This document shows positions 1 through 64,000 of a stretch of 64,000 bases of DNA, piece by piece. The position numbers and the translations under genes are program-made. The stretch's first letter is position 1; each line of letters begins with the position of its first letter. The stretch lies in assembly GCF_021390495.1 (NCBI RefSeq), contig NZ_JAJEJP010000003.1, positions 1,364,001 through 1,428,000 of the forward strand, given 5' to 3'. The DNA comes from Paraburkholderia sp. ZP32-5. Its GTDB lineage: Bacteria > Pseudomonadota > Gammaproteobacteria > Burkholderiales > Burkholderiaceae. The notes below the pieces were generated by a model. It ran no database searches. It was not told the origin of the DNA and saw only the letters and a program-made list of their open reading frames with translations.

Positions 1-1683
1 GAGCTCGCTCTGCACGAGTTCGATCACTTCACCCGCGGCACCGTCGAGATCCCACCAGCTCGATTCGAGCTTCTGCTGATTGAACAGCGTGCGTAACCGC
101 GAAATGACGGCCGCCGCGCGCTTGCCGTCGCGAATCGTGCGCTGCGCCGTCGCAATCGCGCCAACGATATTCGGCGGATCGCTGCTGAGCATCCGGAAGC
201 ACACGTTGGCATTGGTGACGATACCGGCGAGCGGCTGATTCACTTCATGTGCGATCGACGCGGTCAGGACGCCGAGACTGCTCGCGCGCGCGGCCTGCAC
301 AAAGTCTGCCCGCGCTTGCGCCAGTGCTTCGGACGCGCGATACCGCTCGGTAATGTCCTGCACGGTACCGACATATTCGGCTTCACCGGTCAACGCGGTC
401 GTCACGTACGCGCAATAGTGCAGATAGCGGATCGAGCCGTCGGGCATCACGAGGCGAATCTCGTCTTCCAGATTTTCGAGTCCGTCTTCCCGCTTCACGT
501 TGTCGAACATGAATACGTGATCGTCCGGATGCGTGCGCGTTTCGATGATCGACCGGTCGATCGGCGTGGCGGCTTCGAATCCGAACATGCGATAGAGCGT
601 CTCGCTCCACGACATGTGATCCGCGCCGACGCGCCAGGAAAAGATGCCCAGGCCCGCCAGCCGCTGCGCTTCCGACAGCAAGGCCTGACTGCGTCGCCCG
701 CTCTCTTCCGCAAGCTTGCGGTCATGGATATCTGTAAGCGTTACATACCAGCGCTGGATCATGCCGGCTTCGTCGCGCACCCTGTTCGCACGCAGCCAGA
801 ACCAGCGGTACTCGCCATCTCCGCGCCTTAGGCGCACCTCGAAGCCGGCATCGTCGTGTCGATCCGCTCCGATCATCTCGCACCAATGATCCATCGCCCG
901 GCGATAGTCGTCGGGGTGCAAAGCGTCGGTCCAGCCCCACTCCTTGCTTTGCTCTGGCGTCAACGCCGTGTAGCGGAACCACTGGTCATTGAAGAAATCG
1001 GCATGGCCGTCCGGCAGACTGCTCCACGCCATTACCGGCATCAGATCGAGCATTGCGCGCAACTGCCGATAGACCGGTGTTCTATCGTGATCGGACATCA
1101 CAGATCGATGTCGATCGCGCAACCAGACTTCGACATGGCGCGCGACATTGCGCGCCGCCACGGCGAGCGCGAATCGCTCGACCCTGTCCGGGAAACCGGC
1201 GCGGCTGGAGCACGCGATAAACACGCCCGCGTTGTGGCCCACCGTGAATTCGAACTGGAATGTGGTTTCGGCTCGCATCATGCCCACATGATCCAGCCGT
1301 GCCTCGACGAACAGATCCTGTGCTGCGTCCTTGACCGACACCTGCACGACATCCAGCCCGAACGTTTCGATCAGACCGCGAAACAATGTATCGATCGCGT
1401 TTTTAGCGTCGTCATTGCGCGCCGTCAGCAGGTCCGCCAGCGCTTCGTAACGGTCGTCGGATCGGCTTTCGCCATTTTTGTACGACCATTCGTTGCTTGC
1501 GCCCGTGTTCACGACGCAGATCTGTTCATCCCGTCCGGCTCTGACTGTGCCATCACACGAATATGGCTGCATGACCGCTTCCGTCACAAGAGCGCCCGTC
1601 CAAGCGGGGATACCAACTCGATCAAATACAACGTCATGGTTAATGCAAACGCAGTCGCGCAAGCACGCTCGCGCGTTCGTCAT
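1..1683 (-). CDS. PAS-domain sensor histidine kinase (3' end outside window)
   Basis: The minus strand is open from ATG 1683 to position 1 (561 codons, no stop), so the C-terminal ATPase domain lies outside the window. Residues 1-195 look like a GAF-type sensory region. A first PAS domain begins near residue 205 and a second near 325; each ends with a PAC-like segment (the second as GTVQDITERYRASE). The HisKA phosphoacceptor helix follows, with the motif IAHEVNQPLAG and His479 as the likely phosphorylated residue. This motif is typical of Burkholderia PAS/GAF kinases. It probably autophosphorylates in response to a cytoplasmic ligand or redox state, since no transmembrane segment is visible. 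No clear Shine-Dalgarno precedes ATG 1683, so the start is provisional. It is divergent from the LysR gene. The partner response regulator is not in view. Confidence 0.85.
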   Translation of the reverse strand, partial: MTNARACLRDCVCINHDVVFDRVGIPAWTGALVTEAVMQPYSCDGTVRAGRDEQICVVNTGASNEWSYKNGESRSDDRYEALADLLTARNDDAKNAIDTLFRGLIETFGLDVVQVSVKDAAQDLFVEARLDHVGMMRAETTFQFEFTVGHNAGVFIACSSRAGFPDRVERFALAVAARNVARHVEVWLRDRHRSVMSDHDRTPVYRQLRAMLDLMPVMAWSSLPDGHADFFNDQWFRYTALTPEQSKEWGWTDALHPDDYRRAMDHWCEMIGADRHDDAGFEVRLRRGDGEYRWFWLRANRVRDEAGMIQRWYVTLTDIHDRKLAEESGRRSQALLSEAQRLAGLGIFSWRVGADHMSWSETLYRMFGFEAATPIDRSIIETRTHPDDHVFMFDNVKREDGLENLEDEIRLVMPDGSIRYLHYCAYVTTALTGEAEYVGTVQDITERYRASEALAQARADFVQAARASSLGVLTASIAHEVNQPLAGIVTNANVCFRMLSSDPPNIVGAIATAQRTIRDGKRAAAVISRLRTLFNQQKLESSWWDLDGAAGEVIELVQSEL

Positions 1684-1918
1684 GCAAGTACCAGGGTAAG
1701 TAGATTGGGATTGACAGAGCGAAGACATCGGTCGAGTTTTTTCCGACGAAAAGCCGAAGACTCACACCGCGTTGTACCGACGCCGAAATTGCCGTTGGCC
1801 ATTCGATACAAACCGGGTCACGCTCTGCAATAATAATTTTAGCAACCCGCGACCTCGCTCCTTATGCGGATTTGAGGCAATCCATGACTGAACGTTATAA
1901 GCCGAACGAGGACAAGTA

Positions 1919-2830
1919 GTGAAATTCAAGCTGCGACAGATGGAAGTGTTTCGCGCAGTCATGCTCACCGGCACCGCAAGTGGCGCGGCACGAATGCTTT
2001 ATGTTTCGCAACCCGCTATTAGCCGGTTGCTGACTCACACCGAAACCAGTATCGGCGTCAAACTGTTCGAACGCGTCGGACGCAAACTCGTGCCGACCGA
2101 TTCCGCGGTGGCGCTTTTCGAAGAGGTGCAGCATGTGTACGACGCCGCGCTCGGCGTGGATCGCTTCGTCGAAAACCTGGCGAATCAATCGGCGATAGAG
2201 CTCAGCGTAAGCTGCAGTCCCGCGCTCGGTTTAAGCCTGTTGCCCCGAGCGATCGAAATGTTTCACCGGCGCAATCCGAAGCTGAGAATCCATTTCTATA
2301 CCACGTTGACGATCGACGTTCCCAACGAATTGTTGAGCAAGAAGACCGATCTCGCGGTCACGCTGCTTCCGTTGAACAACCCCAATCTCACGGTCGAGAC
2401 AATCGGCACCGGAAGAATCGTCGCGGCAATGATGGGCGATCATCCGCTCGCGTCGCGCAATTCGATCAGCGCCGAAGATCTCGCCGGGCATGCGGTCATT
2501 CTTCCCGCACCGAAGATTGCATTTGGCCGCTTCATCCGCGCGGCGCTCGAAGGCATGGGCGCCGATATCACACCGGCCTTCGAAGTACCACGCGCGGAAC
2601 TCGCGTGTGCGCTGGCAAGACGTTCGCTCGGCATCGCATTGACCGATGAGTTCGTCGCGAGTCCGGACATCTGGCCCGGTATGGTCGTCAAACCGTTTGC
2701 GCAGCCGATCACCTACGACATTAATCTGATTTATCCAAAGTACTCCGCGCGTTCGAAAGCGGCCGAAGGTTTTATTCAGGTCTTGCGCGAATGCATGCAG
2801 CTTCACGAAGCCGGAAAGCTGTTCGTCTGA
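1919..2830 (+). CDS. LysR-family transcriptional regulator
   Basis: This 303-aa protein has the usual LysR length and architecture. The N-terminal winged helix-turn-helix (residues 1-60) contains the SGAARMLYVSQPAISRLL recognition region. A periplasmic-binding-protein-like effector domain follows from about residue 90 to the end. The start is GTG at 1919, with GAGGA six bases upstream. It is divergent from the sensor kinase and is followed, after a 446-bp gap, by a dehydrogenase and an RND efflux operon on the same strand. Its likely target is that efflux operon, by analogy with MexT and BpeT, which are LysR activators beside MexEF-OprN and BpeEF-OprC. The analogy rests on position, not on any ligand-binding residue that can be seen. 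Confidence 0.9.
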   Translation: MKFKLRQMEVFRAVMLTGTASGAARMLYVSQPAISRLLTHTETSIGVKLFERVGRKLVPTDSAVALFEEVQHVYDAALGVDRFVENLANQSAIELSVSCSPALGLSLLPRAIEMFHRRNPKLRIHFYTTLTIDVPNELLSKKTDLAVTLLPLNNPNLTVETIGTGRIVAAMMGDHPLASRNSISAEDLAGHAVILPAPKIAFGRFIRAALEGMGADITPAFEVPRAELACALARRSLGIALTDEFVASPDIWPGMVVKPFAQPITYDINLIYPKYSARSKAAEGFIQVLRECMQLHEAGKLFV

Positions 2831-3276
2831 ACAGACAGTCTTCTGGTTCTCGCCAGTACAGAACTATCGATGAGTCGGTACGAGGCCACGGCAATCATGG
2901 CCTCGCCGATCGATAACGGACATCTGTTGACCGCAGCGCGCCGCAACCGTCTTCCCTATAGTCTCGTCGATCGCGATCGAAAGCAAACGAGACCAGACGG
3001 ACAAAACAATACCTTGGTCTATTGTCGCTACCGAATCGGCGTGGCGTAATCGCAAGCATCTTGCCGGACCGAAGCGCTTCGCGAGCGCTCGTGCAGAAAG
3101 CCCGAAACCTGACTGTTCCTCCATTTGTCATGGCGGCTGGATAACTGTCGCCGCAACAAATATGAACCTGACGCGCCGTATCGTTTTCTCGTGAACGCAG
3201 CGTGAAGGCACAAACAGACCATCGCGCACATGCGAGCCGGTGGAGCGGGACTATACAAACTCAAAGGAGCTTTACC
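2831..3276. promoter_or_regulatory. Intergenic region with inverted repeats before the efflux operon
   Basis: This 446-bp stretch has no credible gene. Two inverted repeats are visible. CGAGGCCA (2881-2888) pairs with TGGCCTCG (2898-2905), 51 bp after the LysR stop, without a T-run; it may be a weak terminator. GTCTCGT (2961-2967) pairs with ACGAGAC (2987-2993) around the palindrome CGATCGCGATCG (2968-2979); it is a possible regulator-binding site for the operon downstream. The dehydrogenase ribosome-binding site AAAGGAG lies at 3263-3269. No promoter could be assigned with confidence. Confidence 0.3.
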
Positions 3277-4014
3277 ATGTCGCTGAAAGGAAAGAAGGCT
3301 GTCGTCACTGGCGCGAGCCGCGGAATCGGTGCGGCGATTGCGAAGAAACTGGCACTCGAAGGCGCCGATGTCGTGATCACGTACGAGAAGAACGTCGCCA
3401 AGGCCAACGAAGTCGTCGAAGCGATTAGAACGAGCGGCCGCGCGGCACTCGCGATTCAGGCCGACAGCGCTCAAACCGCCGCGGTCAAACGGTCGATCGA
3501 GACGGCACATGAGTTTCTCGGCGGCATCGACATTCTCGTCAACAACGCCGGCGTCATTCGCGTCGAGTCGCTCGAAAAGATGTCGCAGGAAGACATCGAT
3601 GCGATGGTGAAGGTCAACATTCAGGCGCCGATCGCCGCGACGCAAGCAGTGATTCCGTATCTGGGCCAAGGCGCGCGCATCGTCAACATCGGCAGCTTCT
3701 TCGCCAACAACGTCGACTGGCCGAATCTGACTGTCTATTCGATGACGAAGTCCGCGCAGATCTCGTTCACCAAGGGTCTCGCGCGCGAACTCGGCGCGCG
3801 TGGCATCACGGCGAACCTCGTGCAGCCGGGCGCAATCGACACCGATATGAATCCGGCGGAAGGCGATTTCTCGTCGATCACCAAGCCGATGATTCCCGGC
3901 GGCGAATACGGTCGCGGCGACGACATCGCTAACGCCGTCGCCTTCCTCGCCAGCGAAGAAGCCTCCTACATCAACGGCGCGTCACTGACCGTCGATGGCG
4001 GATTGACCGCCTGA
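3277..4014 (+). CDS. Short-chain dehydrogenase/reductase (SDR)
   Basis: This 245-aa classical SDR has the Rossmann cofactor motif TGASRGIG (11-18), the structural NNAG motif (89-92), the catalytic Ser140 and the YSMTK active site (Tyr154, Lys158). It should be an NAD(P)(H)-dependent oxidoreductase of the FabG-like group; the substrate cannot be read from sequence. The start at ATG 3277 is chosen because AAAGGAG lies just upstream; an in-frame GTG at 3202 would add 25 residues of non-SDR character. It lies 50 bp before the RND adaptor gene on the same strand and is probably the first gene of the efflux operon. An oxidoreductase next to a LysR regulator and an RND pump also occurs at the mexS-mexT-mexEF-oprN locus, although MexS belongs to another enzyme family. 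Confidence 0.88.
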   Translation: MSLKGKKAVVTGASRGIGAAIAKKLALEGADVVITYEKNVAKANEVVEAIRTSGRAALAIQADSAQTAAVKRSIETAHEFLGGIDILVNNAGVIRVESLEKMSQEDIDAMVKVNIQAPIAATQAVIPYLGQGARIVNIGSFFANNVDWPNLTVYSMTKSAQISFTKGLARELGARGITANLVQPGAIDTDMNPAEGDFSSITKPMIPGGEYGRGDDIANAVAFLASEEASYINGASLTVDGGLTA

Positions 4015-4064
4015 CGCGCGCGGTTCGAGCGCACTGCCGAGCGATATACCCATCGAGGACCATC

Positions 4065-5315
4065 ATGAATGATCGACTGGACCCCGTCGAGGCTGACGTT
4101 ATTGGGCCCCAGGCTTCGGCCACGCCCGACGCGCGCCGTTGGATCTGGAAAGGCATCGCGGCGGCGGTGCTGATCGCCGTGATCGTAGCCGCCTATCGCT
4201 TCCACGACTCGCGATCCGCGGCGCCAGCCGCGCCGCCGCCGCCATCGGTAGCGGTCAGTGCACCATTGCAGCGCGACATCGACAACCGGCTCGGCTTTCT
4301 CGGCCAGTTTTCAGCGGTCGACAAGGTCGAGCTGCGCGCGCAGGTCGGCGGCACGCTCGCGAAAATCGACTTCAAGGACGGCGACGTCGTGCACAAAGGC
4401 GACGTGCTGTTTGAAATCGATCCCGAGCCGTATCAGATCCGCCTCGCTCAAACGACCGCGCAGCTCGAAGCCGCCAACGCGCGGCTCGCGCTCGCGACGC
4501 GGCAACTGGCGCGCGCGCAGGAATTGCAGCGCTCGGAAGCGGGCACCGTTGAAAACGTCGATCAGCGCGTCGCCGATCTGCACACCGCGCAAGCCGCGGT
4601 CAACGATGCAAACGCGTCGATCCGCGACGCGAAATTCGATCTCACCCGCTGCAAGATCGTCGCGCCGTTCACGGGCCGCATGGGCACGCACCTCGTGTCG
4701 GTCGGCAATCTGATTTCGGGCAGCCGCGCCGGCAGCAGCCCGACGACACTGCTTGCGACGATCGTTTCGATCGATCCCGTGTATCTCGACTTCGATATGA
4801 GTGAAGGCGATTACGCGACGTTCCAGCGCGCGCGTGAAACGCAGAAGGGGCCTCTCGCGAGCACCGTGTACATCTCGCCGACCGGCGACGCCGGTTTCAC
4901 GAAGCAAGGCACGCTGAACTTCATCGACAACTCGCTCGACCGGTCGAGCGGCACGATTCACGCGCGGGCGACGATTCCGAATCGCGACCTGTCTCTGACG
5001 CCTGGCGGCTTCGCGCGCATCCGACTGGCGGTATCCGGACCGCAAGCCGCGCTGCTGGTACCCGACGGCGCCGTGCTCGCCGATCAGACCGACCACATGG
5101 TCTACGTCGTCGGCAAGGATGATGTCGCGACGCCGAAGCAGGTGCAGATCGGCGATCTGCGCGGCGGGCTGCGCGTGATCCGCTCGGGCCTTGCGCCGAC
5201 GGACAGCGTGATCATCGATGGCATTCCGGCCGTTCGACCGGGCGCGAAAGTCTCTCCGCACGCCGGCGCGATCCAGTTCGTCACGCGGCAAAGCGACGGT
5301 GGAGAGAAATCGTGA
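4065..5315 (+). CDS. RND efflux periplasmic adaptor (membrane fusion protein)
   Basis: This 416-aa protein is an HlyD/AcrA-type adaptor linking the inner-membrane pump to the outer-membrane channel. It has a cytoplasmic N-terminus and an uncleaved membrane anchor at about residues 26-44. A barrel-sandwich/lipoyl half-motif (VELRAQVGGTLAKIDFKDGD) precedes a coiled-coil hairpin of about 60 residues rich in Ala, Gln and Arg, and beta-barrel and membrane-proximal domains follow. There is no lipobox, unlike AcrA and MexA; anchoring seems to be by the N-terminal helix. GAGGA precedes ATG 4065. Its stop overlaps the GTG start of the pump gene by four bases, which suggests translational coupling. Confidence 0.93.
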   Translation: MNDRLDPVEADVIGPQASATPDARRWIWKGIAAAVLIAVIVAAYRFHDSRSAAPAAPPPPSVAVSAPLQRDIDNRLGFLGQFSAVDKVELRAQVGGTLAKIDFKDGDVVHKGDVLFEIDPEPYQIRLAQTTAQLEAANARLALATRQLARAQELQRSEAGTVENVDQRVADLHTAQAAVNDANASIRDAKFDLTRCKIVAPFTGRMGTHLVSVGNLISGSRAGSSPTTLLATIVSIDPVYLDFDMSEGDYATFQRARETQKGPLASTVYISPTGDAGFTKQGTLNFIDNSLDRSSGTIHARATIPNRDLSLTPGGFARIRLAVSGPQAALLVPDGAVLADQTDHMVYVVGKDDVATPKQVQIGDLRGGLRVIRSGLAPTDSVIIDGIPAVRPGAKVSPHAGAIQFVTRQSDGGEKS

Positions 5316-8300
5316 AAATGACGCACTTCTTCATCGAGCACCCACGCTTCGCGGCGGTGCTCAACATCTTCGCGGTGCTGATCGGGCTGGTGACGATGGT
5401 ATCGCTGCCGATCGCACAGTATCCGAACATCGTGCCGCCGACGATCCAGATTACGACCGCGTTTCCCGGCGCGTCGGCGGACACGATTGCGCGCACCGTC
5501 GCGACGCCGCTGGAACAGGCGATCAACGGTGTCGAGAACATGGACTACATCACCAGTCAGTCGACCGGCAACGGCCTGCTGACGATCACGGTGATCTTCA
5601 AGGTCGGCACGGACGCGAACCTCGATCTGATGCTCACGCGCAATCGCGTCGAAGATACGCTGTCGCGCCTGCCGGAAGCCGTGCAATTGCAAGGCGTGCA
5701 GGTCAAGAAGACGATTCAGGCGCTGCTGCTCGGCGTGCACGTATATTCGCCGGACGGATCGCGCAGCGCGGAATACATGGCGAACTACATGCTGCGTATC
5801 CGCGATGAAATCGCGCGGCTGCCAGGCGTCGCCGACTTCCAGTTGTACGGCGATCGTCAATACGCGATGCGAATCTGGATCGATCCCGACAAAGCCGCCG
5901 CGTACAACATCAGCGCAAACGAAATTCTCAGTGCGTTGCGCGCGCAGAATGCACCGGTTTCCGCGGGCACGTTGAACGCGCCTCCCGTCACCAACAACGG
6001 CGCCGCGTATCAGATCAACGTCGATACGCTCGGCCGTCTCGACACGCCCGAACAGTTCAGCGACATCGTCGTGAAGTCGGATCCGAATGGCCGCGTCACG
6101 CGCATTCGCGACATCGGCCGTGTGGAACTCGGTTCGGTCGACTACGGCTCGAAGGCGTACGCGGATCGCTTCGTCGGCACGCCGTGGTTCGTCGTCGCGA
6201 CGCCGGGCACCAATGTCGTCGCACTCGAGCATGCGATCTGGGCGAAGATGGCCGAGCTCAAAAAGAGCTTCCCGCCCGGCATCGATTACATCGACATCTA
6301 CGATCCGACCACCTTCGTCGGCCAGTCGATCGAAGAAGTCGTGAAGACGATTTTCATCGCGATCCTGCTGGTGGTCGGCGTGGTCTATCTGTTTCTGCAG
6401 AACTGGCGCGCGACCATCATTCCGGTCGTTGCGATTCCGGTTTCGCTGGTCGGCACGTTTTCGATTCTTTCGGCATTCGGCGCGTCGATCAACAACCTGT
6501 CGCTATTCGGTCTGGTGCTCGCGGTCGGTATCGTCGTCGACGATGCGATCGTCGTGGTGGAAAACGTCGAGCGCAATATGGCGCTCGGCATGTCGCCGCG
6601 CGAAGCCGCGCATCAGACGATGGACGAAGTGTCGGCGGCGCTGATCGCGATCGCGTTGACGCTGTGCGCGGTCTTCGGTCCGGCAGCGTTGATGTCGGGC
6701 ATTACGGGGCTCTTCTTCAAGCAATTCGCCATCACGATCGCGGCATCGACGGTGATCTCGTGTTTCGTGTCGCTCACGTTGAGTCCCGCGCTGTGCGCCG
6801 CGTTGCTGAAGCCGCACGACAAGGAACACGCGCACAGCGGCAAGTCGAGCGCGCTCGGCCGCTTGCACGACGTCGTGTTCAACGGCTTCAACTCGTCGTT
6901 CGCGTGGCTGTCGTCGCGTTACGGCAGTCTGACCGGACGCTTCGTGCGTGCCACCACGGTGATGCTGATCGTCTACGCGGGTTTGATCGCCGCGACGGCG
7001 TTCCAGATGTCGAGAATGCCGACCGCCTTCATCCCGGATCAGGACATCGGCTATCAGGCGATTATTGCCTTCCTGCCGCCGGGTTCGAGTCTCGAGCGCA
7101 CCGACGCGGTGGTGCGCGAAATCAACGACATCGTGCTGAAAACGCCCGGGATCGAGCACACGTCGCCGGTGTCGGGACTCGACGTAACGACCGGCACGAT
7201 CGCGCCCAATGTCGGCACGGTGTTCATCGGCTTGCCGTCGCTGTACGGCAAGCATATCCGCGGCGTGTCGGCGGCGACCATGCTGGTCACGTTGCGAAAG
7301 CGGCTCGCCGGCATCAAGGATGCCGTCGTGATCGTCGTCAATCCGCCGCCGGTGCAAGGTCTCGGCGCGGCGGGCGGCTTCAAGCTGATGCTCGAGGATC
7401 GCGGTGGACTCGGTCCGCAGGCGCTTGCGCAAGCGGCCAACGCGCTCGTCGCGGCGGCGAACAAGGACAAGGACAAGACGTTCGGCGGTGTGTTCACGCT
7501 CTACAACGCCGGGTCGCCATCGGTCTACGCGGACGTCGACCGACTGAAAGCGGAGAAAGTCGGCCTGACGCCCACCGATGTGTTTCAGACGATGGAGTTA
7601 TATCTCGGCTCGCAGTACGTGAACGACTTCAACTACCTCGGCCGCACGTATCAGGTGCGCGTGCAGGGCGACGAAGATTTCCGCCAATCACCCGATGATC
7701 TCGGTCGCCTCAAAGCGCGCAATGCATCGGGCGAGATGGTGCCGATCAGCACGGTTGCGACTTTCAGGAGCACGACGACGCCGTATCGCGTGCCGCGCTA
7801 CAACCTGTACCCGGCCGCCGAAATCATGGGCTCGGCGGCGCCTGGCATCGCGTCCGGCGACGCGATGGACCGCATGGAGAAACTCGCGGCGCAGGTGCTG
7901 CCGAACGGCGTCACGTTCGAATGGACCGATCTGGCGCATCAACAGAAAGAGCAAACGACATCGCCGTTGATGATCTTCGCGGCGTCCGCGTTGTTCGTGT
8001 TCCTTGTGCTGGCCGCGCAGTACGAAAGCTGGAAGACCCCGCTCGCGATCGTGCTGATCGTGCCGATGTGTCTGCTCGCCGCGGCGATCGGCCTGAACAT
8101 TCGCGGCATGCCGATCGACATCCTCGCGCAGATCGGTTTTGTCGTGCTGGTCGGCCTGGCGGCGAAGAACGCGATTCTGATCGTCGAATTCGCGAAGCAG
8201 CGGCAGGACGAAGACGGTGTCAGCGCGGAAGACGCGGCCGTGCATGCGGCGCACGTGCGGCTGCGCCCGATCCTGATGACGTCGTTTGCGTTCATCGCCG

Positions 8301-8500
8301 GCGTGGCACCGCTCGCGATCGCCAGCGGCGCCGGCTCGGAGATGCGGCAATCGCTGGGTACGACGGTCTTTTTCGGCATGCTCGGCGTGACGATCTTCGG
8401 GCTCGCTTTTACTCCCGCGTTCTACGCGTTCGTGCGCAAGCTCGGCGTGCGCGATACGACGCCTTTGCCGCGCAAGCTCGGCAGCGGAGGCACGCGATGA
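5312..8500 (+). CDS. RND multidrug efflux transporter, inner-membrane pump
   Basis: This 1062-aa protein is a full-length AcrB/MexF-type (HAE1 family) proton-driven drug exporter. The proton-relay residues are present: Asp410-Asp411 in GIVVDDAIVVVENVE (TM4) and Lys952 in GLAAKNAILIVEF (TM10). The N-terminus (FFIEHPRFAAVLNIFAVLIG) and the large periplasmic loops after TM1 and TM7 fit the family. The start is taken as GTG 5312 (GTGA overlap with the adaptor stop; GGAGAG five bases upstream), with ATG 5318 as the alternative. The stop overlaps the next gene as ATGA. Substrates cannot be predicted; MexF/BpeF-like pumps usually export chloramphenicol, trimethoprim and quinolones. Confidence 0.95.
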   Translation: MKMTHFFIEHPRFAAVLNIFAVLIGLVTMVSLPIAQYPNIVPPTIQITTAFPGASADTIARTVATPLEQAINGVENMDYITSQSTGNGLLTITVIFKVGTDANLDLMLTRNRVEDTLSRLPEAVQLQGVQVKKTIQALLLGVHVYSPDGSRSAEYMANYMLRIRDEIARLPGVADFQLYGDRQYAMRIWIDPDKAAAYNISANEILSALRAQNAPVSAGTLNAPPVTNNGAAYQINVDTLGRLDTPEQFSDIVVKSDPNGRVTRIRDIGRVELGSVDYGSKAYADRFVGTPWFVVATPGTNVVALEHAIWAKMAELKKSFPPGIDYIDIYDPTTFVGQSIEEVVKTIFIAILLVVGVVYLFLQNWRATIIPVVAIPVSLVGTFSILSAFGASINNLSLFGLVLAVGIVVDDAIVVVENVERNMALGMSPREAAHQTMDEVSAALIAIALTLCAVFGPAALMSGITGLFFKQFAITIAASTVISCFVSLTLSPALCAALLKPHDKEHAHSGKSSALGRLHDVVFNGFNSSFAWLSSRYGSLTGRFVRATTVMLIVYAGLIAATAFQMSRMPTAFIPDQDIGYQAIIAFLPPGSSLERTDAVVREINDIVLKTPGIEHTSPVSGLDVTTGTIAPNVGTVFIGLPSLYGKHIRGVSAATMLVTLRKRLAGIKDAVVIVVNPPPVQGLGAAGGFKLMLEDRGGLGPQALAQAANALVAAANKDKDKTFGGVFTLYNAGSPSVYADVDRLKAEKVGLTPTDVFQTMELYLGSQYVNDFNYLGRTYQVRVQGDEDFRQSPDDLGRLKARNASGEMVPISTVATFRSTTTPYRVPRYNLYPAAEIMGSAAPGIASGDAMDRMEKLAAQVLPNGVTFEWTDLAHQQKEQTTSPLMIFAASALFVFLVLAAQYESWKTPLAIVLIVPMCLLAAAIGLNIRGMPIDILAQIGFVVLVGLAAKNAILIVEFAKQRQDEDGVSAEDAAVHAAHVRLRPILMTSFAFIAGVAPLAIASGAGSEMRQSLGTTVFFGMLGVTIFGLAFTPAFYAFVRKLGVRDTTPLPRKLGSGGTR

Positions 8501-9966
8501 ACCTGCGGCGAACATCGGAAGCTTCGGTGGCGGCGCTGATCGTCAGCGCAGCCATTTCCGGTTGCATGGTCGGCCCGAATTACGTCGCGCCGAAAACGGA
8601 ACTCGCGCCGTTCCACAATGCCGGCGCGATCGCCAGTCGGCAAACCACGCTGCCGGCGCCGTCATTGGACCATTGGTGGACTGGATTCCACGATGCCGAG
8701 TTGGAAAAAGTCGTGCAGCGCGCGCTCGATCAAAACCTCGGTCTGCAAGCCGCGATCGCGCGCGTCGCACAGGCACGTGCCGCGGCGCAGGCAGCCGGCG
8801 CGCAACTTCTACCGACCATCGATGCGAACGCGTCGGCGACGATCCTGCATCAAAGCACGACGAGCCCACTCGGCACGTTGGCGAGCGCGTTTCCGAACTA
8901 CAGCCGCGATCAGCGCGAATACGTGGTCGGCGCGACCGCGAGCTGGGAAATCGATCTCGCGGGCGGGTTGCGTCGCGCGCACGCCGCTGCACTGGAGGAG
9001 GAACAGGCCGCCGAAGCCGATCAACTCGGCACCCGCGTGACCGTCGTCGCCGATGCGGCGGACGCGTATCTGCAAATCCGCGGCTTGCAGGCGCGCATCG
9101 CCGTGACGCAGGATCAGATCGACACCGACGCGCGTCTGCTCGATCTCGTGAACGCGCGCAAGCATGCGGGCGCGGCGACCGAACGCGAAGTCGCGCAGGC
9201 CGAAGCGCTGTATCGCCAGGCGCGCGCGACGATGCCGGCACTGCGCGTGTCGCTCGAAGCACAACTGAATCGGCTCGACGTGCTGATGGGTGCGCAGCCC
9301 GGCACGTATGCCACCGAACTCGGCGTCAACGCCGCAACGATTCCCGACGTGCCTGCCATCGGCACCGGCGATCAGCCGATCGACGTGTTGCGGCGACGCC
9401 CGGACATCATCGCGGCGGAGCGCCATCTGGCGGCATCGAACGAACAGATCGGCGTGGCGATCGCCGATTACTATCCGAAGATTTCGCTGTCTGGTGCACT
9501 TGGCTTCGACAGCATCACGAGCAATCATCTGTTCAACGCCAAATCGTTCCAGCCGCTCGGCACAGGCGCGCTGCGGTGGAGGATCTTCGATTTCGGCAAG
9601 GTCGATGCCGAGGTCAAGCAGGCGCGCGGCGCATACGCGGAAGCGCTCGTGCAATACAAGGAAGCCGCGCTGAAGGCAACCGAGGACGTCGAAGATGCGT
9701 TCGTCACGCTCGCGCAGACGGAATTACGCGCGCAGGAATTGCAGCAGGAAGTCACGGCGCTCGTCAGCGCGCGCGATCTGTCGGAGCGCGCGTATCGCGC
9801 CGGATCGATCACGCTGACCGACGTGCTCGACGCGGATCGTCAACTGCTTTCGGCTCGCGACGACCTCGACGCGACGCGAGCCGACGCCGCGCGCGCGGCG
9901 GTCAGAACGTATCGCGCGCTGGGCGGCGGTTGGGACGCGCCGCAACAGGTCGCACAGTCGAATTGA
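8497..9966 (+). CDS. RND efflux outer-membrane lipoprotein (NodT/OprN family)
   Basis: This 489-aa protein is the TolC-like outer-membrane channel of the tripartite pump. The signal peptide ends in a lipobox (ISGC, Cys23) followed by MVGPNY, a typical start for this family. Two OEP repeats follow, each a long helical hairpin plus two strands, with the conserved GVAIADYYPKISL segment between them. ATG 8497 overlaps the pump stop by four bases (ATGA), so the three efflux genes should be co-translated. The length is normal. No hairpin was seen immediately after its stop, so the next small gene may be read through. Confidence 0.93.
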   Translation: MNLRRTSEASVAALIVSAAISGCMVGPNYVAPKTELAPFHNAGAIASRQTTLPAPSLDHWWTGFHDAELEKVVQRALDQNLGLQAAIARVAQARAAAQAAGAQLLPTIDANASATILHQSTTSPLGTLASAFPNYSRDQREYVVGATASWEIDLAGGLRRAHAAALEEEQAAEADQLGTRVTVVADAADAYLQIRGLQARIAVTQDQIDTDARLLDLVNARKHAGAATEREVAQAEALYRQARATMPALRVSLEAQLNRLDVLMGAQPGTYATELGVNAATIPDVPAIGTGDQPIDVLRRRPDIIAAERHLAASNEQIGVAIADYYPKISLSGALGFDSITSNHLFNAKSFQPLGTGALRWRIFDFGKVDAEVKQARGAYAEALVQYKEAALKATEDVEDAFVTLAQTELRAQELQQEVTALVSARDLSERAYRAGSITLTDVLDADRQLLSARDDLDATRADAARAAVRTYRALGGGWDAPQQVAQSN

Positions 9967-10019
9967 TCAAGCCGGTTTGATAAAGCCCATTTGATACGCA
10001 ACGCTTCGTGGAGGTCGAC

Positions 10020-10379
10020 ATGCGCAGAAACACCGAACTGCTTCGAGCAATCCTGTCTTTCATGCAGGAGGACAAGGATCCGACCCAGTGCTGCAAAGAC
10101 ATCGAGACCGGCGTGGGTAAGTCGGAGGGACATACGTGGCCGGAAGTGCGGCTGCATCTCGCGCTGCTGAAAGACATGGGACTCGTCACCGAATGCACGA
10201 CGCCGGCCGAATACCGGTTGACGAGTGCGGGCTACGACGTGGTCGAAAGCGACGATCCGCTCGAGCGAATGAAACTATGGACGCAGACCGCGGGCGGCAC
10301 GAATGCTCTGACAGCGCCGAGCTTTTCGAGCGAGCGTCATCCGTTGCCGCCGGCGTTGCGCAGCCAGCGCCAGACGTGA
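10020..10379 (+). CDS. DUF2513-like winged-helix protein
   Basis: This is a 119-aa protein whose N-terminus (MRRNTELLRAILSFMQE) and winged-helix-like pattern (leucine-rich helices, then EYRLTSAGYDVVE) resemble DUF2513 proteins, which are small and of unknown function. ATG 10020 is chosen because GGAGG lies at 10010-10014, five bases upstream; an in-frame GTG at 10008 would overlap that site. The C-terminal 35 residues are Ser/Thr/Pro-rich and look disordered. It follows the efflux channel gene by 53 bp on the same strand and could share its transcript. A DNA-binding role is possible but not shown. Confidence 0.7.
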   Translation: MRRNTELLRAILSFMQEDKDPTQCCKDIETGVGKSEGHTWPEVRLHLALLKDMGLVTECTTPAEYRLTSAGYDVVESDDPLERMKLWTQTAGGTNALTAPSFSSERHPLPPALRSQRQT

Positions 10380-10433
10380 GCGCTCAGATCGCCGGACAAG
10401 AAACGTCTGATTTTCTTTTCACTGGAGAACACC

Positions 10434-11240
10434 ATGTCGCGCGTCGACGCATTTCGCAAGCTACATGACAATGTCGTTCCACTTCGTTTGCCCAATGCGT
10501 GGGACGCGGGCAGTGCGCGCTTGATCGAATCGCTCGGCGCACAAGCGGTTGCGACGACGAGCGCGGGTTTCGCTTGGGCGCTCGGCTATGCTGACGGTCG
10601 CCAGTTGCCGACAGACGAAGTGGTCGGCGAGGTGCGCAGAATCATGCGCGTGCTGAAAGTGCCGCTTACCGTCGACATCGAGAATGGCTATTCCGACGAT
10701 CCCGCGAGCGTCGCGCGCTTCGTCATGCAACTCGTCGATCTCGGCATCGCGGGCATCAACATCGAAGACGGCCCCGACGATCCTGCACTTCTCGAAGCGA
10801 AGCTCGCGGCGATCCGCGATGCGCTCGCGAAGTCGGGCAATGATCTATACGTGAATGCGCGCTGCGATGTATTTCTCGCGAGCCTCGTCGACAAACCACT
10901 GCAGGTCGACGAATCGATCGCGCGCGGCAAGCGCTATGTGTCGGCGGGCGCGGACGGGCTCTTTCTGCCGGCACTGTCGGAACCCCACGACATCGAGAAG
11001 ATCGTCGCGGCAGTGCGTGCGCCGTTGAACGTGATGGTCGTGCCCGGTCTCGCCGATGCGCAAACGCTCGGCCGCCTCGGTGTACGCCGGCTGAGCGCGG
11101 GCGGCGCGATCACGCAACTCGTCTTTGATCAGACCAGAACGCTGGCGAAGCGCTTTCTGCATGACGGCGAATCGGAGCCGCTCGGCAACGGCATGGCGTA
11201 TTCGGAAATTCAGGGATTGTTTGCGAATTCAGGCGGCTGA
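10434..11240 (+). CDS. Isocitrate lyase/PEP mutase family protein
   Basis: This 268-aa protein is a TIM-barrel enzyme of the isocitrate lyase/phosphoenolpyruvate mutase superfamily. Features include the N-terminal LRLPNAWDAGSARL segment, TTSAGFAWALGY, a metal-binding acidic segment (TVDIENGYSDD) and GINIEDG, followed by YVNARCDVFL. The canonical isocitrate lyase signature KKCGH is absent, so it is a divergent 'oxaloacetate decarboxylase/PEP mutase-like' member rather than a glyoxylate-cycle enzyme. The reaction is probably C-C or P-C bond lyase or mutase chemistry on a 2-oxo acid; the substrate is unknown. TGGAG precedes ATG 10434. The gene ends just before a strong terminator. Confidence 0.88.
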   Translation: MSRVDAFRKLHDNVVPLRLPNAWDAGSARLIESLGAQAVATTSAGFAWALGYADGRQLPTDEVVGEVRRIMRVLKVPLTVDIENGYSDDPASVARFVMQLVDLGIAGINIEDGPDDPALLEAKLAAIRDALAKSGNDLYVNARCDVFLASLVDKPLQVDESIARGKRYVSAGADGLFLPALSEPHDIEKIVAAVRAPLNVMVVPGLADAQTLGRLGVRRLSAGGAITQLVFDQTRTLAKRFLHDGESEPLGNGMAYSEIQGLFANSGG

Positions 11241-11277
11241 ATTCATGACGAAGAACGGTAGCCGGGAGCGAACATAA

Positions 11278-11319
11278 GCGGCCCGCGTGCCAGGCAACGA
11301 GGCCTGGTACGCGGGCCGC
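11278..11319. terminator. Bidirectional intrinsic-terminator hairpin
   Basis: A long GC-rich inverted repeat has arms at 11278-11295 and 11301-11319, a loop AACGA and a single wobble pair. It lies between two convergent genes: the PEP mutase-like gene stops at 11240 (plus) and the first giant TpsA stops at 11341 (minus). The plus side is followed by TCATTCTGCGCTTATTCTGTTTT, a T-rich tail. It probably terminates both transcripts. Confidence 0.8.
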
Positions 11320-11340
11320 TCATTCTGCGCTTATTCTGTT

Positions 11341-14300
11341 TTACAACCTGCTTTTTTCATCGCGGGTCAGATAAGCCCGCTGCACGCCGCCGAGTTCGCC
11401 GAAACCCAGTACCGACACCGGACTCGATGAGTTGTAGCTGACCGTTTCTGGCCTGCGTTTCTTCCGACCGTCGTTGTTGTCCAGCGATTCGCCGAAGCCT
11501 TCGACCTGGACGGAGATGGTCCAGTGGCGTTGCGGGACGCCCGAGGCGTTGTTGCGCACCAGGTTCTGCGCCATCTGTGTGACTGCGGCAGTTGCCGCGC
11601 CCGCTGCGGTCAGTGCGCCGGTATCCACCGCGGCCACCGCCGGAATACCCGTCGACTTGCCGGTCACCTGGATGTTGTCCGCGTTCAACACCTGCAGCGC
11701 GGCGACGTTCAGGTTGCCTGCCCGGATACCCGCATCGCCTGCGTCGACCGTACCGCGCGGTGCAATCAGATCGACCGTACCTGGCGGTACGCCCGGGATG
11801 CTTTGCAGCGTTGCGATGCCCGCGCCGGTTACTTCGCCGCGGGCGTCGACTGTGCAGTAGTGGTTCGGGTCGCACACATACTGCGGCGTCGGCGTATCGG
11901 CCGAGGTCTTCGTCCCCTTGCCCGCGTTGATGTCGCCGTTCGAACTCCAGATCGTCATGTCGCCCCCCTGCTCGGTGAACACGCGACTCTGCGCCAGCAA
12001 CAGGCTACGGTCGGTAAAGATATCGACGTTACCCTGCTCGAGCGTCAGGATGCCTTGCGTGCCCGGGCCTGCCACGACCAGGCCATTTCCGTTGACGATC
12101 TCGGGCGGCGCCGATGTGCTGCCGATCAACGCCTGACCGCCCGGACCGAGGATGGTGACGCTGCCGCCTTGCTGCGTCTGAATGGTGGTACTGCGAATAT
12201 CCAGATCCCCGGTGTCGAGCAACTGGTTCGCGCCGTTCGAGCCGCCGTTCAGATTGTTCGCCGTATAACCTAACGACGCTGGAAACAACGTGTTGATCGC
12301 CTGATACCCGCGCGCATACTGCCCATGAAACGGACTATCCGGATTGTTGAAGTCGTTACCGACCGCGGTCATCACGTTAAACAGTTCCTGCTGCGCGAAC
12401 TGCTGCTGCACGTATGACGGAAGTACCTGGAATTCTTTCCATGCCTGCTGCACCGTCATGTCCTTGACGGTGTTTTGCAGCGCGTTGCTGTCGGACTGCA
12501 GGCCGGTATCGACAACCTGTCCCGCGTCGTATTGCTGTATGAACGCGACCAGTGCATCCGCCGAATTCGATCCACCCGGCACCGAGCTGGCCGGGTTCAC
12601 GTATGCCGAGATAAACGCCGCGTAGTCGACGCCGGGCCCGATACCGAACAGCACCTGAACGTCCGCGCTCTCGTGCGGCAGGTTCGGATTATTCGCGTTG
12701 CCGACCGCTTCGATGCCCGTCGCGCCAGGAGTGAAACCGCTCCCCTTCGCATCGAACGCCTGCTGCTGGCTGGTCAACGGTCCGATGTTGCGTCCCGCTT
12801 CGACGTCGAAACTGCCGGGTCCACCTAGTACGAGGCTCGGCACCACACTCGCGCCGGCGACAAGCGGTGTGTCCAGAATGTCCCGCCCCGCGATGATTCG
12901 CGTGAAATCGGCGGCGCGGAGATTTTGCCCCTGAAATGCAAGGTTCAAAATGTCCTGTCCCGCCTGGATCAGCGCGGGCTTATCCAGCCCGATGGTCACC
13001 AGATTGTCGTAAAAGCCGGCACTCTGATGGCCCGCGGGCTCCAGCGTGCCATCGACGATGCTGCCGTTCAGACTATAGATGCGCGCGGGGTCGAGATCGT
13101 CCGCATGCAGCGCACTTGTGTCGTGCGCAGCATGCGTCGTATCCGTCACCCGCGGCACGTTCGCATTGGGATTCACGGGTGACGGCAGCGACGCCGGATC
13201 GACGTCCAGCATGCCGAATACCGATCCGGTGAGCACGTTACCGGACTGCTGCCCACTACCGACCAGCCCGTCGGCACTGGAAAACTTGATCGATTGATCC
13301 GCGAGGACTGTGAGATTACCTGTCGCGGATGGGAACAGCTGTCCGCCGGACGCAATATCGATACCGCCTGTCAGCGCAACCAGTTGTACGGTTGCGGGCA
13401 AGATCGCGCTCGTATTGGTGAGCCTGCCCAGCGTGAGGGCATTGCCTCCGGCCGGCAGCGTCCCGAACTGCACATCGCCTGTGGTCGATACGACGTTGAT
13501 CGCGGACGTCGTCGAATAACCCTGCATGTCACCGCCCTGCAGATACGACGGATCGAATACGCCACCGATATCGACGCCTTGCCGGGCCGTGACATTCAGC
13601 GTCGCGTCCTGCATCGCGAATAGCGTCGGAACGCTGACCGGAACAGACGAGCCCTGTGGCGGCGCAAAGGCGACGCCCGATTCAATCGCCCCGCCGGCCG
13701 TCACGTTGACCGTACCCTTTGCGACGAAGTAATCGCCACTCAGAATATCGCCGCCGGCCGCGACAGACAGATTCCCGCCGCCCACCGTGTTGACGGTCGG
13801 ATTACCTGTTTGCGCGTTCGTCAAATACCACGTGGTCGGCAGCGACACCGCGAGTTGCGAGATGTCGCCCCCTGCATTCACCGACACATTGCCGCCGGCG
13901 CTCATCACCCCCTGGTCGAATGCACCGAAATCGATCGACGTCTGAACAATTTGACTCGACGTGCCGACGGTGCCCATCACGTTGCCGGTCTGCATCCACG
14001 GGCGCCAGAACTGCGTGATGCTTGCACCGCGCAATCCGGTGACCGCGCCCGACGTATCCACGACATTTTCGAAACCGTTGATATCGCCTTGCGCGTAGAT
14101 CGAAATGTCACCGGCCGAATCCGGATTGACCGCGGGCGTAGCGATAAAGTCAGGCACCGGCGCGGTTACCACGGTTCGATCGCCTTTCACGATCGTCACC
14201 GCGTCACTCGTTGCAGGGGAACCGGACGCCGGTGCACCAGCGGTGTAGATCACGCCCGGCACGATGAAATCGCTGGAATCCGTCGCCTGCGAAGGATCGA

Positions 14301-17300
14301 ACAGCGACACGTTACCGCCCGCCGCAATCGCGATCGAGCCCGTGCCGGTGCGAATCGTGGTCGGCGCAAGCAGCATGTTGCTATTTGCATCGACAAAGCC
14401 GAACTGGCCGCTCAATGTCACGTTGCCTTGCTGGGTCACGGTGTTGAACATCGATGCGGCCTGCACCGCAAGAGGATTCGTGCTGTTGAGGTCGGCCCCC
14501 GCGACGATGCGGTACGACGAACTCGTGCCTCCACTCAGTTGGGCAAGTTGAAGCGGCAGCGGGTTGATCGCGGTTGCCACCGGCGACGGGCTGTTGTCGA
14601 TCGGAGATTGCGACGTAATCACAACGGTTTGCCCACCGTTGGCGAGTGGCGCCACGCCTTCGCCAATGGGGGCCGCAGGCGGCACGATATTGAAGTTGAG
14701 CCAATTCACACTCAACGCATCAAAGTAACTCGCATAGTTGCGCAGATACAGCAGATACGAAAACGGATCGTTCGCCTGTGTGATCCGATCGGGTGGCGTC
14801 GGTGGCTGGCTGGTGCCAGGGGAGGTGGTCGACATCTTCAGCACCCAGACGGTGTCGGCACCGGCCGGCGCGGTCGGCACGCCGGCCGGCGCCGGTGTGA
14901 CCAGCAAGTCGGTGTAGGCCTTGTAGAGTGCAAAATACGCGGCGATTTCGTCCGGAGTGGCAGTACCGAAGCTCGTCGCCGGCGCGTGCACCAGCCCCAG
15001 GTACCGTGGAACGTATGCCGTCCCGTTGTCCCCGTAGTAACTCAGCGTGATGCCGTAGCTCGTCGCATAAGGCCCCGCGGGCGTGTCGTAGAACGCCGTG
15101 TGCGCGTCCGCGGCGCTCCCCGGCAGCGGCACGTAGATGTCGAGCTGTGAACCCGGCGTGACCGGATTCGCAATCTGGAAGAACCCATCGGTCAGGCTCG
15201 CCTTGACGTTGACGTTGTTCTCCGCGCGGAACGTGATGACGGGTGCTTCGTCGCCAAAGCGGAACACCGCTGCGCCCGAGGCATTCGTCGCGCCGAGATT
15301 CCAGTTGCTCAGGATCGAGATATTGCCGTTGTTGATCTGCGGATCCGGGTTGTCGAGTTCGATGCCCGGCGCGACCTGGAAGTTGTCCACATTGGCAAAA
15401 CGCTGGATGGCCGATGTCGCGATCGGGAAATTCTCGACGAACCCCATCAGCGTGCCGGGTTCCTGCGTGCCATTCACGGTCTGATAGCCGTAGAACGCCT
15501 GATGCGACGTATTGACGGCATTCGGGTCCGGCGTGAAAAAGTCGTTCTGCTGGTAATTCGCAAGCTGCTCCGGCGTGGTCGGCGCCGGCAGCGCGTTGCC
15601 CTTCGCATCCGTCCACGAACCGTTGACCATGTCCGGTTCGCCCGCGCCCGATACCGTGCCGTTGTACCAGCCGGCCGGATCGACCACACCGTCGAAATGC
15701 TGGTTGGCACCATTCGTCAGCGGATCGTCGGTGCTCCACACGGCATACGCTTCGAGCGTGGTCGCACGCGAGCCCTTGATCTGCGCGGTCGGTGCAACGT
15801 TCACGTTGACGTCGCCGTTGTTCAGCAGCGGCGCGCGGAAATTCACCGTGCCGCCCGATAGGCCGCCCGCCGTGCCACCCGAGACATCGATCAACGCATT
15901 CGCACCGAGTGTGATGACACCGGAGTTCGCGGCCGACACGCTTTCGTAGCCATAAGTCGGATCGAGCTGCACGACACCGTTCACGGTATCCGGGTTCGCG
16001 CGTGTGCCGACGTTGACTGCACCGCCACGCTGCGTCGCGCTCGACCCCGTCGCAATCAGCGAGCCTTCGATATCGACGCCGCTCCTGCCGTACAGATCGA
16101 TCTCGCCGCCCGCCACGCCCGACGCGTCGATCTTGCCGAGAATGCTGACGTTGCCGTTGTTCGGATCCTGACCGCCCGCGCCGCCGTCCGCCGTGAGCGA
16201 CACCCCGCGCGCGGTGATCGTGTTGTCCGCGGACAGCGTCAGGTTGCCCGCGTGCGTCTCGACCGTGATCGTATTGTTCACGCCGCTCGACGCGAGCGTC
16301 GTGGCAAGACTATCGAGATCGACCGCGCCGCCGGTGTCGAGCGAGAACGAGCCGCCTTGACCACCTAGCGCCGAGTTGCCCTTGAGCGTGCCGTTCAGGT
16401 TCACGATCTGTTCAGGCGCGGATAGCGCGACGCTGCCCGCCGCACCCTGACCGTTCGCGCCCGAGAAGTCGAGCGTCGCGCCCTTCGCCACGTTCACCGT
16501 GCCTTGATCGGCCGTCAGCGAGATCGAGCCCGCCGATGCAAGCACGGTGACATCGAAGAACTGCTTCGCCACGCCTGCCGAACTGACGAGCGATCCGTCG
16601 CCGATCGTCAGATCGCCCATCGTCGCCTCGAGGCTGACGTCGCCCGAGGGCGCGGAAATCGTTGCGCCATTGTCGTTGAGCGCGCCGCCGATGAACGACA
16701 GCTCGCCGCCCACAGGCGTAAGCGACAACGCCGTGCCCGTTGCCGCATTCAGGTTCAATGCGCCAGTCGTTTTAATGGTCTGATTGGAGCCAGTGTCGGC
16801 GATATAGACGGGGGCACTCATCGTGACCGGCATCGCGCCGAAATCGAACGATCCAGTGCCCTCGCCTACGATGCCGCCGGTGGCATTGAACGTGGCCGAC
16901 GCAAAGCCCGACGCCGTCCTGTCGCCGGTGCCGAAGTCGATTTCGTTTGCGTTGACCGTCAACGTTCCGTTACCGCCCGCGGCAGTCGTCGTCGATGCAC
17001 CGACTTCGTTCGTGAATTCGATGTGCTGTCCGTTCAGCGTTACCGCGCCGCCATTGCTCGCAAAGGTCGGCGCACTGAGGTCCACGTCGGTGCCGAACGT
17101 GACAGTGACGTTGCCGTCGAAATTCGTCACGTTCGAAGTACGCAGAATCAGTTGATTCGTGTTCGAGAGTTGCGCGAGCTGACCGGCGCCGATGACAAAG
17201 CCCGGCAGTGCCGCGGCCGCTTCACCAGTCTGATCGGTGAACGTGATGACCGAACCGTCGACCGCGATCGTATTGGCCGAGAACGCGGCGGTCGGATCGA

Positions 17301-20300
17301 ATTGCAGGTTGCCCGACGAATCGAGTGTCAGCGACTGGCCGCCGCTCAGCGTCGCGCCGGCGCCGATCGTCAGTTGGCCGGGATTAGTCGCTGCGTCGCT
17401 CGTATTGACTCGTGTGACCACCGCATCGGCGCCGTTCGACACCCGCACGAGCGAGCCGTCGCCCGACACGCCACCGGTGCCATTGCTGTCCGCCGCCGCG
17501 CCGATCGTGATCGGTACATCCTTTGCCGCCGGATACGTGCCCTGTGCCTCGATCACGCTGCCCGCATCGATACGCAAGCCGTTCTGTGCATTCGTATCGT
17601 TACCGCTCGGGTCGGTCTTCGTGACGAGCAGGATTTCGGGCCCCGTCAGCGGATCGGCCGCGTCGTTCGATACGACCACGCTGTTGGCAAGCGCATCGAT
17701 GGTGATACCGCTCGTGGTCAGCGTGCGCGTGCCGCCGATCAGCAGACTGCCGGCGTCGAGCGCATTGAGGTCCGCGGCGCTGATCTGCAGATAGCCCTGC
17801 AATGCGGTCTCGCCGCTACCGACGATCTGGATGTCCTGCGACGCGATATCGATTTCCGCGGGCGCGCCGCCGTCGCCTGCCGTGGTATCGAGCTTCGCGC
17901 CGAGCGCGAGCGCACTGGTCGCGGCCAGCACCAGTTGACCACCGTCGACCGGCAGTTGCGGTACGACGTTGCCCGCCTTCGCTGCCGCATTCGTGAAGAA
18001 CGCATTGGCGCCCGTCAGCGTGTATTGCGAGTACTGTTGCCACACTTCGCCCGACTGGACGTTGAACAACGTCGGTGTCGCGCTGCGGCTACCAGTGAGC
18101 GCATTGCCCCAATAGCCCGCCACCGCGACGGTGCCGTCCGGCAGCGTCTGGCTCGCGCCCGGCACGACAGAGCCGCTCGCGGCGGACACGGTCAGCCGAT
18201 AAGCGCCCGGCAGCGTCGCATACCTGCCCGGCAACAACGTATAGAAGCCCGCGGGCAATCCCGGCACGCCCGACAGATAGACGGACTGACCCACTGCCCC
18301 GTTGAGCGCCGCCTGGCCGACGCCGGCGCTTTGGGTGGTCGTGGCCGCGGTGCCGTTCGCATTGGTCGTCGGCTGCAGCGACTGCGCGAAGATCGGATCG
18401 TAGGCGGCCACCGGCGCCTGCACGCCCGGCAGAATTGCATAGACGTTCGACGCGCCGACGTTCACCGGCACCGCCGTGCCGCTCGGATTCGACGCAAAGC
18501 TGACGCTGTATTGCGACAGCACATCGCGCGTGCCGCCCGTGCCCGGTACCCATTCCGCGGCCTGCAGATCGCCGCCGCCGGACAGGTCGATCGTCGCACC
18601 GGCATTGAGCGCGACACTGCTGCCGTTGGCGCCGATGAACTTCGACGGCGGCGCGCTTAGGTCCGGCGCCGCATTGGCGTTGGCGATCGGATTGAACTGC
18701 CATTCGACGCCATCGACGGTGGCGCCGAACGGGATGATCGCGCCATCGTTCGACACCGACGTCACACTGCCGCTCGCGAACGTCACCGAGTTCGTCGCGA
18801 CGAGCGGCAGGGAATCGAACTGCGTTTTCGTGGCTGCGTCGCTCGCATCGCCGACGCCGAAAATCAGGCTGCCCGACGGTGCGCGCACGGTGCCGCCCTG
18901 CACGATATCGGTGGCGTCGACCAGCAGCGTTCCGCCCGCGGACAGCGGCACACCCGCCGGGCCGTTCGATTCGAACGTCACCGTGGTCGGAGCCGCAGCG
19001 CCGTTCGCGCCGCTCGGACCGACCGCGTCGATGATGAACGTCGAGCCCGTGGACGGATACAGGTCGGCCGCCTTGAACGTCAGGTTGCCTGGCGTGAAGA
19101 GCACGCCGGAGGCAAGCGCATTGGCCCCGCTCGCGGCGGGGGTCGTCGAGCTGAGGCGGATATCCCCGCTGCTCGTGAAATTCGCCTGCCCGAAATTGTT
19201 GAGCTGGAACGCATTCTCGAGATCGATGAACGCGGCGCTCACGTTGAGCGTTCCGTCCGCGAGCGCGTCGTTCGGTGCCAGAGCCTGGGCCGTGGAGCCC
19301 GGGCCGACTAGCGGACCGGCAAACGCGACGTACGGGGCATCGATCGTGACATGGGTACCGGTCGGACCGCTGGACGTTTGCGACGAAAGAAGACCGAGGA
19401 GCGTATCGACCGGCGCCTGCCAGGTGCTTCCATTACGAGCAGGAAGCAGCGAACGCAGTTGATCGTTACTCAATGCCGCGACAGTTTGCGCGTTGACGAC
19501 AACAGCTTGTGCCAGGTTCAGATCGACATCGCCGGCAAAGGCGACAGGTACTACGCGAACGCCCGTTGTGCTACCCAAGGTAACCGGATCTCCAAGCACA
19601 AGCGTCGAAATGCCGGAGTCATTCAGGCGGTCCGCTGCGAATTGCAGTACGCCTGTCGGCGCACCAACCGCGTCTGCAAAGCTTTGCCCTGGCGCAAGAT
19701 CCGCGGGCACCAGCTCTCCGCTTTGCTGAATGATGAGCGCGGTCGCTCCCGGCAACGCGGGCAGATTGCCGCCAACGCCCACGGGAGTCGACACTGCATT
19801 GGCATTCCCAAAGATCGACAGCGAGGCGCCCTGCGCTTGCGGCGCGCCGGCGTGCCCTTCGAGCGTGCCGTCGAAATACAGACCACTGGAAGCCGATAGC
19901 GTGATCGAGCCCGCGTCGCTCCACACTGGTTGCGAAGCATACTGGCCGTTCGTCTGCAACTGATCGAAGTTCGCCGCGGCGCCCGACACGTCGATGCGGG
20001 AACCGGCCTGCGCGACGACATAACCCGAGTCGTCCGAAATCGTCACCGAACCGCCAGGCAGCACCTTGCCGGTGTTCGGGATAACGGCGCTCAAGCCGTT
20101 CCTGACCGGCGCCGTCACCGGATCGGTCAGCGCCACGCCGGACACGTCCAGTACGGCATCCGGCCCGAGCCAGACGGATTTGCTGTCGCTAGTAAAAGTA
20201 CCTTGCGCGCCGTTGTATTGCCCGGTCTCGACAGACGATCCAGCGGTGCTGTCGGCATTCAGCGCGATCGATCCGCCCGGCGCGATCAGCGAGCCGAGCA

Positions 20301-23300
20301 CCGTGACCTGCGCCGGCGAACCGAGACCGATATGCGCGCCGGCGTCGGCGACGATCGACGCGCCCTCGCCAACAGTGACACCACCGGTCACGCCGGGGTA
20401 GTCCGCGACGGGCGCGGTGTTGCCCTGCGTATCGGTCGTGTGCCAGGCCACGTACCCGCCGGCGGTCAACACGAGACTGGTCGCCTGTCGGTCGAATGCG
20501 TCGATGGTACCTACGGTGGTCAGTCCGCCTGCCGTCAGGTCCGCACCGCTCGCGGTCCGCTGCAATGCCTGCGCGTTGGGGATCAGGTTCTGCTGCGTGA
20601 GATCGACTGTCGAACCGGGCGCCACCGTCGCATCGAGATACGCATTCAGCACGTAGCTGCCGAACCCTTGTTGCGCGAAGAAATCTTCCGGCAACGCTGT
20701 CGACCACGCCGGCGCCGATGCCGGATCACCCCCGATCTGAAAGCCGAGCGCCTGCAGCGTCAACGTACCGCCGCCCGAGAACCCGGAACTGCGGATCGTG
20801 CCGTCCATGTGCAACAGCGTATCCGTCGGCAGATCGGGATAGTTCGCGTTCTTCACCAGCGTGTCGAGCGATACGCTGCCGCCCTTGCCAAGCGGAATGC
20901 CGTTGCTCATCAGCAGTTGACCGTCGGCCTGTACTTCCCCACCGCTCGACACGTCGATCACGCTGCCCGCTTGAAGATCGATGCCATAGCCGGTACTCAG
21001 CGCGACGCTGCCGCCGTTGATGTATTCGCTGTCGCCGACCGTCGTTCCCGGAGCCAGCAACGTGTCGTTATTGACCCATTCGCCTGCGGCGTCCAGCAAT
21101 GCGTCGGGACCCACCGTAATGTTGCCGTTCTCCGGCCCCACGACGCCAAAGGAGCCTGAACTCACGGAGATCGAGATCGAGCCCGACGGCGCGATCAGAT
21201 GGCCATCGATCAGCGCGTTCGCCGCGCGCGGACCGCTCAGCGCAATCGAACCGCCGTCCTGCACCTGCAGCACGGTTCCGGCCGGCACGAGAAAACCCGT
21301 GCCTTTGATATTGTCTTCCGTCACGCTCACGTTCGCGAACCCGCCGGCGGATAGCGTGCCGGCTGGCACAACCTGATTGGCCAGCACGTTGTTCGGATCG
21401 GTGCCGGCAAGCGCGTTCAGCGCCGCTGTATCCAGCACCGTGCTGAACGAAAAGTCCGGCGCGAGATTGCTCAGTTGCGGCGCGGTGTTCTGCACGATGA
21501 CGAGACCGTTCTCGCCGGTGCTGCCGGGATTTTCACCGAGCGTGGCGAAGGCCTTGCTGCTGCCCAGCGCAAAGGTGCCGCCGACCGCCTGATCGTTGTC
21601 CTGCACCTGTTTCGAACCGCTGAGTGCCTGCGCGTTGATATCGCCGTCAAGCACCATCGCACTCGTCGCGAACAGGTTCAGCGTGCCGGCATTGCCGCCG
21701 ACGATGAAGTCGCCTTCATACGCGCCGCCCGCGAGCAGCGGATCCATGTACGTGTTGCTGATATTCCATCTCGAATGTCGATCGACGAACTGACCGGCAA
21801 TACCGACAAAGGTGTCGTTCGGATCGGCCTGCCCGATCGGCACGATCACACCGTTAGCGTCGACGAGGCGCGTCGTGTCGACCATGCCGCCGTCGTAGTG
21901 GAGATAGCCGCCATTCAGGTTCAGTGACGAACCGGCCACGGTCATCACCTCGTTGCCCGACAGCGTGATCGTGCCGCCGTTGACCAGCAGCTGGTCGACC
22001 GTGCGTGAAATCTGGCTCGCGTAGCCCGACAGGTTCAGAAGCGGGCTGCCGACCCACTGCACGCCATCGCTGCGTGTACCCGACAGCGTGCTGTCGAATA
22101 CAAGATCCTTGAAGCCGTTGAGAAAGCCGTCGCGCAGTAGCGGCGAGTCGGCCAGTTCGTTGCCGCCGATCAGCGGCACGGTGACCAGAATGTCGGCGAT
22201 CGGCAACTCGACGTTCGCGAGCCCCGACACGTCGATCGTCGCCCCCGTGTCCAGATAGATGCGACCCGGCACCGCGGTATCGCCCGGCGGTGTCGCGTCC
22301 AGCGCGGCCGACTTTGTGAGCGCCGTCACCGATACGGTCGAGCCCGGTGCCTCGACCAGCGAGCCGGACTGGAACCAGATCGAGCCCGCCGTCATGCTGA
22401 CGCTGCCCGCCGTGAAGATCGTGCCCGGCGCGGAGGTGGCGGTCTGGCCGTTATCGTCCGGCATGACGGTGGTCACCGAATCGGGCCCGAATGTGAGCAG
22501 GCCGGCGCGGCGCGTCGCCAGCGCATCGCCGGTGGACACCACGCCCAGACCCGGGTAAGCGCCGCCGGTCGGCGTGTTCGCGACATTTTCGTCGACCGTC
22601 GAAATCGTGATGGTGCCCGGCGTGTTGACGCTCGTGGTCACCCCCACCACACCGTTCTGCGCGACACTGCTGCCGAGCAGATCGATATTGCCGCGCGCGG
22701 CTTCGACCAGACCGGTATTGATCAGCGTGCCCGCCGGCGTCACGTCGGTCGTGTTGCCATTGCCGGTCGGCAGCAGGAGCCTGCCGCTCAACGCCGGCAC
22801 CAGCATCGACGGACTGTTCGGGTTGGGCGCGAGACTCACGCCGACGCCCGCGGCCAATACCACCTGGCCATCGATCGCCGTAATGCTGCCGCCATTCGTG
22901 ACGTTCGGCGCTGCCACCATCACGAAGCCGCCGTCGCTGACCGTGCCGTTCGCATGCGTGGTGATCGATGCGCCCGGCGCGATCGTCACGCTGCCCGGCA
23001 GCACATAATCGGTCGGGGAGTTCACCGTGACCTGATTGCCGAGACCCAGCACTTCGTTAGGGATACCGGTCCTCTGGCCGGGAGAGGTCGCGACTGCCTC
23101 CAGCGGCGCGAGACCGCCTTGCGAGCCCGGCTGCAGGTTCAGGAACAGCTGATTACTGGCCGCGATATCCGCGTTGCCCTGCGTGGGCACGTCGTTCTGA
23201 TTCAGAAAATCCAGCGACGTCGCCACCAGCGAATGCACATTAACCTGCGACCCCGGTCCAAAAAGAATGCCGTTACGGTTCACCACATACACCGAGCCTT

Positions 23301-23985
23301 CCGCCTTGATATTGCCGAGAATCTGGCTCGGCGCCATCGACGGATCCACGATCCGGTTCAGGATCACCCAGTTGTTCGCGCCATTGGTCTGCGTGCCGCC
23401 GGTCTGGTTGAAATACAACGTGGTCTGCTGACCAACGTTCATCGTCTGCCACGTCGCCACTGCGTTCTGCGCGGTCTGATCAACTTCAACCGTCACATGC
23501 CCGCTCGCATCAACCGACTGCTTCGGCGCATTCGCGTTGATCCACAGATTCGGATTACTCGTATCGCTACTGACACCCGGCGCAACCTGAAGACCACCTA
23601 CAGCGAGACCGTTCGGCACATTCGACGCAGTCGCAGATCCTGCCGCGGCCAGCGCCCGCTGCTGCGCGATCTGTTGGGCAATCCCTTGAGCTGCCGTAGC
23701 GAGATTGCGGATCGACGGCTGACTCGCCTGCAACGCCTGCTGCGGCGACACCCCCACACCGAGGTTCGCGATGCCTGACGCGCCTGCCGCCCCACCACGC
23801 ACCGCGGCCAAGCCAGCACCACCGTTCGCGAGATTCACAAGTCCCGCATGCGCATTCGCCAACGGCCCTGCCGCCAACATCAGCGCAATCGCGTGACAAA
23901 CGGGCCGAAGCCTGAACGGTCGCGAAAGCCGGACTGCGTCGGAATTCAGCAGCTCGGAAATGGATCGCGCAATGCGGACACTCAT
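11341..23985 (-). CDS. Giant filamentous-haemagglutinin-family exoprotein (TpsA 1)
   Basis: This is a 4214-aa two-partner-secretion exoprotein. The signal peptide ends near AHA-G (residue 47). The TPS secretion domain spans about residues 145-300 and carries VVNRNGILFG (234-243), a variant of the NPNGI motif recognised by TpsB POTRA domains. About 3300 residues of imperfect beta-helix repeats follow (GG.V.L...G..IDVSGG types). Two non-repetitive stretches interrupt them: one with AVWSTDD/DPAGWY and a helical part near 14700-15760, and one near 12270-12700. The C-terminal region resembles DUF3739 and contains the mature protein's only visible cysteines, Cys4038 and Cys4044 (CDPNHYC). ATG 23985 has AGGGG seven bases upstream. 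Probably a surface fibre or adhesin. It lies 267 bp downstream of FecR 1, so it is probably the sigma factor 1 target. No CdiA VENN motif or immunity gene is present. Confidence 0.92.
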   Translation of the reverse strand: MSVRIARSISELLNSDAVRLSRPFRLRPVCHAIALMLAAGPLANAHAGLVNLANGGAGLAAVRGGAAGASGIANLGVGVSPQQALQASQPSIRNLATAAQGIAQQIAQQRALAAAGSATASNVPNGLAVGGLQVAPGVSSDTSNPNLWINANAPKQSVDASGHVTVEVDQTAQNAVATWQTMNVGQQTTLYFNQTGGTQTNGANNWVILNRIVDPSMAPSQILGNIKAEGSVYVVNRNGILFGPGSQVNVHSLVATSLDFLNQNDVPTQGNADIAASNQLFLNLQPGSQGGLAPLEAVATSPGQRTGIPNEVLGLGNQVTVNSPTDYVLPGSVTIAPGASITTHANGTVSDGGFVMVAAPNVTNGGSITAIDGQVVLAAGVGVSLAPNPNSPSMLVPALSGRLLLPTGNGNTTDVTPAGTLINTGLVEAARGNIDLLGSSVAQNGVVGVTTSVNTPGTITISTVDENVANTPTGGAYPGLGVVSTGDALATRRAGLLTFGPDSVTTVMPDDNGQTATSAPGTIFTAGSVSMTAGSIWFQSGSLVEAPGSTVSVTALTKSAALDATPPGDTAVPGRIYLDTGATIDVSGLANVELPIADILVTVPLIGGNELADSPLLRDGFLNGFKDLVFDSTLSGTRSDGVQWVGSPLLNLSGYASQISRTVDQLLVNGGTITLSGNEVMTVAGSSLNLNGGYLHYDGGMVDTTRLVDANGVIVPIGQADPNDTFVGIAGQFVDRHSRWNISNTYMDPLLAGGAYEGDFIVGGNAGTLNLFATSAMVLDGDINAQALSGSKQVQDNDQAVGGTFALGSSKAFATLGENPGSTGENGLVIVQNTAPQLSNLAPDFSFSTVLDTAALNALAGTDPNNVLANQVVPAGTLSAGGFANVSVTEDNIKGTGFLVPAGTVLQVQDGGSIALSGPRAANALIDGHLIAPSGSISISVSSGSFGVVGPENGNITVGPDALLDAAGEWVNNDTLLAPGTTVGDSEYINGGSVALSTGYGIDLQAGSVIDVSSGGEVQADGQLLMSNGIPLGKGGSVSLDTLVKNANYPDLPTDTLLHMDGTIRSSGFSGGGTLTLQALGFQIGGDPASAPAWSTALPEDFFAQQGFGSYVLNAYLDATVAPGSTVDLTQQNLIPNAQALQRTASGADLTAGGLTTVGTIDAFDRQATSLVLTAGGYVAWHTTDTQGNTAPVADYPGVTGGVTVGEGASIVADAGAHIGLGSPAQVTVLGSLIAPGGSIALNADSTAGSSVETGQYNGAQGTFTSDSKSVWLGPDAVLDVSGVALTDPVTAPVRNGLSAVIPNTGKVLPGGSVTISDDSGYVVAQAGSRIDVSGAAANFDQLQTNGQYASQPVWSDAGSITLSASSGLYFDGTLEGHAGAPQAQGASLSIFGNANAVSTPVGVGGNLPALPGATALIIQQSGELVPADLAPGQSFADAVGAPTGVLQFAADRLNDSGISTLVLGDPVTLGSTTGVRVVPVAFAGDVDLNLAQAVVVNAQTVAALSNDQLRSLLPARNGSTWQAPVDTLLGLLSSQTSSGPTGTHVTIDAPYVAFAGPLVGPGSTAQALAPNDALADGTLNVSAAFIDLENAFQLNNFGQANFTSSGDIRLSSTTPAASGANALASGVLFTPGNLTFKAADLYPSTGSTFIIDAVGPSGANGAAAPTTVTFESNGPAGVPLSAGGTLLVDATDIVQGGTVRAPSGSLIFGVGDASDAATKTQFDSLPLVATNSVTFASGSVTSVSNDGAIIPFGATVDGVEWQFNPIANANAAPDLSAPPSKFIGANGSSVALNAGATIDLSGGGDLQAAEWVPGTGGTRDVLSQYSVSFASNPSGTAVPVNVGASNVYAILPGVQAPVAAYDPIFAQSLQPTTNANGTAATTTQSAGVGQAALNGAVGQSVYLSGVPGLPAGFYTLLPGRYATLPGAYRLTVSAASGSVVPGASQTLPDGTVAVAGYWGNALTGSRSATPTLFNVQSGEVWQQYSQYTLTGANAFFTNAAAKAGNVVPQLPVDGGQLVLAATSALALGAKLDTTAGDGGAPAEIDIASQDIQIVGSGETALQGYLQISAADLNALDAGSLLIGGTRTLTTSGITIDALANSVVVSNDAADPLTGPEILLVTKTDPSGNDTNAQNGLRIDAGSVIEAQGTYPAAKDVPITIGAAADSNGTGGVSGDGSLVRVSNGADAVVTRVNTSDAATNPGQLTIGAGATLSGGQSLTLDSSGNLQFDPTAAFSANTIAVDGSVITFTDQTGEAAAALPGFVIGAGQLAQLSNTNQLILRTSNVTNFDGNVTVTFGTDVDLSAPTFASNGGAVTLNGQHIEFTNEVGASTTTAAGGNGTLTVNANEIDFGTGDRTASGFASATFNATGGIVGEGTGSFDFGAMPVTMSAPVYIADTGSNQTIKTTGALNLNAATGTALSLTPVGGELSFIGGALNDNGATISAPSGDVSLEATMGDLTIGDGSLVSSAGVAKQFFDVTVLASAGSISLTADQGTVNVAKGATLDFSGANGQGAAGSVALSAPEQIVNLNGTLKGNSALGGQGGSFSLDTGGAVDLDSLATTLASSGVNNTITVETHAGNLTLSADNTITARGVSLTADGGAGGQDPNNGNVSILGKIDASGVAGGEIDLYGRSGVDIEGSLIATGSSATQRGGAVNVGTRANPDTVNGVVQLDPTYGYESVSAANSGVITLGANALIDVSGGTAGGLSGGTVNFRAPLLNNGDVNVNVAPTAQIKGSRATTLEAYAVWSTDDPLTNGANQHFDGVVDPAGWYNGTVSGAGEPDMVNGSWTDAKGNALPAPTTPEQLANYQQNDFFTPDPNAVNTSHQAFYGYQTVNGTQEPGTLMGFVENFPIATSAIQRFANVDNFQVAPGIELDNPDPQINNGNISILSNWNLGATNASGAAVFRFGDEAPVITFRAENNVNVKASLTDGFFQIANPVTPGSQLDIYVPLPGSAADAHTAFYDTPAGPYATSYGITLSYYGDNGTAYVPRYLGLVHAPATSFGTATPDEIAAYFALYKAYTDLLVTPAPAGVPTAPAGADTVWVLKMSTTSPGTSQPPTPPDRITQANDPFSYLLYLRNYASYFDALSVNWLNFNIVPPAAPIGEGVAPLANGGQTVVITSQSPIDNSPSPVATAINPLPLQLAQLSGGTSSSYRIVAGADLNSTNPLAVQAASMFNTVTQQGNVTLSGQFGFVDANSNMLLAPTTIRTGTGSIAIAAGGNVSLFDPSQATDSSDFIVPGVIYTAGAPASGSPATSDAVTIVKGDRTVVTAPVPDFIATPAVNPDSAGDISIYAQGDINGFENVVDTSGAVTGLRGASITQFWRPWMQTGNVMGTVGTSSQIVQTSIDFGAFDQGVMSAGGNVSVNAGGDISQLAVSLPTTWYLTNAQTGNPTVNTVGGGNLSVAAGGDILSGDYFVAKGTVNVTAGGAIESGVAFAPPQGSSVPVSVPTLFAMQDATLNVTARQGVDIGGVFDPSYLQGGDMQGYSTTSAINVVSTTGDVQFGTLPAGGNALTLGRLTNTSAILPATVQLVALTGGIDIASGGQLFPSATGNLTVLADQSIKFSSADGLVGSGQQSGNVLTGSVFGMLDVDPASLPSPVNPNANVPRVTDTTHAAHDTSALHADDLDPARIYSLNGSIVDGTLEPAGHQSAGFYDNLVTIGLDKPALIQAGQDILNLAFQGQNLRAADFTRIIAGRDILDTPLVAGASVVPSLVLGGPGSFDVEAGRNIGPLTSQQQAFDAKGSGFTPGATGIEAVGNANNPNLPHESADVQVLFGIGPGVDYAAFISAYVNPASSVPGGSNSADALVAFIQQYDAGQVVDTGLQSDSNALQNTVKDMTVQQAWKEFQVLPSYVQQQFAQQELFNVMTAVGNDFNNPDSPFHGQYARGYQAINTLFPASLGYTANNLNGGSNGANQLLDTGDLDIRSTTIQTQQGGSVTILGPGGQALIGSTSAPPEIVNGNGLVVAGPGTQGILTLEQGNVDIFTDRSLLLAQSRVFTEQGGDMTIWSSNGDINAGKGTKTSADTPTPQYVCDPNHYCTVDARGEVTGAGIATLQSIPGVPPGTVDLIAPRGTVDAGDAGIRAGNLNVAALQVLNADNIQVTGKSTGIPAVAAVDTGALTAAGAATAAVTQMAQNLVRNNASGVPQRHWTISVQVEGFGESLDNNDGRKKRRPETVSYNSSSPVSVLGFGELGGVQRAYLTRDEKSRL

Positions 23986-24252
23986 GGTTTATCCCCTGCA
24001 CAGTCAAGTGCTTGCCATTCAATTGGAGGTTCGCCGTTCCGCGCGCCGAAGCCCTGTTGACCGGGCAATCAGACCGCTGCTGAACGAGCCATGTTGCATT
24101 GGACGAACGCCGCTGGAGAAAACCGCAGATCATTCGATGAGGGATGAAAGAGTGTCTACATACTGACGACATGACAGCGACACGACGGCAACATCACTGC
24201 GACACCGAAGCGACATTGCAACGGCACCGCAACGACACCACGACGACGCCCG
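23986..24252 (-). promoter_or_regulatory. Leader and probable promoter region of TpsA 1
   Basis: This 267-bp gap between the FecR 1 stop and the TpsA 1 start holds the TpsA ribosome-binding site (AGGGG in the minus-strand leader). A low-complexity run of CGACAC/GCAACG-like repeats lies next to the FecR stop (about 24175-24245). No terminator-like hairpin separates FecR from TpsA, so read-through is possible. A promoter for the adjacent ECF sigma factor would be expected here but cannot be assigned by eye. Confidence 0.3.
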
Positions 24253-25284
24253 CTAGCTGAGCAACACGATATCGCCCGGCAGCCGGGTCACGTGCGCGCC
24301 AGTGATCTTGCTGATCAGATCGACCGCGCCGCCGATCTTCGCGAGCGCGACTTGCGCATGGACGCGAGCGTCCGCGAGTTCGGCATTGCGCAGGATGATC
24401 CTGCCCGGCCGATAACGATTGATTTCGCTGACGACGTCCGACAGCGGTGCATTCTCGAACACGAGCACGCCGCGGCGCCACGCGGTCACCAGACTCGAAT
24501 CGACGTTCACCGGCGGCTGCACGACGCGATTGCCGTAGGTGATCTGTTGCGCGGCCGTCAACGTGAAGCGGCCCTGCGGATGCTGCAGCGTGACTTCGCC
24601 GGCAACACAGGTCACGCAAACTTCGTCGCCGCTGCGTTTCAGGTTGAAGCGCGCGCTGACCGCCTGCAAACTGCCGCGCGCGGCCCGCACGACGACCGGC
24701 TGCGGCGCTGCGCTGTCGCTACCCGCACCCGCTCCCGCCACGACCTCCGCCTCGCCCGCGAGCAGATCGATACCGTGCGCGCCGCCTTGCGTACCGCCGT
24801 CCGTGCGTACGATGTCGATGCGAGTCTGCGTATTCATTTCGACCACCAGCCGATCGGACAGCACCACGCGACGCTGTTCCCCGGTCGCGGTCCGGTAGTC
24901 GGCCGCCAGATCGCCGAGCGCCGGCCATAGCTGCAGCGGCGGACGCAGCGCCAGCCACGATGCCGCGGCAGCCACACCCGCCCCCATGAAAGCGCGGCGC
25001 CCCGCGCGCCACGACGCCGGCCGGGCGCCACGTTGACCGTGAGGCGTGGAGTCCGCCGCGGAATCCTCCGCGTCCAGTTCGGCACTCGCTGCTTCGAGTC
25101 CATCCCACGCTTCAAGCATCAGGCTCGCGGCACGGGCATGTTCGGGCCGCTCGGCGCACCAGCGCCGGAACGCGGCGGCATCGTCGGCGGTCGCCCGCCC
25201 CGAGCGCAAGCGCACGAGCCATGCCTGCGCCTGCTTCGCGATCGCCGCGGAAGGCACGCCGTCATGATCCGGTTGGCTTGACAT
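24253..25284 (-). CDS. FecR-family anti-sigma factor 1
   Basis: This 343-aa protein should hold the adjacent ECF sigma factor inactive and receive the periplasmic STN signal. Residues 1-60 form the cytoplasmic DUF4880-like sigma-binding domain (AWLVRLRSG...FRRWCAE.PEHARA). A twin-arginine motif (GRRAFMG, Arg96-Arg97) precedes a single membrane segment at about 98-113. The periplasmic FecR domain follows (YRTATGEQRRVVLSD...NTQTRI), then a C-terminal secretin/STN-like domain (INRYRPGRIILRNAEL) that contacts the signalling domain in FecR relatives. ATG 25284 is used because it opens the DUF4880 region just after the sigma gene; the reading frame extends much further upstream but antisense to the sigma-factor frame. 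It lies eight bases after the sigma gene, in one operon. Confidence 0.93.
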   Translation of the reverse strand: MSSQPDHDGVPSAAIAKQAQAWLVRLRSGRATADDAAAFRRWCAERPEHARAASLMLEAWDGLEAASAELDAEDSAADSTPHGQRGARPASWRAGRRAFMGAGVAAAASWLALRPPLQLWPALGDLAADYRTATGEQRRVVLSDRLVVEMNTQTRIDIVRTDGGTQGGAHGIDLLAGEAEVVAGAGAGSDSAAPQPVVVRAARGSLQAVSARFNLKRSGDEVCVTCVAGEVTLQHPQGRFTLTAAQQITYGNRVVQPPVNVDSSLVTAWRRGVLVFENAPLSDVVSEINRYRPGRIILRNAELADARVHAQVALAKIGGAVDLISKITGAHVTRLPGDIVLLS

Positions 25285-25292
25285 GATCGTAT

Positions 25293-25844
25293 TCAAAATT
25301 TTCGCCGCCCTTTCTTGCCGAGCTGCTTCGTAGTCGCCGGATCGAGGTCGAGCATCTTGTTGTAGCAGTGTTTGAGCGCCGTGCTGAGCTCCGCTTCGAC
25401 GAGCCGCAGCGAGATCCCCATGCGTTCGGCGATTTCCCGGTTCAGCTCGCCGTCGACCCGCGCGGCCAGCAGGATGGCCCGGCGGCGCGGCGTCAGTTCG
25501 TCGAGCACGATCTTCAGCGCGTCGACCCGCAGACGTGCCGCGACGATCCGCTCGGGATCGGCGAGTTCGTCCTTCACCTGCAGCAGTATCTCGCCGATCT
25601 CCTCGCCGCTCAGGTAACGCTGCTCGCGACGATTCTGATCGATCGCGATATTGGTTGCCATCCTCAGCAGGTAAGCATCGTCGGCGGTGACGCTGACGTC
25701 GGGCATGCTGTCGAGCCGCAGCCACGTCTCGTGCAGCGCGTCGGCTGCGTGATCGCGCGAGCCGATGTAGTACTCGAGCTGCCTGCGCAATTGCGTGTAG
25801 CGGGATACGAACAGCTTCTTGAGCCGGTTGCGCGAATCGGTCAT
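25293..25844 (-). CDS. ECF sigma factor 1 (FecI type)
   Basis: This 183-aa sigma-70-family protein has only regions 2 and 4. Region 2 spans about residues 10-75 (RRQLEYYIGSRDHAADALHETWLRL, then AYLLRMATNIAIDQNRR). Region 4 spans about 115-165 (LTPRRRAILLAARVDGELNREIAERMGISLRLVEAEL). This arrangement and its FecR neighbour place it in the FecI group used in cell-surface signalling. ATG 25844 overlaps the stop of the upstream STN gene (ATGA). It is expected to transcribe the nearby TpsA gene and perhaps the assembly operon; no promoter motif could be confirmed by eye. Confidence 0.93.
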   Translation of the reverse strand: MTDSRNRLKKLFVSRYTQLRRQLEYYIGSRDHAADALHETWLRLDSMPDVSVTADDAYLLRMATNIAIDQNRREQRYLSGEEIGEILLQVKDELADPERIVAARLRVDALKIVLDELTPRRRAILLAARVDGELNREIAERMGISLRLVEAELSTALKHCYNKMLDLDPATTKQLGKKGRRKF

Positions 25845-26587
25845 GGCCGCCCGTCCTGCGTGCCGGCCGGCGCGCATGCATCGACCACGCCGCTCGCGAA
25901 CGGATGCAGCAGGATCGTCACCGGTTGCGGCAGCGTCGCCGGCGGCGCCGCATCGAGCGTGATCGAGCGGGCCGCCCGCACGATTGCCGCGTCACGCTCG
26001 ACGCTTCCGGTCGAGCCGAGCAGTCTGGAAGAGACGACCTCGCCCGAAGAGCCGATCGTCAGCTGGATCAACAGGCGATACGTACCGGGGTAGGTCCGCG
26101 GATCCTCGCACAGCGCGCGCGTCAATTGCATTTGCAGATCGGCCGCATACCAGCGGTAATCCTCGCCGTCGATTTGCGCGCCCGCGATCTCCGAGGCCGG
26201 AATCGCGGACGTCGCCGGCTCGGGTCGCGGCGCCGCGCTCAGCGCATCGGCGGGAATGATCGCGATGCCGTCCGCGCTCGCCGCCATCTGCAGGCCGGTC
26301 CCTTCGAGCAGGCGGCGCAACGCGTCGGCCGCCGTAAAGTCGCCGTGCAACGGCGCACCCGCACGGCCATCGAGCAACTCGCTTTTGACGAACACCGACA
26401 GTCCCGTGGCACGGCCATAGGCATCGATCGCATCGGCAAGCGGTTGGGCGGCAAGATCAAAGTGGATCAGTACGGACGCCGCACCGATGTCCTGAGCCTC
26501 GGCACTCCGGATCAGCAGCGCGGTCCACAGCATCAGGCAGGCGGTCAGCGACAATACACCGGTCGACACTACCCGTGTGCCTGTCAT
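25841..26587 (-). CDS. STN-TonB-CTD periplasmic signalling protein 1
   Basis: This 248-aa protein has a signal peptide (1-31, ending AEAQ). The STN (secretin/TonB short N-terminal) domain spans about residues 40-113 (FDLAAQPLADAIDAYGRATGLSV...LEGTGLQ...GIAIIP). A Pro/Ala linker leads to a TonB C-terminal-like domain at about 143-228 (YRLLIQLTIGSSGEVVSSRLL, then PQPVTILL). STN domains normally sit on TonB-dependent receptors and touch FecR; here the receptor barrel is absent. The closest known idea is VreA of P. aeruginosa PUMA3. ATG 26587 is chosen because a signal peptide follows at once; the open frame continues 36 codons upstream without signal-like sequence. A perfect TTGACA (minus strand, 26695-26690) lies upstream, but no convincing -10 element. 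It overlaps the sigma gene by ATGA. Confidence 0.88.
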   Translation of the reverse strand: MTGTRVVSTGVLSLTACLMLWTALLIRSAEAQDIGAASVLIHFDLAAQPLADAIDAYGRATGLSVFVKSELLDGRAGAPLHGDFTAADALRRLLEGTGLQMAASADGIAIIPADALSAAPRPEPATSAIPASEIAGAQIDGEDYRWYAADLQMQLTRALCEDPRTYPGTYRLLIQLTIGSSGEVVSSRLLGSTGSVERDAAIVRAARSITLDAAPPATLPQPVTILLHPFASGVVDACAPAGTQDGRP

Positions 26588-26828
26588 AAGGGAAAGCCGA
26601 AAGTAGGATGACGGCGGCGATGCCGGGGCTATCGCGGCAAGGTCGCCGTTTTGAAGCCCAGACTGTAGAAATGAAAAATGACAATCGCATGTCAAGACAA
26701 GCGGCCTTTGCGGCCGACATCGCTGCTCGACATCAGGCAGTAGTAAGCGGCAATAGCCGGCGCGACTATGCGGCTACCGCGGCGTCAGGCCGCGCCCGGA
26801 CCGCGCGGCCTGGTTCACTATCGCTGTC

Positions 26829-28016
26829 CTAGTTCGCCGACTTCTCAGCCCGCCTCACATCTTCCTCATCCTTTTCCGCCGGCTGTGTCTGCCAGAACCC
26901 GCCGTTCATCGTCGTGATCGACGGCGTTTCCGTCCACTGCCGCGGATTCAGGATTTCCGCACGCAGGATGTTCGGCAGAACCTGCACGTCGAACACCTCT
27001 TCGACGCCGTTGTAGAAATGCAGGATCCCCAGCACCTCGCCGCTGGCCGCGTCGAGCGCCGCCACGCCGGCTACCAGATCCGCTGACTGCGCTTCGATCG
27101 GCAAGCCCTGCGGACCACGCTTGTCACGCAGCTTCGACAGTCCGACGAACAGCACACCACCGTATTCCGCGAGCCCGTGCGTGAAGCCCGGCAGCGTCGC
27201 CACGACTCGCGTCGCGCCCGTCACGGGATCGATCGTCAGCACCTGGCCGCGGCCGCCTTCGAGCACATACAGCTGACCGTTGATGACGCGCGGCGAGTGC
27301 GGCATCGACAACCCACGCGCGATGACGCGTCCCGACGGCACCTCCATCACGATGCCGCCATCGGCCATGCCGTCGCGCCAGCCGAACGGCGTGTCCGTTT
27401 CGCCCAGTGCCGTCACGTAGCGCACGCGGCCGTCGTGGAACGCCATGCCGTTCAGGTGGCAGCGATCGGCGGGGCCGAACTCCTTGATGAACGGCGGCTG
27501 CCAGATCGGCGTGAAGTTGAAGTACCCGTCGATCACGCTAATGCACGAATAGCGCGTGTTCACCGCGAGCACAACCTGCTTGTCGAACACCATGTCGTGC
27601 AGATCGAGGTCGCCCGTGTAGTACGACATGCGCGGCACGAACATCGCGTCGTAGTGACCGGGCCGCTCCGGATACAGCGGCGCGAGCGAGGACACGTTCG
27701 CGAAGACCATCAGCTCGTGCAGCGTCGCGATCGCGAGGCGGCTATTGCCCATCTGGTTGCCGACCGCGAGCCCCATCGAGCGCGGCAGCAGACACGCCGA
27801 CAATGTCGGGATGCCGTTCTCCACACCCAGCAGCGCCACGCCCGAAGGACGCCGGCTGATCGCCAGCGAACACTTCAGCGAAGCCAGCACGGCGAGAAAA
27901 CGTCCGGTATCGCGCAAATCGATTAGCGGCGACCATGCCTCGGTTGCCGACGCTGAAACATCACTACGCGCTTCCTGTGGGCCATCCGCTGCCTGGCCGT
28001 TCTGCTTCTGCTCCAC
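26829..28016 (-). CDS. TIGR03032-family protein
   Basis: This 395-aa protein matches the TIGR03032 family by several motifs recalled from that family: RCHLNGMAF, a tryptophan/glycine segment (FGWRDGMADGG), GLSMPHSPR and LYVLEGGRGQV. The internal pattern suggests a beta-propeller-like fold. I see no signal peptide, so it is probably cytoplasmic unless exported by another route. Its function is unknown. It sits between the two signalling/TpsA modules, transcribed in the same direction, with 214 bp upstream and 241 bp downstream. It could modify or monitor the exoprotein or be an unrelated passenger. The sequence appears intact. Confidence 0.8.
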   Translation of the reverse strand: MEQKQNGQAADGPQEARSDVSASATEAWSPLIDLRDTGRFLAVLASLKCSLAISRRPSGVALLGVENGIPTLSACLLPRSMGLAVGNQMGNSRLAIATLHELMVFANVSSLAPLYPERPGHYDAMFVPRMSYYTGDLDLHDMVFDKQVVLAVNTRYSCISVIDGYFNFTPIWQPPFIKEFGPADRCHLNGMAFHDGRVRYVTALGETDTPFGWRDGMADGGIVMEVPSGRVIARGLSMPHSPRVINGQLYVLEGGRGQVLTIDPVTGATRVVATLPGFTHGLAEYGGVLFVGLSKLRDKRGPQGLPIEAQSADLVAGVAALDAASGEVLGILHFYNGVEEVFDVQVLPNILRAEILNPRQWTETPSITTMNGGFWQTQPAEKDEEDVRRAEKSAN

Positions 28017-28137
28017 GTCCCAATACCCCCGAAGTTCAACAACGCTGATTCCCCGCGCGTGTGCGATGTGGATTGGTCACGATAAAAGCCGCACGGCGTC
28101 CGGTGGAAATTCCATACAGCAGAAAGCGGCCCCGTAC

Positions 28138-28173
28138 GTTGATTGTCCCAACCGCCTGGTTGGAACAATCAAC
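28138..28173. terminator. Inverted repeat after TpsA 2
   Basis: Arms of 16 bases (28138-28153 and 28158-28173) pair with one mismatch around a GCCT loop. The hairpin lies 58 bp beyond the TpsA 2 stop and before the TIGR03032 gene. There is no clear T-run on either strand, so it may be a Rho-assisted stop, an RNA-stability element or a regulatory site rather than a classic terminator. Confidence 0.45.
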
Positions 28174-28230
28174 GCCGGAAGCCGCTGATCAAGCCATATA
28201 TCGTATCGAGGCGAACGACCCAGAAATCAG

Positions 28231-31200
28231 TCAGCCGCCCACTTTGCCCTTTTCCTCGTTCGTCAGATAAGCCCGCTGTGCATCGCCAATTCCGCCAAAT
28301 CCAAGCACCAGAATCGAACTGGACGGATTGTAGCCAACTGTTGTCGGCTTGCGCTTCTTCTGGTCGTTGTTGTTATCCAGAGATTCGCCGAAGCCTTCGA
28401 CCTGAACCGAGATGGTCCAGTGACGTTGCGGGACGCCCGAGGCATTGTTGCGCACCAGATTCTGCGCCATCTGTGTGACAGCCGCTGTGGCCGCACCCGC
28501 TGCTGTTAGCGCGCCGGTGTCGACCGCCGCCACCACCGGAATACCGGTGGCTTTGCCGGTCACCTGGATGTTGTCCGCGTTCAGCACCTTCAACGCAGCC
28601 ACGTTCAGGTTGCCGGCACGAATGCCTGCGTCGCCCGCGTCGACCGTGCCGCGTGGCGCGATCAGGTTGACCGTGCCTGGCGGTACACCCGGGACGCTTT
28701 GCAGCGTCGCGATACCTGCACCCGTCACTTCGCCGCGCGCGTCGACCGTGCAGTAGTGGTTCGCATCGCATGCATAGATCGGCGTCGGTTCATCGGCCGA
28801 CGATTTCGCCCCCTTACCCGCGTTGATGTCGCCGTTCGAACTCCAGATCGTCATGTCACCGCCCTGCTCGGTGAACACGCGGCTTTGCGCGAGCAGCAGG
28901 CTCCGGTCCGTGAAGATATCGACGTCGCCCTGCTCGAGCGTCAGGATGCCCATCGTGCCGGGACCGGCCAGCACGTTGCCACTGCTATCGACGATCTCCG
29001 GCGGCGCGGACGTACTGCCCACCAGTGCCTGTCCACCCGGTCCGGCGATCGTGATATTGCCGCCCTGCTGCGTCTGGATCGTCGTGCTGCGGATATCGAG
29101 GTCGCCGGTATCGACCAGCGCATTCGCGCCGTTCGTGCCGCCGTCCAGATTGTTTGCCGTGTAGCCGTACGAAGCCGGATACAACGTGTTGATCGCCTGA
29201 TAGCCGCGCGAGTACTTCTGGAAATATGGGCTCGACGGGTTATTGAAGTCTTCGCCGACGTCCGTCAACACATCGAACAGCACCCGCTGCGCGAACAGAT
29301 GCTGCACGTAAGACGGCAGCGCCTGGAATTGCGTCCATGCCTGCTGCGCCGTCAGGGTGCCGACCTTTTGCGCGGCCGCGTCCTTGTCTTTCTGCAGGCC
29401 CGTATCGACGCCCTGCCCCGCGTCGTACTGCTCCATGAACGTGATCAGCGCCGGCGTCGCGCTCGGCACGCCCGCCACCGAACTGGCCGGATCGATATAG
29501 CTCGAAATGAACGAAGCGTAATCGACGCCCGGCGAGATGCCGAACAGCACCTGAACGTTCGCGCTTTCGTGCGGCAGATTGGGATTGTCCGCATTGCCGA
29601 CGGTCTCGATGCCGAGTGTCAACGGCACGCCGAAACCGCTCCTCAGTTGGGCCGCGACGACTTGCGACTCGTTCGTCAACGGGCCGATGTTGCGGCCCGC
29701 TTCGACGTCGAACGTTCCCGGGCCGCCCAGCACCAGACCCGGTGCGACACGATTGTTGTCGGCAGTCAGCGGCGTATCGACGATGTCGCGCCCGGCGATG
29801 ATTCGCGTGACGTCGTCGTCGCGGAAATTCTGGCCCTGGAACACGAGGTTGACGATGTCCTGCCCCGCTTCGATCAGCGCGGGTTTGTCGACGGCAAGGC
29901 CGAGGAGGTGTTCGTAAAAGCCAGCACCGTCCTGTCCCGGCGGCTCGAAAAACCCGTCGACGATACTACCGTCGAGACTATAGATCCTGACCGGATTCGT
30001 ATCGCCGGCATGCAGCGGCGTCTGTGTGTGATCGACGGAGTCGATATCGATCGGCAGCGGCACCGTTGCATCCGGATTCAACGGCGACGGCATGGCCGCG
30101 GGATCGAGATCCAGCATGCCGAATATCGGATTGGCGTTCTGACGTTGGCTGTTGTCGCTGATTGTGGCGTTTAGGTTGACGGTCTGATCCGCAATCAGGC
30201 TCAGATTACCCGTCGCGGACGGAAACAGAGACCCGCCTGACTCAATCGTGATGCCACCCGTGAACGCCGTCAGATTCACTGTGGCGGGCAACACGTTACT
30301 GGCCACGGTGTTCACCACATTGCGGAGCGACTTGAGCGCTTCCACATCGAGCGTGCCGAATTGCACGTCGCCCGTGGTGGACTCGACATTCAATGCCGAA
30401 GACGCCGAATAGCCCTGACCGTCGCCGCCCGACAGATACGACGGATCGAGGGCCGCGCCGATATTCACCCCCTGCCGGGCGCTGATATTGAAGACCCCGT
30501 CTTGCGCCGCGAAAATTGGCGTGACCGCAACGGGTGGGCCCACAACAAACGCCGAGGGTACGGTGAAGTCGGCACCAATCTGCCCGCCTGCCGTAATCGT
30601 CCCCGTCCCCTTCGCGACGAAGTAGTCGCCGCTGAACAGATCACCGCCGGCCGTCACCGTCAGATTGCCGCCGCCGACCGTGTTGACCGTCGGCGCGCTG
30701 CTGCTTGCGTTGGTCAAATACCAGCTCGTGGGCAACGAAACGGCGAGGTCCGAAATATTGCCGCCCGCGTTGACCGTCACGTTGCCGCCGACGCTCATGA
30801 TCCCCTGGTCGAATGCACCGAAGTTGATCGACGCCTGGACGGTCTGGCCGGACGCGCCCAGCGCGTTGCCGGTCTGCATCCACTGCGTCCAGAACTGGCT
30901 GATGTTCGTACCCGCGGCGCCGGTCACCACACCCGTCGTGTCGACCACGTTCTCGACACCATTGATATTGCCTTGTACATCGATCGTGATATCGCCCGCG
31001 GAATCCGGGTTCACGGGCGCAGTCAGGAGCAGGTCCGGCCGGCCGTCAATCGGATCGCGCTTCAGGAACCCCGCGGATGCAGTCACCGCCGGCGAGTCCG
31101 CGGCCGGTACACCCGCTGTATAAATGACGCCCGGCACGACAATGGCCTGTGCGTCGTTCTGTTGTGCCGTCGGGTCGGACAATGACAGGTCGTTGGCCGC

Positions 31201-34200
31201 CGCGATTTCGATCGACCCGTCGCCGGTGCGGATCATCGTCGGCTCGAGTATCTGGCCGCCGACCGGATCGGCATACTGGAACTGTCCGCCAAGCGTCACG
31301 TTGCCACCGGCCGTCTTCGCAACGACCGCTGCTGCCTGCACCGCGAGCGGATTGGCGCTGGCGAAATCGGCGCCCGCGACGATGCGGAAGCTCGAACTCG
31401 ACCCGTTTGCCAGCGCTGCCGACAACAAAGGCAACGGATTATCCGCCGCGTGGGTTGGCGATGGCGTGTTGTCGGTGATGGTCGGCACCGGCACGGAGGT
31501 CTGCCCCGCGGGAAGCGAGTTGACGTTCTGCAGATAAGGCGCGTCCGGAAGCAGGATATGCGGCTGCCCGGTAAGGACAGCGGTTTCGATATACGACTGG
31601 TAATTCGCGAGATACAGGAAATACGATGCCGGGTCCGTGGCCTCGTCGTGCATGGACGGTGCAGTCGGCGGGGTCGCGGGACCCGAAAAGTTCTGCATGG
31701 CGCCGAACAATGCCAGCCAATCGTCATTCGGCCTGACCGCCGCCGCTTTAGCCAGCGACGCCGGTATCGGCGACATCAACATCTGTACGTACGCGGAATA
31801 AAGCGCGTAGTACTCTTGCGGCACGCTGTCGGTGCTGCCTGGAAGAACCTCGGGCGTCTGGACCGGGAGCAGGAACAGGGCGACTTCGTAGCTAAAGCTC
31901 GTATTGGCGAGTCCGTAGCCCAGATTGTTCAGGTACGTCAAATAGGATGACGGCGCGTTGAACAAGGTATTCGCGGCGGTATAAGTCCCGTATTGGCTCA
32001 ATGCCGGTATCGTAAAGTCCCCGCCACCGCCGAGCGGGTTGGCGATCTGGAAGAACCCGTCGGTCAGGCTCGCCTTCACGTCGACATTGTTCTCCGCCTT
32101 GAACGTGATGATCGGCGCCTGACCATTGAAGCGGTACGCGAGATTGCCGTTCGAACCGGCCGCGCCGAGATTCCACGGCGTCAGGATCGAGATGTTCCCG
32201 CCGTTGATGTTCGCATCCGGGTTGTCGAGTTCGATGCCCGGCACCACCGTGAGCGCCGTGCCGGCGAACTGGTTGGCCACGCTCTGCGCGCCGCCCTGCA
32301 CGAAGCTCATCAACGTGCCGGGGGTCGAGCCGTCGTTGCCGACGAAGCCGTAGAACGCCTGATGCGCGGCATTGACCTGAGTCGAATCCGGCACGAAGAA
32401 ATCGTTCTGCAGCAGGTTCTGCAGGTCCTGTGCGATCTGCTGTGAAGTTGCGCCCGGATCGCTCGACAGCGTGCCGGTGGTCGCGTCGTAGGTAATCGTC
32501 GTCGCACCATCCGCGCTCGTGAAGGTGCCCGACACCAGCTTGCCACTGGTGTCGTACCAGCCCGCCGGATCGACGATGCCGTCGAAGTGCTGCGCGGCCA
32601 CCGTGCTCTGGTCGTCGGTGCTCCATACCGCATACGCTTCGAGCGTCGTCGCGCGCGAGCCGGTAATCGTCGCATCCGGTGCCACGCTCACATTGACCAG
32701 ACCGTTCGTCATGATCGGCGCGCGGATATTCACCGTGCCGCCCGTTAGCCCACCGGCCGTGCCGCCCGATACGTCGATCACCGAATCGCTGCCGAGCACG
32801 ATGCGGCCCGACTGGTCCGGCGTCACGTTCTCGTACCCGTAGGTCGAATTCAGGCTCGTCGTGCTGCCATTGCCGGCCGTGCCGATGTTGACCGTGCCGC
32901 CGCGTTGGGTGGGGTTCAGATGCTGATCGTCGCATGCGCCGCCGCCAGGCAGACACGCGATCGCGATCAGCGAACCTTCGAGGTCGACGCCGCTCTTGCC
33001 ATACAGGTCGATCTCGCCGCCGGCGTTGCCCGATGCGTTGATCGTGCCATTGACCGTGACATTGCCACCGGTTGCATTGGCACCGCCCGCGCCACCTTCA
33101 GCGCTCAGCGATACAGAATGCGCATTGATCGTGTTACCTGCAGACAACGTCAGATTGCCGGTATGCGTCTCCACCGCGATCGCGTCGTTCACGCCGCTGG
33201 TCGCCAGCGTGGCGGCCAGGCTGTCGAGGTCGACTGCACCGCCGGTATTCAGCGAGAACGAACCGCCCATGTAGCCCGCTGCCGCGTTGCCCTTCAGCGT
33301 GCCGTCCAGGTTCACGACCTGTTCCGGTGCCGACAGCGATACGCTGCCCGCTGCCCCACCCTGGCTCGTACCCGAGAAGTCGAGCGTCGCGCCGGACTGC
33401 ACATTCACGCTGCCCTGATCGGCCGTCAGTTTGATCGAGCCCGCCGGTGCAAAGACCGCGAGATCGAAGAACTGTTTCGCTACACCGGCCGAACTGACGA
33501 CCGAGCCGGAACCGATGGTCAGATCGCCGCTCGTCGCTTCGAGGCTCACGTTGCCTGCCGGCGCTTCGATCGTTGCACCGTTATCGTTGAGCGTGCCGCC
33601 CGTGAACGATATTTCGCCGCCGATCGGCTGTAACGCGAGTGCCTTGCCGGATGCCGCGTTCAGTGTCAGCGCGCCGGTCGTCGTGATGCTCTGGCTCGAA
33701 CTGGTATCGGCGAGATACACCGGCGCACTCATCGTCACCGGCATTGCGCCGAAATCGAACGTGCCCGTGTTCTGGCCGACGATGCCGCCCGTTGCATTGA
33801 ACGTGGCCGAGATGAAACCCGAGGTTGCCTTGTCGCCGGTGCCGAAGTCGATTTCGTTCGCGTTGACCGTCAGCGTGCCGGTGCCGGTTGCACCCGCGGT
33901 CGGGGCACCGCCGATTTCATTCGTGAAGCCGATTTCGTTGCCGTTCAGCGTGACCGTGCCGCCGTTGCTGACAAACGTGCTCGCGCTCAGATCGACATTC
34001 GGGCCGAACGTCACGTCGACGTTGCCATCGAAGTTCATCGCGCCCGAGCTGCGCAAAATCAATTGCTGCGTGTTCGACAGTTGTGCAAGCTGAGCCGCGC
34101 CAATCACGAAGCCCGGCAATGCTGCCGCTGCCGCGCCCGTCTGATCCGTGAACGTGATCGCGGAGCCGTCCACCGCGATCGTGTTACCCGTGAAGGTGGC

Positions 34201-37200
34201 AGCCGGATCGAAGCTGAAGCTGCCCGACGAATCGAGCGTCAGCGCCTGACCACCCGCGAGCGTCGCGCCGGCACCGACCGTCAGCAGACCGGGGTTCGTT
34301 GTGGGATCACTGGTGTCGAGTCGCGTCACCGGTGCGGCTGCGCCATTCGACACGATCAGCAGCGCGCCGTCGCCCGACACGGCACTCGTGCCGGTGCTGC
34401 CGGCTACCGCGCCGATCGTGATCGGCAGATCTTTCGCAGCAGGATAAGTACCCTGTGCTTCGATCACACTGCCTGCATCGATGCGCAGGCCGTTCTTCGC
34501 GTTCGCATCGGCACCGGTCGGATCGGTCTTCGTGACGAGCAGTATTTCGGGGCCGCTCAGCGGATCCGACGCATCGTTCGACACCACCACGCTGTTCGCA
34601 ATCGCATCGATCGTGATGCCGCTAGTCGTTTGCGTGCGCTTGCCGCCGATCAGCAGACTGCCCGCATCGAGTGCATCGAGCTGGTCCGCGCTGATCTGCA
34701 GATAGCCGGGCAATACTGCTTCGCCCGCACTCTGCCCGTTGCCGACGATCTGGATGTCCTGCGACGCGATATCGACTTCCGCCGGCGCACCGCCGGGGCC
34801 GGCCTGGGTATCGAGCTTCGCGCCCAGCGACAGCGCAGTCTGTGCCGACAGCACCAGCTGCCCGGCATCGAGCGGCAGTTGTGGCGTGACGTTGCCCGCG
34901 CTCGCCGCGAGGCTCGGGAAGAACGTGTTGGCGCCCGTCAGCGTGAATTGCGAGTACTGCTGCCAGACCGGGCCCGACTGTACGTCGAAGATCGTCGGTG
35001 TCGCGGCGCGGGTGCCCGACAGCGAATTGCCGAAGTAGCCGGCCACCTGCACCGTGCCATCAGGCAAGGTCTGACTCGCTCCCGCTGCCACCGTGCCGCC
35101 TGTCGACGACACCGTGACGCGGAACGCCCCCGGCAGCGTCGCATACATGCCCGGCAGCAGCGTATAGAAGCCCGCCGGCAGACCCGGCACGCCCGACAGA
35201 TAGACGGACTGGCCCACTGCGCTATTCAGCGCCGCCTGGCCGATACCATCGTTCTTCGTGATCGTGCCGGGGGTACCGTTCGCATTGATCGTCGGCTGCA
35301 GGTTCTGCGCGAACATCGGATCGTAGGCCGAGACCGGCGACTGCTGGCCGGGCACGATCGCATACACGTTGGATGCGCCGACATTCACCGGAATCGCGGT
35401 GCCGCTCGCATTCGATGCGAAGCTCACGCTGTACTGCTGCAGCACGTTGCGCGTGCCGCCGGTGCCGGCCACAAACTCGGCCGCCTGCAGATCACCGCCG
35501 CCCGACAGATCGATCGTCGCGCCCGCATTGAGTGACACGCTGCTGCCGTTCGCGCCAATGAACTTCGCGGGCGGCGTCGTCACATCGGGGCCGGCGGCCA
35601 GATTCGGCACCGGATTGAACTGCCACTCGACACCATCGACCGTGGTGCCGTACGGAATGATCGTGCCGTCTTCAGATACCGAAGTCAGGCTGCCGCCCGC
35701 GAACGTGACCGAGTTGGTCGCGACCAGCGGCGAGACCGCCTGGCCCCAGTTGAACTGCGCCAGCGTGCCGCTATCGGTCGGGTCGCCTACGCCGAAAATA
35801 AGGCTGCCCGCCGGGGCACGCACGGTACCCCCTTGAACGATATCGGTCGCATCGACGAGCAGCGTGCCGCCGGCCGACAGCGGTACACCCGACGTACCGT
35901 TCGCTTCGAACGTCACGGTCGTCGGTGTGGGCGTGCCAGTGGTGGCATCGTTAGGACCCACTGCGTCGATGATGAAGGTCGAGCCGGTCGACGGGTACAG
36001 GTCCGCAGCCTTGAACGTCAGATTGCCCGGCGTGAACAACACGCCCGGCGCGAGGGAATTGCCGTTGCCGCCAAGGACCGAACTGAGCCGGATATCGCCG
36101 CTGCTGGTGAAATTCGCCTGCCCGAAGTTGTTCAGCTGGACCTGATTCTCCAGATCGATGAACGACGCGTTGACGTTCAGCGCGCCGTCGCCGACAGCGA
36201 AGACCGGAGAGACGCTCGTGACCGCGGAGTTGCCGATCGTCGGCCCCACGAACGCAACGTACGGCGCGGTAATCGACACGTCGGTACCGGTCGAGGTCAC
36301 GCCGTCCGTCGCGAAGCCGTTCGCCTCGTTCTTCAGCAACGCGGCAAGCGTCAGGGTCGACGTCAACTGGCTGACCGCGTTACTGTTCAGCGCCGCGACC
36401 GTCCCCGCGTCGATGACGACCGCCTGCGCGAGGTTCAGATTGACGTTGCCGCTGAACGCGATCGGCGTGACACCCTGTGCCAGCGTAGTGGCGCTACTGA
36501 AGCCACCGCCGAGCACGAGCGTCGAGATGCCCGAGCCGTCCAGGCGGTCGGCCGCCAAGCGCAGCAGGCCGGCCGGCGCGCCGAGGATCGGGGTCAGGTT
36601 TTGTCCGGCCTCGAGGCCGGCCGGTACCAGATCGCCGCTTTGCTGGATCACGATCGCTGTCGCCCCCGGCAGATTCGTCGTGGCGCCGTTGATCTCCGTG
36701 TACAGACCGGCCTGCCCGTCCGCCGCGATCGTCAGCGTGCCGCCCTGCGCCTGCGGCGCGCCACCGTGTGCGTCGAGCGTGCCGTCGAACAGCAGACCAC
36801 TCGAGGCCGCCAGCGTGATGGAACCCGCATCGCTCCATACCGGCTGCGACACGTACTGGCCATTCGCCTGCGGCGCGTCGAAGTTCGCCGATGCACCCGA
36901 CACGTCGATGCGCGAACCCGCCTGCGCGATCACATAACCGGTATCGTCCGAGATCGTCACCGTGCCGCCCGGCAGCACCTTGCCGGTCGTCGGTATCACA
37001 CGGCCCAGACCGCTGCCTACCGGCGCCGCGTTGGGATCGGTCAGCGCCACGCCCGACACGTCGAGCACCGAATCGGCACCGAGCCACACCGATTTGCTGT
37101 CGCTCGTCAGCGACGCGCCGGTCAAGCCGTTGAACTGACCGGTCTGGACGAGCGGGCCGCTGTCGTCCGCGCTCAGCGCGATCGAGCCGCCGGGCGCGAT

Positions 37201-40200
37201 CAGCGAACCGAGCACGGTCACCTGCAACGGCGAACCCAGCCCGATATGCGCGCCCGCATCGGCGATCACCGACGCCCCCTCGCCGATCGTCACACCGCCC
37301 GTTACGCCAAGGTAATCGGGAATCGGAAAGCCGATGTTGCCGCCGCCGCGCTGCCATGCCGCGTAGCCGCCCGCGGTCAGCACCAGACTGGTGGGCTGGC
37401 GGTCGTAGGCGTCGATGGTGCCGATCGTCGTCAGGCTATCCGTTGCGGCGTTGGCCGCCGTGGTCAGGCTCGCGGCGCTGCCGGTCGACAGCAACGCCGG
37501 CACGTTCGGAATCAGGTTCTGCTGCGTGACGTCGACGGTCGTACCGGGCGCGACCGTCGCGTCCAGCGCCGCATTGAGCACATAGCTGCCGAAGCCCTGC
37601 TGCGAGAAGAAGTCCGCCGGCAGCACGGTCGCATAAGCAGGCGCCGAAGCAGCATCGCCACCGATCTGGATATCGAGCGCGCCCAGCGTCAGCGTGCCGC
37701 CGCCGGAGAAACCGAAGCTGCGGATCGTGCCGTCCATATGCAGCAGCGGATCCGTGGGCAGCGTCGATGGAAAGGTGACCGCATTCACCATCGTCTGCAA
37801 CGTCACGTTGCCGCCCTTGCCCTCGGCGATGCCGTTGTTCATCAGCATCTGCCCGCTGGCCTGCATCTCGCCGCCGCTCGACACGTCGATGACACTGCCG
37901 GGCAGCAGATCCACGTCATAGCCCGCCGCCAGCGTCACGCTGCCGCCGTTGATGTACTCGCTGTCGCCGACGACCGAGCCGGGCGCCTGGACCGTGTCGT
38001 TGTTCACCCATTGGCCAGACACGTCGAGCAACGCATCGGGGCCTACCGTGATGTTGCCGTGCCCGGCGCTGCCGATCCCGGTACTGCTGCTGTTATTCAG
38101 CGACATCGCGATATCGATCTTGCCGCCGCTCACGAGCAGATGACCATCCACGTTCGCGTTCGACGTCAGCGGCCCGAGCAGGGTCAGCGAACCGCCGGGC
38201 TGCAGTTGCAGCACCGTGCCGGCCGGTACGTCGAAGCCCTTGCCGCCGTTCTTGTCTTCGGTCACGCTGACGTTCGCAAAACCGCCGGCCGACAGCGTCG
38301 AGGTCGGCACGACCATGGTCGCGAGAACGTTGTTCGGGTCCGTTGCGGACAGGGTGCCCTGCGCTGTCGTATCGACCGGCGTCGAGAACGAGAAGTCCGG
38401 GTCGAGGCTGCTCAGTTGCGGGGCCTCGTTCTGCAGGATCACAGTCCCGCTCTCGCCGCTCGCGATGACGACGGAAGTGCCGCGGCCCTGCGTCAGCGCG
38501 GCCAGCGTGGCCGCCGATTGCGCCGTGGGATCGGCGCCGAGGTTGAAGGTGCCGCCCACCGCCTGATCGTTGCCCTGCACCTGCTTCGAACCGCTCAGCG
38601 CCTGTGCGTCGATACCGCCGTCCAGTACCAGCGTCGTGGAAGCGTACAGATTGAGCGTGCCCGCATTGCCGCCGACGATGAAGTCGCCTTCGTAGGTCCC
38701 CTGCGTGAACAGCGGGTTGATCCAGGTATTCGTCACGCCCCAGCGCGAATGGTTGTCGACGAACTGACCGGCGATGCCGACATAGTCGTCGTAGGGACTG
38801 GCGTCGCCGATCGGCACGACCACGCCGTTAGCATCGACGAGACGGGTCGTGTCGATGATGCCGCCGTCGTAGTGGACGTAACCGCCATTGAGATTCAGCG
38901 ACGAATTTGCGGCCGTCATCACCTCGTTGCCCGACAGCGTGATCGAGCCACCGTTGACGAGCAGTTGGCCGACCGTGCGCGGCATATCGGCCGCGTACGA
39001 AGCCAGATTCAGAATCGGACTGCCGACCCATTGCACGCCGTCGCTGCGCGTGCCGGTCAAGGTGCTATCGACGACGAGGTTCTTGAAGCCGTTCAGAAAC
39101 GAATTGCGCAGCAATGGCGAATCCGCAAGCTCGTTCTGCCCGATGCGGTCGATCGTCAGCAGGATGTCCGAGATCGGCAGCTCGACGTTGTCCAGTCCCG
39201 ATACATCGATAGTCGCGCCGCTGTCGAGATAGATGCGGCCTTGAATGGCGGTGTCGCCGGGCGGCGTCACATCGAGCGCCAGCGCCTGCGTGAGCGCTGT
39301 AACCGAGACGTTCGAACCGGGCGCCTCGATCAGCGAACCCGACTGGAACCAGACCGAGCCCGCCGTCATCGTGATGCTGCCCGGCGTGAAGGTCGTGCCG
39401 GGGGCGGATGTTGCCGTCGTGCCGTCGGTATCGGGCAGGATCGTCGTGACGGAGGTCGGGCCGAAGGTCAGCAGCCCGGCGCGATTCGTCGAGTCCGCGC
39501 CGCCGCCCTCGACCGTGGTGACCGGGCTTTGCAGCGGATATGCGGCACCGCTGGGCGTATTCGACGGGTTCTCGTCGACCGTCGAAATCGTGATGGTGCC
39601 CGGCGTGTTGACGCTCGTCGTTACACCCACCGCGCCATTCTGCGTGACGTTGCTGCCGAGCAGATCGACCGTGCCGCGCGCCGCCTGAATCACGCCGGTA
39701 TTGATCAGCGAGCCCGCCGGCGTGATATCCGTGTTTTCGGACCGGTCGATCGGAATTTCGAGCTTGCCGCTGATCTCGGGCAGAAACTGCTGCGGTGACG
39801 CCGGATTGGAGCGCAGTGCCACGCCTACACCGGCCGCGAGTATCACCTGACCATCGGTCGACGTAATGCTGCCGCCGTTGGTCACGTTCGGCGCCGCGAT
39901 CATCACGAAGCCGCCGTCGCTGACCGTGCCGTTAGTCTGCGTCGTGATCGACGCGCCCGGCTGCACCGTGATGTCGCCGGGCAGCACATAGTCGCTCGCG
40001 GACGAGACCTTGACCTGATTGCCGAGGCCGAGTACTTCGTTGGGCGCACCGGTCTGGCCCGTCGAGCTCTGAGCGATGGATTCAAGCGGCGCGAGCCCGC
40101 CCGCGGAACCCGGCACGATGTTCAGGAATAGCTGGTTGCTATTGGCGATGTCGGCGGCGTTTTGCGTCGGCGTATCGGTCGTGTTGAGCAGGTCGAGCGA

Positions 40201-40956
40201 GGTCGCCAGCAACGAGTGCACGTTGATCTGCGAGCCCGCGCCGAACAGGATGCCGTTGCGGTTCACCACGAACACCGAGCCTTCGGCCTTGATGTTGCCG
40301 AGAATCTGGCTCGGCGCCATCGACGGATCCATGATCCGGTTCAGGATCACCCAGTTGTTCGCGCCGTTGGTCTGCGTGCCGCCCGTCTGATTGAAATACA
40401 GCGTGGTCTGCTGGCCGACGTTCATCGTCTGCCAGGTGGCCACCGCGTTCTGCGCGGTCTGGTCGACCTCGACCGTCACATGCCCGCTCGCATCGACCGA
40501 CTGCTTCGGCGCGCTCGCGTTGATCCACAGGTTTGGGCTGGTGGTATCCGTGCTGACGCCGGGCGCGACCTGCAGGCCGCCTGGTGCGAGACCATTCGGC
40601 ACGTTCGACGCCGTGGCGCGTCCCGCCGCGGCCAACGCCTGCTGCTGCGCGATCTGCTGCGCAATCCCTTGCGCGGCTGTCGCCAGATTACGGATCGACG
40701 GCTGGCTCGCCTGCAGCGCTTGCGCCGGCGTCGTCCCCACACCCAGGTTCGCGATACCGGACGCGCTGCCCTGCGCGGCGCTCACGCGCGCGCCGCCACC
40801 GCTATTCGCCAGATTCACGAGGCCCGCGTGGGCACTGGTTGCCGCTCCGGCGGCAAGCATCAGCGCAATCGCGTGACACACGGGCCGCAGCGTCAGCGAC
40901 GCCGATGGGAAAAACCTGTCCGTCTGCGTTGATCGTTTGGGTGTACGCGCACTCAT
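28231..40956 (-). CDS. Giant filamentous-haemagglutinin-family exoprotein (TpsA 2)
   Basis: This 4241-aa protein is a close paralogue of TpsA 1 from end to end. The signal peptide ends near AHA-G (residue 44). The TPS domain carries VVNRNGILFG. The beta-helix body and C-terminal DUF3739-like region share long stretches with TpsA 1, and CDANHYC is conserved near the C-terminus. Differences include a cysteine-bearing insertion (CLPGGGAC, near 32932-32955) and a divergent helical insert near 31550-31850. The start at ATG 40956 matches the TpsA 1 start (MSAR against MSVR), with AGGGG nine bases upstream; the frame is open another 55 codons upstream without signal-like sequence. It lies downstream of STN 2, sigma 2 and FecR 2. 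Secretion is presumably through the TpsB encoded at 56068-57738. Confidence 0.92.
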   Translation of the reverse strand: MSARTPKRSTQTDRFFPSASLTLRPVCHAIALMLAAGAATSAHAGLVNLANSGGGARVSAAQGSASGIANLGVGTTPAQALQASQPSIRNLATAAQGIAQQIAQQQALAAAGRATASNVPNGLAPGGLQVAPGVSTDTTSPNLWINASAPKQSVDASGHVTVEVDQTAQNAVATWQTMNVGQQTTLYFNQTGGTQTNGANNWVILNRIMDPSMAPSQILGNIKAEGSVFVVNRNGILFGAGSQINVHSLLATSLDLLNTTDTPTQNAADIANSNQLFLNIVPGSAGGLAPLESIAQSSTGQTGAPNEVLGLGNQVKVSSASDYVLPGDITVQPGASITTQTNGTVSDGGFVMIAAPNVTNGGSITSTDGQVILAAGVGVALRSNPASPQQFLPEISGKLEIPIDRSENTDITPAGSLINTGVIQAARGTVDLLGSNVTQNGAVGVTTSVNTPGTITISTVDENPSNTPSGAAYPLQSPVTTVEGGGADSTNRAGLLTFGPTSVTTILPDTDGTTATSAPGTTFTPGSITMTAGSVWFQSGSLIEAPGSNVSVTALTQALALDVTPPGDTAIQGRIYLDSGATIDVSGLDNVELPISDILLTIDRIGQNELADSPLLRNSFLNGFKNLVVDSTLTGTRSDGVQWVGSPILNLASYAADMPRTVGQLLVNGGSITLSGNEVMTAANSSLNLNGGYVHYDGGIIDTTRLVDANGVVVPIGDASPYDDYVGIAGQFVDNHSRWGVTNTWINPLFTQGTYEGDFIVGGNAGTLNLYASTTLVLDGGIDAQALSGSKQVQGNDQAVGGTFNLGADPTAQSAATLAALTQGRGTSVVIASGESGTVILQNEAPQLSSLDPDFSFSTPVDTTAQGTLSATDPNNVLATMVVPTSTLSAGGFANVSVTEDKNGGKGFDVPAGTVLQLQPGGSLTLLGPLTSNANVDGHLLVSGGKIDIAMSLNNSSSTGIGSAGHGNITVGPDALLDVSGQWVNNDTVQAPGSVVGDSEYINGGSVTLAAGYDVDLLPGSVIDVSSGGEMQASGQMLMNNGIAEGKGGNVTLQTMVNAVTFPSTLPTDPLLHMDGTIRSFGFSGGGTLTLGALDIQIGGDAASAPAYATVLPADFFSQQGFGSYVLNAALDATVAPGTTVDVTQQNLIPNVPALLSTGSAASLTTAANAATDSLTTIGTIDAYDRQPTSLVLTAGGYAAWQRGGGNIGFPIPDYLGVTGGVTIGEGASVIADAGAHIGLGSPLQVTVLGSLIAPGGSIALSADDSGPLVQTGQFNGLTGASLTSDSKSVWLGADSVLDVSGVALTDPNAAPVGSGLGRVIPTTGKVLPGGTVTISDDTGYVIAQAGSRIDVSGASANFDAPQANGQYVSQPVWSDAGSITLAASSGLLFDGTLDAHGGAPQAQGGTLTIAADGQAGLYTEINGATTNLPGATAIVIQQSGDLVPAGLEAGQNLTPILGAPAGLLRLAADRLDGSGISTLVLGGGFSSATTLAQGVTPIAFSGNVNLNLAQAVVIDAGTVAALNSNAVSQLTSTLTLAALLKNEANGFATDGVTSTGTDVSITAPYVAFVGPTIGNSAVTSVSPVFAVGDGALNVNASFIDLENQVQLNNFGQANFTSSGDIRLSSVLGGNGNSLAPGVLFTPGNLTFKAADLYPSTGSTFIIDAVGPNDATTGTPTPTTVTFEANGTSGVPLSAGGTLLVDATDIVQGGTVRAPAGSLIFGVGDPTDSGTLAQFNWGQAVSPLVATNSVTFAGGSLTSVSEDGTIIPYGTTVDGVEWQFNPVPNLAAGPDVTTPPAKFIGANGSSVSLNAGATIDLSGGGDLQAAEFVAGTGGTRNVLQQYSVSFASNASGTAIPVNVGASNVYAIVPGQQSPVSAYDPMFAQNLQPTINANGTPGTITKNDGIGQAALNSAVGQSVYLSGVPGLPAGFYTLLPGMYATLPGAFRVTVSSTGGTVAAGASQTLPDGTVQVAGYFGNSLSGTRAATPTIFDVQSGPVWQQYSQFTLTGANTFFPSLAASAGNVTPQLPLDAGQLVLSAQTALSLGAKLDTQAGPGGAPAEVDIASQDIQIVGNGQSAGEAVLPGYLQISADQLDALDAGSLLIGGKRTQTTSGITIDAIANSVVVSNDASDPLSGPEILLVTKTDPTGADANAKNGLRIDAGSVIEAQGTYPAAKDLPITIGAVAGSTGTSAVSGDGALLIVSNGAAAPVTRLDTSDPTTNPGLLTVGAGATLAGGQALTLDSSGSFSFDPAATFTGNTIAVDGSAITFTDQTGAAAAALPGFVIGAAQLAQLSNTQQLILRSSGAMNFDGNVDVTFGPNVDLSASTFVSNGGTVTLNGNEIGFTNEIGGAPTAGATGTGTLTVNANEIDFGTGDKATSGFISATFNATGGIVGQNTGTFDFGAMPVTMSAPVYLADTSSSQSITTTGALTLNAASGKALALQPIGGEISFTGGTLNDNGATIEAPAGNVSLEATSGDLTIGSGSVVSSAGVAKQFFDLAVFAPAGSIKLTADQGSVNVQSGATLDFSGTSQGGAAGSVSLSAPEQVVNLDGTLKGNAAAGYMGGSFSLNTGGAVDLDSLAATLATSGVNDAIAVETHTGNLTLSAGNTINAHSVSLSAEGGAGGANATGGNVTVNGTINASGNAGGEIDLYGKSGVDLEGSLIAIACLPGGGACDDQHLNPTQRGGTVNIGTAGNGSTTSLNSTYGYENVTPDQSGRIVLGSDSVIDVSGGTAGGLTGGTVNIRAPIMTNGLVNVSVAPDATITGSRATTLEAYAVWSTDDQSTVAAQHFDGIVDPAGWYDTSGKLVSGTFTSADGATTITYDATTGTLSSDPGATSQQIAQDLQNLLQNDFFVPDSTQVNAAHQAFYGFVGNDGSTPGTLMSFVQGGAQSVANQFAGTALTVVPGIELDNPDANINGGNISILTPWNLGAAGSNGNLAYRFNGQAPIITFKAENNVDVKASLTDGFFQIANPLGGGGDFTIPALSQYGTYTAANTLFNAPSSYLTYLNNLGYGLANTSFSYEVALFLLPVQTPEVLPGSTDSVPQEYYALYSAYVQMLMSPIPASLAKAAAVRPNDDWLALFGAMQNFSGPATPPTAPSMHDEATDPASYFLYLANYQSYIETAVLTGQPHILLPDAPYLQNVNSLPAGQTSVPVPTITDNTPSPTHAADNPLPLLSAALANGSSSSFRIVAGADFASANPLAVQAAAVVAKTAGGNVTLGGQFQYADPVGGQILEPTMIRTGDGSIEIAAANDLSLSDPTAQQNDAQAIVVPGVIYTAGVPAADSPAVTASAGFLKRDPIDGRPDLLLTAPVNPDSAGDITIDVQGNINGVENVVDTTGVVTGAAGTNISQFWTQWMQTGNALGASGQTVQASINFGAFDQGIMSVGGNVTVNAGGNISDLAVSLPTSWYLTNASSSAPTVNTVGGGNLTVTAGGDLFSGDYFVAKGTGTITAGGQIGADFTVPSAFVVGPPVAVTPIFAAQDGVFNISARQGVNIGAALDPSYLSGGDGQGYSASSALNVESTTGDVQFGTLDVEALKSLRNVVNTVASNVLPATVNLTAFTGGITIESGGSLFPSATGNLSLIADQTVNLNATISDNSQRQNANPIFGMLDLDPAAMPSPLNPDATVPLPIDIDSVDHTQTPLHAGDTNPVRIYSLDGSIVDGFFEPPGQDGAGFYEHLLGLAVDKPALIEAGQDIVNLVFQGQNFRDDDVTRIIAGRDIVDTPLTADNNRVAPGLVLGGPGTFDVEAGRNIGPLTNESQVVAAQLRSGFGVPLTLGIETVGNADNPNLPHESANVQVLFGISPGVDYASFISSYIDPASSVAGVPSATPALITFMEQYDAGQGVDTGLQKDKDAAAQKVGTLTAQQAWTQFQALPSYVQHLFAQRVLFDVLTDVGEDFNNPSSPYFQKYSRGYQAINTLYPASYGYTANNLDGGTNGANALVDTGDLDIRSTTIQTQQGGNITIAGPGGQALVGSTSAPPEIVDSSGNVLAGPGTMGILTLEQGDVDIFTDRSLLLAQSRVFTEQGGDMTIWSSNGDINAGKGAKSSADEPTPIYACDANHYCTVDARGEVTGAGIATLQSVPGVPPGTVNLIAPRGTVDAGDAGIRAGNLNVAALKVLNADNIQVTGKATGIPVVAAVDTGALTAAGAATAAVTQMAQNLVRNNASGVPQRHWTISVQVEGFGESLDNNNDQKKRKPTTVGYNPSSSILVLGFGGIGDAQRAYLTNEEKGKVGG

Positions 40957-41450
40957 GAACCACATCCCCTGTAGCAATCGATTCGGCCATCTCGTTGAAC
41001 GGCCTATAACTGGTCGGATACGGGCATCGACAACGTGCGGGTTTTTCGTCGCGCACGTGTCCTGCGACGTGCGCGACGGAAAACCCGGCACGGCACGTCT
41101 GCCCGTTGCGGCTGACTGCACACTGACTGCGCATCATCGCCACTACTTGCTATACGACGCCGATCGCCAGATACCGCACACGATTTCGAGGCCGGCAGTG
41201 ATCACGGCTGAATTGACGCGATACGTGCGGGGCTTTTGTGTTCGCTACGAAACCTGATGCCGCGCTCAGCGGCTCACGCCTGAGCTTGCGGCAGCGGCAC
41301 GGTGAATGGAAAAGGTGGATTCGCAGCCGCGACCGTACGCCCGACAGAAGTCATCGGCACGGCAAGACACAGCAACGCTGAAAGAAAAAACGCGCGGCAA
41401 AACGGCGGCACAACAGACCGCCGCCGACACCGCGAAAAAATCGCGCTCGC
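40957..41450 (-). promoter_or_regulatory. Leader of TpsA 2 with two strong hairpins
   Basis: This 494-bp gap between FecR 2 and TpsA 2 contains no credible gene. A 21-bp stem with one wobble pair and an eight-base loop (arms 41038-41058 and 41067-41087) lies 82 bases before the TpsA 2 start; with one bulge the stem extends by about four more pairs. A second hairpin with a two-base bulge (41259-41292) lies about 160 bases after the FecR 2 stop. TpsA 1 has no equivalent. These could be a terminator for the signalling operon and a structured 5' leader. No promoter was assigned. Confidence 0.5.
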
Positions 41451-42461
41451 TCAGCTAAGCAAAACGATGCTGCCAGGCAACCGTGTCGCGTGAACCCCGG
41501 CATACCGGCAGATCATCGCGATCGCGTCATCCAGATGAGTCAGCGCGAACTGCGCCTGCACGTTGAGGTTGCGCAGCCCCGCATTGCGCAGAATGATCCG
41601 GCCCGGCCGGTAACGGTTGATTTCGTCGATGACGGTCTGCAGCGGCTGGCCATTGAACACCAGCATCCCGCGGCGCCAGGCGGTCACGCCGTCGGTGTCG
41701 ACCTGGACCGGCTGTCCGACGTTGCGCGCGTCATAGACCAGTTGCTGCCGCGCCGTCAGCGTCAACTGCTGGCGCGGATGCTCGATTGCGACCGAACCGC
41801 TCATGCAGGTCACACAGACGGCGTCTCCAGTCAGCCGCACATTGAAGCGCCCGACGTCCGTCAGCAAACGGCCGGGGCCGGCCACCACGACGACCGGATT
41901 CACGCCGGCGACATGCGCTGCCGCCGGCGCGGCCGCCGCGATTTCCGCTTCGCCCGCCAGCAGTTCAATGCCATGTTGCGGTGGCTGTCCCGCGCGCGCG
42001 GGCAGCAGATTGATCCGGGTCTGCGTGTTCATATCGACGACGACCCGATCCGACAGCGCGACCTCGCGCTGCTCGCCGGTCCCCGTGCGATAGTCGGCGG
42101 CCAGCTCGCCGATCCCCGGCCACAGACCCAGCGGCGGGCGCACCGCCAGCCACGATGCCCCCGCCGCCACCGCGAAGCCGATGAACGCGCGCCGCCCGGT
42201 ACGCTGACGCGCCGACAAGCGGCGTGCGGAGGCCACACGCTCCGCGTTGACATCCTCCACCGCGATCTCGGCCATTACCTGGTCGAGCGCGGTCCATGTT
42301 TCGCTCAGCAACCGCACTTCGCTGGCATGTTCCGGGCTCTCGTCGCACCAGCGACGGAAGGCCTGCGCATCTTCGGCCGTCGCGTTGCCCGAACGCATGC
42401 GGACCAGCCACGCGCGGGCGTGCGCCTCGATCGCCGCACGGGAATCGTCAGCCTGGGTCAT
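41451..42461 (-). CDS. FecR-family anti-sigma factor 2
   Basis: This 336-aa paralogue of FecR 1 has the same plan. The DUF4880-like sigma-binding region covers about residues 1-55 (AWLVRMRSGNATAEDAQAFRR). The twin-arginine motif GRRAFIG (Arg90-Arg91) leads into one membrane segment at about 92-108. The periplasmic FecR domain follows (YRTGTGEQREVALSD...NTQTRINL), and the C-terminal STN-like domain has INRYRPGRIILRNAGL and ends LPGSIVLLS. ATG 42461 lies 11 bases after the sigma 2 stop; the sigma-FecR junction keeps the same AATTTTGAATAC sequence as module 1. It should tie sigma 2 to the STN 2 protein. Confidence 0.93.
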   Translation of the reverse strand: MTQADDSRAAIEAHARAWLVRMRSGNATAEDAQAFRRWCDESPEHASEVRLLSETWTALDQVMAEIAVEDVNAERVASARRLSARQRTGRRAFIGFAVAAGASWLAVRPPLGLWPGIGELAADYRTGTGEQREVALSDRVVVDMNTQTRINLLPARAGQPPQHGIELLAGEAEIAAAAPAAAHVAGVNPVVVVAGPGRLLTDVGRFNVRLTGDAVCVTCMSGSVAIEHPRQQLTLTARQQLVYDARNVGQPVQVDTDGVTAWRRGMLVFNGQPLQTVIDEINRYRPGRIILRNAGLRNLNVQAQFALTHLDDAIAMICRYAGVHATRLPGSIVLLS

Positions 42462-42472
42462 CGTGAAGGTAT

Positions 42473-43021
42473 TCAAAATTTGCGCCGCCCTTTGGTATTG
42501 CCTTTTTCTTCGGCGGCGATTTCGCGCATCTGCGCAGTGCAGTGCTGCAGCGCGTAGCTTAGTTCCTTTTCGACGAGGCGCAGCGAAATACCCATCCGTT
42601 CGGCGATCTCGCGGTTCAATTGGCCTTCGAGCCTCGCGGCCTGCAGGATCTCCTGCTGACGCGGCGACAACCCTCGCACGACCGACTTCAGCGTATCGAC
42701 CTTGCGGCGCGCCGCGACGATCCGCTCCGGATCCGCCAGTTCGTCGGGAATCTCGAACATCGCGTCGACCTCGCCGTCGCTCAACTGACGCTGATCGCGA
42801 CGGTACTGATCGATCGCCGCGTTGGTGGCCATACGCATCAGGTAGGCCTCGGATGCGACCGGCGCGGTGCCTTCGGACATCGCCTCCAGCCGCAGCCACG
42901 TTTCCTGCAGCGCGTCGGCGGCGTTCTCCCTCGAACCGACCTGCCGTTCGAGCCGTCTGCATAGCGTGTTGTAGCGCGTCAGCAGCAACGTCTTCAGGGA
43001 ACTGCGAATGCTCTCTGACAC
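42473..43021 (-). CDS. ECF sigma factor 2 (FecI type)
   Basis: This 182-aa paralogue of sigma 1 has region 2 (CRRLERQVGSRENAADALQETWLRL, AYLMRMATNAAIDQYRRDQ) and region 4 (LSPRQQEILQAARLEGQLNREIAERMGISLRLVEKEL). Both sigmas end in a basic tail, GRRKF. The start is GTG 43021, with AAGGGGA upstream inside the end of the STN 2 gene; one base separates the two genes. It probably drives TpsA 2 and possibly shared targets. Recognition helices of the two sigmas are nearly identical (ERMGISLRLVE), so cross-recognition of promoters is plausible. Confidence 0.93.
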   Translation of the reverse strand: MSESIRSSLKTLLLTRYNTLCRRLERQVGSRENAADALQETWLRLEAMSEGTAPVASEAYLMRMATNAAIDQYRRDQRQLSDGEVDAMFEIPDELADPERIVAARRKVDTLKSVVRGLSPRQQEILQAARLEGQLNREIAERMGISLRLVEKELSYALQHCTAQMREIAAEEKGNTKGRRKF

Positions 43022-43022
43022 G

Positions 43023-43760
43023 CTATTCCCCTTGCCCTTCGGTCGAGCGACAGTCGGCGTCGCCGTCCTGCTCGCGCAACAGAATCGTCACCGGTTGCTG
43101 CAGGCCGGCCGGCGGCGCGGCATCGAGTTTCAGTCCGCGCATGGCCTCGCCGATCGCGGCATCGCGCGCGGCTACACCCGTCGATTCCAGCAACTGCGGC
43201 GACACGATCATCCCGGACTCATCGATATGGAATTGCACCAGCAACCGGTAGCTGCCCGGGCGAGTCTGCGCTGATCGGCACAACACGTCGGCCAGCCGGA
43301 GCTGAATCATCGCGGCATAGGACAGATAGTCGTTGCCCTTCACCTGGGTGCCGGCCACCGGCGGTGCCGAGTGCGGATCCACCGTTGGCGGCGCTGGCTC
43401 AGCCGAGCGGGCAGCGGGCAACAGGACCACGGAGTTCTCGCTGATGAAGCTCGCCTGCAGTCCGGTCCCGCTCAGCAGACGCTGCAGGGCTTCGCGCGGC
43501 AGATAGTCGCCATCGAGCGGCGCACTGACCCGGCCGTCGAGCAGATCGCTGCCCACCAGCACCGACAGATCGGTCATGTGGCCGAGCGTCTGAAGTGCCG
43601 CGGCAAGCGGCTGGGCCGGCAGGGAAAAATGCTGGGGACCTGCAACCGTGCGGTTTGCCTGGCCGGCATCCTGTGCCTGAGCACTGCGCATCATGAACGC
43701 ACACAGCGCGAGATACGCAGCCAGCACCAGAATACCGGCGGAGGGCCGTCTGCCTGTCAT
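43023..43760 (-). CDS. STN-TonB-CTD periplasmic signalling protein 2
   Basis: This 245-aa protein is the counterpart of the module 1 signalling protein. A signal peptide ends near AQAQ (residue 30). The STN domain spans about 44-115 (FSLPAQPLAAALQTLGHMTDLSV...LLSGTGLQ...NSVVLLP). After a Pro-rich linker, a TonB C-terminal-like domain runs from about 137 to 232 (YRLLVQFHIDESGMIVSPQLL, PQPVTILLRE pattern). ATG 43760 is chosen because the signal peptide begins there and the position matches STN 1 (MTG start); the open frame extends far upstream but without signal-like sequence. One base separates its stop from the sigma 2 start. Confidence 0.88.
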   Translation of the reverse strand: MTGRRPSAGILVLAAYLALCAFMMRSAQAQDAGQANRTVAGPQHFSLPAQPLAAALQTLGHMTDLSVLVGSDLLDGRVSAPLDGDYLPREALQRLLSGTGLQASFISENSVVLLPAARSAEPAPPTVDPHSAPPVAGTQVKGNDYLSYAAMIQLRLADVLCRSAQTRPGSYRLLVQFHIDESGMIVSPQLLESTGVAARDAAIGEAMRGLKLDAAPPAGLQQPVTILLREQDGDADCRSTEGQGE

Positions 43761-44097
43761 GAAAGGGAACACGAAAAATAGGACTGCGGCGTCGCTTCTA
43801 AGGCGTTGTGATTGCGACACCGACGGCGACACCGTCGAAAGCGCCGATACTAAAAATGCGCGATGACTTTTTCGTGACAGCAACGGTGGGACTCGCGCGC
43901 ATCGCAACAGACACTGCCCCGCACCCACACACACATTCCACACGCATATTTCACACGGATTACGACATAAAAAAATGTGCGGTTTCCGCCGCGCCGATTC
44001 GTCTATACGAATAGAACACTCTTTTCGATGGAAAGTGCATGTCCGTTGTCCTCCTACTGTCTGTTCCCGTCCGGTATCAACGTCGAGCGAGGGCATC
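43761..44097. promoter_or_regulatory. Divergent intergenic region between STN 2 and a membrane-protein gene
   Basis: These 337 bp separate divergent genes and must hold promoters for both. A small perfect hairpin (CGACGG at 43821-43826, CCGTCG at 43832-43837) and a CATTTTT element in the minus-strand leader, also present before STN 1, are visible. No full promoter could be assigned. Confidence 0.3.
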
Positions 44098-44664
44098 ATG
44101 TCGTTGACCGAATTGATAGAACAATGGCTTGCCGGCCTGCGCGCAATACTGTTCACGTGGCAGACGCCTCGTGGCGGCAGGTCCGCGCGGACCCTGCGTT
44201 TTCCGCTGACATGGCGCGCGCCGTGGCAAGCGTGGCAGTTGCTGTCGTTGACAGCCGGCACGCTGGTGTCGCCACCTTTCTGCGTGATCGGCATCTTGTT
44301 GTTGATCAACGCGCACAGCGACCGGCGCTGGTTCTGGCCATCGGTGCTCGTGCTGATCGCGCTCACCAACGCGATAACGATCGTCGCCGTCAACCAGCGT
44401 CATCATCGCCGGCCGTTCATCCGCTATCGCCAGGTGATCCTGCACTACCTGAAAGTCTGCCTGCTGGTGGGCAGCGGCCTGTTCCTGCTGCTGGCCTGGA
44501 GCATGGGCATCCTGCATGACTTCATCGCGACGGTCGGTGCGAGCGATCCGGGCAGCGAGCTGCTGTGGAACTGCGCGCTGAACGCATGCTTCGTCATTCC
44601 GGCTTTTCTGCCCGCGAGCGTGATACACGCGCAGTTGGCCTTCGAGAATCCGTACGCGTATTGA
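44098..44664 (+). CDS. Four-helix membrane protein of unknown function
   Basis: This 188-aa protein is not recognised. It has an amphipathic N-terminus (MSLTELIEQWLAGLRAILF), a basic Arg-rich segment (25-40) and four probable membrane segments at about 46-70, 79-98, 118-138 and 157-175. ATG 44098 is preferred to an upstream in-frame start because GAGGG precedes it. It is the only plus-strand gene in the TPS region. It is divergent from STN 2 and convergent with the assembly operon, so it may be regulated with module 2. No catalytic motif is visible. It may be an accessory inner-membrane component or an unrelated gene. Confidence 0.65.
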   Translation: MSLTELIEQWLAGLRAILFTWQTPRGGRSARTLRFPLTWRAPWQAWQLLSLTAGTLVSPPFCVIGILLLINAHSDRRWFWPSVLVLIALTNAITIVAVNQRHHRRPFIRYRQVILHYLKVCLLVGSGLFLLLAWSMGILHDFIATVGASDPGSELLWNCALNACFVIPAFLPASVIHAQLAFENPYAY

Positions 44665-44718
44665 AGCGTTGAAGCCGTCGCTTTGAAGCCGTGACGGCAA
44701 CGCGACGATTCAGTACGT

Positions 44719-45156
44719 TCAGGACGTCGCGCCCGGCGCATCGGCGTCGGGATTCGCTTCGAGATGCAAGCGCACACGCAACGGCTGCAGCATGTCAGCC
44801 GGCGGCGGTTCGGTCATCGGATGCGCGGTCAACAACTGCCGCAACGTCGCGTCGGCCTGCGCATCGCCGAGCGAGTCGAAATCCACTCGCGTGACGGCGC
44901 CGTCGGCACCGATCCATGCGCGCACGACGATCTCCGGCGGCGGCGCATCACCCTTCGCATGCAGGACCCGGTTCTCCAGAAACGAGTAGAACTGGTTGGC
45001 GGTGTCGTCGTCACTTGCCAGTTCCGCCTGGAACTGCCCGCCCACTTCGCGCGCATACGTAAGCCACTGCGGCGGGACGTTCTGCGTCTGCGCCCGCGCA
45101 TACGGACTCGCTGCAACGAGCAGCGCCATCGCGAGCGCCGCGGTCGTTTTCTTCAT
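44719..45156 (-). CDS. Free-standing TonB-CTD-like secreted protein A
   Basis: This 145-aa protein has a signal peptide (MKKTTAALAMALLVAASPYARA) and one small domain that reads like a TonB C-terminal domain: WLTYAREVGGQF, IVVRAWIGADGAVTRVDFDSLG, LRQLL, then LQPLRVRLHLE. It lacks the membrane anchor and proline-rich spacer of a working TonB. It is a clear paralogue of the protein at 49330-49824 and resembles the C-terminal halves of the two STN proteins. It is the last gene of the minus-strand assembly cluster, five bases after the HtrA gene. A periplasmic adaptor or a decoy for TonB-type contacts is possible; the function is inferred only from the fold-like pattern. Confidence 0.75.
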   Translation of the reverse strand: MKKTTAALAMALLVAASPYARAQTQNVPPQWLTYAREVGGQFQAELASDDDTANQFYSFLENRVLHAKGDAPPPEIVVRAWIGADGAVTRVDFDSLGDAQADATLRQLLTAHPMTEPPPADMLQPLRVRLHLEANPDADAPGATS

Positions 45157-45161
45157 CGCTT

Positions 45162-46610
45162 TCACCCGTTCGCTCCCAGGTCGATCGGCAGATACAGCCG
45201 CGACGCGCCGCGCTGGATCAGCAGCGCAACGTTGCCGTGCGCCTGACGGATCGCGTCGGCGAGCTGGTTGATCGTCGTCACCGGCGTCTCGTTGACCGAC
45301 AGCACCACATCGCCCGCCTTCAGGCCGATGTTCGCCGCGCGGCCCGTCACCTGCTGGACCAGCAGACCATGGTCGACGCCCACCTTCTGCTGCTCCTGCG
45401 CGCTCAGCGGCCGTACCGTCACGCCGAGCCGCGGCGGAGACTGGTTCGCGTTCGCCGTGCCGCCGCCACCGCTGTCCAGTTCGCTGACCGTGGCGACGAT
45501 GTGCGTCTCGGCACCCGAGCGCCACACCCGCAGGTTCACGGTCTTGCCGGGGCGGATCTTCGCGACCGACGTCAACAGATCGGCCGAGTCATGCACCGGC
45601 ATGTCGTTCACCGCAAGCACGACGTCACCCGGCTGCAATCCCGCCAACGCCGCCGGACCCGAGGGTTCGACGACACTGATCAGCGCGCCGTCGGGTTTGG
45701 GCAGGCCGAACGAGCGCGCGAGCGACTGGCTCACCTCCTGCACCGCGACGCCGAGCCGGCCACGGCTGACGTGGCCGGTCTTGCGCAACTGCTCCATCAC
45801 GTCCAGCGCGACATCGATCGGGATCGCGAACGACAGGCCCTGGTAGCCGCCCGTCTTCGAATAGATCATCGAGTTGATCGCGATCACATGGCCGCTCAGA
45901 TCGAACAGCGGTCCGCCCGAATTGCCCGGATTGATCGGCACATCGGTCTGGATGAACGGGATATACGCTTCGCCCGGCAGCGAGCGCGACTTCGCGCTGA
46001 CGATGCCCGATGTCACGGTATTGGCGAAGCCGTAGGGCGAACCGATTGCCATGACCCAGTCGCCGACCTCGGTGCGCTCCGGATTACCGGTCACGACCAC
46101 CGGCAGGTTGTCCGCGTCGATCTTCACCAGCGCGACGTCGGAGAGCGCGTCGCTGCCGATCACGCGGCCCTTGAACTCGCGTTTGTCGGTGAGTTTCACG
46201 TTGACCACCGTCGCATCGCCGACGACGTGTCGGTTGGTCAGGATGTAGCCGTCGGCGCTGACGATAAAACCGGAGCCTAGGCTCATTTCCTCGCGGTTGC
46301 CGATCACGCGGCGCGCGAGAAACGGAGCGAGCGGATTGCCGGGCTCGATGCCCGGCGGCAACTGGATACCCATCTGCGCAACCTCGTGCGTCACGCTGAT
46401 GTTCACCACCGCCGGGCCGCAGCGCTTCACGAGCGCCGCGAAGTCCGGCATCACCAGTTGCGGCGCGGCGGCGTCCTGTCCCATCGCCACCGCCTCGGTT
46501 GCTACCCCTGCTCCGATCATGAGCGCGACGCACAGCGCGAGCGCGCGCCCCTTTCCGTTCACTCTCTCATTCACTCTCTTGTTTACTCTGTTACGACGCT
46601 TGATATTCAT
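45162..46610 (-). CDS. HtrA/DegQ-family periplasmic serine protease
   Basis: This 482-aa protein has a signal peptide with a basic N-terminus (to about residue 42). The trypsin-like domain carries the triad His128 (TNRHVV), Asp158 (SDVALVKID) and Ser231 (GNSGGPL). Two PDZ domains follow (about 275-375 and 390-475), ending in LYLPIDLG. Length and domain order match DegP/DegQ/MucD. It probably degrades or refolds stalled exoprotein in the periplasm, since it lies in the TpsB-ExbBD-TonB cluster, five bases before the TonB-CTD-like gene. The start is ATG 46610 with a weak TTGAGG site; ATG codons inside the basic stretch are alternatives. Confidence 0.93.
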   Translation of the reverse strand: MNIKRRNRVNKRVNERVNGKGRALALCVALMIGAGVATEAVAMGQDAAAPQLVMPDFAALVKRCGPAVVNISVTHEVAQMGIQLPPGIEPGNPLAPFLARRVIGNREEMSLGSGFIVSADGYILTNRHVVGDATVVNVKLTDKREFKGRVIGSDALSDVALVKIDADNLPVVVTGNPERTEVGDWVMAIGSPYGFANTVTSGIVSAKSRSLPGEAYIPFIQTDVPINPGNSGGPLFDLSGHVIAINSMIYSKTGGYQGLSFAIPIDVALDVMEQLRKTGHVSRGRLGVAVQEVSQSLARSFGLPKPDGALISVVEPSGPAALAGLQPGDVVLAVNDMPVHDSADLLTSVAKIRPGKTVNLRVWRSGAETHIVATVSELDSGGGGTANANQSPPRLGVTVRPLSAQEQQKVGVDHGLLVQQVTGRAANIGLKAGDVVLSVNETPVTTINQLADAIRQAHGNVALLIQRGASRLYLPIDLGANG

Positions 46611-46667
46611 GCCTCAACGGTTCCATCTTTGCGTGAATTCCGCCCGGTTGCGGCGGCTCTGCTTCTG

Positions 46668-46892
46668 TCATGCTCCAAACCGGTCGATCCATTCGATCGC
46701 CCACTGCCGCGCATGCCCCACCGCATGATCGGATCGCTCGAACCGCTCGGGATCCGGAAAGCGCCGGCTCGTCACCAGCACGCCGTTGCTCGCCCGTGTG
46801 ATCACGACCATCGCGCCGAATTGTCCATCGGGCATCTGCACCGGCTCGCAGCTGAGGTAGTACGCGCCATGCGTAAAAACGAATTTCGACAT
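46668..46892 (-). CDS. Small conserved-looking protein, unknown function
   Basis: This 74-aa protein has a regular alternating pattern suggesting a small beta-sheet plus one helix: FVFTHGAYYLSCEPVQM, FGAMVVITRA, VTSRRFPDPERF, then HARQWAIEWIDRFG. There is no signal peptide or membrane segment. The ribosome-binding site is weak. Its frame is the only one with protein-like composition here. It lies between the secreted 140-aa protein and the HtrA gene on the same strand, so it is probably part of the cluster. I do not recognise the family. Confidence 0.6.
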   Translation of the reverse strand: MSKFVFTHGAYYLSCEPVQMPDGQFGAMVVITRASNGVLVTSRRFPDPERFERSDHAVGHARQWAIEWIDRFGA

Positions 46893-47050
46893 CTGCTGAC
46901 ATCCCGGGCGCGAGTTGCCATTGCCGTGCTGCTGCGCGTATCGCCAGGCCGTGCTGCAGGGCTAACGCATGGCGACACGGACATGGACGCGCACGCAGCG
47001 GACGCGTGCATGCCATGCCGGACCCCGCGCTAATCGCATTCATGTTGTGC

Positions 47051-47473
47051 TCATCGCGGCGGGACGACCGGCACCGGCGACGGACGCTGTGGGATCACCG
47101 ACTTGCCCCAGTTCGACCCGAAGCGGATGCTCTCGGCTGAATAATTGAAAGTGCCGACCCGGTTCGACGGCGCGGTGGCAAGGCTCTTCGCGATGTTGCC
47201 CGCATCCGCGTCGCCGCTGGCCGGGATCGTAGTGGGAGCCAATTGCTGGCTCAGGCAATCGTAGGACAGCGCGGTCTGGCCGTTGACCTCGACGTTCACG
47301 CACACCCGCTTCGACGGTGCGCCTGTCGACGCCGCCTCGGGCGCAGATGCCGCTGCCGACGTCGATGCGGGTATCTCTTGCGCCCACGCATGCCCACTCG
47401 CCGCGATCAGCATCATCGCAACGAACAGCGCGCGCGGCGAACTCGTCGGCCGACCAACGCGAGGCCACCTCAT
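47051..47473 (-). CDS. Secreted protein of unknown function (140 aa)
   Basis: ATG 47473 begins one base after the stop of the gene upstream, which argues for coupling. The protein has a signal peptide (hydrophobic core ALFVAMMLIAASGHAWAQ) and an Ala/Ser/Thr-rich linker. A short ordered part has two cysteines (KRVCVNVEVNGQTALSYDCL), probably disulfide-bonded, and a Pro-rich end (PQRPSPVPVVPPR) follows. No known domain is recognised. A periplasmic role in TpsA assembly is possible from context only. A start 12 codons earlier is open but would overlap the upstream gene and spoil the signal peptide. Confidence 0.7.
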   Translation of the reverse strand: MRWPRVGRPTSSPRALFVAMMLIAASGHAWAQEIPASTSAAASAPEAASTGAPSKRVCVNVEVNGQTALSYDCLSQQLAPTTIPASGDADAGNIAKSLATAPSNRVGTFNYSAESIRFGSNWGKSVIPQRPSPVPVVPPR

Positions 47474-47474
47474 A

Positions 47475-48278
47475 TCACGGCGTCCCGGCATCGGACGGTG
47501 CCTCCTCATGCGCGGGGCCTCGCGACAGAAACTGCTGGAACTCCTTCACATCCGCGCCTCTGACCCACGGCTCCTCCCCGCCCAGAAAACGGACATCGCG
47601 CGCCACCGTCGTGAAGTGGATCAGCTCGCGCGAAGTCGGAAACGGCGTGTCGACCGGCGGGCGGTACACCATCTGGAACAGCTTTGGCTGCGATCCGGTG
47701 TCGCGCCACAGATCGCCGACGTCGCGCACGCTGGCGTCGAAGCAGAAACGCAGCCAGACGGTCTCGCCCTGCGTCCCCCGATGACGGATGAACCCGGCCA
47801 GCACCAGCAGCACATAAGGCAGGTCGTGCTGCCGCAAGCCCGGATACGACCACAGGTTCTGCACATCGGCGTAGCCGACCAGGAACATCAGACGCCGCAC
47901 CGTCAGCGACGGCGCGAGCTTTTTCATCACGCGATAGTGACGCATCGCGCTGTGAATGAACGCACCGCGCTGCCGCCCTTCGAGCAGCAGATCGCGCATG
48001 TGCTGCACGGTCATGTCTTCAGGCTGATACGACATCGTCGTGAGCGGACAGCGCGCTTCGTCGGCGGCGCTTGCGTGCCGGAACTGATGCGCGCCGGCTT
48101 CTTCCGCCGGGACCCGGGTCAGCTCGCCTAGACACACCGGGCAGTGCGAATGCCGCGTCGCCCCGCCGTCCGCGCCGTCATACGCGGCCCCCGCGCCGGT
48201 GGAGGGGGAGTTGCGGTACGTTGTGCTGCCGCCGGTTTGCGGTGCGCGGCTTACGCGATGCGCGGATGCCTGGGTCAT
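47475..48278 (-). CDS. Protein with N-terminal zinc-ribbon-like motif, unknown function
   Basis: This 267-aa protein has no signal peptide. After a disordered N-terminus, residues 46-82 hold CPVCLGEL and a later cysteine with histidines (HQFRHAS, then EARCPLTT), suggesting a zinc-binding ribbon. The rest is alpha/beta with several charged motifs (MRDLLLEGRQRGAFIHSAMRHYRVMKKLAPSL is too long to be a short motif, but the helix is basic) and ends in acidic and Pro residues. It is probably cytoplasmic. GGGAAGGG precedes ATG 48278. It lies 16 bp after the PpiC gene and one base before the secreted 140-aa protein, so it belongs to the cluster. I do not recognise the family; a cytoplasmic assembly or quality-control role would be a guess. 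Confidence 0.7.
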   Translation of the reverse strand: MTQASAHRVSRAPQTGGSTTYRNSPSTGAGAAYDGADGGATRHSHCPVCLGELTRVPAEEAGAHQFRHASAADEARCPLTTMSYQPEDMTVQHMRDLLLEGRQRGAFIHSAMRHYRVMKKLAPSLTVRRLMFLVGYADVQNLWSYPGLRQHDLPYVLLVLAGFIRHRGTQGETVWLRFCFDASVRDVGDLWRDTGSQPKLFQMVYRPPVDTPFPTSRELIHFTTVARDVRFLGGEEPWVRGADVKEFQQFLSRGPAHEEAPSDAGTP

Positions 48279-48294
48279 GGCCCTTCCCTCTGTT

Positions 48295-49206
48295 TTACTG
48301 CGCCGCCGCCAGCGCCTTGCCGAGCGCGGCTTCGTCGATCGTCGCGCCGCCGCCCGACGTGACGAGTTTCGCCATGTAGGCCTGGGCGTCCTGCTGCGCG
48401 CGCTGCTGGCGCAGTTCGGCCTTCAGACGCGGCTTCACCGCCTCCAGCGGCGCCACGCCCGCGGCGCGCTGATCCTCCAGCTTGATCACGTGAAATCCGG
48501 CCTGGGTCTGGATCGGACCGGCGATGTCGCCCTGCTTCATGCCGTCGGCGACCTTGCGAATCTCGGGCAGCAGCAGCGGGTCCGCGACGAAGCCCATGTC
48601 GCCGCCGTGCGCCGCGCTCGCCTTGTCATCGGAATTGGCTTGCGCCAGCGCGCCGAAATCGGCGCCCTTGCCGTGCACCTGGCGCGCGAGATCGGCCGCG
48701 CGTTGCCGTGCTTTCTCGACGGTTGCCGCGTCGGCGCCCGGCGGCACCGCGACGTAGATCTGCGCGATCCGCATCGCGCGCGGCATCATGAAGGCCGCCT
48801 GGTTCTTCTGGTAGGCCGCCTGAATCACGTCGTCGGACGGGTAGTCGGCCGGCGGCGTGCTCACGGAAGTCAGGTAGCTGCGCAAGATAACTTCACGGCG
48901 CGACGCGTCGATCAACGCCTGGACATTCGCCTGCTTGTCCCAGCCCTTCGCATGGGCCTCGGCGAGCACGGCCTCGACCGCGAGGCGCGAGCGCACGACT
49001 TCATCGAGCTTCTTCGGGTCGGCGGCCAGTTGCTGCCGCACCTGCGGATCGAGCGATTTCAGCAGGGTCGTCAAATCCGCCTGCGAGAGCGCCACCTGCG
49101 ACGATCCGACCGTGACGTGCGCCACCGCGCTGGTCTGCGCCTGCGCAGCAGACGACGCACCGAGAACGAATACCAGACTGCTGACTGCCATTGCCAGTTT
49201 CTTCAC
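48295..49206 (-). CDS. PpiC/SurA-type peptidyl-prolyl isomerase
   Basis: This 303-aa protein has a signal peptide (ending AAQAQ), a SurA-like N-terminal helical chaperone region (about 25-125) and one parvulin domain at about 135-235 (RIAQIYVAVPPGA, then GKGADFGALAQANSDD and GGDMGFV, ending FHVIKLED). The C-terminal helix is rich in Gln and Ala. The start is GTG 49206, with GGGAG upstream. It probably keeps TpsA polypeptides or the TpsB barrel unfolded or competent in the periplasm. The P. aeruginosa pdtA-linked region also has a PpiC-type gene (PA0699, from memory). It is separated from the TonB-CTD-like gene by 123 bp. Confidence 0.9.
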   Translation of the reverse strand: MKKLAMAVSSLVFVLGASSAAQAQTSAVAHVTVGSSQVALSQADLTTLLKSLDPQVRQQLAADPKKLDEVVRSRLAVEAVLAEAHAKGWDKQANVQALIDASRREVILRSYLTSVSTPPADYPSDDVIQAAYQKNQAAFMMPRAMRIAQIYVAVPPGADAATVEKARQRAADLARQVHGKGADFGALAQANSDDKASAAHGGDMGFVADPLLLPEIRKVADGMKQGDIAGPIQTQAGFHVIKLEDQRAAGVAPLEAVKPRLKAELRQQRAQQDAQAYMAKLVTSGGGATIDEAALGKALAAAQ

Positions 49207-49329
49207 CTTCCAACTCCCTTTGCAGCTTGATTGAACATCCGAAGAACCACTACGTGTTCACCACCTTCCGTTCAGTCCGGCAGGTTCGCCGGACCGGCGC
49301 GACTGCTACAGCTACTGCGAAATCTACGT

Positions 49330-49824
49330 CTACAGTTCAGCACCGGGGGCGAGCCGCACGACCACCGGCTGCTTCATGCCACGCGGCGGACTCGCGCCGA
49401 CGGCCTGCGCCAGCAGCAAGCTTCGCAGGTCCGCGTCGGCCTGATCGTCATCGATATCTTCCGGCTCGACACGCGTGACCTTGCCCGCGCGATCCAGCCA
49501 GACCCGCACCCGGAACGTCGGCGGATCGGCCAGTTCGCTATCGGCATGCGTATCTGTCGCCGTCCCGGCTTGCGGATCCGTTGCCGTCCGCGCCGCGTCC
49601 AGCCGCGCCGACGCGCGCTCGTCGACCCAGGCGCTGAACCGCTGCGCCGGCACGCTATCGCCCGCGAGCGCGATCTGAAACTGCTGCGACACCCGCTGCG
49701 CATAGACGATCCACGCCTGCGGCGCCTCGTCCGCGGCCACCGTGCCCGCCTGCGCCTGCGTGCCCGTGCCGATCAGCGCAAGCAGCGTCGCACCGAGTGT
49801 ACCGATTCGCGCCGGCAACTTCAT
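49330..49824 (-). CDS. Free-standing TonB-CTD-like secreted protein B
   Basis: This 164-aa protein has a signal peptide (MKLPARIGTLGATLLALIG, ending AQA) and a single TonB C-terminal-like domain: AWIVYAQRVSQQFQIAL, then FRVRVWLDRAGKVTRVEPED, LRSLL and QPVVVRLAP. It resembles the protein at 44719-45156 in every block, with a Thr/Asp-rich insertion between the first helix and the sheet. No membrane anchor or proline-rich spacer is present. ATG 49824 overlaps the YbjN stop as ATGA, so the two genes are coupled. It may bind a component that normally docks a TonB domain. Confidence 0.75.
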   Translation of the reverse strand: MKLPARIGTLGATLLALIGTGTQAQAGTVAADEAPQAWIVYAQRVSQQFQIALAGDSVPAQRFSAWVDERASARLDAARTATDPQAGTATDTHADSELADPPTFRVRVWLDRAGKVTRVEPEDIDDDQADADLRSLLLAQAVGASPPRGMKQPVVVRLAPGAEL

Positions 49825-50405
49825 TGCTGGCTCGCCTCCGCGTCGCTATCGCCAGCCGCGCCGGCATCCTGCTGCGCGGACGGCGTCGCGGCCGAGGCCG
49901 CTTCGGCCTGCGCCATCGTCGGCCGGCTGCGCAGATGCAGCAGGAATTCCTGCATCAGGCGATCCCACAACTCGATGGTCGAACGCAGATGGCGCGTGCT
50001 GACGCCGCCCGCGACCATCACGTCCATCTCCAGCACGAGGAACTGCTGGTGCACGGCCAGGCGCGCAAAGCGCTTGCTGCGATTCCAGCTGGGCACCAGA
50101 TCCGCCGGCAAGTCGCCCTGCACCTGGATCGTGCAGCTCAGCGTGTAGTCGATATGCGTGCCGGCTTCCACGCCAGGATTGCCGAAACGCACCGCGAAGC
50201 CGACGCCCTGGCTCGCGCTCATCAGCTGTACGCGGCCGTTCTGCTCGGTCGGCGTCACGCGATAACCGGCGGCCCTGAACACGTCGCCAAGTTGCGTCGG
50301 GCTTACGGCCTCGACGATGACACTCGCCGGAGCGGACTCGTTGACCGGCGCCGTCGCCGCATTCGTTTCATTCTTCGCTTCGTTCTTCTTTGCTGCCGTG
50401 GTCAT
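49821..50405 (-). CDS. YbjN-domain protein
   Basis: This 194-aa protein has a disordered Ala/Thr/Glu-rich N-terminus and then a YbjN-type domain (about 30-150): QLGDVFRAAGYRVTP, GFAVRFGNP, YTLSCTIQVQG, FARLAVHQQFLVLEMDV and HLRSTIELWDRLMQEFL. YbjN proteins adopt a type III secretion chaperone-like fold. The C-terminus is acidic and Ala/Gln-rich. No signal peptide is visible, so it is probably cytoplasmic. Its place in the exoprotein cluster suggests a cytoplasmic chaperone for TpsA or another exported partner; that is inference. It lies 30 bp after the coiled-coil gene. Confidence 0.8.
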   Translation of the reverse strand: MTTAAKKNEAKNETNAATAPVNESAPASVIVEAVSPTQLGDVFRAAGYRVTPTEQNGRVQLMSASQGVGFAVRFGNPGVEAGTHIDYTLSCTIQVQGDLPADLVPSWNRSKRFARLAVHQQFLVLEMDVMVAGGVSTRHLRSTIELWDRLMQEFLLHLRSRPTMAQAEAASAATPSAQQDAGAAGDSDAEASQQ

Positions 50406-50435
50406 GCTGGGCTTCCTTTTACGTGGTGCTGCGGA

Positions 50436-51140
50436 TTAGTTCGCCGGGGCCGCGGGCGCCGATGCGGCGGCCGCGGCACGGGCCGCGGCGGGCTGCATTG
50501 CATTCGGGTCGTACTTGTTGGCGTATAGGGTATCGCCGTAATTCTGCGAAATTGTGTCGTATTTCACGCGCGCGCTCTGCGCAAACGGCTCGCGTGAACT
50601 CAGCACGGTGCCGAGGCCCACGTGCTCGTACGCATCGAGGATCTCGTGACCCACCTGATATAGCTGCACATTCTTCGCCTCGCACATCTGCAACTGCGAC
50701 TGCGTCGTCTTCAGTTGCGTCTGCGCCTGCGTATCGTGCGAGCGCGACACCGTCAGCAGATCGTCATACGCCGACTTGTATTTCGTCAGCTGCTGGCTGT
50801 CGCGTGCATGGCTCGCCTTTTCAGTAGACAGCGCGCGCTCGGCCGCCACCTCGCCGTCGGACTTGCCTTTGGCCGCGGCCAGATCCGCCTGCGCCTGCTT
50901 CAGCTGGGCCAGCGCCTGATCGCGCTGCTGCTGCGCGGCGCTCACGTCGCTCTGCATCTGCGCCTGGCCGTCCTGCAGCTGACGCAACTGCTGCGTCGTC
51001 TCGCGCAACTGGCTACGCAGCCGGTCCTCGATGCTTTGACTTTGAGCCGACGCGCTGCCCGTCGCGAACAGACCACACAGCAGCGCGCCCATGAGAACGG
51101 AAGAACGCATCCCGGTAGACAGGTTCATGGACGACCCCAT
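50436..51140 (-). CDS. Coiled-coil periplasmic protein
   Basis: This 234-aa protein has a signal peptide (hydrophobic VLMGALLCGLFATG, ending ASAQ), a long Gln/Ala/Leu coiled coil (about residues 35-155) and a compact conserved-looking end with GHEILDAYEHVGLG, REPFAQSARVKYD and YGDTLY. Proteins of this plan are often labelled 'DNA repair protein' in Pseudomonas, a name not supported here, since it is exported. ATG 51140 overlaps the porin stop (TAATG); ATG 51128, with GGGG six bases upstream, is an equally good start. By position it may correspond to an accessory periplasmic component such as PhdA of the pdtA locus, but I could not test that. Confidence 0.75.
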   Translation of the reverse strand: MGSSMNLSTGMRSSVLMGALLCGLFATGSASAQSQSIEDRLRSQLRETTQQLRQLQDGQAQMQSDVSAAQQQRDQALAQLKQAQADLAAAKGKSDGEVAAERALSTEKASHARDSQQLTKYKSAYDDLLTVSRSHDTQAQTQLKTTQSQLQMCEAKNVQLYQVGHEILDAYEHVGLGTVLSSREPFAQSARVKYDTISQNYGDTLYANKYDPNAMQPAAARAAAAASAPAAPAN

Positions 51141-52975
51141 TAGAAGCGTGCGTTCATTTCAAGCTGCAGCACGTCGATCGACAGCGGCGGCCCGTAGACT
51201 TCGCGCGCGCTCAGATAGCGCGCCTGCAGCCACGCATTCTTCGCCACCGCGTACTGTGCTCCGACGATGTAGCCCTTCGCGTTGGTGCCGCCCAGATTGA
51301 AGTCCGGATCGGTGAACGCGTCGAGTACCGCATCCGGTTCCAGGTACTTGTAGGTCACCGAGAAATTCCACTGACCCGGCTCGACCGTCTCCGGATTGCC
51401 GAGCGTCGCCTTGAACATGAAGCCGTCGCCGCCGCTCTTGTAGTTCGCTTCCGTCACCGTGCCCGTGGTGCTCGGGTTGTTGTAGTTGTTGATCGGTGTC
51501 GACGCCGCCGCGAACGCCTTGTTCTGGTTGAACGCGAGGTTGCGCACGTACTCGCCGTCGAGACGCAGCTTCATGCGGCCCGCGACGTTCGTATCCCACT
51601 GCAGCTTCGAGTCGAACAGACGATAGTTGTACGCGAGACCGAACAGTTGCTGCTCCGGCGTGAGCCCCGGCGCCAGATTCGGGTTCTGCGCGATGTTGCG
51701 CAGCGCGATCAGCGTGTTGCCCTTCTGCATGAATGCCGGCGCATCGCTATCCGTGCTACAGCTCGTCGCGCCCAGATACATCGCGCACGGCGACGACAAC
51801 TGGCCGCGCAGGTTCATGAAGTCGTAGTACGCGAATGCGCCCTTCAGCCTGTTCTGGTCGTTGACCTGCCACTCGGCGCCCACCTGGCCGCCGACCATCC
51901 ACTTGGTGGTGCCGCCCGGGTTATCCGGATTCTGGCCCAGGAAGCCGTCCGACGCGTACTGGATCGGGAACGCGCCGATCGTGCCGAACAGCGTCACGTC
52001 GTTGTGGCCCGGCAGCAGATGGCGGAAATTCGCCGCGATACCGTCGAACTGCAGATCGTTCGAGAACACAAGATCCGACGAGAAGAACGGATTGTCGAAG
52101 CGGCCCGCCGTGATATTGACCCACGGCAGCGGCGCGTACTTCAGGAACGCCTGGTTCAGCCAGATGTTGTTCTTCGCGAAGCCACCACCGAGCAGGCTGG
52201 TCGTCGACACCGGCCCGTTGTCGTTGCCGCTCGCGAGCTGCAGGCCCGCGATCAACTGGCTGGAGATGTCGGCCGTGACACCGAGGCGCGCGCGCACGCT
52301 CAACTGGTTGTCGCGATCCTGCGTAGTGTTCTGCACCGGGAACGGACGCGTATTGGTGTTCGGGTTGATGTCGATGCCGCCGCCGGAATTGGCCGCCGCG
52401 AAGTTCGTCAGCCCGGTCTCGTTGCGCGGCGAGAAGAAGTTGTACTGGTCACGCACCCGCAGATCGCCGTTCAGGTGAATGCGCGAGACCCAATCGGGAA
52501 ACGTATTCGGCTGCGCCCAGTTCTCGGCCTTCGCCTGCGCGACCACTTCCTGCTTGACCTGGTCGCGAATCTGATCACGCACCACCTGCGGCACGTACGG
52601 CACCGCGACGTCGCCCGGCTGCGTCGGCGCGTTCACGACTGCTGCGCCTGCCACGCCCGCTGTCGCCACTCGGCCGGCCTTGGCCTGGCTCGCTTCGTTC
52701 TGCGCCTGCGCGATCAGCTCGGTGGCGTTCTCCTTCGTCAGCACGCCGCGCTTGACCAGCAGATTGATCAGGTTGATCACCGTGCTGCCGGTCGGCGTCG
52801 ATGCGGCGTTGGCCGACGCATCGGCGGCCTGCGTTTCCAGCGACTGCGCGTGCGCGCAGGCCATGAATCCGATGCCGAGCGCGATCGCCGCGACACTGCT
52901 GCGCACCGCCAGCGATCCCCGTCGCCGGCCGAGTTCGCTACCCCGGCTACCCCGTACTGTGTTCATCTGGGTCAT
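51140..52975 (-). CDS. Putative porin (Porin_5-type outer-membrane beta-barrel)
   Basis: This 611-aa protein has a signal peptide (to about residue 43, ending AHAQ) and an N-terminal helical segment of the putative-porin family (INLLVKRGVLTKENATELIAQA). A long beta-barrel follows, with alternating aromatic strands (RIHLNGDLRVRDQYNFF, VNITAGRFDNPFF, WMVGGQVGAEWQVND) and a C-terminal phenylalanine (QLEMNARF) fit for BAM recognition. Start at ATG 52975 is chosen because GGAG lies six bases upstream; the frame is open another 79 codons across the TonB gene end, without coding character. A porin in a TonB-TPS operon is uncommon; it may admit a ligand or stabilise the outer-membrane complex. Confidence 0.88.
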   Translation of the reverse strand: MTQMNTVRGSRGSELGRRRGSLAVRSSVAAIALGIGFMACAHAQSLETQAADASANAASTPTGSTVINLINLLVKRGVLTKENATELIAQAQNEASQAKAGRVATAGVAGAAVVNAPTQPGDVAVPYVPQVVRDQIRDQVKQEVVAQAKAENWAQPNTFPDWVSRIHLNGDLRVRDQYNFFSPRNETGLTNFAAANSGGGIDINPNTNTRPFPVQNTTQDRDNQLSVRARLGVTADISSQLIAGLQLASGNDNGPVSTTSLLGGGFAKNNIWLNQAFLKYAPLPWVNITAGRFDNPFFSSDLVFSNDLQFDGIAANFRHLLPGHNDVTLFGTIGAFPIQYASDGFLGQNPDNPGGTTKWMVGGQVGAEWQVNDQNRLKGAFAYYDFMNLRGQLSSPCAMYLGATSCSTDSDAPAFMQKGNTLIALRNIAQNPNLAPGLTPEQQLFGLAYNYRLFDSKLQWDTNVAGRMKLRLDGEYVRNLAFNQNKAFAAASTPINNYNNPSTTGTVTEANYKSGGDGFMFKATLGNPETVEPGQWNFSVTYKYLEPDAVLDAFTDPDFNLGGTNAKGYIVGAQYAVAKNAWLQARYLSAREVYGPPLSIDVLQLEMNARF

Positions 52976-53034
52976 TCCATTCTCCGCTTGACTACCCATT
53001 TTTTCGTTACCTGTCGTAGATGAGGCCGCCGGCT

Positions 53035-53736
53035 TTAGCCAGGCTGGCGTCCCTGCATTCGCACCGTCACCGGATACGCGGTCGCCGGCGGCGGTGGTTC
53101 GTCCACCTTGCCCATCGCGAGGACCGCCTGTATCACTGCCGCGTCGAGCTTCGTGTCGCCGGTCGATTGCGCGACCGTTACCTTGGTGATGTGGCCGTTC
53201 GGCTCCATCCACAGGTTCAGCGTGCCGCTAAAGCGCGAGCCGCCGGCATCCTGCACGTTCTTGTCGCGCTCGATCGCCTGTTGCAGCGCGTAGCTGATGT
53301 ACTGCCCGTAGCTCGCGTTGCCGAACGAACCGCCACCGCCGCTGCCCACCATGCCGCCGCCGTCGCCCGCGCCGATGTTGAAGCTGTCCGTGCCGGCCTG
53401 AGCCGGCGCGTTCATCGTCATCTGCTTCGGCTGGTTGTCCGACGGCTTCGGCGCTTCCGCGGGCTTCGGCGCGACGGTCGGTTTCGGCGTCGGCGTCTGC
53501 ACGTCCGGCTGCTTCTCGGGCGGCGGCTTCACCTTCGGCGGAGGCGGTGGAGGCGGCAACGGAATCACGGTCGTCACCTGCGGCGCCTCGGCCCGCTTCA
53601 CGGCGGCCGTATCGGTCGCGAAGCGCCACACCAGCGTCACGACGCCAATGCCGATCAGCGTGAGGACCACCGGCTTCACGAAGCGGCGCCAGCCGGACCC
53701 CGTGTCTCCGGGACCGTTGATGTAGTTCATTTCCAT
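53035..53736 (-). CDS. TonB energy transducer
   Basis: This 233-aa TonB has a cytoplasmic N-terminus, one membrane anchor at about 21-40, a proline/lysine-rich spacer (60-100, with PPPPPPPKVKPPPEKQP) and a glycine-rich stretch. A TonB C-terminal domain spans about 142-228 (YGQYISYALQQAIERD, FSGTLNLWMEPNGHITKVTV, YPVTVRMQ). It should carry the proton-motive force from ExbBD to an outer-membrane partner. The gene begins two bases after the ExbD stop. No TonB-dependent receptor lies in the window, so its partner may be TpsB, the porin, the STN proteins or a receptor elsewhere. Confidence 0.93.
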   Translation of the reverse strand: MEMNYINGPGDTGSGWRRFVKPVVLTLIGIGVVTLVWRFATDTAAVKRAEAPQVTTVIPLPPPPPPPKVKPPPEKQPDVQTPTPKPTVAPKPAEAPKPSDNQPKQMTMNAPAQAGTDSFNIGAGDGGGMVGSGGGGSFGNASYGQYISYALQQAIERDKNVQDAGGSRFSGTLNLWMEPNGHITKVTVAQSTGDTKLDAAVIQAVLAMGKVDEPPPPATAYPVTVRMQGRQPG

Positions 53737-53738
53737 GG

Positions 53739-54158
53739 CTAGCCGCCCGCTTTGCCCTGCGGCCCCTTGCCCGTCACGAGTCCCACCTGTGACAGATCGA
53801 GGCGCCGCAGCAGGTCGAGCACGTCCATCACCCTCTGATAGGCCACGGTCGAGTCGCCCTTGAGTACGATCGGTACGTCAGGCGTGGTCGCCTTGATGGT
53901 GCGCAGCCGGTTCTCGAGTTCGTCCATCGACACCGGATAGGCATCCAGATAGATCTGCCCCGAATCGGACACGGTGATCGCCTTCGTCTGCGGCTTGGCA
54001 AGACTCGCCGAGGAGCTCGCCTTCGGCAGATCGACCTTGATCCCCTGCACCGAAGCGGTTGTCATGATGATGAAGATGATCAGCAGCACGTACGCCAGGT
54101 CTAGCATCGGCGTGATGTTGATATCGTCATAGGGCTTGTCATCGTCCTGAACCTGCAT
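53739..54158 (-). CDS. ExbD/TolR-type proton channel subunit
   Basis: This 139-aa protein has a short cytoplasmic N-terminus (MQVQDDDKPYDDINITPM), a single membrane segment (about 18-38) bearing the proton-carrying Asp20 in the PMLDLAYVLL motif, and a periplasmic domain (VSDSGQIYLDAYPVSMDEL, VPIVLKGD, RVMDVLDLLRRL). It forms the Ton motor with the neighbouring ExbB and TonB. GGAGAG precedes ATG 54158. Gaps to the neighbouring genes are 13 and 2 bases, so the three genes are one operon. Confidence 0.95.
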   Translation of the reverse strand: MQVQDDDKPYDDINITPMLDLAYVLLIIFIIMTTASVQGIKVDLPKASSSASLAKPQTKAITVSDSGQIYLDAYPVSMDELENRLRTIKATTPDVPIVLKGDSTVAYQRVMDVLDLLRRLDLSQVGLVTGKGPQGKAGG

Positions 54159-54171
54159 GGTCGGACTCTCC

Positions 54172-55998
54172 TTACGCCGCGCTCAGCGAGTGCTCGGGAC
54201 TCGCGTGGACTTCAGCGAGACGCGTGACGAACTCATCGACGAACACCTGCATGTTCGCGGTCACGTTCTTGTTGCGGATCAGCAGGTAGTTGTAGCCAAA
54301 CAGCGCCGGAATCGCGACGAACAGACCCGTGACGGTGGCAAGCAGTGCCGCCGCGATACCCGGTGCGATTGCGTTGACGTTGACGTCGCCGGCGGCCGCG
54401 ATCGCGGCGAAGGTGATCATCACGCCGACCACCGTACCGAGCAGGCCGAGGAACGGACCGCCCGAAATCGCGATCGTCAGCAGCACCATCGACTTCGACA
54501 GTTGCTGGTTCTCGCGCACGAGCGTGGCATCCATCGTGGCGCGGATCGCTTCGATCGACTCGGCCGTGATCTGCGCGCGACCGTTGCGGTCCATCCGGCT
54601 ATCGATTTCCGACACCCCTGCCGCATACAGACGGTACAGCGACGATTGACGCAGACGGCGGCCCTCGTCGGAGCGTTCGTCGACATGCGACAGACCCACC
54701 AGATGCTTGCCCGCGGTCTCGCGGAAGCGCTTTACGAAGAAGCCGTTGGCCTTGTCCAGCCGGTTCACGTACGACGCCTTCGTGTACATCACGACCCACG
54801 AAATGAACGCCATCACCAGCAGGATGCCGATGACCACCCATGCGTCGATCGTCACCGAATGCACGATCACGCCGAAGTAACCGAAGCCGAAGCCCGACTG
54901 TTTCTCATCGGCACCGTAGGTCACCAGCTTCGATTCGGTGCCTTGATTCAGCGCGTCGATCGCGATCAGCGTCGGCGAACGTGCCACCTTCGACAGGCGC
55001 AGTTCGTCGATCTCGCCAACGTAGCCACCCGCGGCCGGCGCGGCTGCACCGCTTGCCGGAGCCGCGGCAGCGGCCGCGCCCGCGACATCGCCGCCGATTG
55101 CGGTCGGCGTGTTCAGTGCCGGCAGCGTCGCGGCAACCTGACCTGCCTGCTGACCGCCTACGTACAGCGTCACGTTCTTGCCGTCCGCCGTGACCGCGAT
55201 ATGGCTCCACTGATTCGCTGCGACGGCCTGGCCAGCCTGCGCACGGAGCGGTGCCGCACCGCCGTCGACCTCGACATACGGCACGCCGTTGTCGAGTCCG
55301 ATCAGCAGCGCGTTGGCGCCGTCGCGGCGGCTATAGAGCAGCGTGGCCGGCGCGAGCGAGGCCGGCTTGACCCATGCGCTGAAGCTGAAATTGCCGCCTG
55401 CCGCCACGGCCAGCGACGGGCTCGCGGCGATGCTGAGCGGCGTGCCGTCGAACTGCGCGGCGCGGCCGACGATGCCGTCCTCGACCGTCTTGGCCGGCGC
55501 GTTCTGCGCGTTGTTGCCGTACGCGGTGACGTCCTTCGGCGGCGTGCCCGCGGCGTTATCGAAGTGGTACACCAGCGTGTAGTCGGGATCGAATGTCTCC
55601 GACGGCTTGCCGCCATCCGGCGCCTTCTTGTTGCCGTAGTACATCCAGATGGATTGCGTCGCGCCCGCCGGGAACTGAGGCACGTCGACCCACACGAGCG
55701 CCACGCCGAGCACCGCGTCGTACTGCTCGATGTGGTAATTCAGCGGCGTCTTGTCGTCCGCTGCAACGAAACGGATATCCGCGCCGTTGTCCTCCAGGCC
55801 GTCGAACTGGAAGTTGCCCGAGTGCAGGCGGATCAACAGCGGCACGCGGCCAGCCTGCGCCGAAATGTTCGCGCCCTTCGGCGTCGCATCGATCGTGATC
55901 GATTTGCGGTACGACCAGTCGTTCTGCCACCAGGCGTTCGCCACGCCAGGCAGGCAGCCCAGTAGCACCATCGTCAAGAGAAACAAGGCTCGCTTCAC
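54172..55998 (-). CDS. DUF2341-LamG-ExbB fusion protein
   Basis: This 608-aa protein joins a periplasmic sensor-like half to an ExbB/TolQ/MotA proton channel. A signal peptide (1-22, ending ANA) is followed by DUF2341 at about 25-150 (WWQNDWSYRKSITIDATPKG, IWMYYGN). A LamG/concanavalin-like domain covers about 165-340 (VEDGIVGRAAQFDG, FSFSAWVKP, WSHIAVTADGKNVTLYVGG, GYVGEIDELRLSKVARS). The ExbB part starts at about 380, with membrane segments at about 384-406, 503-533 and 546-575 and the GPFLGLLGTVVGVMITF motif. Ordinary ExbB is about 240 aa. The start is GTG 55998, with GGGGGA seven bases upstream. The added domain may bind a glycan or protein in the periplasm and so couple the motor to exoprotein traffic. 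Confidence 0.9.
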   Translation of the reverse strand: MKRALFLLTMVLLGCLPGVANAWWQNDWSYRKSITIDATPKGANISAQAGRVPLLIRLHSGNFQFDGLEDNGADIRFVAADDKTPLNYHIEQYDAVLGVALVWVDVPQFPAGATQSIWMYYGNKKAPDGGKPSETFDPDYTLVYHFDNAAGTPPKDVTAYGNNAQNAPAKTVEDGIVGRAAQFDGTPLSIAASPSLAVAAGGNFSFSAWVKPASLAPATLLYSRRDGANALLIGLDNGVPYVEVDGGAAPLRAQAGQAVAANQWSHIAVTADGKNVTLYVGGQQAGQVAATLPALNTPTAIGGDVAGAAAAAAPASGAAAPAAGGYVGEIDELRLSKVARSPTLIAIDALNQGTESKLVTYGADEKQSGFGFGYFGVIVHSVTIDAWVVIGILLVMAFISWVVMYTKASYVNRLDKANGFFVKRFRETAGKHLVGLSHVDERSDEGRRLRQSSLYRLYAAGVSEIDSRMDRNGRAQITAESIEAIRATMDATLVRENQQLSKSMVLLTIAISGGPFLGLLGTVVGVMITFAAIAAAGDVNVNAIAPGIAAALLATVTGLFVAIPALFGYNYLLIRNKNVTANMQVFVDEFVTRLAEVHASPEHSLSAA

Positions 55999-56067
55999 AG
56001 TTACATCCCCCGATAAGCCGGCCGGTTTTGTCGCGGCCAGCGCAGAACAATCAAGAAAACCAGTTAA

Positions 56068-57738
56068 TTAAAAAGTCCCGCGTACATAGAACTGGAACCG
56101 CGGGCTATATGCCTTCGTGTAGGTCGCCGACCTGAGCGGGAACGCCATTTCGAGCGCCGCGCTCGCGTACTTCATCAACTGGATGCGCGTACCGACACCC
56201 GCGCTCACCAGCGTGAATTCCGAGGTCTGCTCCGGCAGCGGACTCAGCAGCCACAGGTGCGCCGCATCGACGAACGCGTGGAAGCGCCACTCGTCGACCG
56301 CGCTGCCCACGTACTTCGCGATCGACGGGCTTCTCAGTTCGAGCGAACCGATGACCCCGCTGTCGGCCGTGTCTTCAGCCTCCAGGTAGCCGCGCACGGT
56401 ATTGATGCCGCCCGCCGCGAACTGCTCGCTGGACACGAGCGGCGAATTGGCGAACTGCGCGCTGACGTGGCCATTGAGCTGGACATCGCGCGGCAGATCC
56501 TGCGTGTGATTGACGTCGAACTTGCCGTAGACGAAGTCCGGCGTTGCGTTGAAGCGCTTCTGGTCCCACGCGTCCGCATCGCTGCCGAGACCGCGGATGT
56601 TGGTCGTCAGCGACGCGGAGAACGACGTCTGCGAGTTCTTCAGGTTCAACTGGCCGGTGTAGGCGAACGTGACCGGAACGTAGGTGAGCGGCGCCTCCGA
56701 CGTCTGCCCCGCGATCGTGTCGTCCTCGTCGAAGTGCTTGTGATCGATCTCGACGCTCACCGACTGCGAGTAGATGTCGGTCGAAGGCAGCGCATAGATC
56801 GCCGTCAGCCCGAACGACGTGCCCTTGCCCAACACGTTCGTGCCGCCGAGCGACGCGACGTCGCTGTTCGAGTGGAACACCGTCGCCATCAGGCTCCAGT
56901 GCGAGTCCTTCAGCGGCGCGAGATACGAGAACGAATAGACCTGGGCATCGCGCGGGTGCTGCGGCGCGAGCAGGAAGCTGCCCGACATCACATGGCCGAG
57001 CTGCCACAGGTTCGAATAGCTGAGCGATGCGACGGTGCGCAGCTCCGCGGTGTTCGGGCTCTGGTCGTTGTTCAGTTCGAGGCTGCCGTGCGCGGCGCTA
57101 TGGTCGGTCACGTTCAGGTCCACGTCGACCGTCTGCGGCATCACGCCCGGCTTGAGCACCGGAATCACCTGACTGTCCGGCGAGCGGTTCAACTCGGTGA
57201 GCTGCTGCTGCGCGGCGTTGAAGTCCGGTACCGTGCCTTCCGTCAGAGCCGGCACGGCTTCGCGGATTTTCAGCGGCGAGTCGTACTTCGCTCCCTCGAC
57301 GCGCAGACGGCCGACCTTCGCCTCCACCACCTGCAGCACGATCACACCGTTCTTGACCTGCTGCTGCGGCAGCTCGACAGCGACCGACTGGTAGCCGTTG
57401 TCCTGATAGACCTTCTGCAACGCATCGCGCGCGGCGTTCACGTCCTTTAGCGTGCGGCCCGGGCCTTCGAACGGATAGACCGCCTTCTCGACGTCGAGGC
57501 TCGACAGCGTCGTATTACCTCGCACGATGAACTCGTTCACGTCGAACGTCGCCGGCAGTGCGCCCGCCGCGGTGGGCGCCGCGGGTGCCGCGGGTGCCTG
57601 TGCGGCCCCCGCATCCGGTGCTGTCTGCTGCGCCTGTGCCTTGACGAACGGAACCAGCGTCATGCCGCCGATCAACAGTATCCCCGCAAGCCGCGGTCCC
57701 CGGCGGCCCGCCACCTCATCACTTACCCATGGCGTCAT
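56068..57738 (-). CDS. TpsB outer-membrane transporter (ShlB/FhaC/HecB family)
   Basis: This 556-aa protein is the two-partner-secretion pore. A signal peptide ends near AQAQ (residue 37), followed by an Ala/Pro-rich linker. POTRA 1 lies at about 65-142 (FDVNEFIVRGNTTL, GVIVLQVVEAKVG) and POTRA 2 at about 144-215. A 16-strand-type barrel fills 220-556, with the loop-6 VRGYLE motif near residue 448 and a C-terminal Phe (FYVRGTF). POTRA domains recognise the TPS domain of the TpsA. It is the only TpsB in the window for three TpsAs. ATG 57738 has GGGG six bases upstream. It is the first gene of the 14-gene minus-strand cluster, 69 bp before ExbB. Confidence 0.95.
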   Translation of the reverse strand: MTPWVSDEVAGRRGPRLAGILLIGGMTLVPFVKAQAQQTAPDAGAAQAPAAPAAPTAAGALPATFDVNEFIVRGNTTLSSLDVEKAVYPFEGPGRTLKDVNAARDALQKVYQDNGYQSVAVELPQQQVKNGVIVLQVVEAKVGRLRVEGAKYDSPLKIREAVPALTEGTVPDFNAAQQQLTELNRSPDSQVIPVLKPGVMPQTVDVDLNVTDHSAAHGSLELNNDQSPNTAELRTVASLSYSNLWQLGHVMSGSFLLAPQHPRDAQVYSFSYLAPLKDSHWSLMATVFHSNSDVASLGGTNVLGKGTSFGLTAIYALPSTDIYSQSVSVEIDHKHFDEDDTIAGQTSEAPLTYVPVTFAYTGQLNLKNSQTSFSASLTTNIRGLGSDADAWDQKRFNATPDFVYGKFDVNHTQDLPRDVQLNGHVSAQFANSPLVSSEQFAAGGINTVRGYLEAEDTADSGVIGSLELRSPSIAKYVGSAVDEWRFHAFVDAAHLWLLSPLPEQTSEFTLVSAGVGTRIQLMKYASAALEMAFPLRSATYTKAYSPRFQFYVRGTF

Positions 57739-58543
57739 GCGTTACCCCGTGCTCGCCTGGAATTACCTGAGTCCTCTGTCAACCGGTGGCTCAGTCTGGT
57801 CGCCATACATGCTTTCTGAGTCATTTTTTTGACAATCAAATCTGTGATCCTGATTAAAATTCAAACGTATCGGAGCCCCGTTACTTCTCCGTACCGCCAG
57901 ATCCATCGCACGACTGCCTGCACCCGCATGAGCGTCCTGGTCCCCCGCGACGCACTTCCCCGTACAACCGGATACGCAGCGCGATCGCAGTGACACGTTG
58001 CCGCCGCATCCCGCTACCACCGTTTCGCATATCGCTCACCCTCCATAGACGGATCGAATTGCAAGAAACCGCACACATTCTTTGCAATCCCACGCGGCAC
58101 AAGCACGCAGACGGTCTCGCTACGAGCGAAACACGCGACTTGCGCATGGGAAATAACAGCGTTGAACGGACGTGTGCGCGCACAACATGGCGCGCCTGCC
58201 ATGTGAGCCTGGTCGCGACAACCGAATATTTCGTAATGGTTCGTGATGAACCTGATGTGCACTGTTCAGGCCATAGCCGAGCTGTTTCGCCACACGGCTT
58301 AAGCACACGTTCAAGTCATGAATGTGAATACAGATGAGGTATCGCTTCGATTCGTGAAGCAGGTGTACATAGCACTCGAGCAAAGCGCTCGAGTGCTATG
58401 TGTTTCGCGATGAACGAATGTGGACGATCAGGTTGACCGTGCCTGGCGATACGCGTTGAGACTCCTGACGAGAAGACAGCACTGACCGGTGTCGCGCATC
58501 AGCCCGGAAATAAGGCCTGAAACGAGAGTGCCCACCCAAGCGC
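57739..58543 (-). promoter_or_regulatory. Intergenic region upstream of TpsB
   Basis: These 805 bp contain no credible gene; the short ORFs seen there lack protein-like composition and are low in GC. The tpsB promoter region (minus) is AT-rich between about 57800 and 57870 and includes GATTGTCA followed by a run of A, an element also seen before STN 1. The 58367-58401 hairpin marks the end of TpsA 3. Local AT richness compared with flanking genes suggests a regulatory region, but no promoter was assigned. Confidence 0.4.
58367..58401. terminator. Perfect 15-bp inverted repeat after TpsA 3
   Basis: Arms at 58367-58381 and 58387-58401 (GCTCGAGTGCTATGT on the right) pair perfectly around a five-base loop. 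The hairpin lies 143 bp beyond the TpsA 3 stop on the minus strand. No T-run follows on either strand, so it may act as a Rho-dependent stop, a protection element or a regulator site. Confidence 0.5.
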
Positions 58544-61500
58544 CTACATATCGTTCAACCCGTTCTTCTCATCCTTGCTCAGATAGGCACGCTGCGAATC
58601 CCCCAATGCACCGAAGCCAAGCACGGCGACCGAAGCCGACGGGTTATAAGCCACCGGCCCCGGCTTGCGCTTTTTGCGCTCGCCGTCATCGACCGATTCA
58701 CCGAAGCCCTCGACCTGCACCGAGATGGTCCAGTGACGTTGCGGGATCCCCGATGCGTTGTTGCGCACCAGGTTCTGCGCCATCTGCGTAACCGCCGAGG
58801 TGGCCGCGCTCGCCGCCGTCAGCGCGCCGGTATCGACGCTCGCCACCACCGGCACGCCGGTCGTCTTGCCCTGCACCGTGATGTTGACCGCATTGAGCAC
58901 CTGCAACGCGGCAATGTTCAGGTTGCCCGACACGCGGATACCCGCGGCACCCGCGTCCACCGTCCCGCGTGGCGCCAGCAGGTTCACGTTGCCCGGCGGC
59001 GCGTCGGGAATCGTCTGCAGCGTTGCGATACCGGCACCCGTCACCTCGCCGCGCGCATCGACCGTGCAGTAGTGGTTGACATCGCAGTCGTACTGCAACG
59101 GCGGCACGTCGGCGACCGACTTCGAGCCCTTGCCGGCATTGATGTCGCCGTTCGAACTCCAGATCGTCATGTCGCCGCCCTGCTCGGTGAACACGCGGCT
59201 TTGCGCGAGCAGCAGGCTCTGGTCCGTGAAGATGTCGACGTCGCCTTTCTCGAGCGTCAGAATGCCCATCGAGCCCGGGCCGACGACCACGCCGCCGACG
59301 CCGTTGACCAGTTCCGGCGGCGCGACCGTGCTGCCGACCAGCGCCTGTCCGCCCGGGCCGAGAATCGTCACGTTGCCGCCCTGCTGCGTCTGGATCGTCG
59401 TACTGCGAATGTCGAGGTTGCCGGTCGTTACCGTCTGGCCGCCGTTGACGCCGCCGGTCAGGTCGTTCGCGGTGTAGCCGTAGGCAGCCGGGAACAGCGT
59501 GTTGATCGCCTGATAGCCGCGCGAGTACTGCCCGTGGAACGGACTCGACGGGTCGTTGTAGTCATTGCCGACGTCGGTCAGCACGCTGAACAGCACCTGC
59601 TCGGCGAACAGCCGCTGCTCGTATGCGGGCAGCGCCTGGAACTGCTGCCATGCGGTGGCGACGCTCAGCGTGCCCACCTTGGCTGCCGCGGCATCGCGGG
59701 TACTCTGCAGGCCGTCGTCGATACCGTGGCCCGCATCGTATTGCTCCATGAATGCGACCAGCGCGGCAGAGGAACTCGGCACGCCCGCCACCGAACTGGA
59801 CGGATCGATATACGTCGCGACGAAATCGGCCAGGTCGATACCCGGACCGACGCCGAACAGCACGTTCACGTTCGCGCTCTGGTGCGGCAGGTTCGGATTG
59901 TTCGCGTTGCCGACCGCATCGATGCCGGTCGTGCCCGCCTGGTAGAACTCGTTCTGTCCGGTCGCGTTATAGCCTTCCTGGCCATTCGTCAGCGGCCCGA
60001 TATTGCGGCCGGCCTCGATGTCGAACGTACCCGGTCCGCCCAGCGCGAGCACCGGCACGACCGGGCTCGGCGAAGACGCCAGTGGCGTGTCGTAGATATC
60101 GCGCCCGGCGAGGATCTGCGTGACGTCGTCGTCGCGCAGGTTCTGGCCGTTGAACATCAGGTTGACGATGTCCTGCGCGGCTTCGATCTGCGCGGGCTTA
60201 TCGACGCCGACGTTGACGATGTGATTGTAGAAGCCCGCGTTGTTCTGGCCTGGCGCTTCGAACACGCCGTCGACGATGCTGCCGTCGAGGCTGTAGATCT
60301 GCACCGGCAGCGTGTCGTCGGCATGCAGCGGCGTCAGCGTATGGTTGCCGGTGCTGGTGCTGCTGAGCGACGGCACGGTCGTGATGTGATTACCGGCATC
60401 GGGCATCAGCGACGGATCGAGGTCGAGCATGCCGAACGTGGGGAAGGCATTTTCCTGCGACGACAGACTGATCGACTGCGCGGCGATCAGGCTCAGTTCG
60501 CCGGTCGGCGACGGGAATAGCTCGCCGCCCGACGCAACCGTGATGCCGCCGGCCAGCGCGGCAATCTGGACGCTCGCGGGCAGCACGTACGACATGTCGT
60601 CGCCCGCGCCGCCGATCAGATTCAGCGATCCTGGACTGGTCGCGAGCGTGCCGAGTTCGACGTTGCCGGTCGTCGCCGCGATATCGAGCGCGGAGCGGGT
60701 CGAATACGCCTGCTCGTCCGGCTTGCCCGGCTGGCCGAAACTCGTGACATAGGACGGATCGACCATCGCGCCGATGTCGACGCCCTGGCGCGCGCTGACG
60801 TCGAACACCGCGTCCTGTGCGCCGAGCACCGTCGCGATCTGGCCCAGCGACAGGTTGTGGTTTCCGCCGACGGTGAACACGTTCGGGTTGTAGGTCGTGT
60901 AATCGCTGCCGTCCGGGGCGATCTGTCCGCCCGCGCTGATCGTCGCATTGCCGCGGCCGACGAAATAGTCGCCGCTCAGAATATTGCCGCCGGCCACGAC
61001 GCTGAGGTTGCCGCCGCCGACCGTCACCGCGCTATTCGACGCGTCCAGATACCAACTGGTCGGCAACGACACCGCGAGATCGACGATATTGCCGCCGGCC
61101 GACACCGATACATTGCCGCCGACGCTCATCACCCCCTGATCGAAGCCGCCGAAGTTGATCGACGCCTGCGTGACGTTGCCGTTCGAGTCCACCGGGTTGC
61201 CGGTTTCCATCCACTGCCACCAGAACTGACGGATATCGGTGCCGACGTTGCCGGTGATGCTGCCGTCCGCATCGATGGCCTGCTCGACGCCGACGATGTC
61301 GTGTTGCGCGTGAATCGAAATGTCGCCGCCGGCCTCCGGACTGACAGTCGGGCTGACCACCAGTCCGGCAATCCCTTGACTCGGATTGGCGTTGATCAGC
61401 GTCGCGCTCTGGCCGACCGGTGCGCCCGCCGCCGGTATGCCGGCCGTGTAGATGGCGCCCGGCGCGGTGGTGTCGAGCAGTTGCACGTCGTTGGCCGCGG

Positions 61501-64000
61501 CAATCTGGATCGAGCCCGTGCCGGTTCGGATCATCGTCGGCGACGTGATGATGAGGCCGTCGCTATTCAGGAAGTCGGTGTGACCGTCGAGCGACACGTC
61601 ACCGCCGCCCGATGCGCTGAACAGCGATGCCGCCTGCAGCGCGAGCGGATTCGCGCTGTTCATGTCGGCGCCGGCCACGAACCGGAACGTCGAACTGTTG
61701 CCGCCGTTCAGCGACTGCGATTGCAACGGCAACGGATTGGCGGCCGTCACGATCGGCGACGGCGTGTTGTCGGTCAGCGGCGCGACGATGATCTGGATCG
61801 TCGTGCCGTTGCTGCCCGGACCCCGCGTTCCGCCGCTGGTGTTGATCGACCCGGTGATCCCCTGCACTGCCGGCGGCGTCGGAAAACCGATGAACTGGGC
61901 CTGATTTTCAGCGGCTTGAATCTGCGCGCCGAATTCGTTCAGGTATTCCAGATAGAGCAGCGGCGTGCTCGCCTGCAGGCCCGGCGCCGGCGCGGTCGGC
62001 GCAACCAGGTTGCCGGTCGCGGCCGGTAAGCGGTGCGACGTCGCCAGCTCCTGCATGTTGGTGATCCCGCCGCCGTTCGCGGGCGGATACGGGTCGATCA
62101 GGAATTCGGCATAGGCGGCGTACAACGCATAGTATTCGGCGATCTGGTTCGCATCCGTCGTGTTCGTCGGAATGCCAGGACCCCAGATCTCGCCCTGGTA
62201 CGAGTTGCCGCTGTTCTGGCCGTAATACGACAGCAGCGTGCCGCCGGGGTAGGTCCCCTGCGGCGTATTCGCGTACAGGTTGAAGTCGAACGCGTAATCC
62301 GTCGGATCCGGTACATAGATCGACGTCGTGCTGCCCGGATGCACCGGATTGGCGATCTGGAAGAACCCGTCGGTGACGCTCGCATCGACCTCGACGTTGT
62401 TCGCCGCGCGGAACGTGATGATCGGCGCCTGACCGTTGAAGCGGTACGACAGCATGCCCGGCGTCGCGCCCGAGCCGAGGTTCCAGTTCGTCACGATCGA
62501 GATGTTGCCGTTGTTGATCGCGTTGTCCGGATTGTCGAGTTCGATACCCGGCACCACGTTGACTGCCGGCATGGCGGCGAACTGCTGGGCGACGCCGCTC
62601 ACGCCGTTGGCGACGAACTGCATCAGCGTGCCCGGTATCACGGTCTGCGTGCCGTCGCCGTTGATCACCGTCTGCGCGCCGTAGAACATCTGGTGATTGG
62701 TATTCGTTGCGCCATCGGCCGGCACGAACGTGTCGTTCGTCAGGTCGCTGGCCAGATCGCTTTTGATCTGCGCCCACGACGCGCCCGGATCGTTCGACAG
62801 CGTGGCCGTGGTCCATGTGCCGGTCGACGCGTCGTAGGTGCCGGGCGTGTAGTCGATCGTGTTGCCCTTCGGGTCGGTGAAGGTGCCCTTCACGAGCTGC
62901 GCCGTGCCGTCCGGACCGACCGGCTGATACCACCCGGCCGGATCGACGATGCCGTCGAAGTGCTGCGCGCCGGTCGTCGTATCGGTGGTGCTCCACACTG
63001 CGTACGCTTCGAGATTCACCGCGCGCGCGCCCTTGATGTTGGCGCCCGACAATCCGACGTTCACGTACTGGCCGCCATTGGTCGCCGCGTCGCTGAGCAG
63101 CGGCGCGCGCAGGTTCACGACGCCGCCGAACAGGCCATCCTGCAGCACCGTCGCCATGCCGCCGCCGGACACGTCGATCGTCGCGCCCGAGCCCAGCGTG
63201 ATCTTGCCGGAGTTGCCGTACGCGACGTTCTCGTAACCGTATTGCGCGTTATATGAACCGGATGTCGGCGTGCCGCTGGTGCCGATATTGATCGTGCCGC
63301 CGAGCTGCGTCGACAGCGCGTTCGCGACCGGCGCCGCGGACGGATCGGAATTCGGCAGGTACGCGTCCGAGCCCTCGGCGCTCAGCGTGCCTTCGACGTC
63401 GACGCTGCTGCGTCCATACAGATCGATCGTGCCGCCCGCGTGCCCTCCCGATGCATCGGCAATGCCGTTCGCGTCGATCGTGCCGTTGATGATCACATTG
63501 CCGTTCGCGGTATCCGCCGCGCTGCCCGCGCCGCCGTCGGCGCTCAGCGACACCGTGTGCGCGTTGATCGAATGGCCGCTCGACAGCACCAGGTTGCCGG
63601 TCCTGGTCTCGATCGTGATCGCGTTGTTCACGCCGCTGGTCGCGAGTTCGGTCGCGAGATTGTCGAGATCGACCGCGCCGCCGGTGGCGAGCGAGAACGA
63701 TCCGCCGGTGTAGCCGGAGGCCGCGCCACCGCTGATCGTGCCGTTCAGTTCGACGGTCTGGTCCGGCGCCGACAGCGTCAGACTGCCGGCCGCACCGCCG
63801 CCCTTCGCGCCCGCGAAGTTCAGCGTCGAGCCCGCCGCGACATTCACGGTGCCGATATCGGACGTCAGCGAGATCGCGCCGCCCGGCGCGAAGACCGCCG
63901 TATCGAACACCGGCAGCGCAACGCCGCCCACATCGATGGTCGAGCCGGCCGCGATATCGACGTCGCCCGCGCTCGCCTCCATCGTCACATCGCCGCCCGG
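58544..64000 (-). CDS. Giant filamentous-haemagglutinin-family exoprotein (TpsA 3, N-terminus outside window)
   Basis: The frame is open from the right edge to the stop at 58544, giving at least 1818 C-terminal residues; the signal peptide and TPS domain lie beyond 64000. The visible part is homologous to the C-terminal 40% or so of TpsA 1 and 2. It has beta-helix repeats, the AVWST segment with DPAGWY (62920-63015), a divergent helical insert (about 61900-62160), the conserved non-repeat block near 59480-59890 and the DUF3739-like C-terminus with CDVNHYC. It diverges more from TpsA 1 and 2 than they do from each other, especially in the helical insert and the loop after the STDD segment. Its own regulator genes, if any, lie outside the window. 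Confidence 0.9.
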   Translation of the reverse strand, partial: PGGDVTMEASAGDVDIAAGSTIDVGGVALPVFDTAVFAPGGAISLTSDIGTVNVAAGSTLNFAGAKGGGAAGSLTLSAPDQTVELNGTISGGAASGYTGGSFSLATGGAVDLDNLATELATSGVNNAITIETRTGNLVLSSGHSINAHTVSLSADGGAGSAADTANGNVIINGTIDANGIADASGGHAGGTIDLYGRSSVDVEGTLSAEGSDAYLPNSDPSAAPVANALSTQLGGTINIGTSGTPTSGSYNAQYGYENVAYGNSGKITLGSGATIDVSGGGMATVLQDGLFGGVVNLRAPLLSDAATNGGQYVNVGLSGANIKGARAVNLEAYAVWSTTDTTTGAQHFDGIVDPAGWYQPVGPDGTAQLVKGTFTDPKGNTIDYTPGTYDASTGTWTTATLSNDPGASWAQIKSDLASDLTNDTFVPADGATNTNHQMFYGAQTVINGDGTQTVIPGTLMQFVANGVSGVAQQFAAMPAVNVVPGIELDNPDNAINNGNISIVTNWNLGSGATPGMLSYRFNGQAPIITFRAANNVEVDASVTDGFFQIANPVHPGSTTSIYVPDPTDYAFDFNLYANTPQGTYPGGTLLSYYGQNSGNSYQGEIWGPGIPTNTTDANQIAEYYALYAAYAEFLIDPYPPANGGGITNMQELATSHRLPAATGNLVAPTAPAPGLQASTPLLYLEYLNEFGAQIQAAENQAQFIGFPTPPAVQGITGSINTSGGTRGPGSNGTTIQIIVAPLTDNTPSPIVTAANPLPLQSQSLNGGNSSTFRFVAGADMNSANPLALQAASLFSASGGGDVSLDGHTDFLNSDGLIITSPTMIRTGTGSIQIAAANDVQLLDTTAPGAIYTAGIPAAGAPVGQSATLINANPSQGIAGLVVSPTVSPEAGGDISIHAQHDIVGVEQAIDADGSITGNVGTDIRQFWWQWMETGNPVDSNGNVTQASINFGGFDQGVMSVGGNVSVSAGGNIVDLAVSLPTSWYLDASNSAVTVGGGNLSVVAGGNILSGDYFVGRGNATISAGGQIAPDGSDYTTYNPNVFTVGGNHNLSLGQIATVLGAQDAVFDVSARQGVDIGAMVDPSYVTSFGQPGKPDEQAYSTRSALDIAATTGNVELGTLATSPGSLNLIGGAGDDMSYVLPASVQIAALAGGITVASGGELFPSPTGELSLIAAQSISLSSQENAFPTFGMLDLDPSLMPDAGNHITTVPSLSSTSTGNHTLTPLHADDTLPVQIYSLDGSIVDGVFEAPGQNNAGFYNHIVNVGVDKPAQIEAAQDIVNLMFNGQNLRDDDVTQILAGRDIYDTPLASSPSPVVPVLALGGPGTFDIEAGRNIGPLTNGQEGYNATGQNEFYQAGTTGIDAVGNANNPNLPHQSANVNVLFGVGPGIDLADFVATYIDPSSSVAGVPSSSAALVAFMEQYDAGHGIDDGLQSTRDAAAAKVGTLSVATAWQQFQALPAYEQRLFAEQVLFSVLTDVGNDYNDPSSPFHGQYSRGYQAINTLFPAAYGYTANDLTGGVNGGQTVTTGNLDIRSTTIQTQQGGNVTILGPGGQALVGSTVAPPELVNGVGGVVVGPGSMGILTLEKGDVDIFTDQSLLLAQSRVFTEQGGDMTIWSSNGDINAGKGSKSVADVPPLQYDCDVNHYCTVDARGEVTGAGIATLQTIPDAPPGNVNLLAPRGTVDAGAAGIRVSGNLNIAALQVLNAVNITVQGKTTGVPVVASVDTGALTAASAATSAVTQMAQNLVRNNASGIPQRHWTISVQVEGFGESVDDGERKKRKPGPVAYNPSASVAVLGFGALGDSQRAYLSKDEKNGLNDM

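Follow-up and report, generated by a model that had tools for sequence, protein, structure and literature searches.

A PUMA3/Pdt-type two-partner secretion locus of Paraburkholderia sp. ZP32-5 with a linked Ton motor and probably separable exoprotein cassettes

Gene content of the locus and of its second copy

The stretch of DNA analysed here, referred to as the window, comprises 64,000 nucleotides of contig C3 of Paraburkholderia sp. ZP32-5. From position 11341 to the end of the window, the whole cluster is encoded on the minus strand (Table 1). The order of transcription is tpsA3, tpsB, the exbB fusion, exbD, tonB, Porin_5, g20, YbjN, g18 and PpiC, followed by g16, g15, DegP, g13, vreA2-vreI2-vreR2-tpsA2, DUF4915 and vreA1-vreI1-vreR1-tpsA1. 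Every TpsA of the cluster has its own vreA-vreI-vreR module directly upstream. In the adjoining genome stretch, beyond tpsA3 and outside the window, vreR3, vreI3 and vreA3 were located, so that the order vreA3-vreI3-vreR3 precedes tpsA3. The receptor-sigma-FecR order was the same in all three modules on C3 and in a fourth on contig C2.

A preliminary description of the window had listed three giant TpsAs, one TpsB, a Ton motor, two ECF sigma/FecR/STN modules, a PpiC isomerase, an HtrA protease and several secreted accessory proteins. All of these parts were recovered on the minus strand with two amendments, 1) the third TpsA is cut by the end of the window and continues to about 71437 and 2) both modules lie in the window but a third is found just outside, so that there are three modules for three TpsAs. 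The open reading frames as called for both FecRs, both STN proteins, TpsA2, the porin and 44719-45525 probably start too far upstream, and the trimmed starts in Table 1 are our own choice.

Table 1. Features of the cluster, in window coordinates
Feature	Position	Strand	Description
tpsA1	11341..23985	-	4214 aa; TPS domain, C-terminal DUF3739
vreR1	24253..25284	-	FecR-type anti-sigma (DUF4880 + FecR)
vreI1	25293..25877	-	ECF sigma factor
vreA1	25841..26587	-	apparent signal peptide, STN and TonB/TolA-like C-terminal domain, without beta-barrel
Pho-box-like 7-4-7 direct repeat	26678..26695	-	-108 from vreA1 start
DUF4915/TIGR03032 protein	26829..28016	-	no assigned function; in relatives also close to tpsB
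tpsA2	28231..40956	-	4241 aa counted from trimmed start; TPS + DUF3739
vreR2	41451..42461	-	FecR-type anti-sigma
vreI2	42473..43021	-	ECF sigma factor
vreA2	43023..43760	-	STN + TonB-like C-terminal domain
Pho-box-like direct repeat	43863..43880	-	-120 from vreA2 start
g13	44719..45156	-	small, apparently exported; predicted TonB/TolA C-terminal-domain-like fold
DegP/HtrA protease-chaperone	45162..46610	-	PDZ domains; His, Asp, Ser motifs present
g15	47051..47509	-	small, apparently exported; two conserved Cys; no assigned function
g16	47475..48278	-	267 aa; N-terminal Cys/His cluster; no assigned function
PpiC-type prolyl isomerase	48295..49206	-	
g18	49330..49824	-	second small g13-type protein (by alignment)
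YbjN-family protein	49821..50405	-	PA0698-like
g20	50436..51140	-	coiled-coil-like protein; PA0697 position
Porin_5 outer-membrane protein	51140..52975	-	PA0696 position
TonB	53035..53736	-	TonB4 position; TonB_2 above its cut-off
ExbD	53739..54158	-	NITPMLD motif present
ExbB fusion	54172..55998	-	N-terminal DUF2341-LamG region (DUF2341, Laminin_G_3)
TpsB transporter	56068..57738	-	POTRA_2 + ShlB
tpsA3, 3' part	58544..64000	-	gene runs on outside the window to about 71437

The TPS domain (PF05860) scored above its cut-off at all three C3 tpsA genes in the genome profile search; the full-length Pfam scan found it in tpsA2 and missed it in tpsA1 at E values up to 0.01. A reading as CDI (CdiA-type) toxins was dismissed for tpsA1 and tpsA2, which end in DUF3739 and matched no Pfam toxin family. 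A single POTRA was detected in TpsB; classical TpsBs have two. ExbB, ExbD and TonB are all present together in the cluster, and the porin domain was the sole domain found in the Porin protein. No conserved TonB box was seen on inspection by eye of TpsB and the porin, no TonB-dependent receptor was found in the cluster and there were no tRNA or Rfam matches in the 64,000-nt window.

The structural model of VreA (mean pLDDT 80.8) matched the signalling domains of PupB, FpvA and FecA, while its C-terminal part matched the C-terminal domains of TolA and TonB, in line with published modelling of VreA (PMC2729926; this and the other papers are cited from excerpts). For g13 (mean pLDDT 82.8), the top 24 structural matches were the C-terminal domains of TonB, TolA, HasB or FusB, all with E values of 0.012 or worse and low TM-scores. 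Judged by its predicted fold, g13 at least, among the small and apparently exported proteins of the cluster, resembles a TonB C-terminal domain standing alone, and g18 falls in the same alignment. The fold model was clearer than the outcome of comparing the small proteins and VreA by profile, a probability of only 19, and a sequence search of the g13/g18 alignment against solved structures returned only two weak, unrelated matches.

The genome (9.09 Mb, four contigs) contains a second complete copy of the system, with tpsA4, on contig C2 (945001-1003000). It comprises vreA4-vreI4-vreR4, DUF4915, tpsB, the exbB fusion, exbD, tonB, porin, g20, YbjN, PpiC, g16, g15 and one g13/g18-like protein, together with two PBP_like_2 proteins, which we take to be phosphate-binding-like, and type II secretion genes (secretin, T2SSE and T2SSF by Pfam). 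Identity to the window was 91% for exbD, 90% for the porin and 94% for g20, and the C2 relative of DegP did not match residues 1-122 of the DegP in the window. The genome as a whole had 11 TPS-domain matches, four DUF3739 TpsAs and four VreA. Porin_5 had only two matches, one per cluster copy. Two of the ten TpsB-like (POTRA_2) genes had an ExbD no more than 5 kb away, and these were the ones in the two cluster copies; the remaining eight were more than 40 kb from any ExbD. Recent gene conversion among the tpsAs of this genome was considered and dismissed; third-position identity at identical residues was 0.58-0.66 and no 150-codon window was above 0.85.

Conservation of the core and number of the cassettes

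Profile surveys found DUF3739 and the ExbB fusion in identical sets of genomes, 23 of 150 in the family and 14 of 398 in the phylum, where the threshold for the ExbB fusion in the family survey was E at most 1e-60 and absence means a score below the survey thresholds. Three genomes (G000, G002 and G011) were positive in both surveys, giving 34 positive genomes in all, and some negatives were also common to both. The chance of drawing identical sets at random is vanishing, although this is not a fair probability because the genomes are related and the counts are not phylogenetically independent. The pairing of DUF3739 TpsAs with the LamG-ExbB motor in exactly the same genomes is a new finding; it was not encountered in the literature searched, which was mostly without subscription papers, and the word DUF3739 occurred in no paper of that literature. 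Of the 14 genomes listed for the genus of the window, among them the genome under study, 2 had both features, and the phylum positives belonged to seven families; so patchy a spread argues against simple vertical inheritance. Searched for in phage records, the ExbB fusion had no match at E up to 1e-20.

The order of the core genes was examined in two sets of loci. The first came from 20 of the 22 positive family genomes other than our own, and tpsB-exbB-exbD-tonB kept its order and strand in all 20 loci, as did the porin, g20 and YbjN. The second comprised the best 80 of 504 stretches encoding an ExbB-fusion relative (E at most 1e-3), a selection that favours close relatives; 72 of these stretches were untruncated, and at least six genomes were common to both sets. 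Among these 72 of the best 80, tpsB-exbB-exbD-tonB kept its order and strand in 71 and was accompanied by the porin and g20 in 70, the exceptions being L175, which had no porin and g20 matches, and L187, a MAG contig of Sphingomonadales in which tpsB is missing. In the same 72 loci, 44 also had YbjN, for which no match was obtained in loci of the Dyella and Luteibacter type. PpiC was seen in 41, DegP in 23, and g13 or g18 in 30, a number that includes weak matches probably falling on TonB or VreA. The conserved order spans Alpha-, Beta- and Gammaproteobacteria and plasmids, and because it recurs in other genomes, the cluster is not a product of chance. The co-conservation of TPS and Ton genes across genomes, on which the preliminary description had staked its reading, is thus seen both in the identical genome sets and in the kept order.

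The number of signalling modules followed that of the exoproteins. With VreA counted as full-length matches of about 100 bits or more, TpsA and VreA were equal in number in 28 of the 34 genomes (family 22 of 23, phylum 9 of 14) and in eight of the ten genomes with several TpsAs. Most of the weaker matches that were dropped were signalling domains within frames longer than 750 residues; one, in G500, covers tonB. The ExbB fusion was single in 32 of the 34 genomes, with two in G000 and G303. Among the unequal genomes, G303 had one VreA for two TpsA genes, G348 had four VreA for three TpsA, the numbers that Llamas 2009 gives for R. palustris (PMC2729926), and G097, G168, G500 and G412 had no VreA above threshold. 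In these last four, profile search found no vreAIR near the clusters in the stretches examined; the motor, porin and g20 were retained in all of them, and tpsB in all but G412, where the pieces lie on two contigs. The literature searched, again mostly without subscription papers, yielded no description of separable core and cassettes or of a retained motor where vreAIR is absent. A defined TPS class was never found without a linked Ton motor of one kind in the whole genomes surveyed, even where signalling was undetected.

Among plasmid records, the ExbB fusion occurred in 11, DUF3739 in 15 and both in 10, counts that are weaker evidence either way because a replicon is not a genome and the PLSDB gene tables are incomplete. 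A plasmid of Aquabacterium olei carries a POTRA protein, a filamentous-haemagglutinin-type gene, the ExbB fusion, two exbD, tonB, a porin and a hypothetical gene, with no vreAIR in the stretch shown and no DUF3739 on the replicon at E up to 1e-10; at that sensitivity it breaks the DUF3739/ExbB-fusion pairing. Three of the five DUF3739 replicons without the ExbB fusion were examined, plasmids of Methylosinus trichosporium, Variovorax boronicumulans and Cupriavidus basilensis; they carry vreAIR-tpsA, and the annotation of the stretch shows no tpsB. A conjugative Klebsiella quasipneumoniae plasmid combines the core with two giant TpsAs and a single vreAIR module, and a plasmid of Methylosinus sp. 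C49 has vreAIR, the core and a TpsA.

Pho-box-like repeats and the pairing of regulators with exoproteins

All four vreA genes of this genome have a Pho-box-like 7-4-7 direct repeat on the coding strand, between -106 and -120. Individually these repeats are modest, 1.2 to 7.5% of background regions scoring as high; for the other upstream regions tested, excluding tpsA, at least 16.5% of the background did so. In 22 hand-picked representatives of the 34 modules scanned, the mean upstream of vreA was 9.77 of 14 as opposed to 8.29 for random regions, and none of 300 random sets was as high. The wrong strand gave 8.82, and one of 400 permuted half-sites, itself a near-variant, was as high. The vreA of three relatives had 13 or 14 of 14 matches; others, G125b and G082a among them, had only 8. 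Pho-box-like repeats thus appear, from sequence, to be enriched upstream of vreA, which is a new finding. Upstream of tpsA, the mean was 9.1 and none of 300 random regions was as high, but 12 of about 300 permuted half-sites equalled it. Pho boxes at tpsA promoters were consequently dismissed as a set, the signal not being specific relative to permuted half-sites; tpsA1 and tpsA2 of this genome each have a candidate upstream. PhoB of P. aeruginosa binds to the promoters of both vreA and pdtA, where it is required along with sigma-VreI (PMC4971064).

The preliminary description had proposed a self-sensing adhesin export machine. Under such a scheme each VreA/VreR pair would detect its own TpsA in transit and tune its expression. 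The near 1:1 copy number and frequent adjacency agree with this, as does the correlation of VreA, VreI and VreR distances with TpsA distances (30 modules; Mantel r 0.74-0.75, reached in 0 of 2000 permutations). However, such a correlation is expected for cassettes, and cassette inheritance alone accounts for it. Moreover, in three pairs (G125a/G125c, G140a/G140b and G082a/G082c) the TpsAs were 68-73% identical but the regulators only 24-45%, so that recognition of one TpsA by its own VreA/VreR is not favoured. With four of the 34 TpsA-bearing genomes having no VreA above threshold and some similar TpsAs lying behind very different regulators, self-sensing found no support and is considered unlikely. 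Regulator insulation, meaning that the regulators of paralogues are more diverged than their TpsAs predict, was also dismissed (mean percentile 0.54-0.55, 17 within-genome pairs).

Known relatives and the possible role of the Ton motor

PdtA and PdtB of P. aeruginosa are a functional pair, and the present locus is a Burkholderiaceae version of the P. aeruginosa PUMA3/Pdt locus, a kind already known. This kinship, named in the preliminary description, was confirmed by the order pdtB-exbB2-exbD2-tonB4-porin-PA0697-YbjN-PpiC (PMC7035377), which, g18 apart, is also the order from tpsB to PpiC here. The two systems share the domain make-up of VreA and a Pho-box-like repeat at vreA, and the C2 copy lies beside type II secretion genes, as vreAIR, Hxc and pdtA lie together in P. 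aeruginosa (PMC2729926, PMC7035377). In contrast, the Paraburkholderia cluster has three cassettes beside one core, with a second whole copy in the genome, and adds DegP and DUF4915. Relative to the P. aeruginosa listing, g15, g16, g13 and g18 are apparently also extra. No Ton motor or sigma cassette is known for Bordetella FHA, and DegP is not known to be encoded in the fha cluster. The likeness to Bordetella FHA (FhaB/FhaC) lies in the passage of a giant TpsA through a TpsB and in the link of DegP to that passage; DegP facilitates FHA secretion (PMC5422565), so that DegP, and by extension PpiC, may plausibly act as a chaperone here. HxuABC of Haemophilus influenzae resembles the locus in coupling a TPS system to a TonB-dependent process (PMC5422565), but HxuC is a TonB-dependent haem transporter, whereas no such receptor was found here and a Porin_5 barrel with a linked motor is present instead.

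The duplicated signalling modules emphasized in the preliminary description are present but not new. In Rhodopseudomonas palustris and Janthinobacterium, Llamas 2009 describes four PUMA3 modules; tpsA comes after three of them, and tpsB with exbBD after the other (PMC2729926). The repeated module, the tpsA after the modules and the inclusion of tpsB with exbBD are common to these clusters and ours, but the fourth module there is followed by tpsB, while here there are three modules, one per TpsA, and tpsB directly follows tpsA3. As an interpretation, the preliminary description holds for the PUMA3/Pdt kinship (PMC7035377) and the TPS-Ton co-conservation; self-sensing is unsupported, and tandem duplication of modules had already been published (PMC2729926).

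The PUMA3/Pdt-type locus is probably best understood as a fixed export core with separable, phosphate-gated exoprotein cassettes, the motor working on the TpsA step; that last element, taken alone, we infer with somewhat less than even confidence. The common export core would comprise TpsB, the LamG-ExbB/ExbD/TonB motor, the Porin_5 barrel and the coiled-coil protein, with PpiC, and here also DegP, as likely periplasmic chaperones. The second unit would be the vreA-vreI-vreR-tpsA cassette, usually one per giant exoprotein, which could duplicate or move separately and use the common core; all three TpsAs presumably use the core on C3. On phosphate starvation PhoB would switch on each vreAIR, an additional signal would free the sigma factor from VreR, and the sigma factor, probably with PhoB, would transcribe the adjoining tpsA. 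TpsA would pass PpiC and DegP to TpsB and cross the outer membrane through TpsB, and the motor may act on a TpsA-specific envelope step, for example when a chain of about 4,200 residues is finally extracted, released or assembled at the surface. Getting the giant chain exported, released or assembled at the surface is the most likely task of the motor, albeit tentatively assigned. Equally tentative is the broader proposal that a DUF3739-marked TPS class has a proton-motive Ton motor of its own, which powers or completes secretion along with a dedicated porin and coiled-coil protein. The exoproteins would then be interchangeable sigma-controlled cassettes that duplicate and travel on plasmids and share a common core.

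The main rival to an export role is TonB-driven uptake with the porin. By analogy with HxuA/HxuB/HxuC, TpsA would bind a phosphorus-containing ligand at the surface and hand it to Porin_5, and the Ton motor would drive its uptake. Against such nutrient capture, Porin_5 is not known as a family of TonB-dependent receptors, the Porin protein shows the porin domain only, and PpiC, DegP and the tight tpsB linkage fit protein export better. Uptake is rather unlikely, although several observations speak for it, 1) Porin_5 follows tonB in 70 of the 72 untruncated loci (best 80 of 504), 2) the only two Porin_5 matches of the genome lie in the two clusters, 3) the C2 copy sits with the two PBP_like_2 proteins and the type II secretion genes, 4) Pho-box-like repeats occur at vreA and 5) HxuABC provides a precedent (PMC5422565). 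The Ton genes might instead serve cell-surface signalling, TonB and VreA releasing VreI from VreR, with export passive as in other TPS. Classical cell-surface signalling needs TonB, and VreA has both a signalling domain and a TonB/TolA-like domain. However, core loci in which vreAIR was not detected keep exbB-exbD-tonB, and the VreA count tracks TpsA whereas the motor count mostly does not, making this reading very unlikely. Because the motor stays where vreAIR was not found, it is unlikely to be there only for signalling, and would serve export or surface assembly, or else uptake. That ordinary TPS genes merely neighbour an unrelated Ton operon would agree with the view of type V secretion as energy-free (PMC5422565), but is contradicted by the identical genome sets in two surveys and by the order kept across Alpha-, Beta- and Gammaproteobacteria and plasmids, and is hardly credible.

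Returning to the favoured reading, a motor acting on the TpsA step, type V secretion is considered to require no energy source, and how giant chains move without one is an open question (PMC5422565). No test of the Ton dependence of TPS export was found in the literature searched, mostly without subscription papers; the linkage of this TPS class to a Ton motor makes the question of whether any TPS uses proton-motive force answerable by simple deletion. In P. aeruginosa, insertion mutants in the tonB homologue, tpsA and tpsB with VreI overexpressed had wild-type virulence in zebrafish embryos (PMC2729926), an outcome that does not bear on export.

Small proteins and additional open frames

Two of the small proteins encoded in the export cluster, g13 and g18, belonged to one family, and the fold of g13 was predicted to resemble the TonB/TolA C-terminal domain. 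A possible role of the pair is that of TonB competitors or adaptors. In several other clades among the compared loci, the gene for a third small protein, g15, was located near tpsB on the opposite strand. The DUF4915/TIGR03032 protein was encoded near tpsB in 17 of the 72 untruncated loci among the best 80 of 504 stretches from named genomes.

A short ORF in the interval between DegP and g15 was in a different frame from the mechanical ORF listed there. The long open frame antisense to tpsA2 is probably a by-product of high G+C rather than a gene.

Locations of the features discussed
Feature	Position	Strand	Description
g13	window 44719-45156	minus	small, apparently exported
g18	window 49330-49824	minus	small, apparently exported
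g15	window 47051-47509	minus	small, apparently exported, two conserved Cys
DUF4915/TIGR03032 protein	window 26829-28016
Short ORF	window about 46670-46890	minus	about 74 residues
Antisense frame	window 35833-39798	plus	1321 codons
Second system	C2:945001-1003000 (L012, L013, L026)		complete
DegP relative of second system	L026:12967-14022

Second copy on another contig and related plasmid loci

The complete system was present again on another contig of the same genome, C2. Besides its single TpsA, this copy encoded two PBP_like_2 proteins and included type II secretion genes, an arrangement close to that of P. aeruginosa. When the two DegP sequences were compared, residues 1-122 of the window protein were unmatched in its C2 relative.

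On a conjugative IncFIB plasmid of Klebsiella quasipneumoniae (NZ_CP084804.1, L218), the stretch shown contained the core, genes for two giant TpsAs, and a single vreAIR module; an arsenic resistance region lay approximately 4 kb from the cluster. On a plasmid of Methylosinus trichosporium OB3b (L223), a vreAIR module preceded the satellite tpsA, which was annotated as two overlapping coding sequences.

Left flank

The left flank (window 1-11240) looks unrelated to the export cluster. It encoded a PEP-mutase family enzyme (Pfam) and, as judged by eye from the translations, a sensor kinase, a LysR regulator, an SDR enzyme and RND efflux genes.
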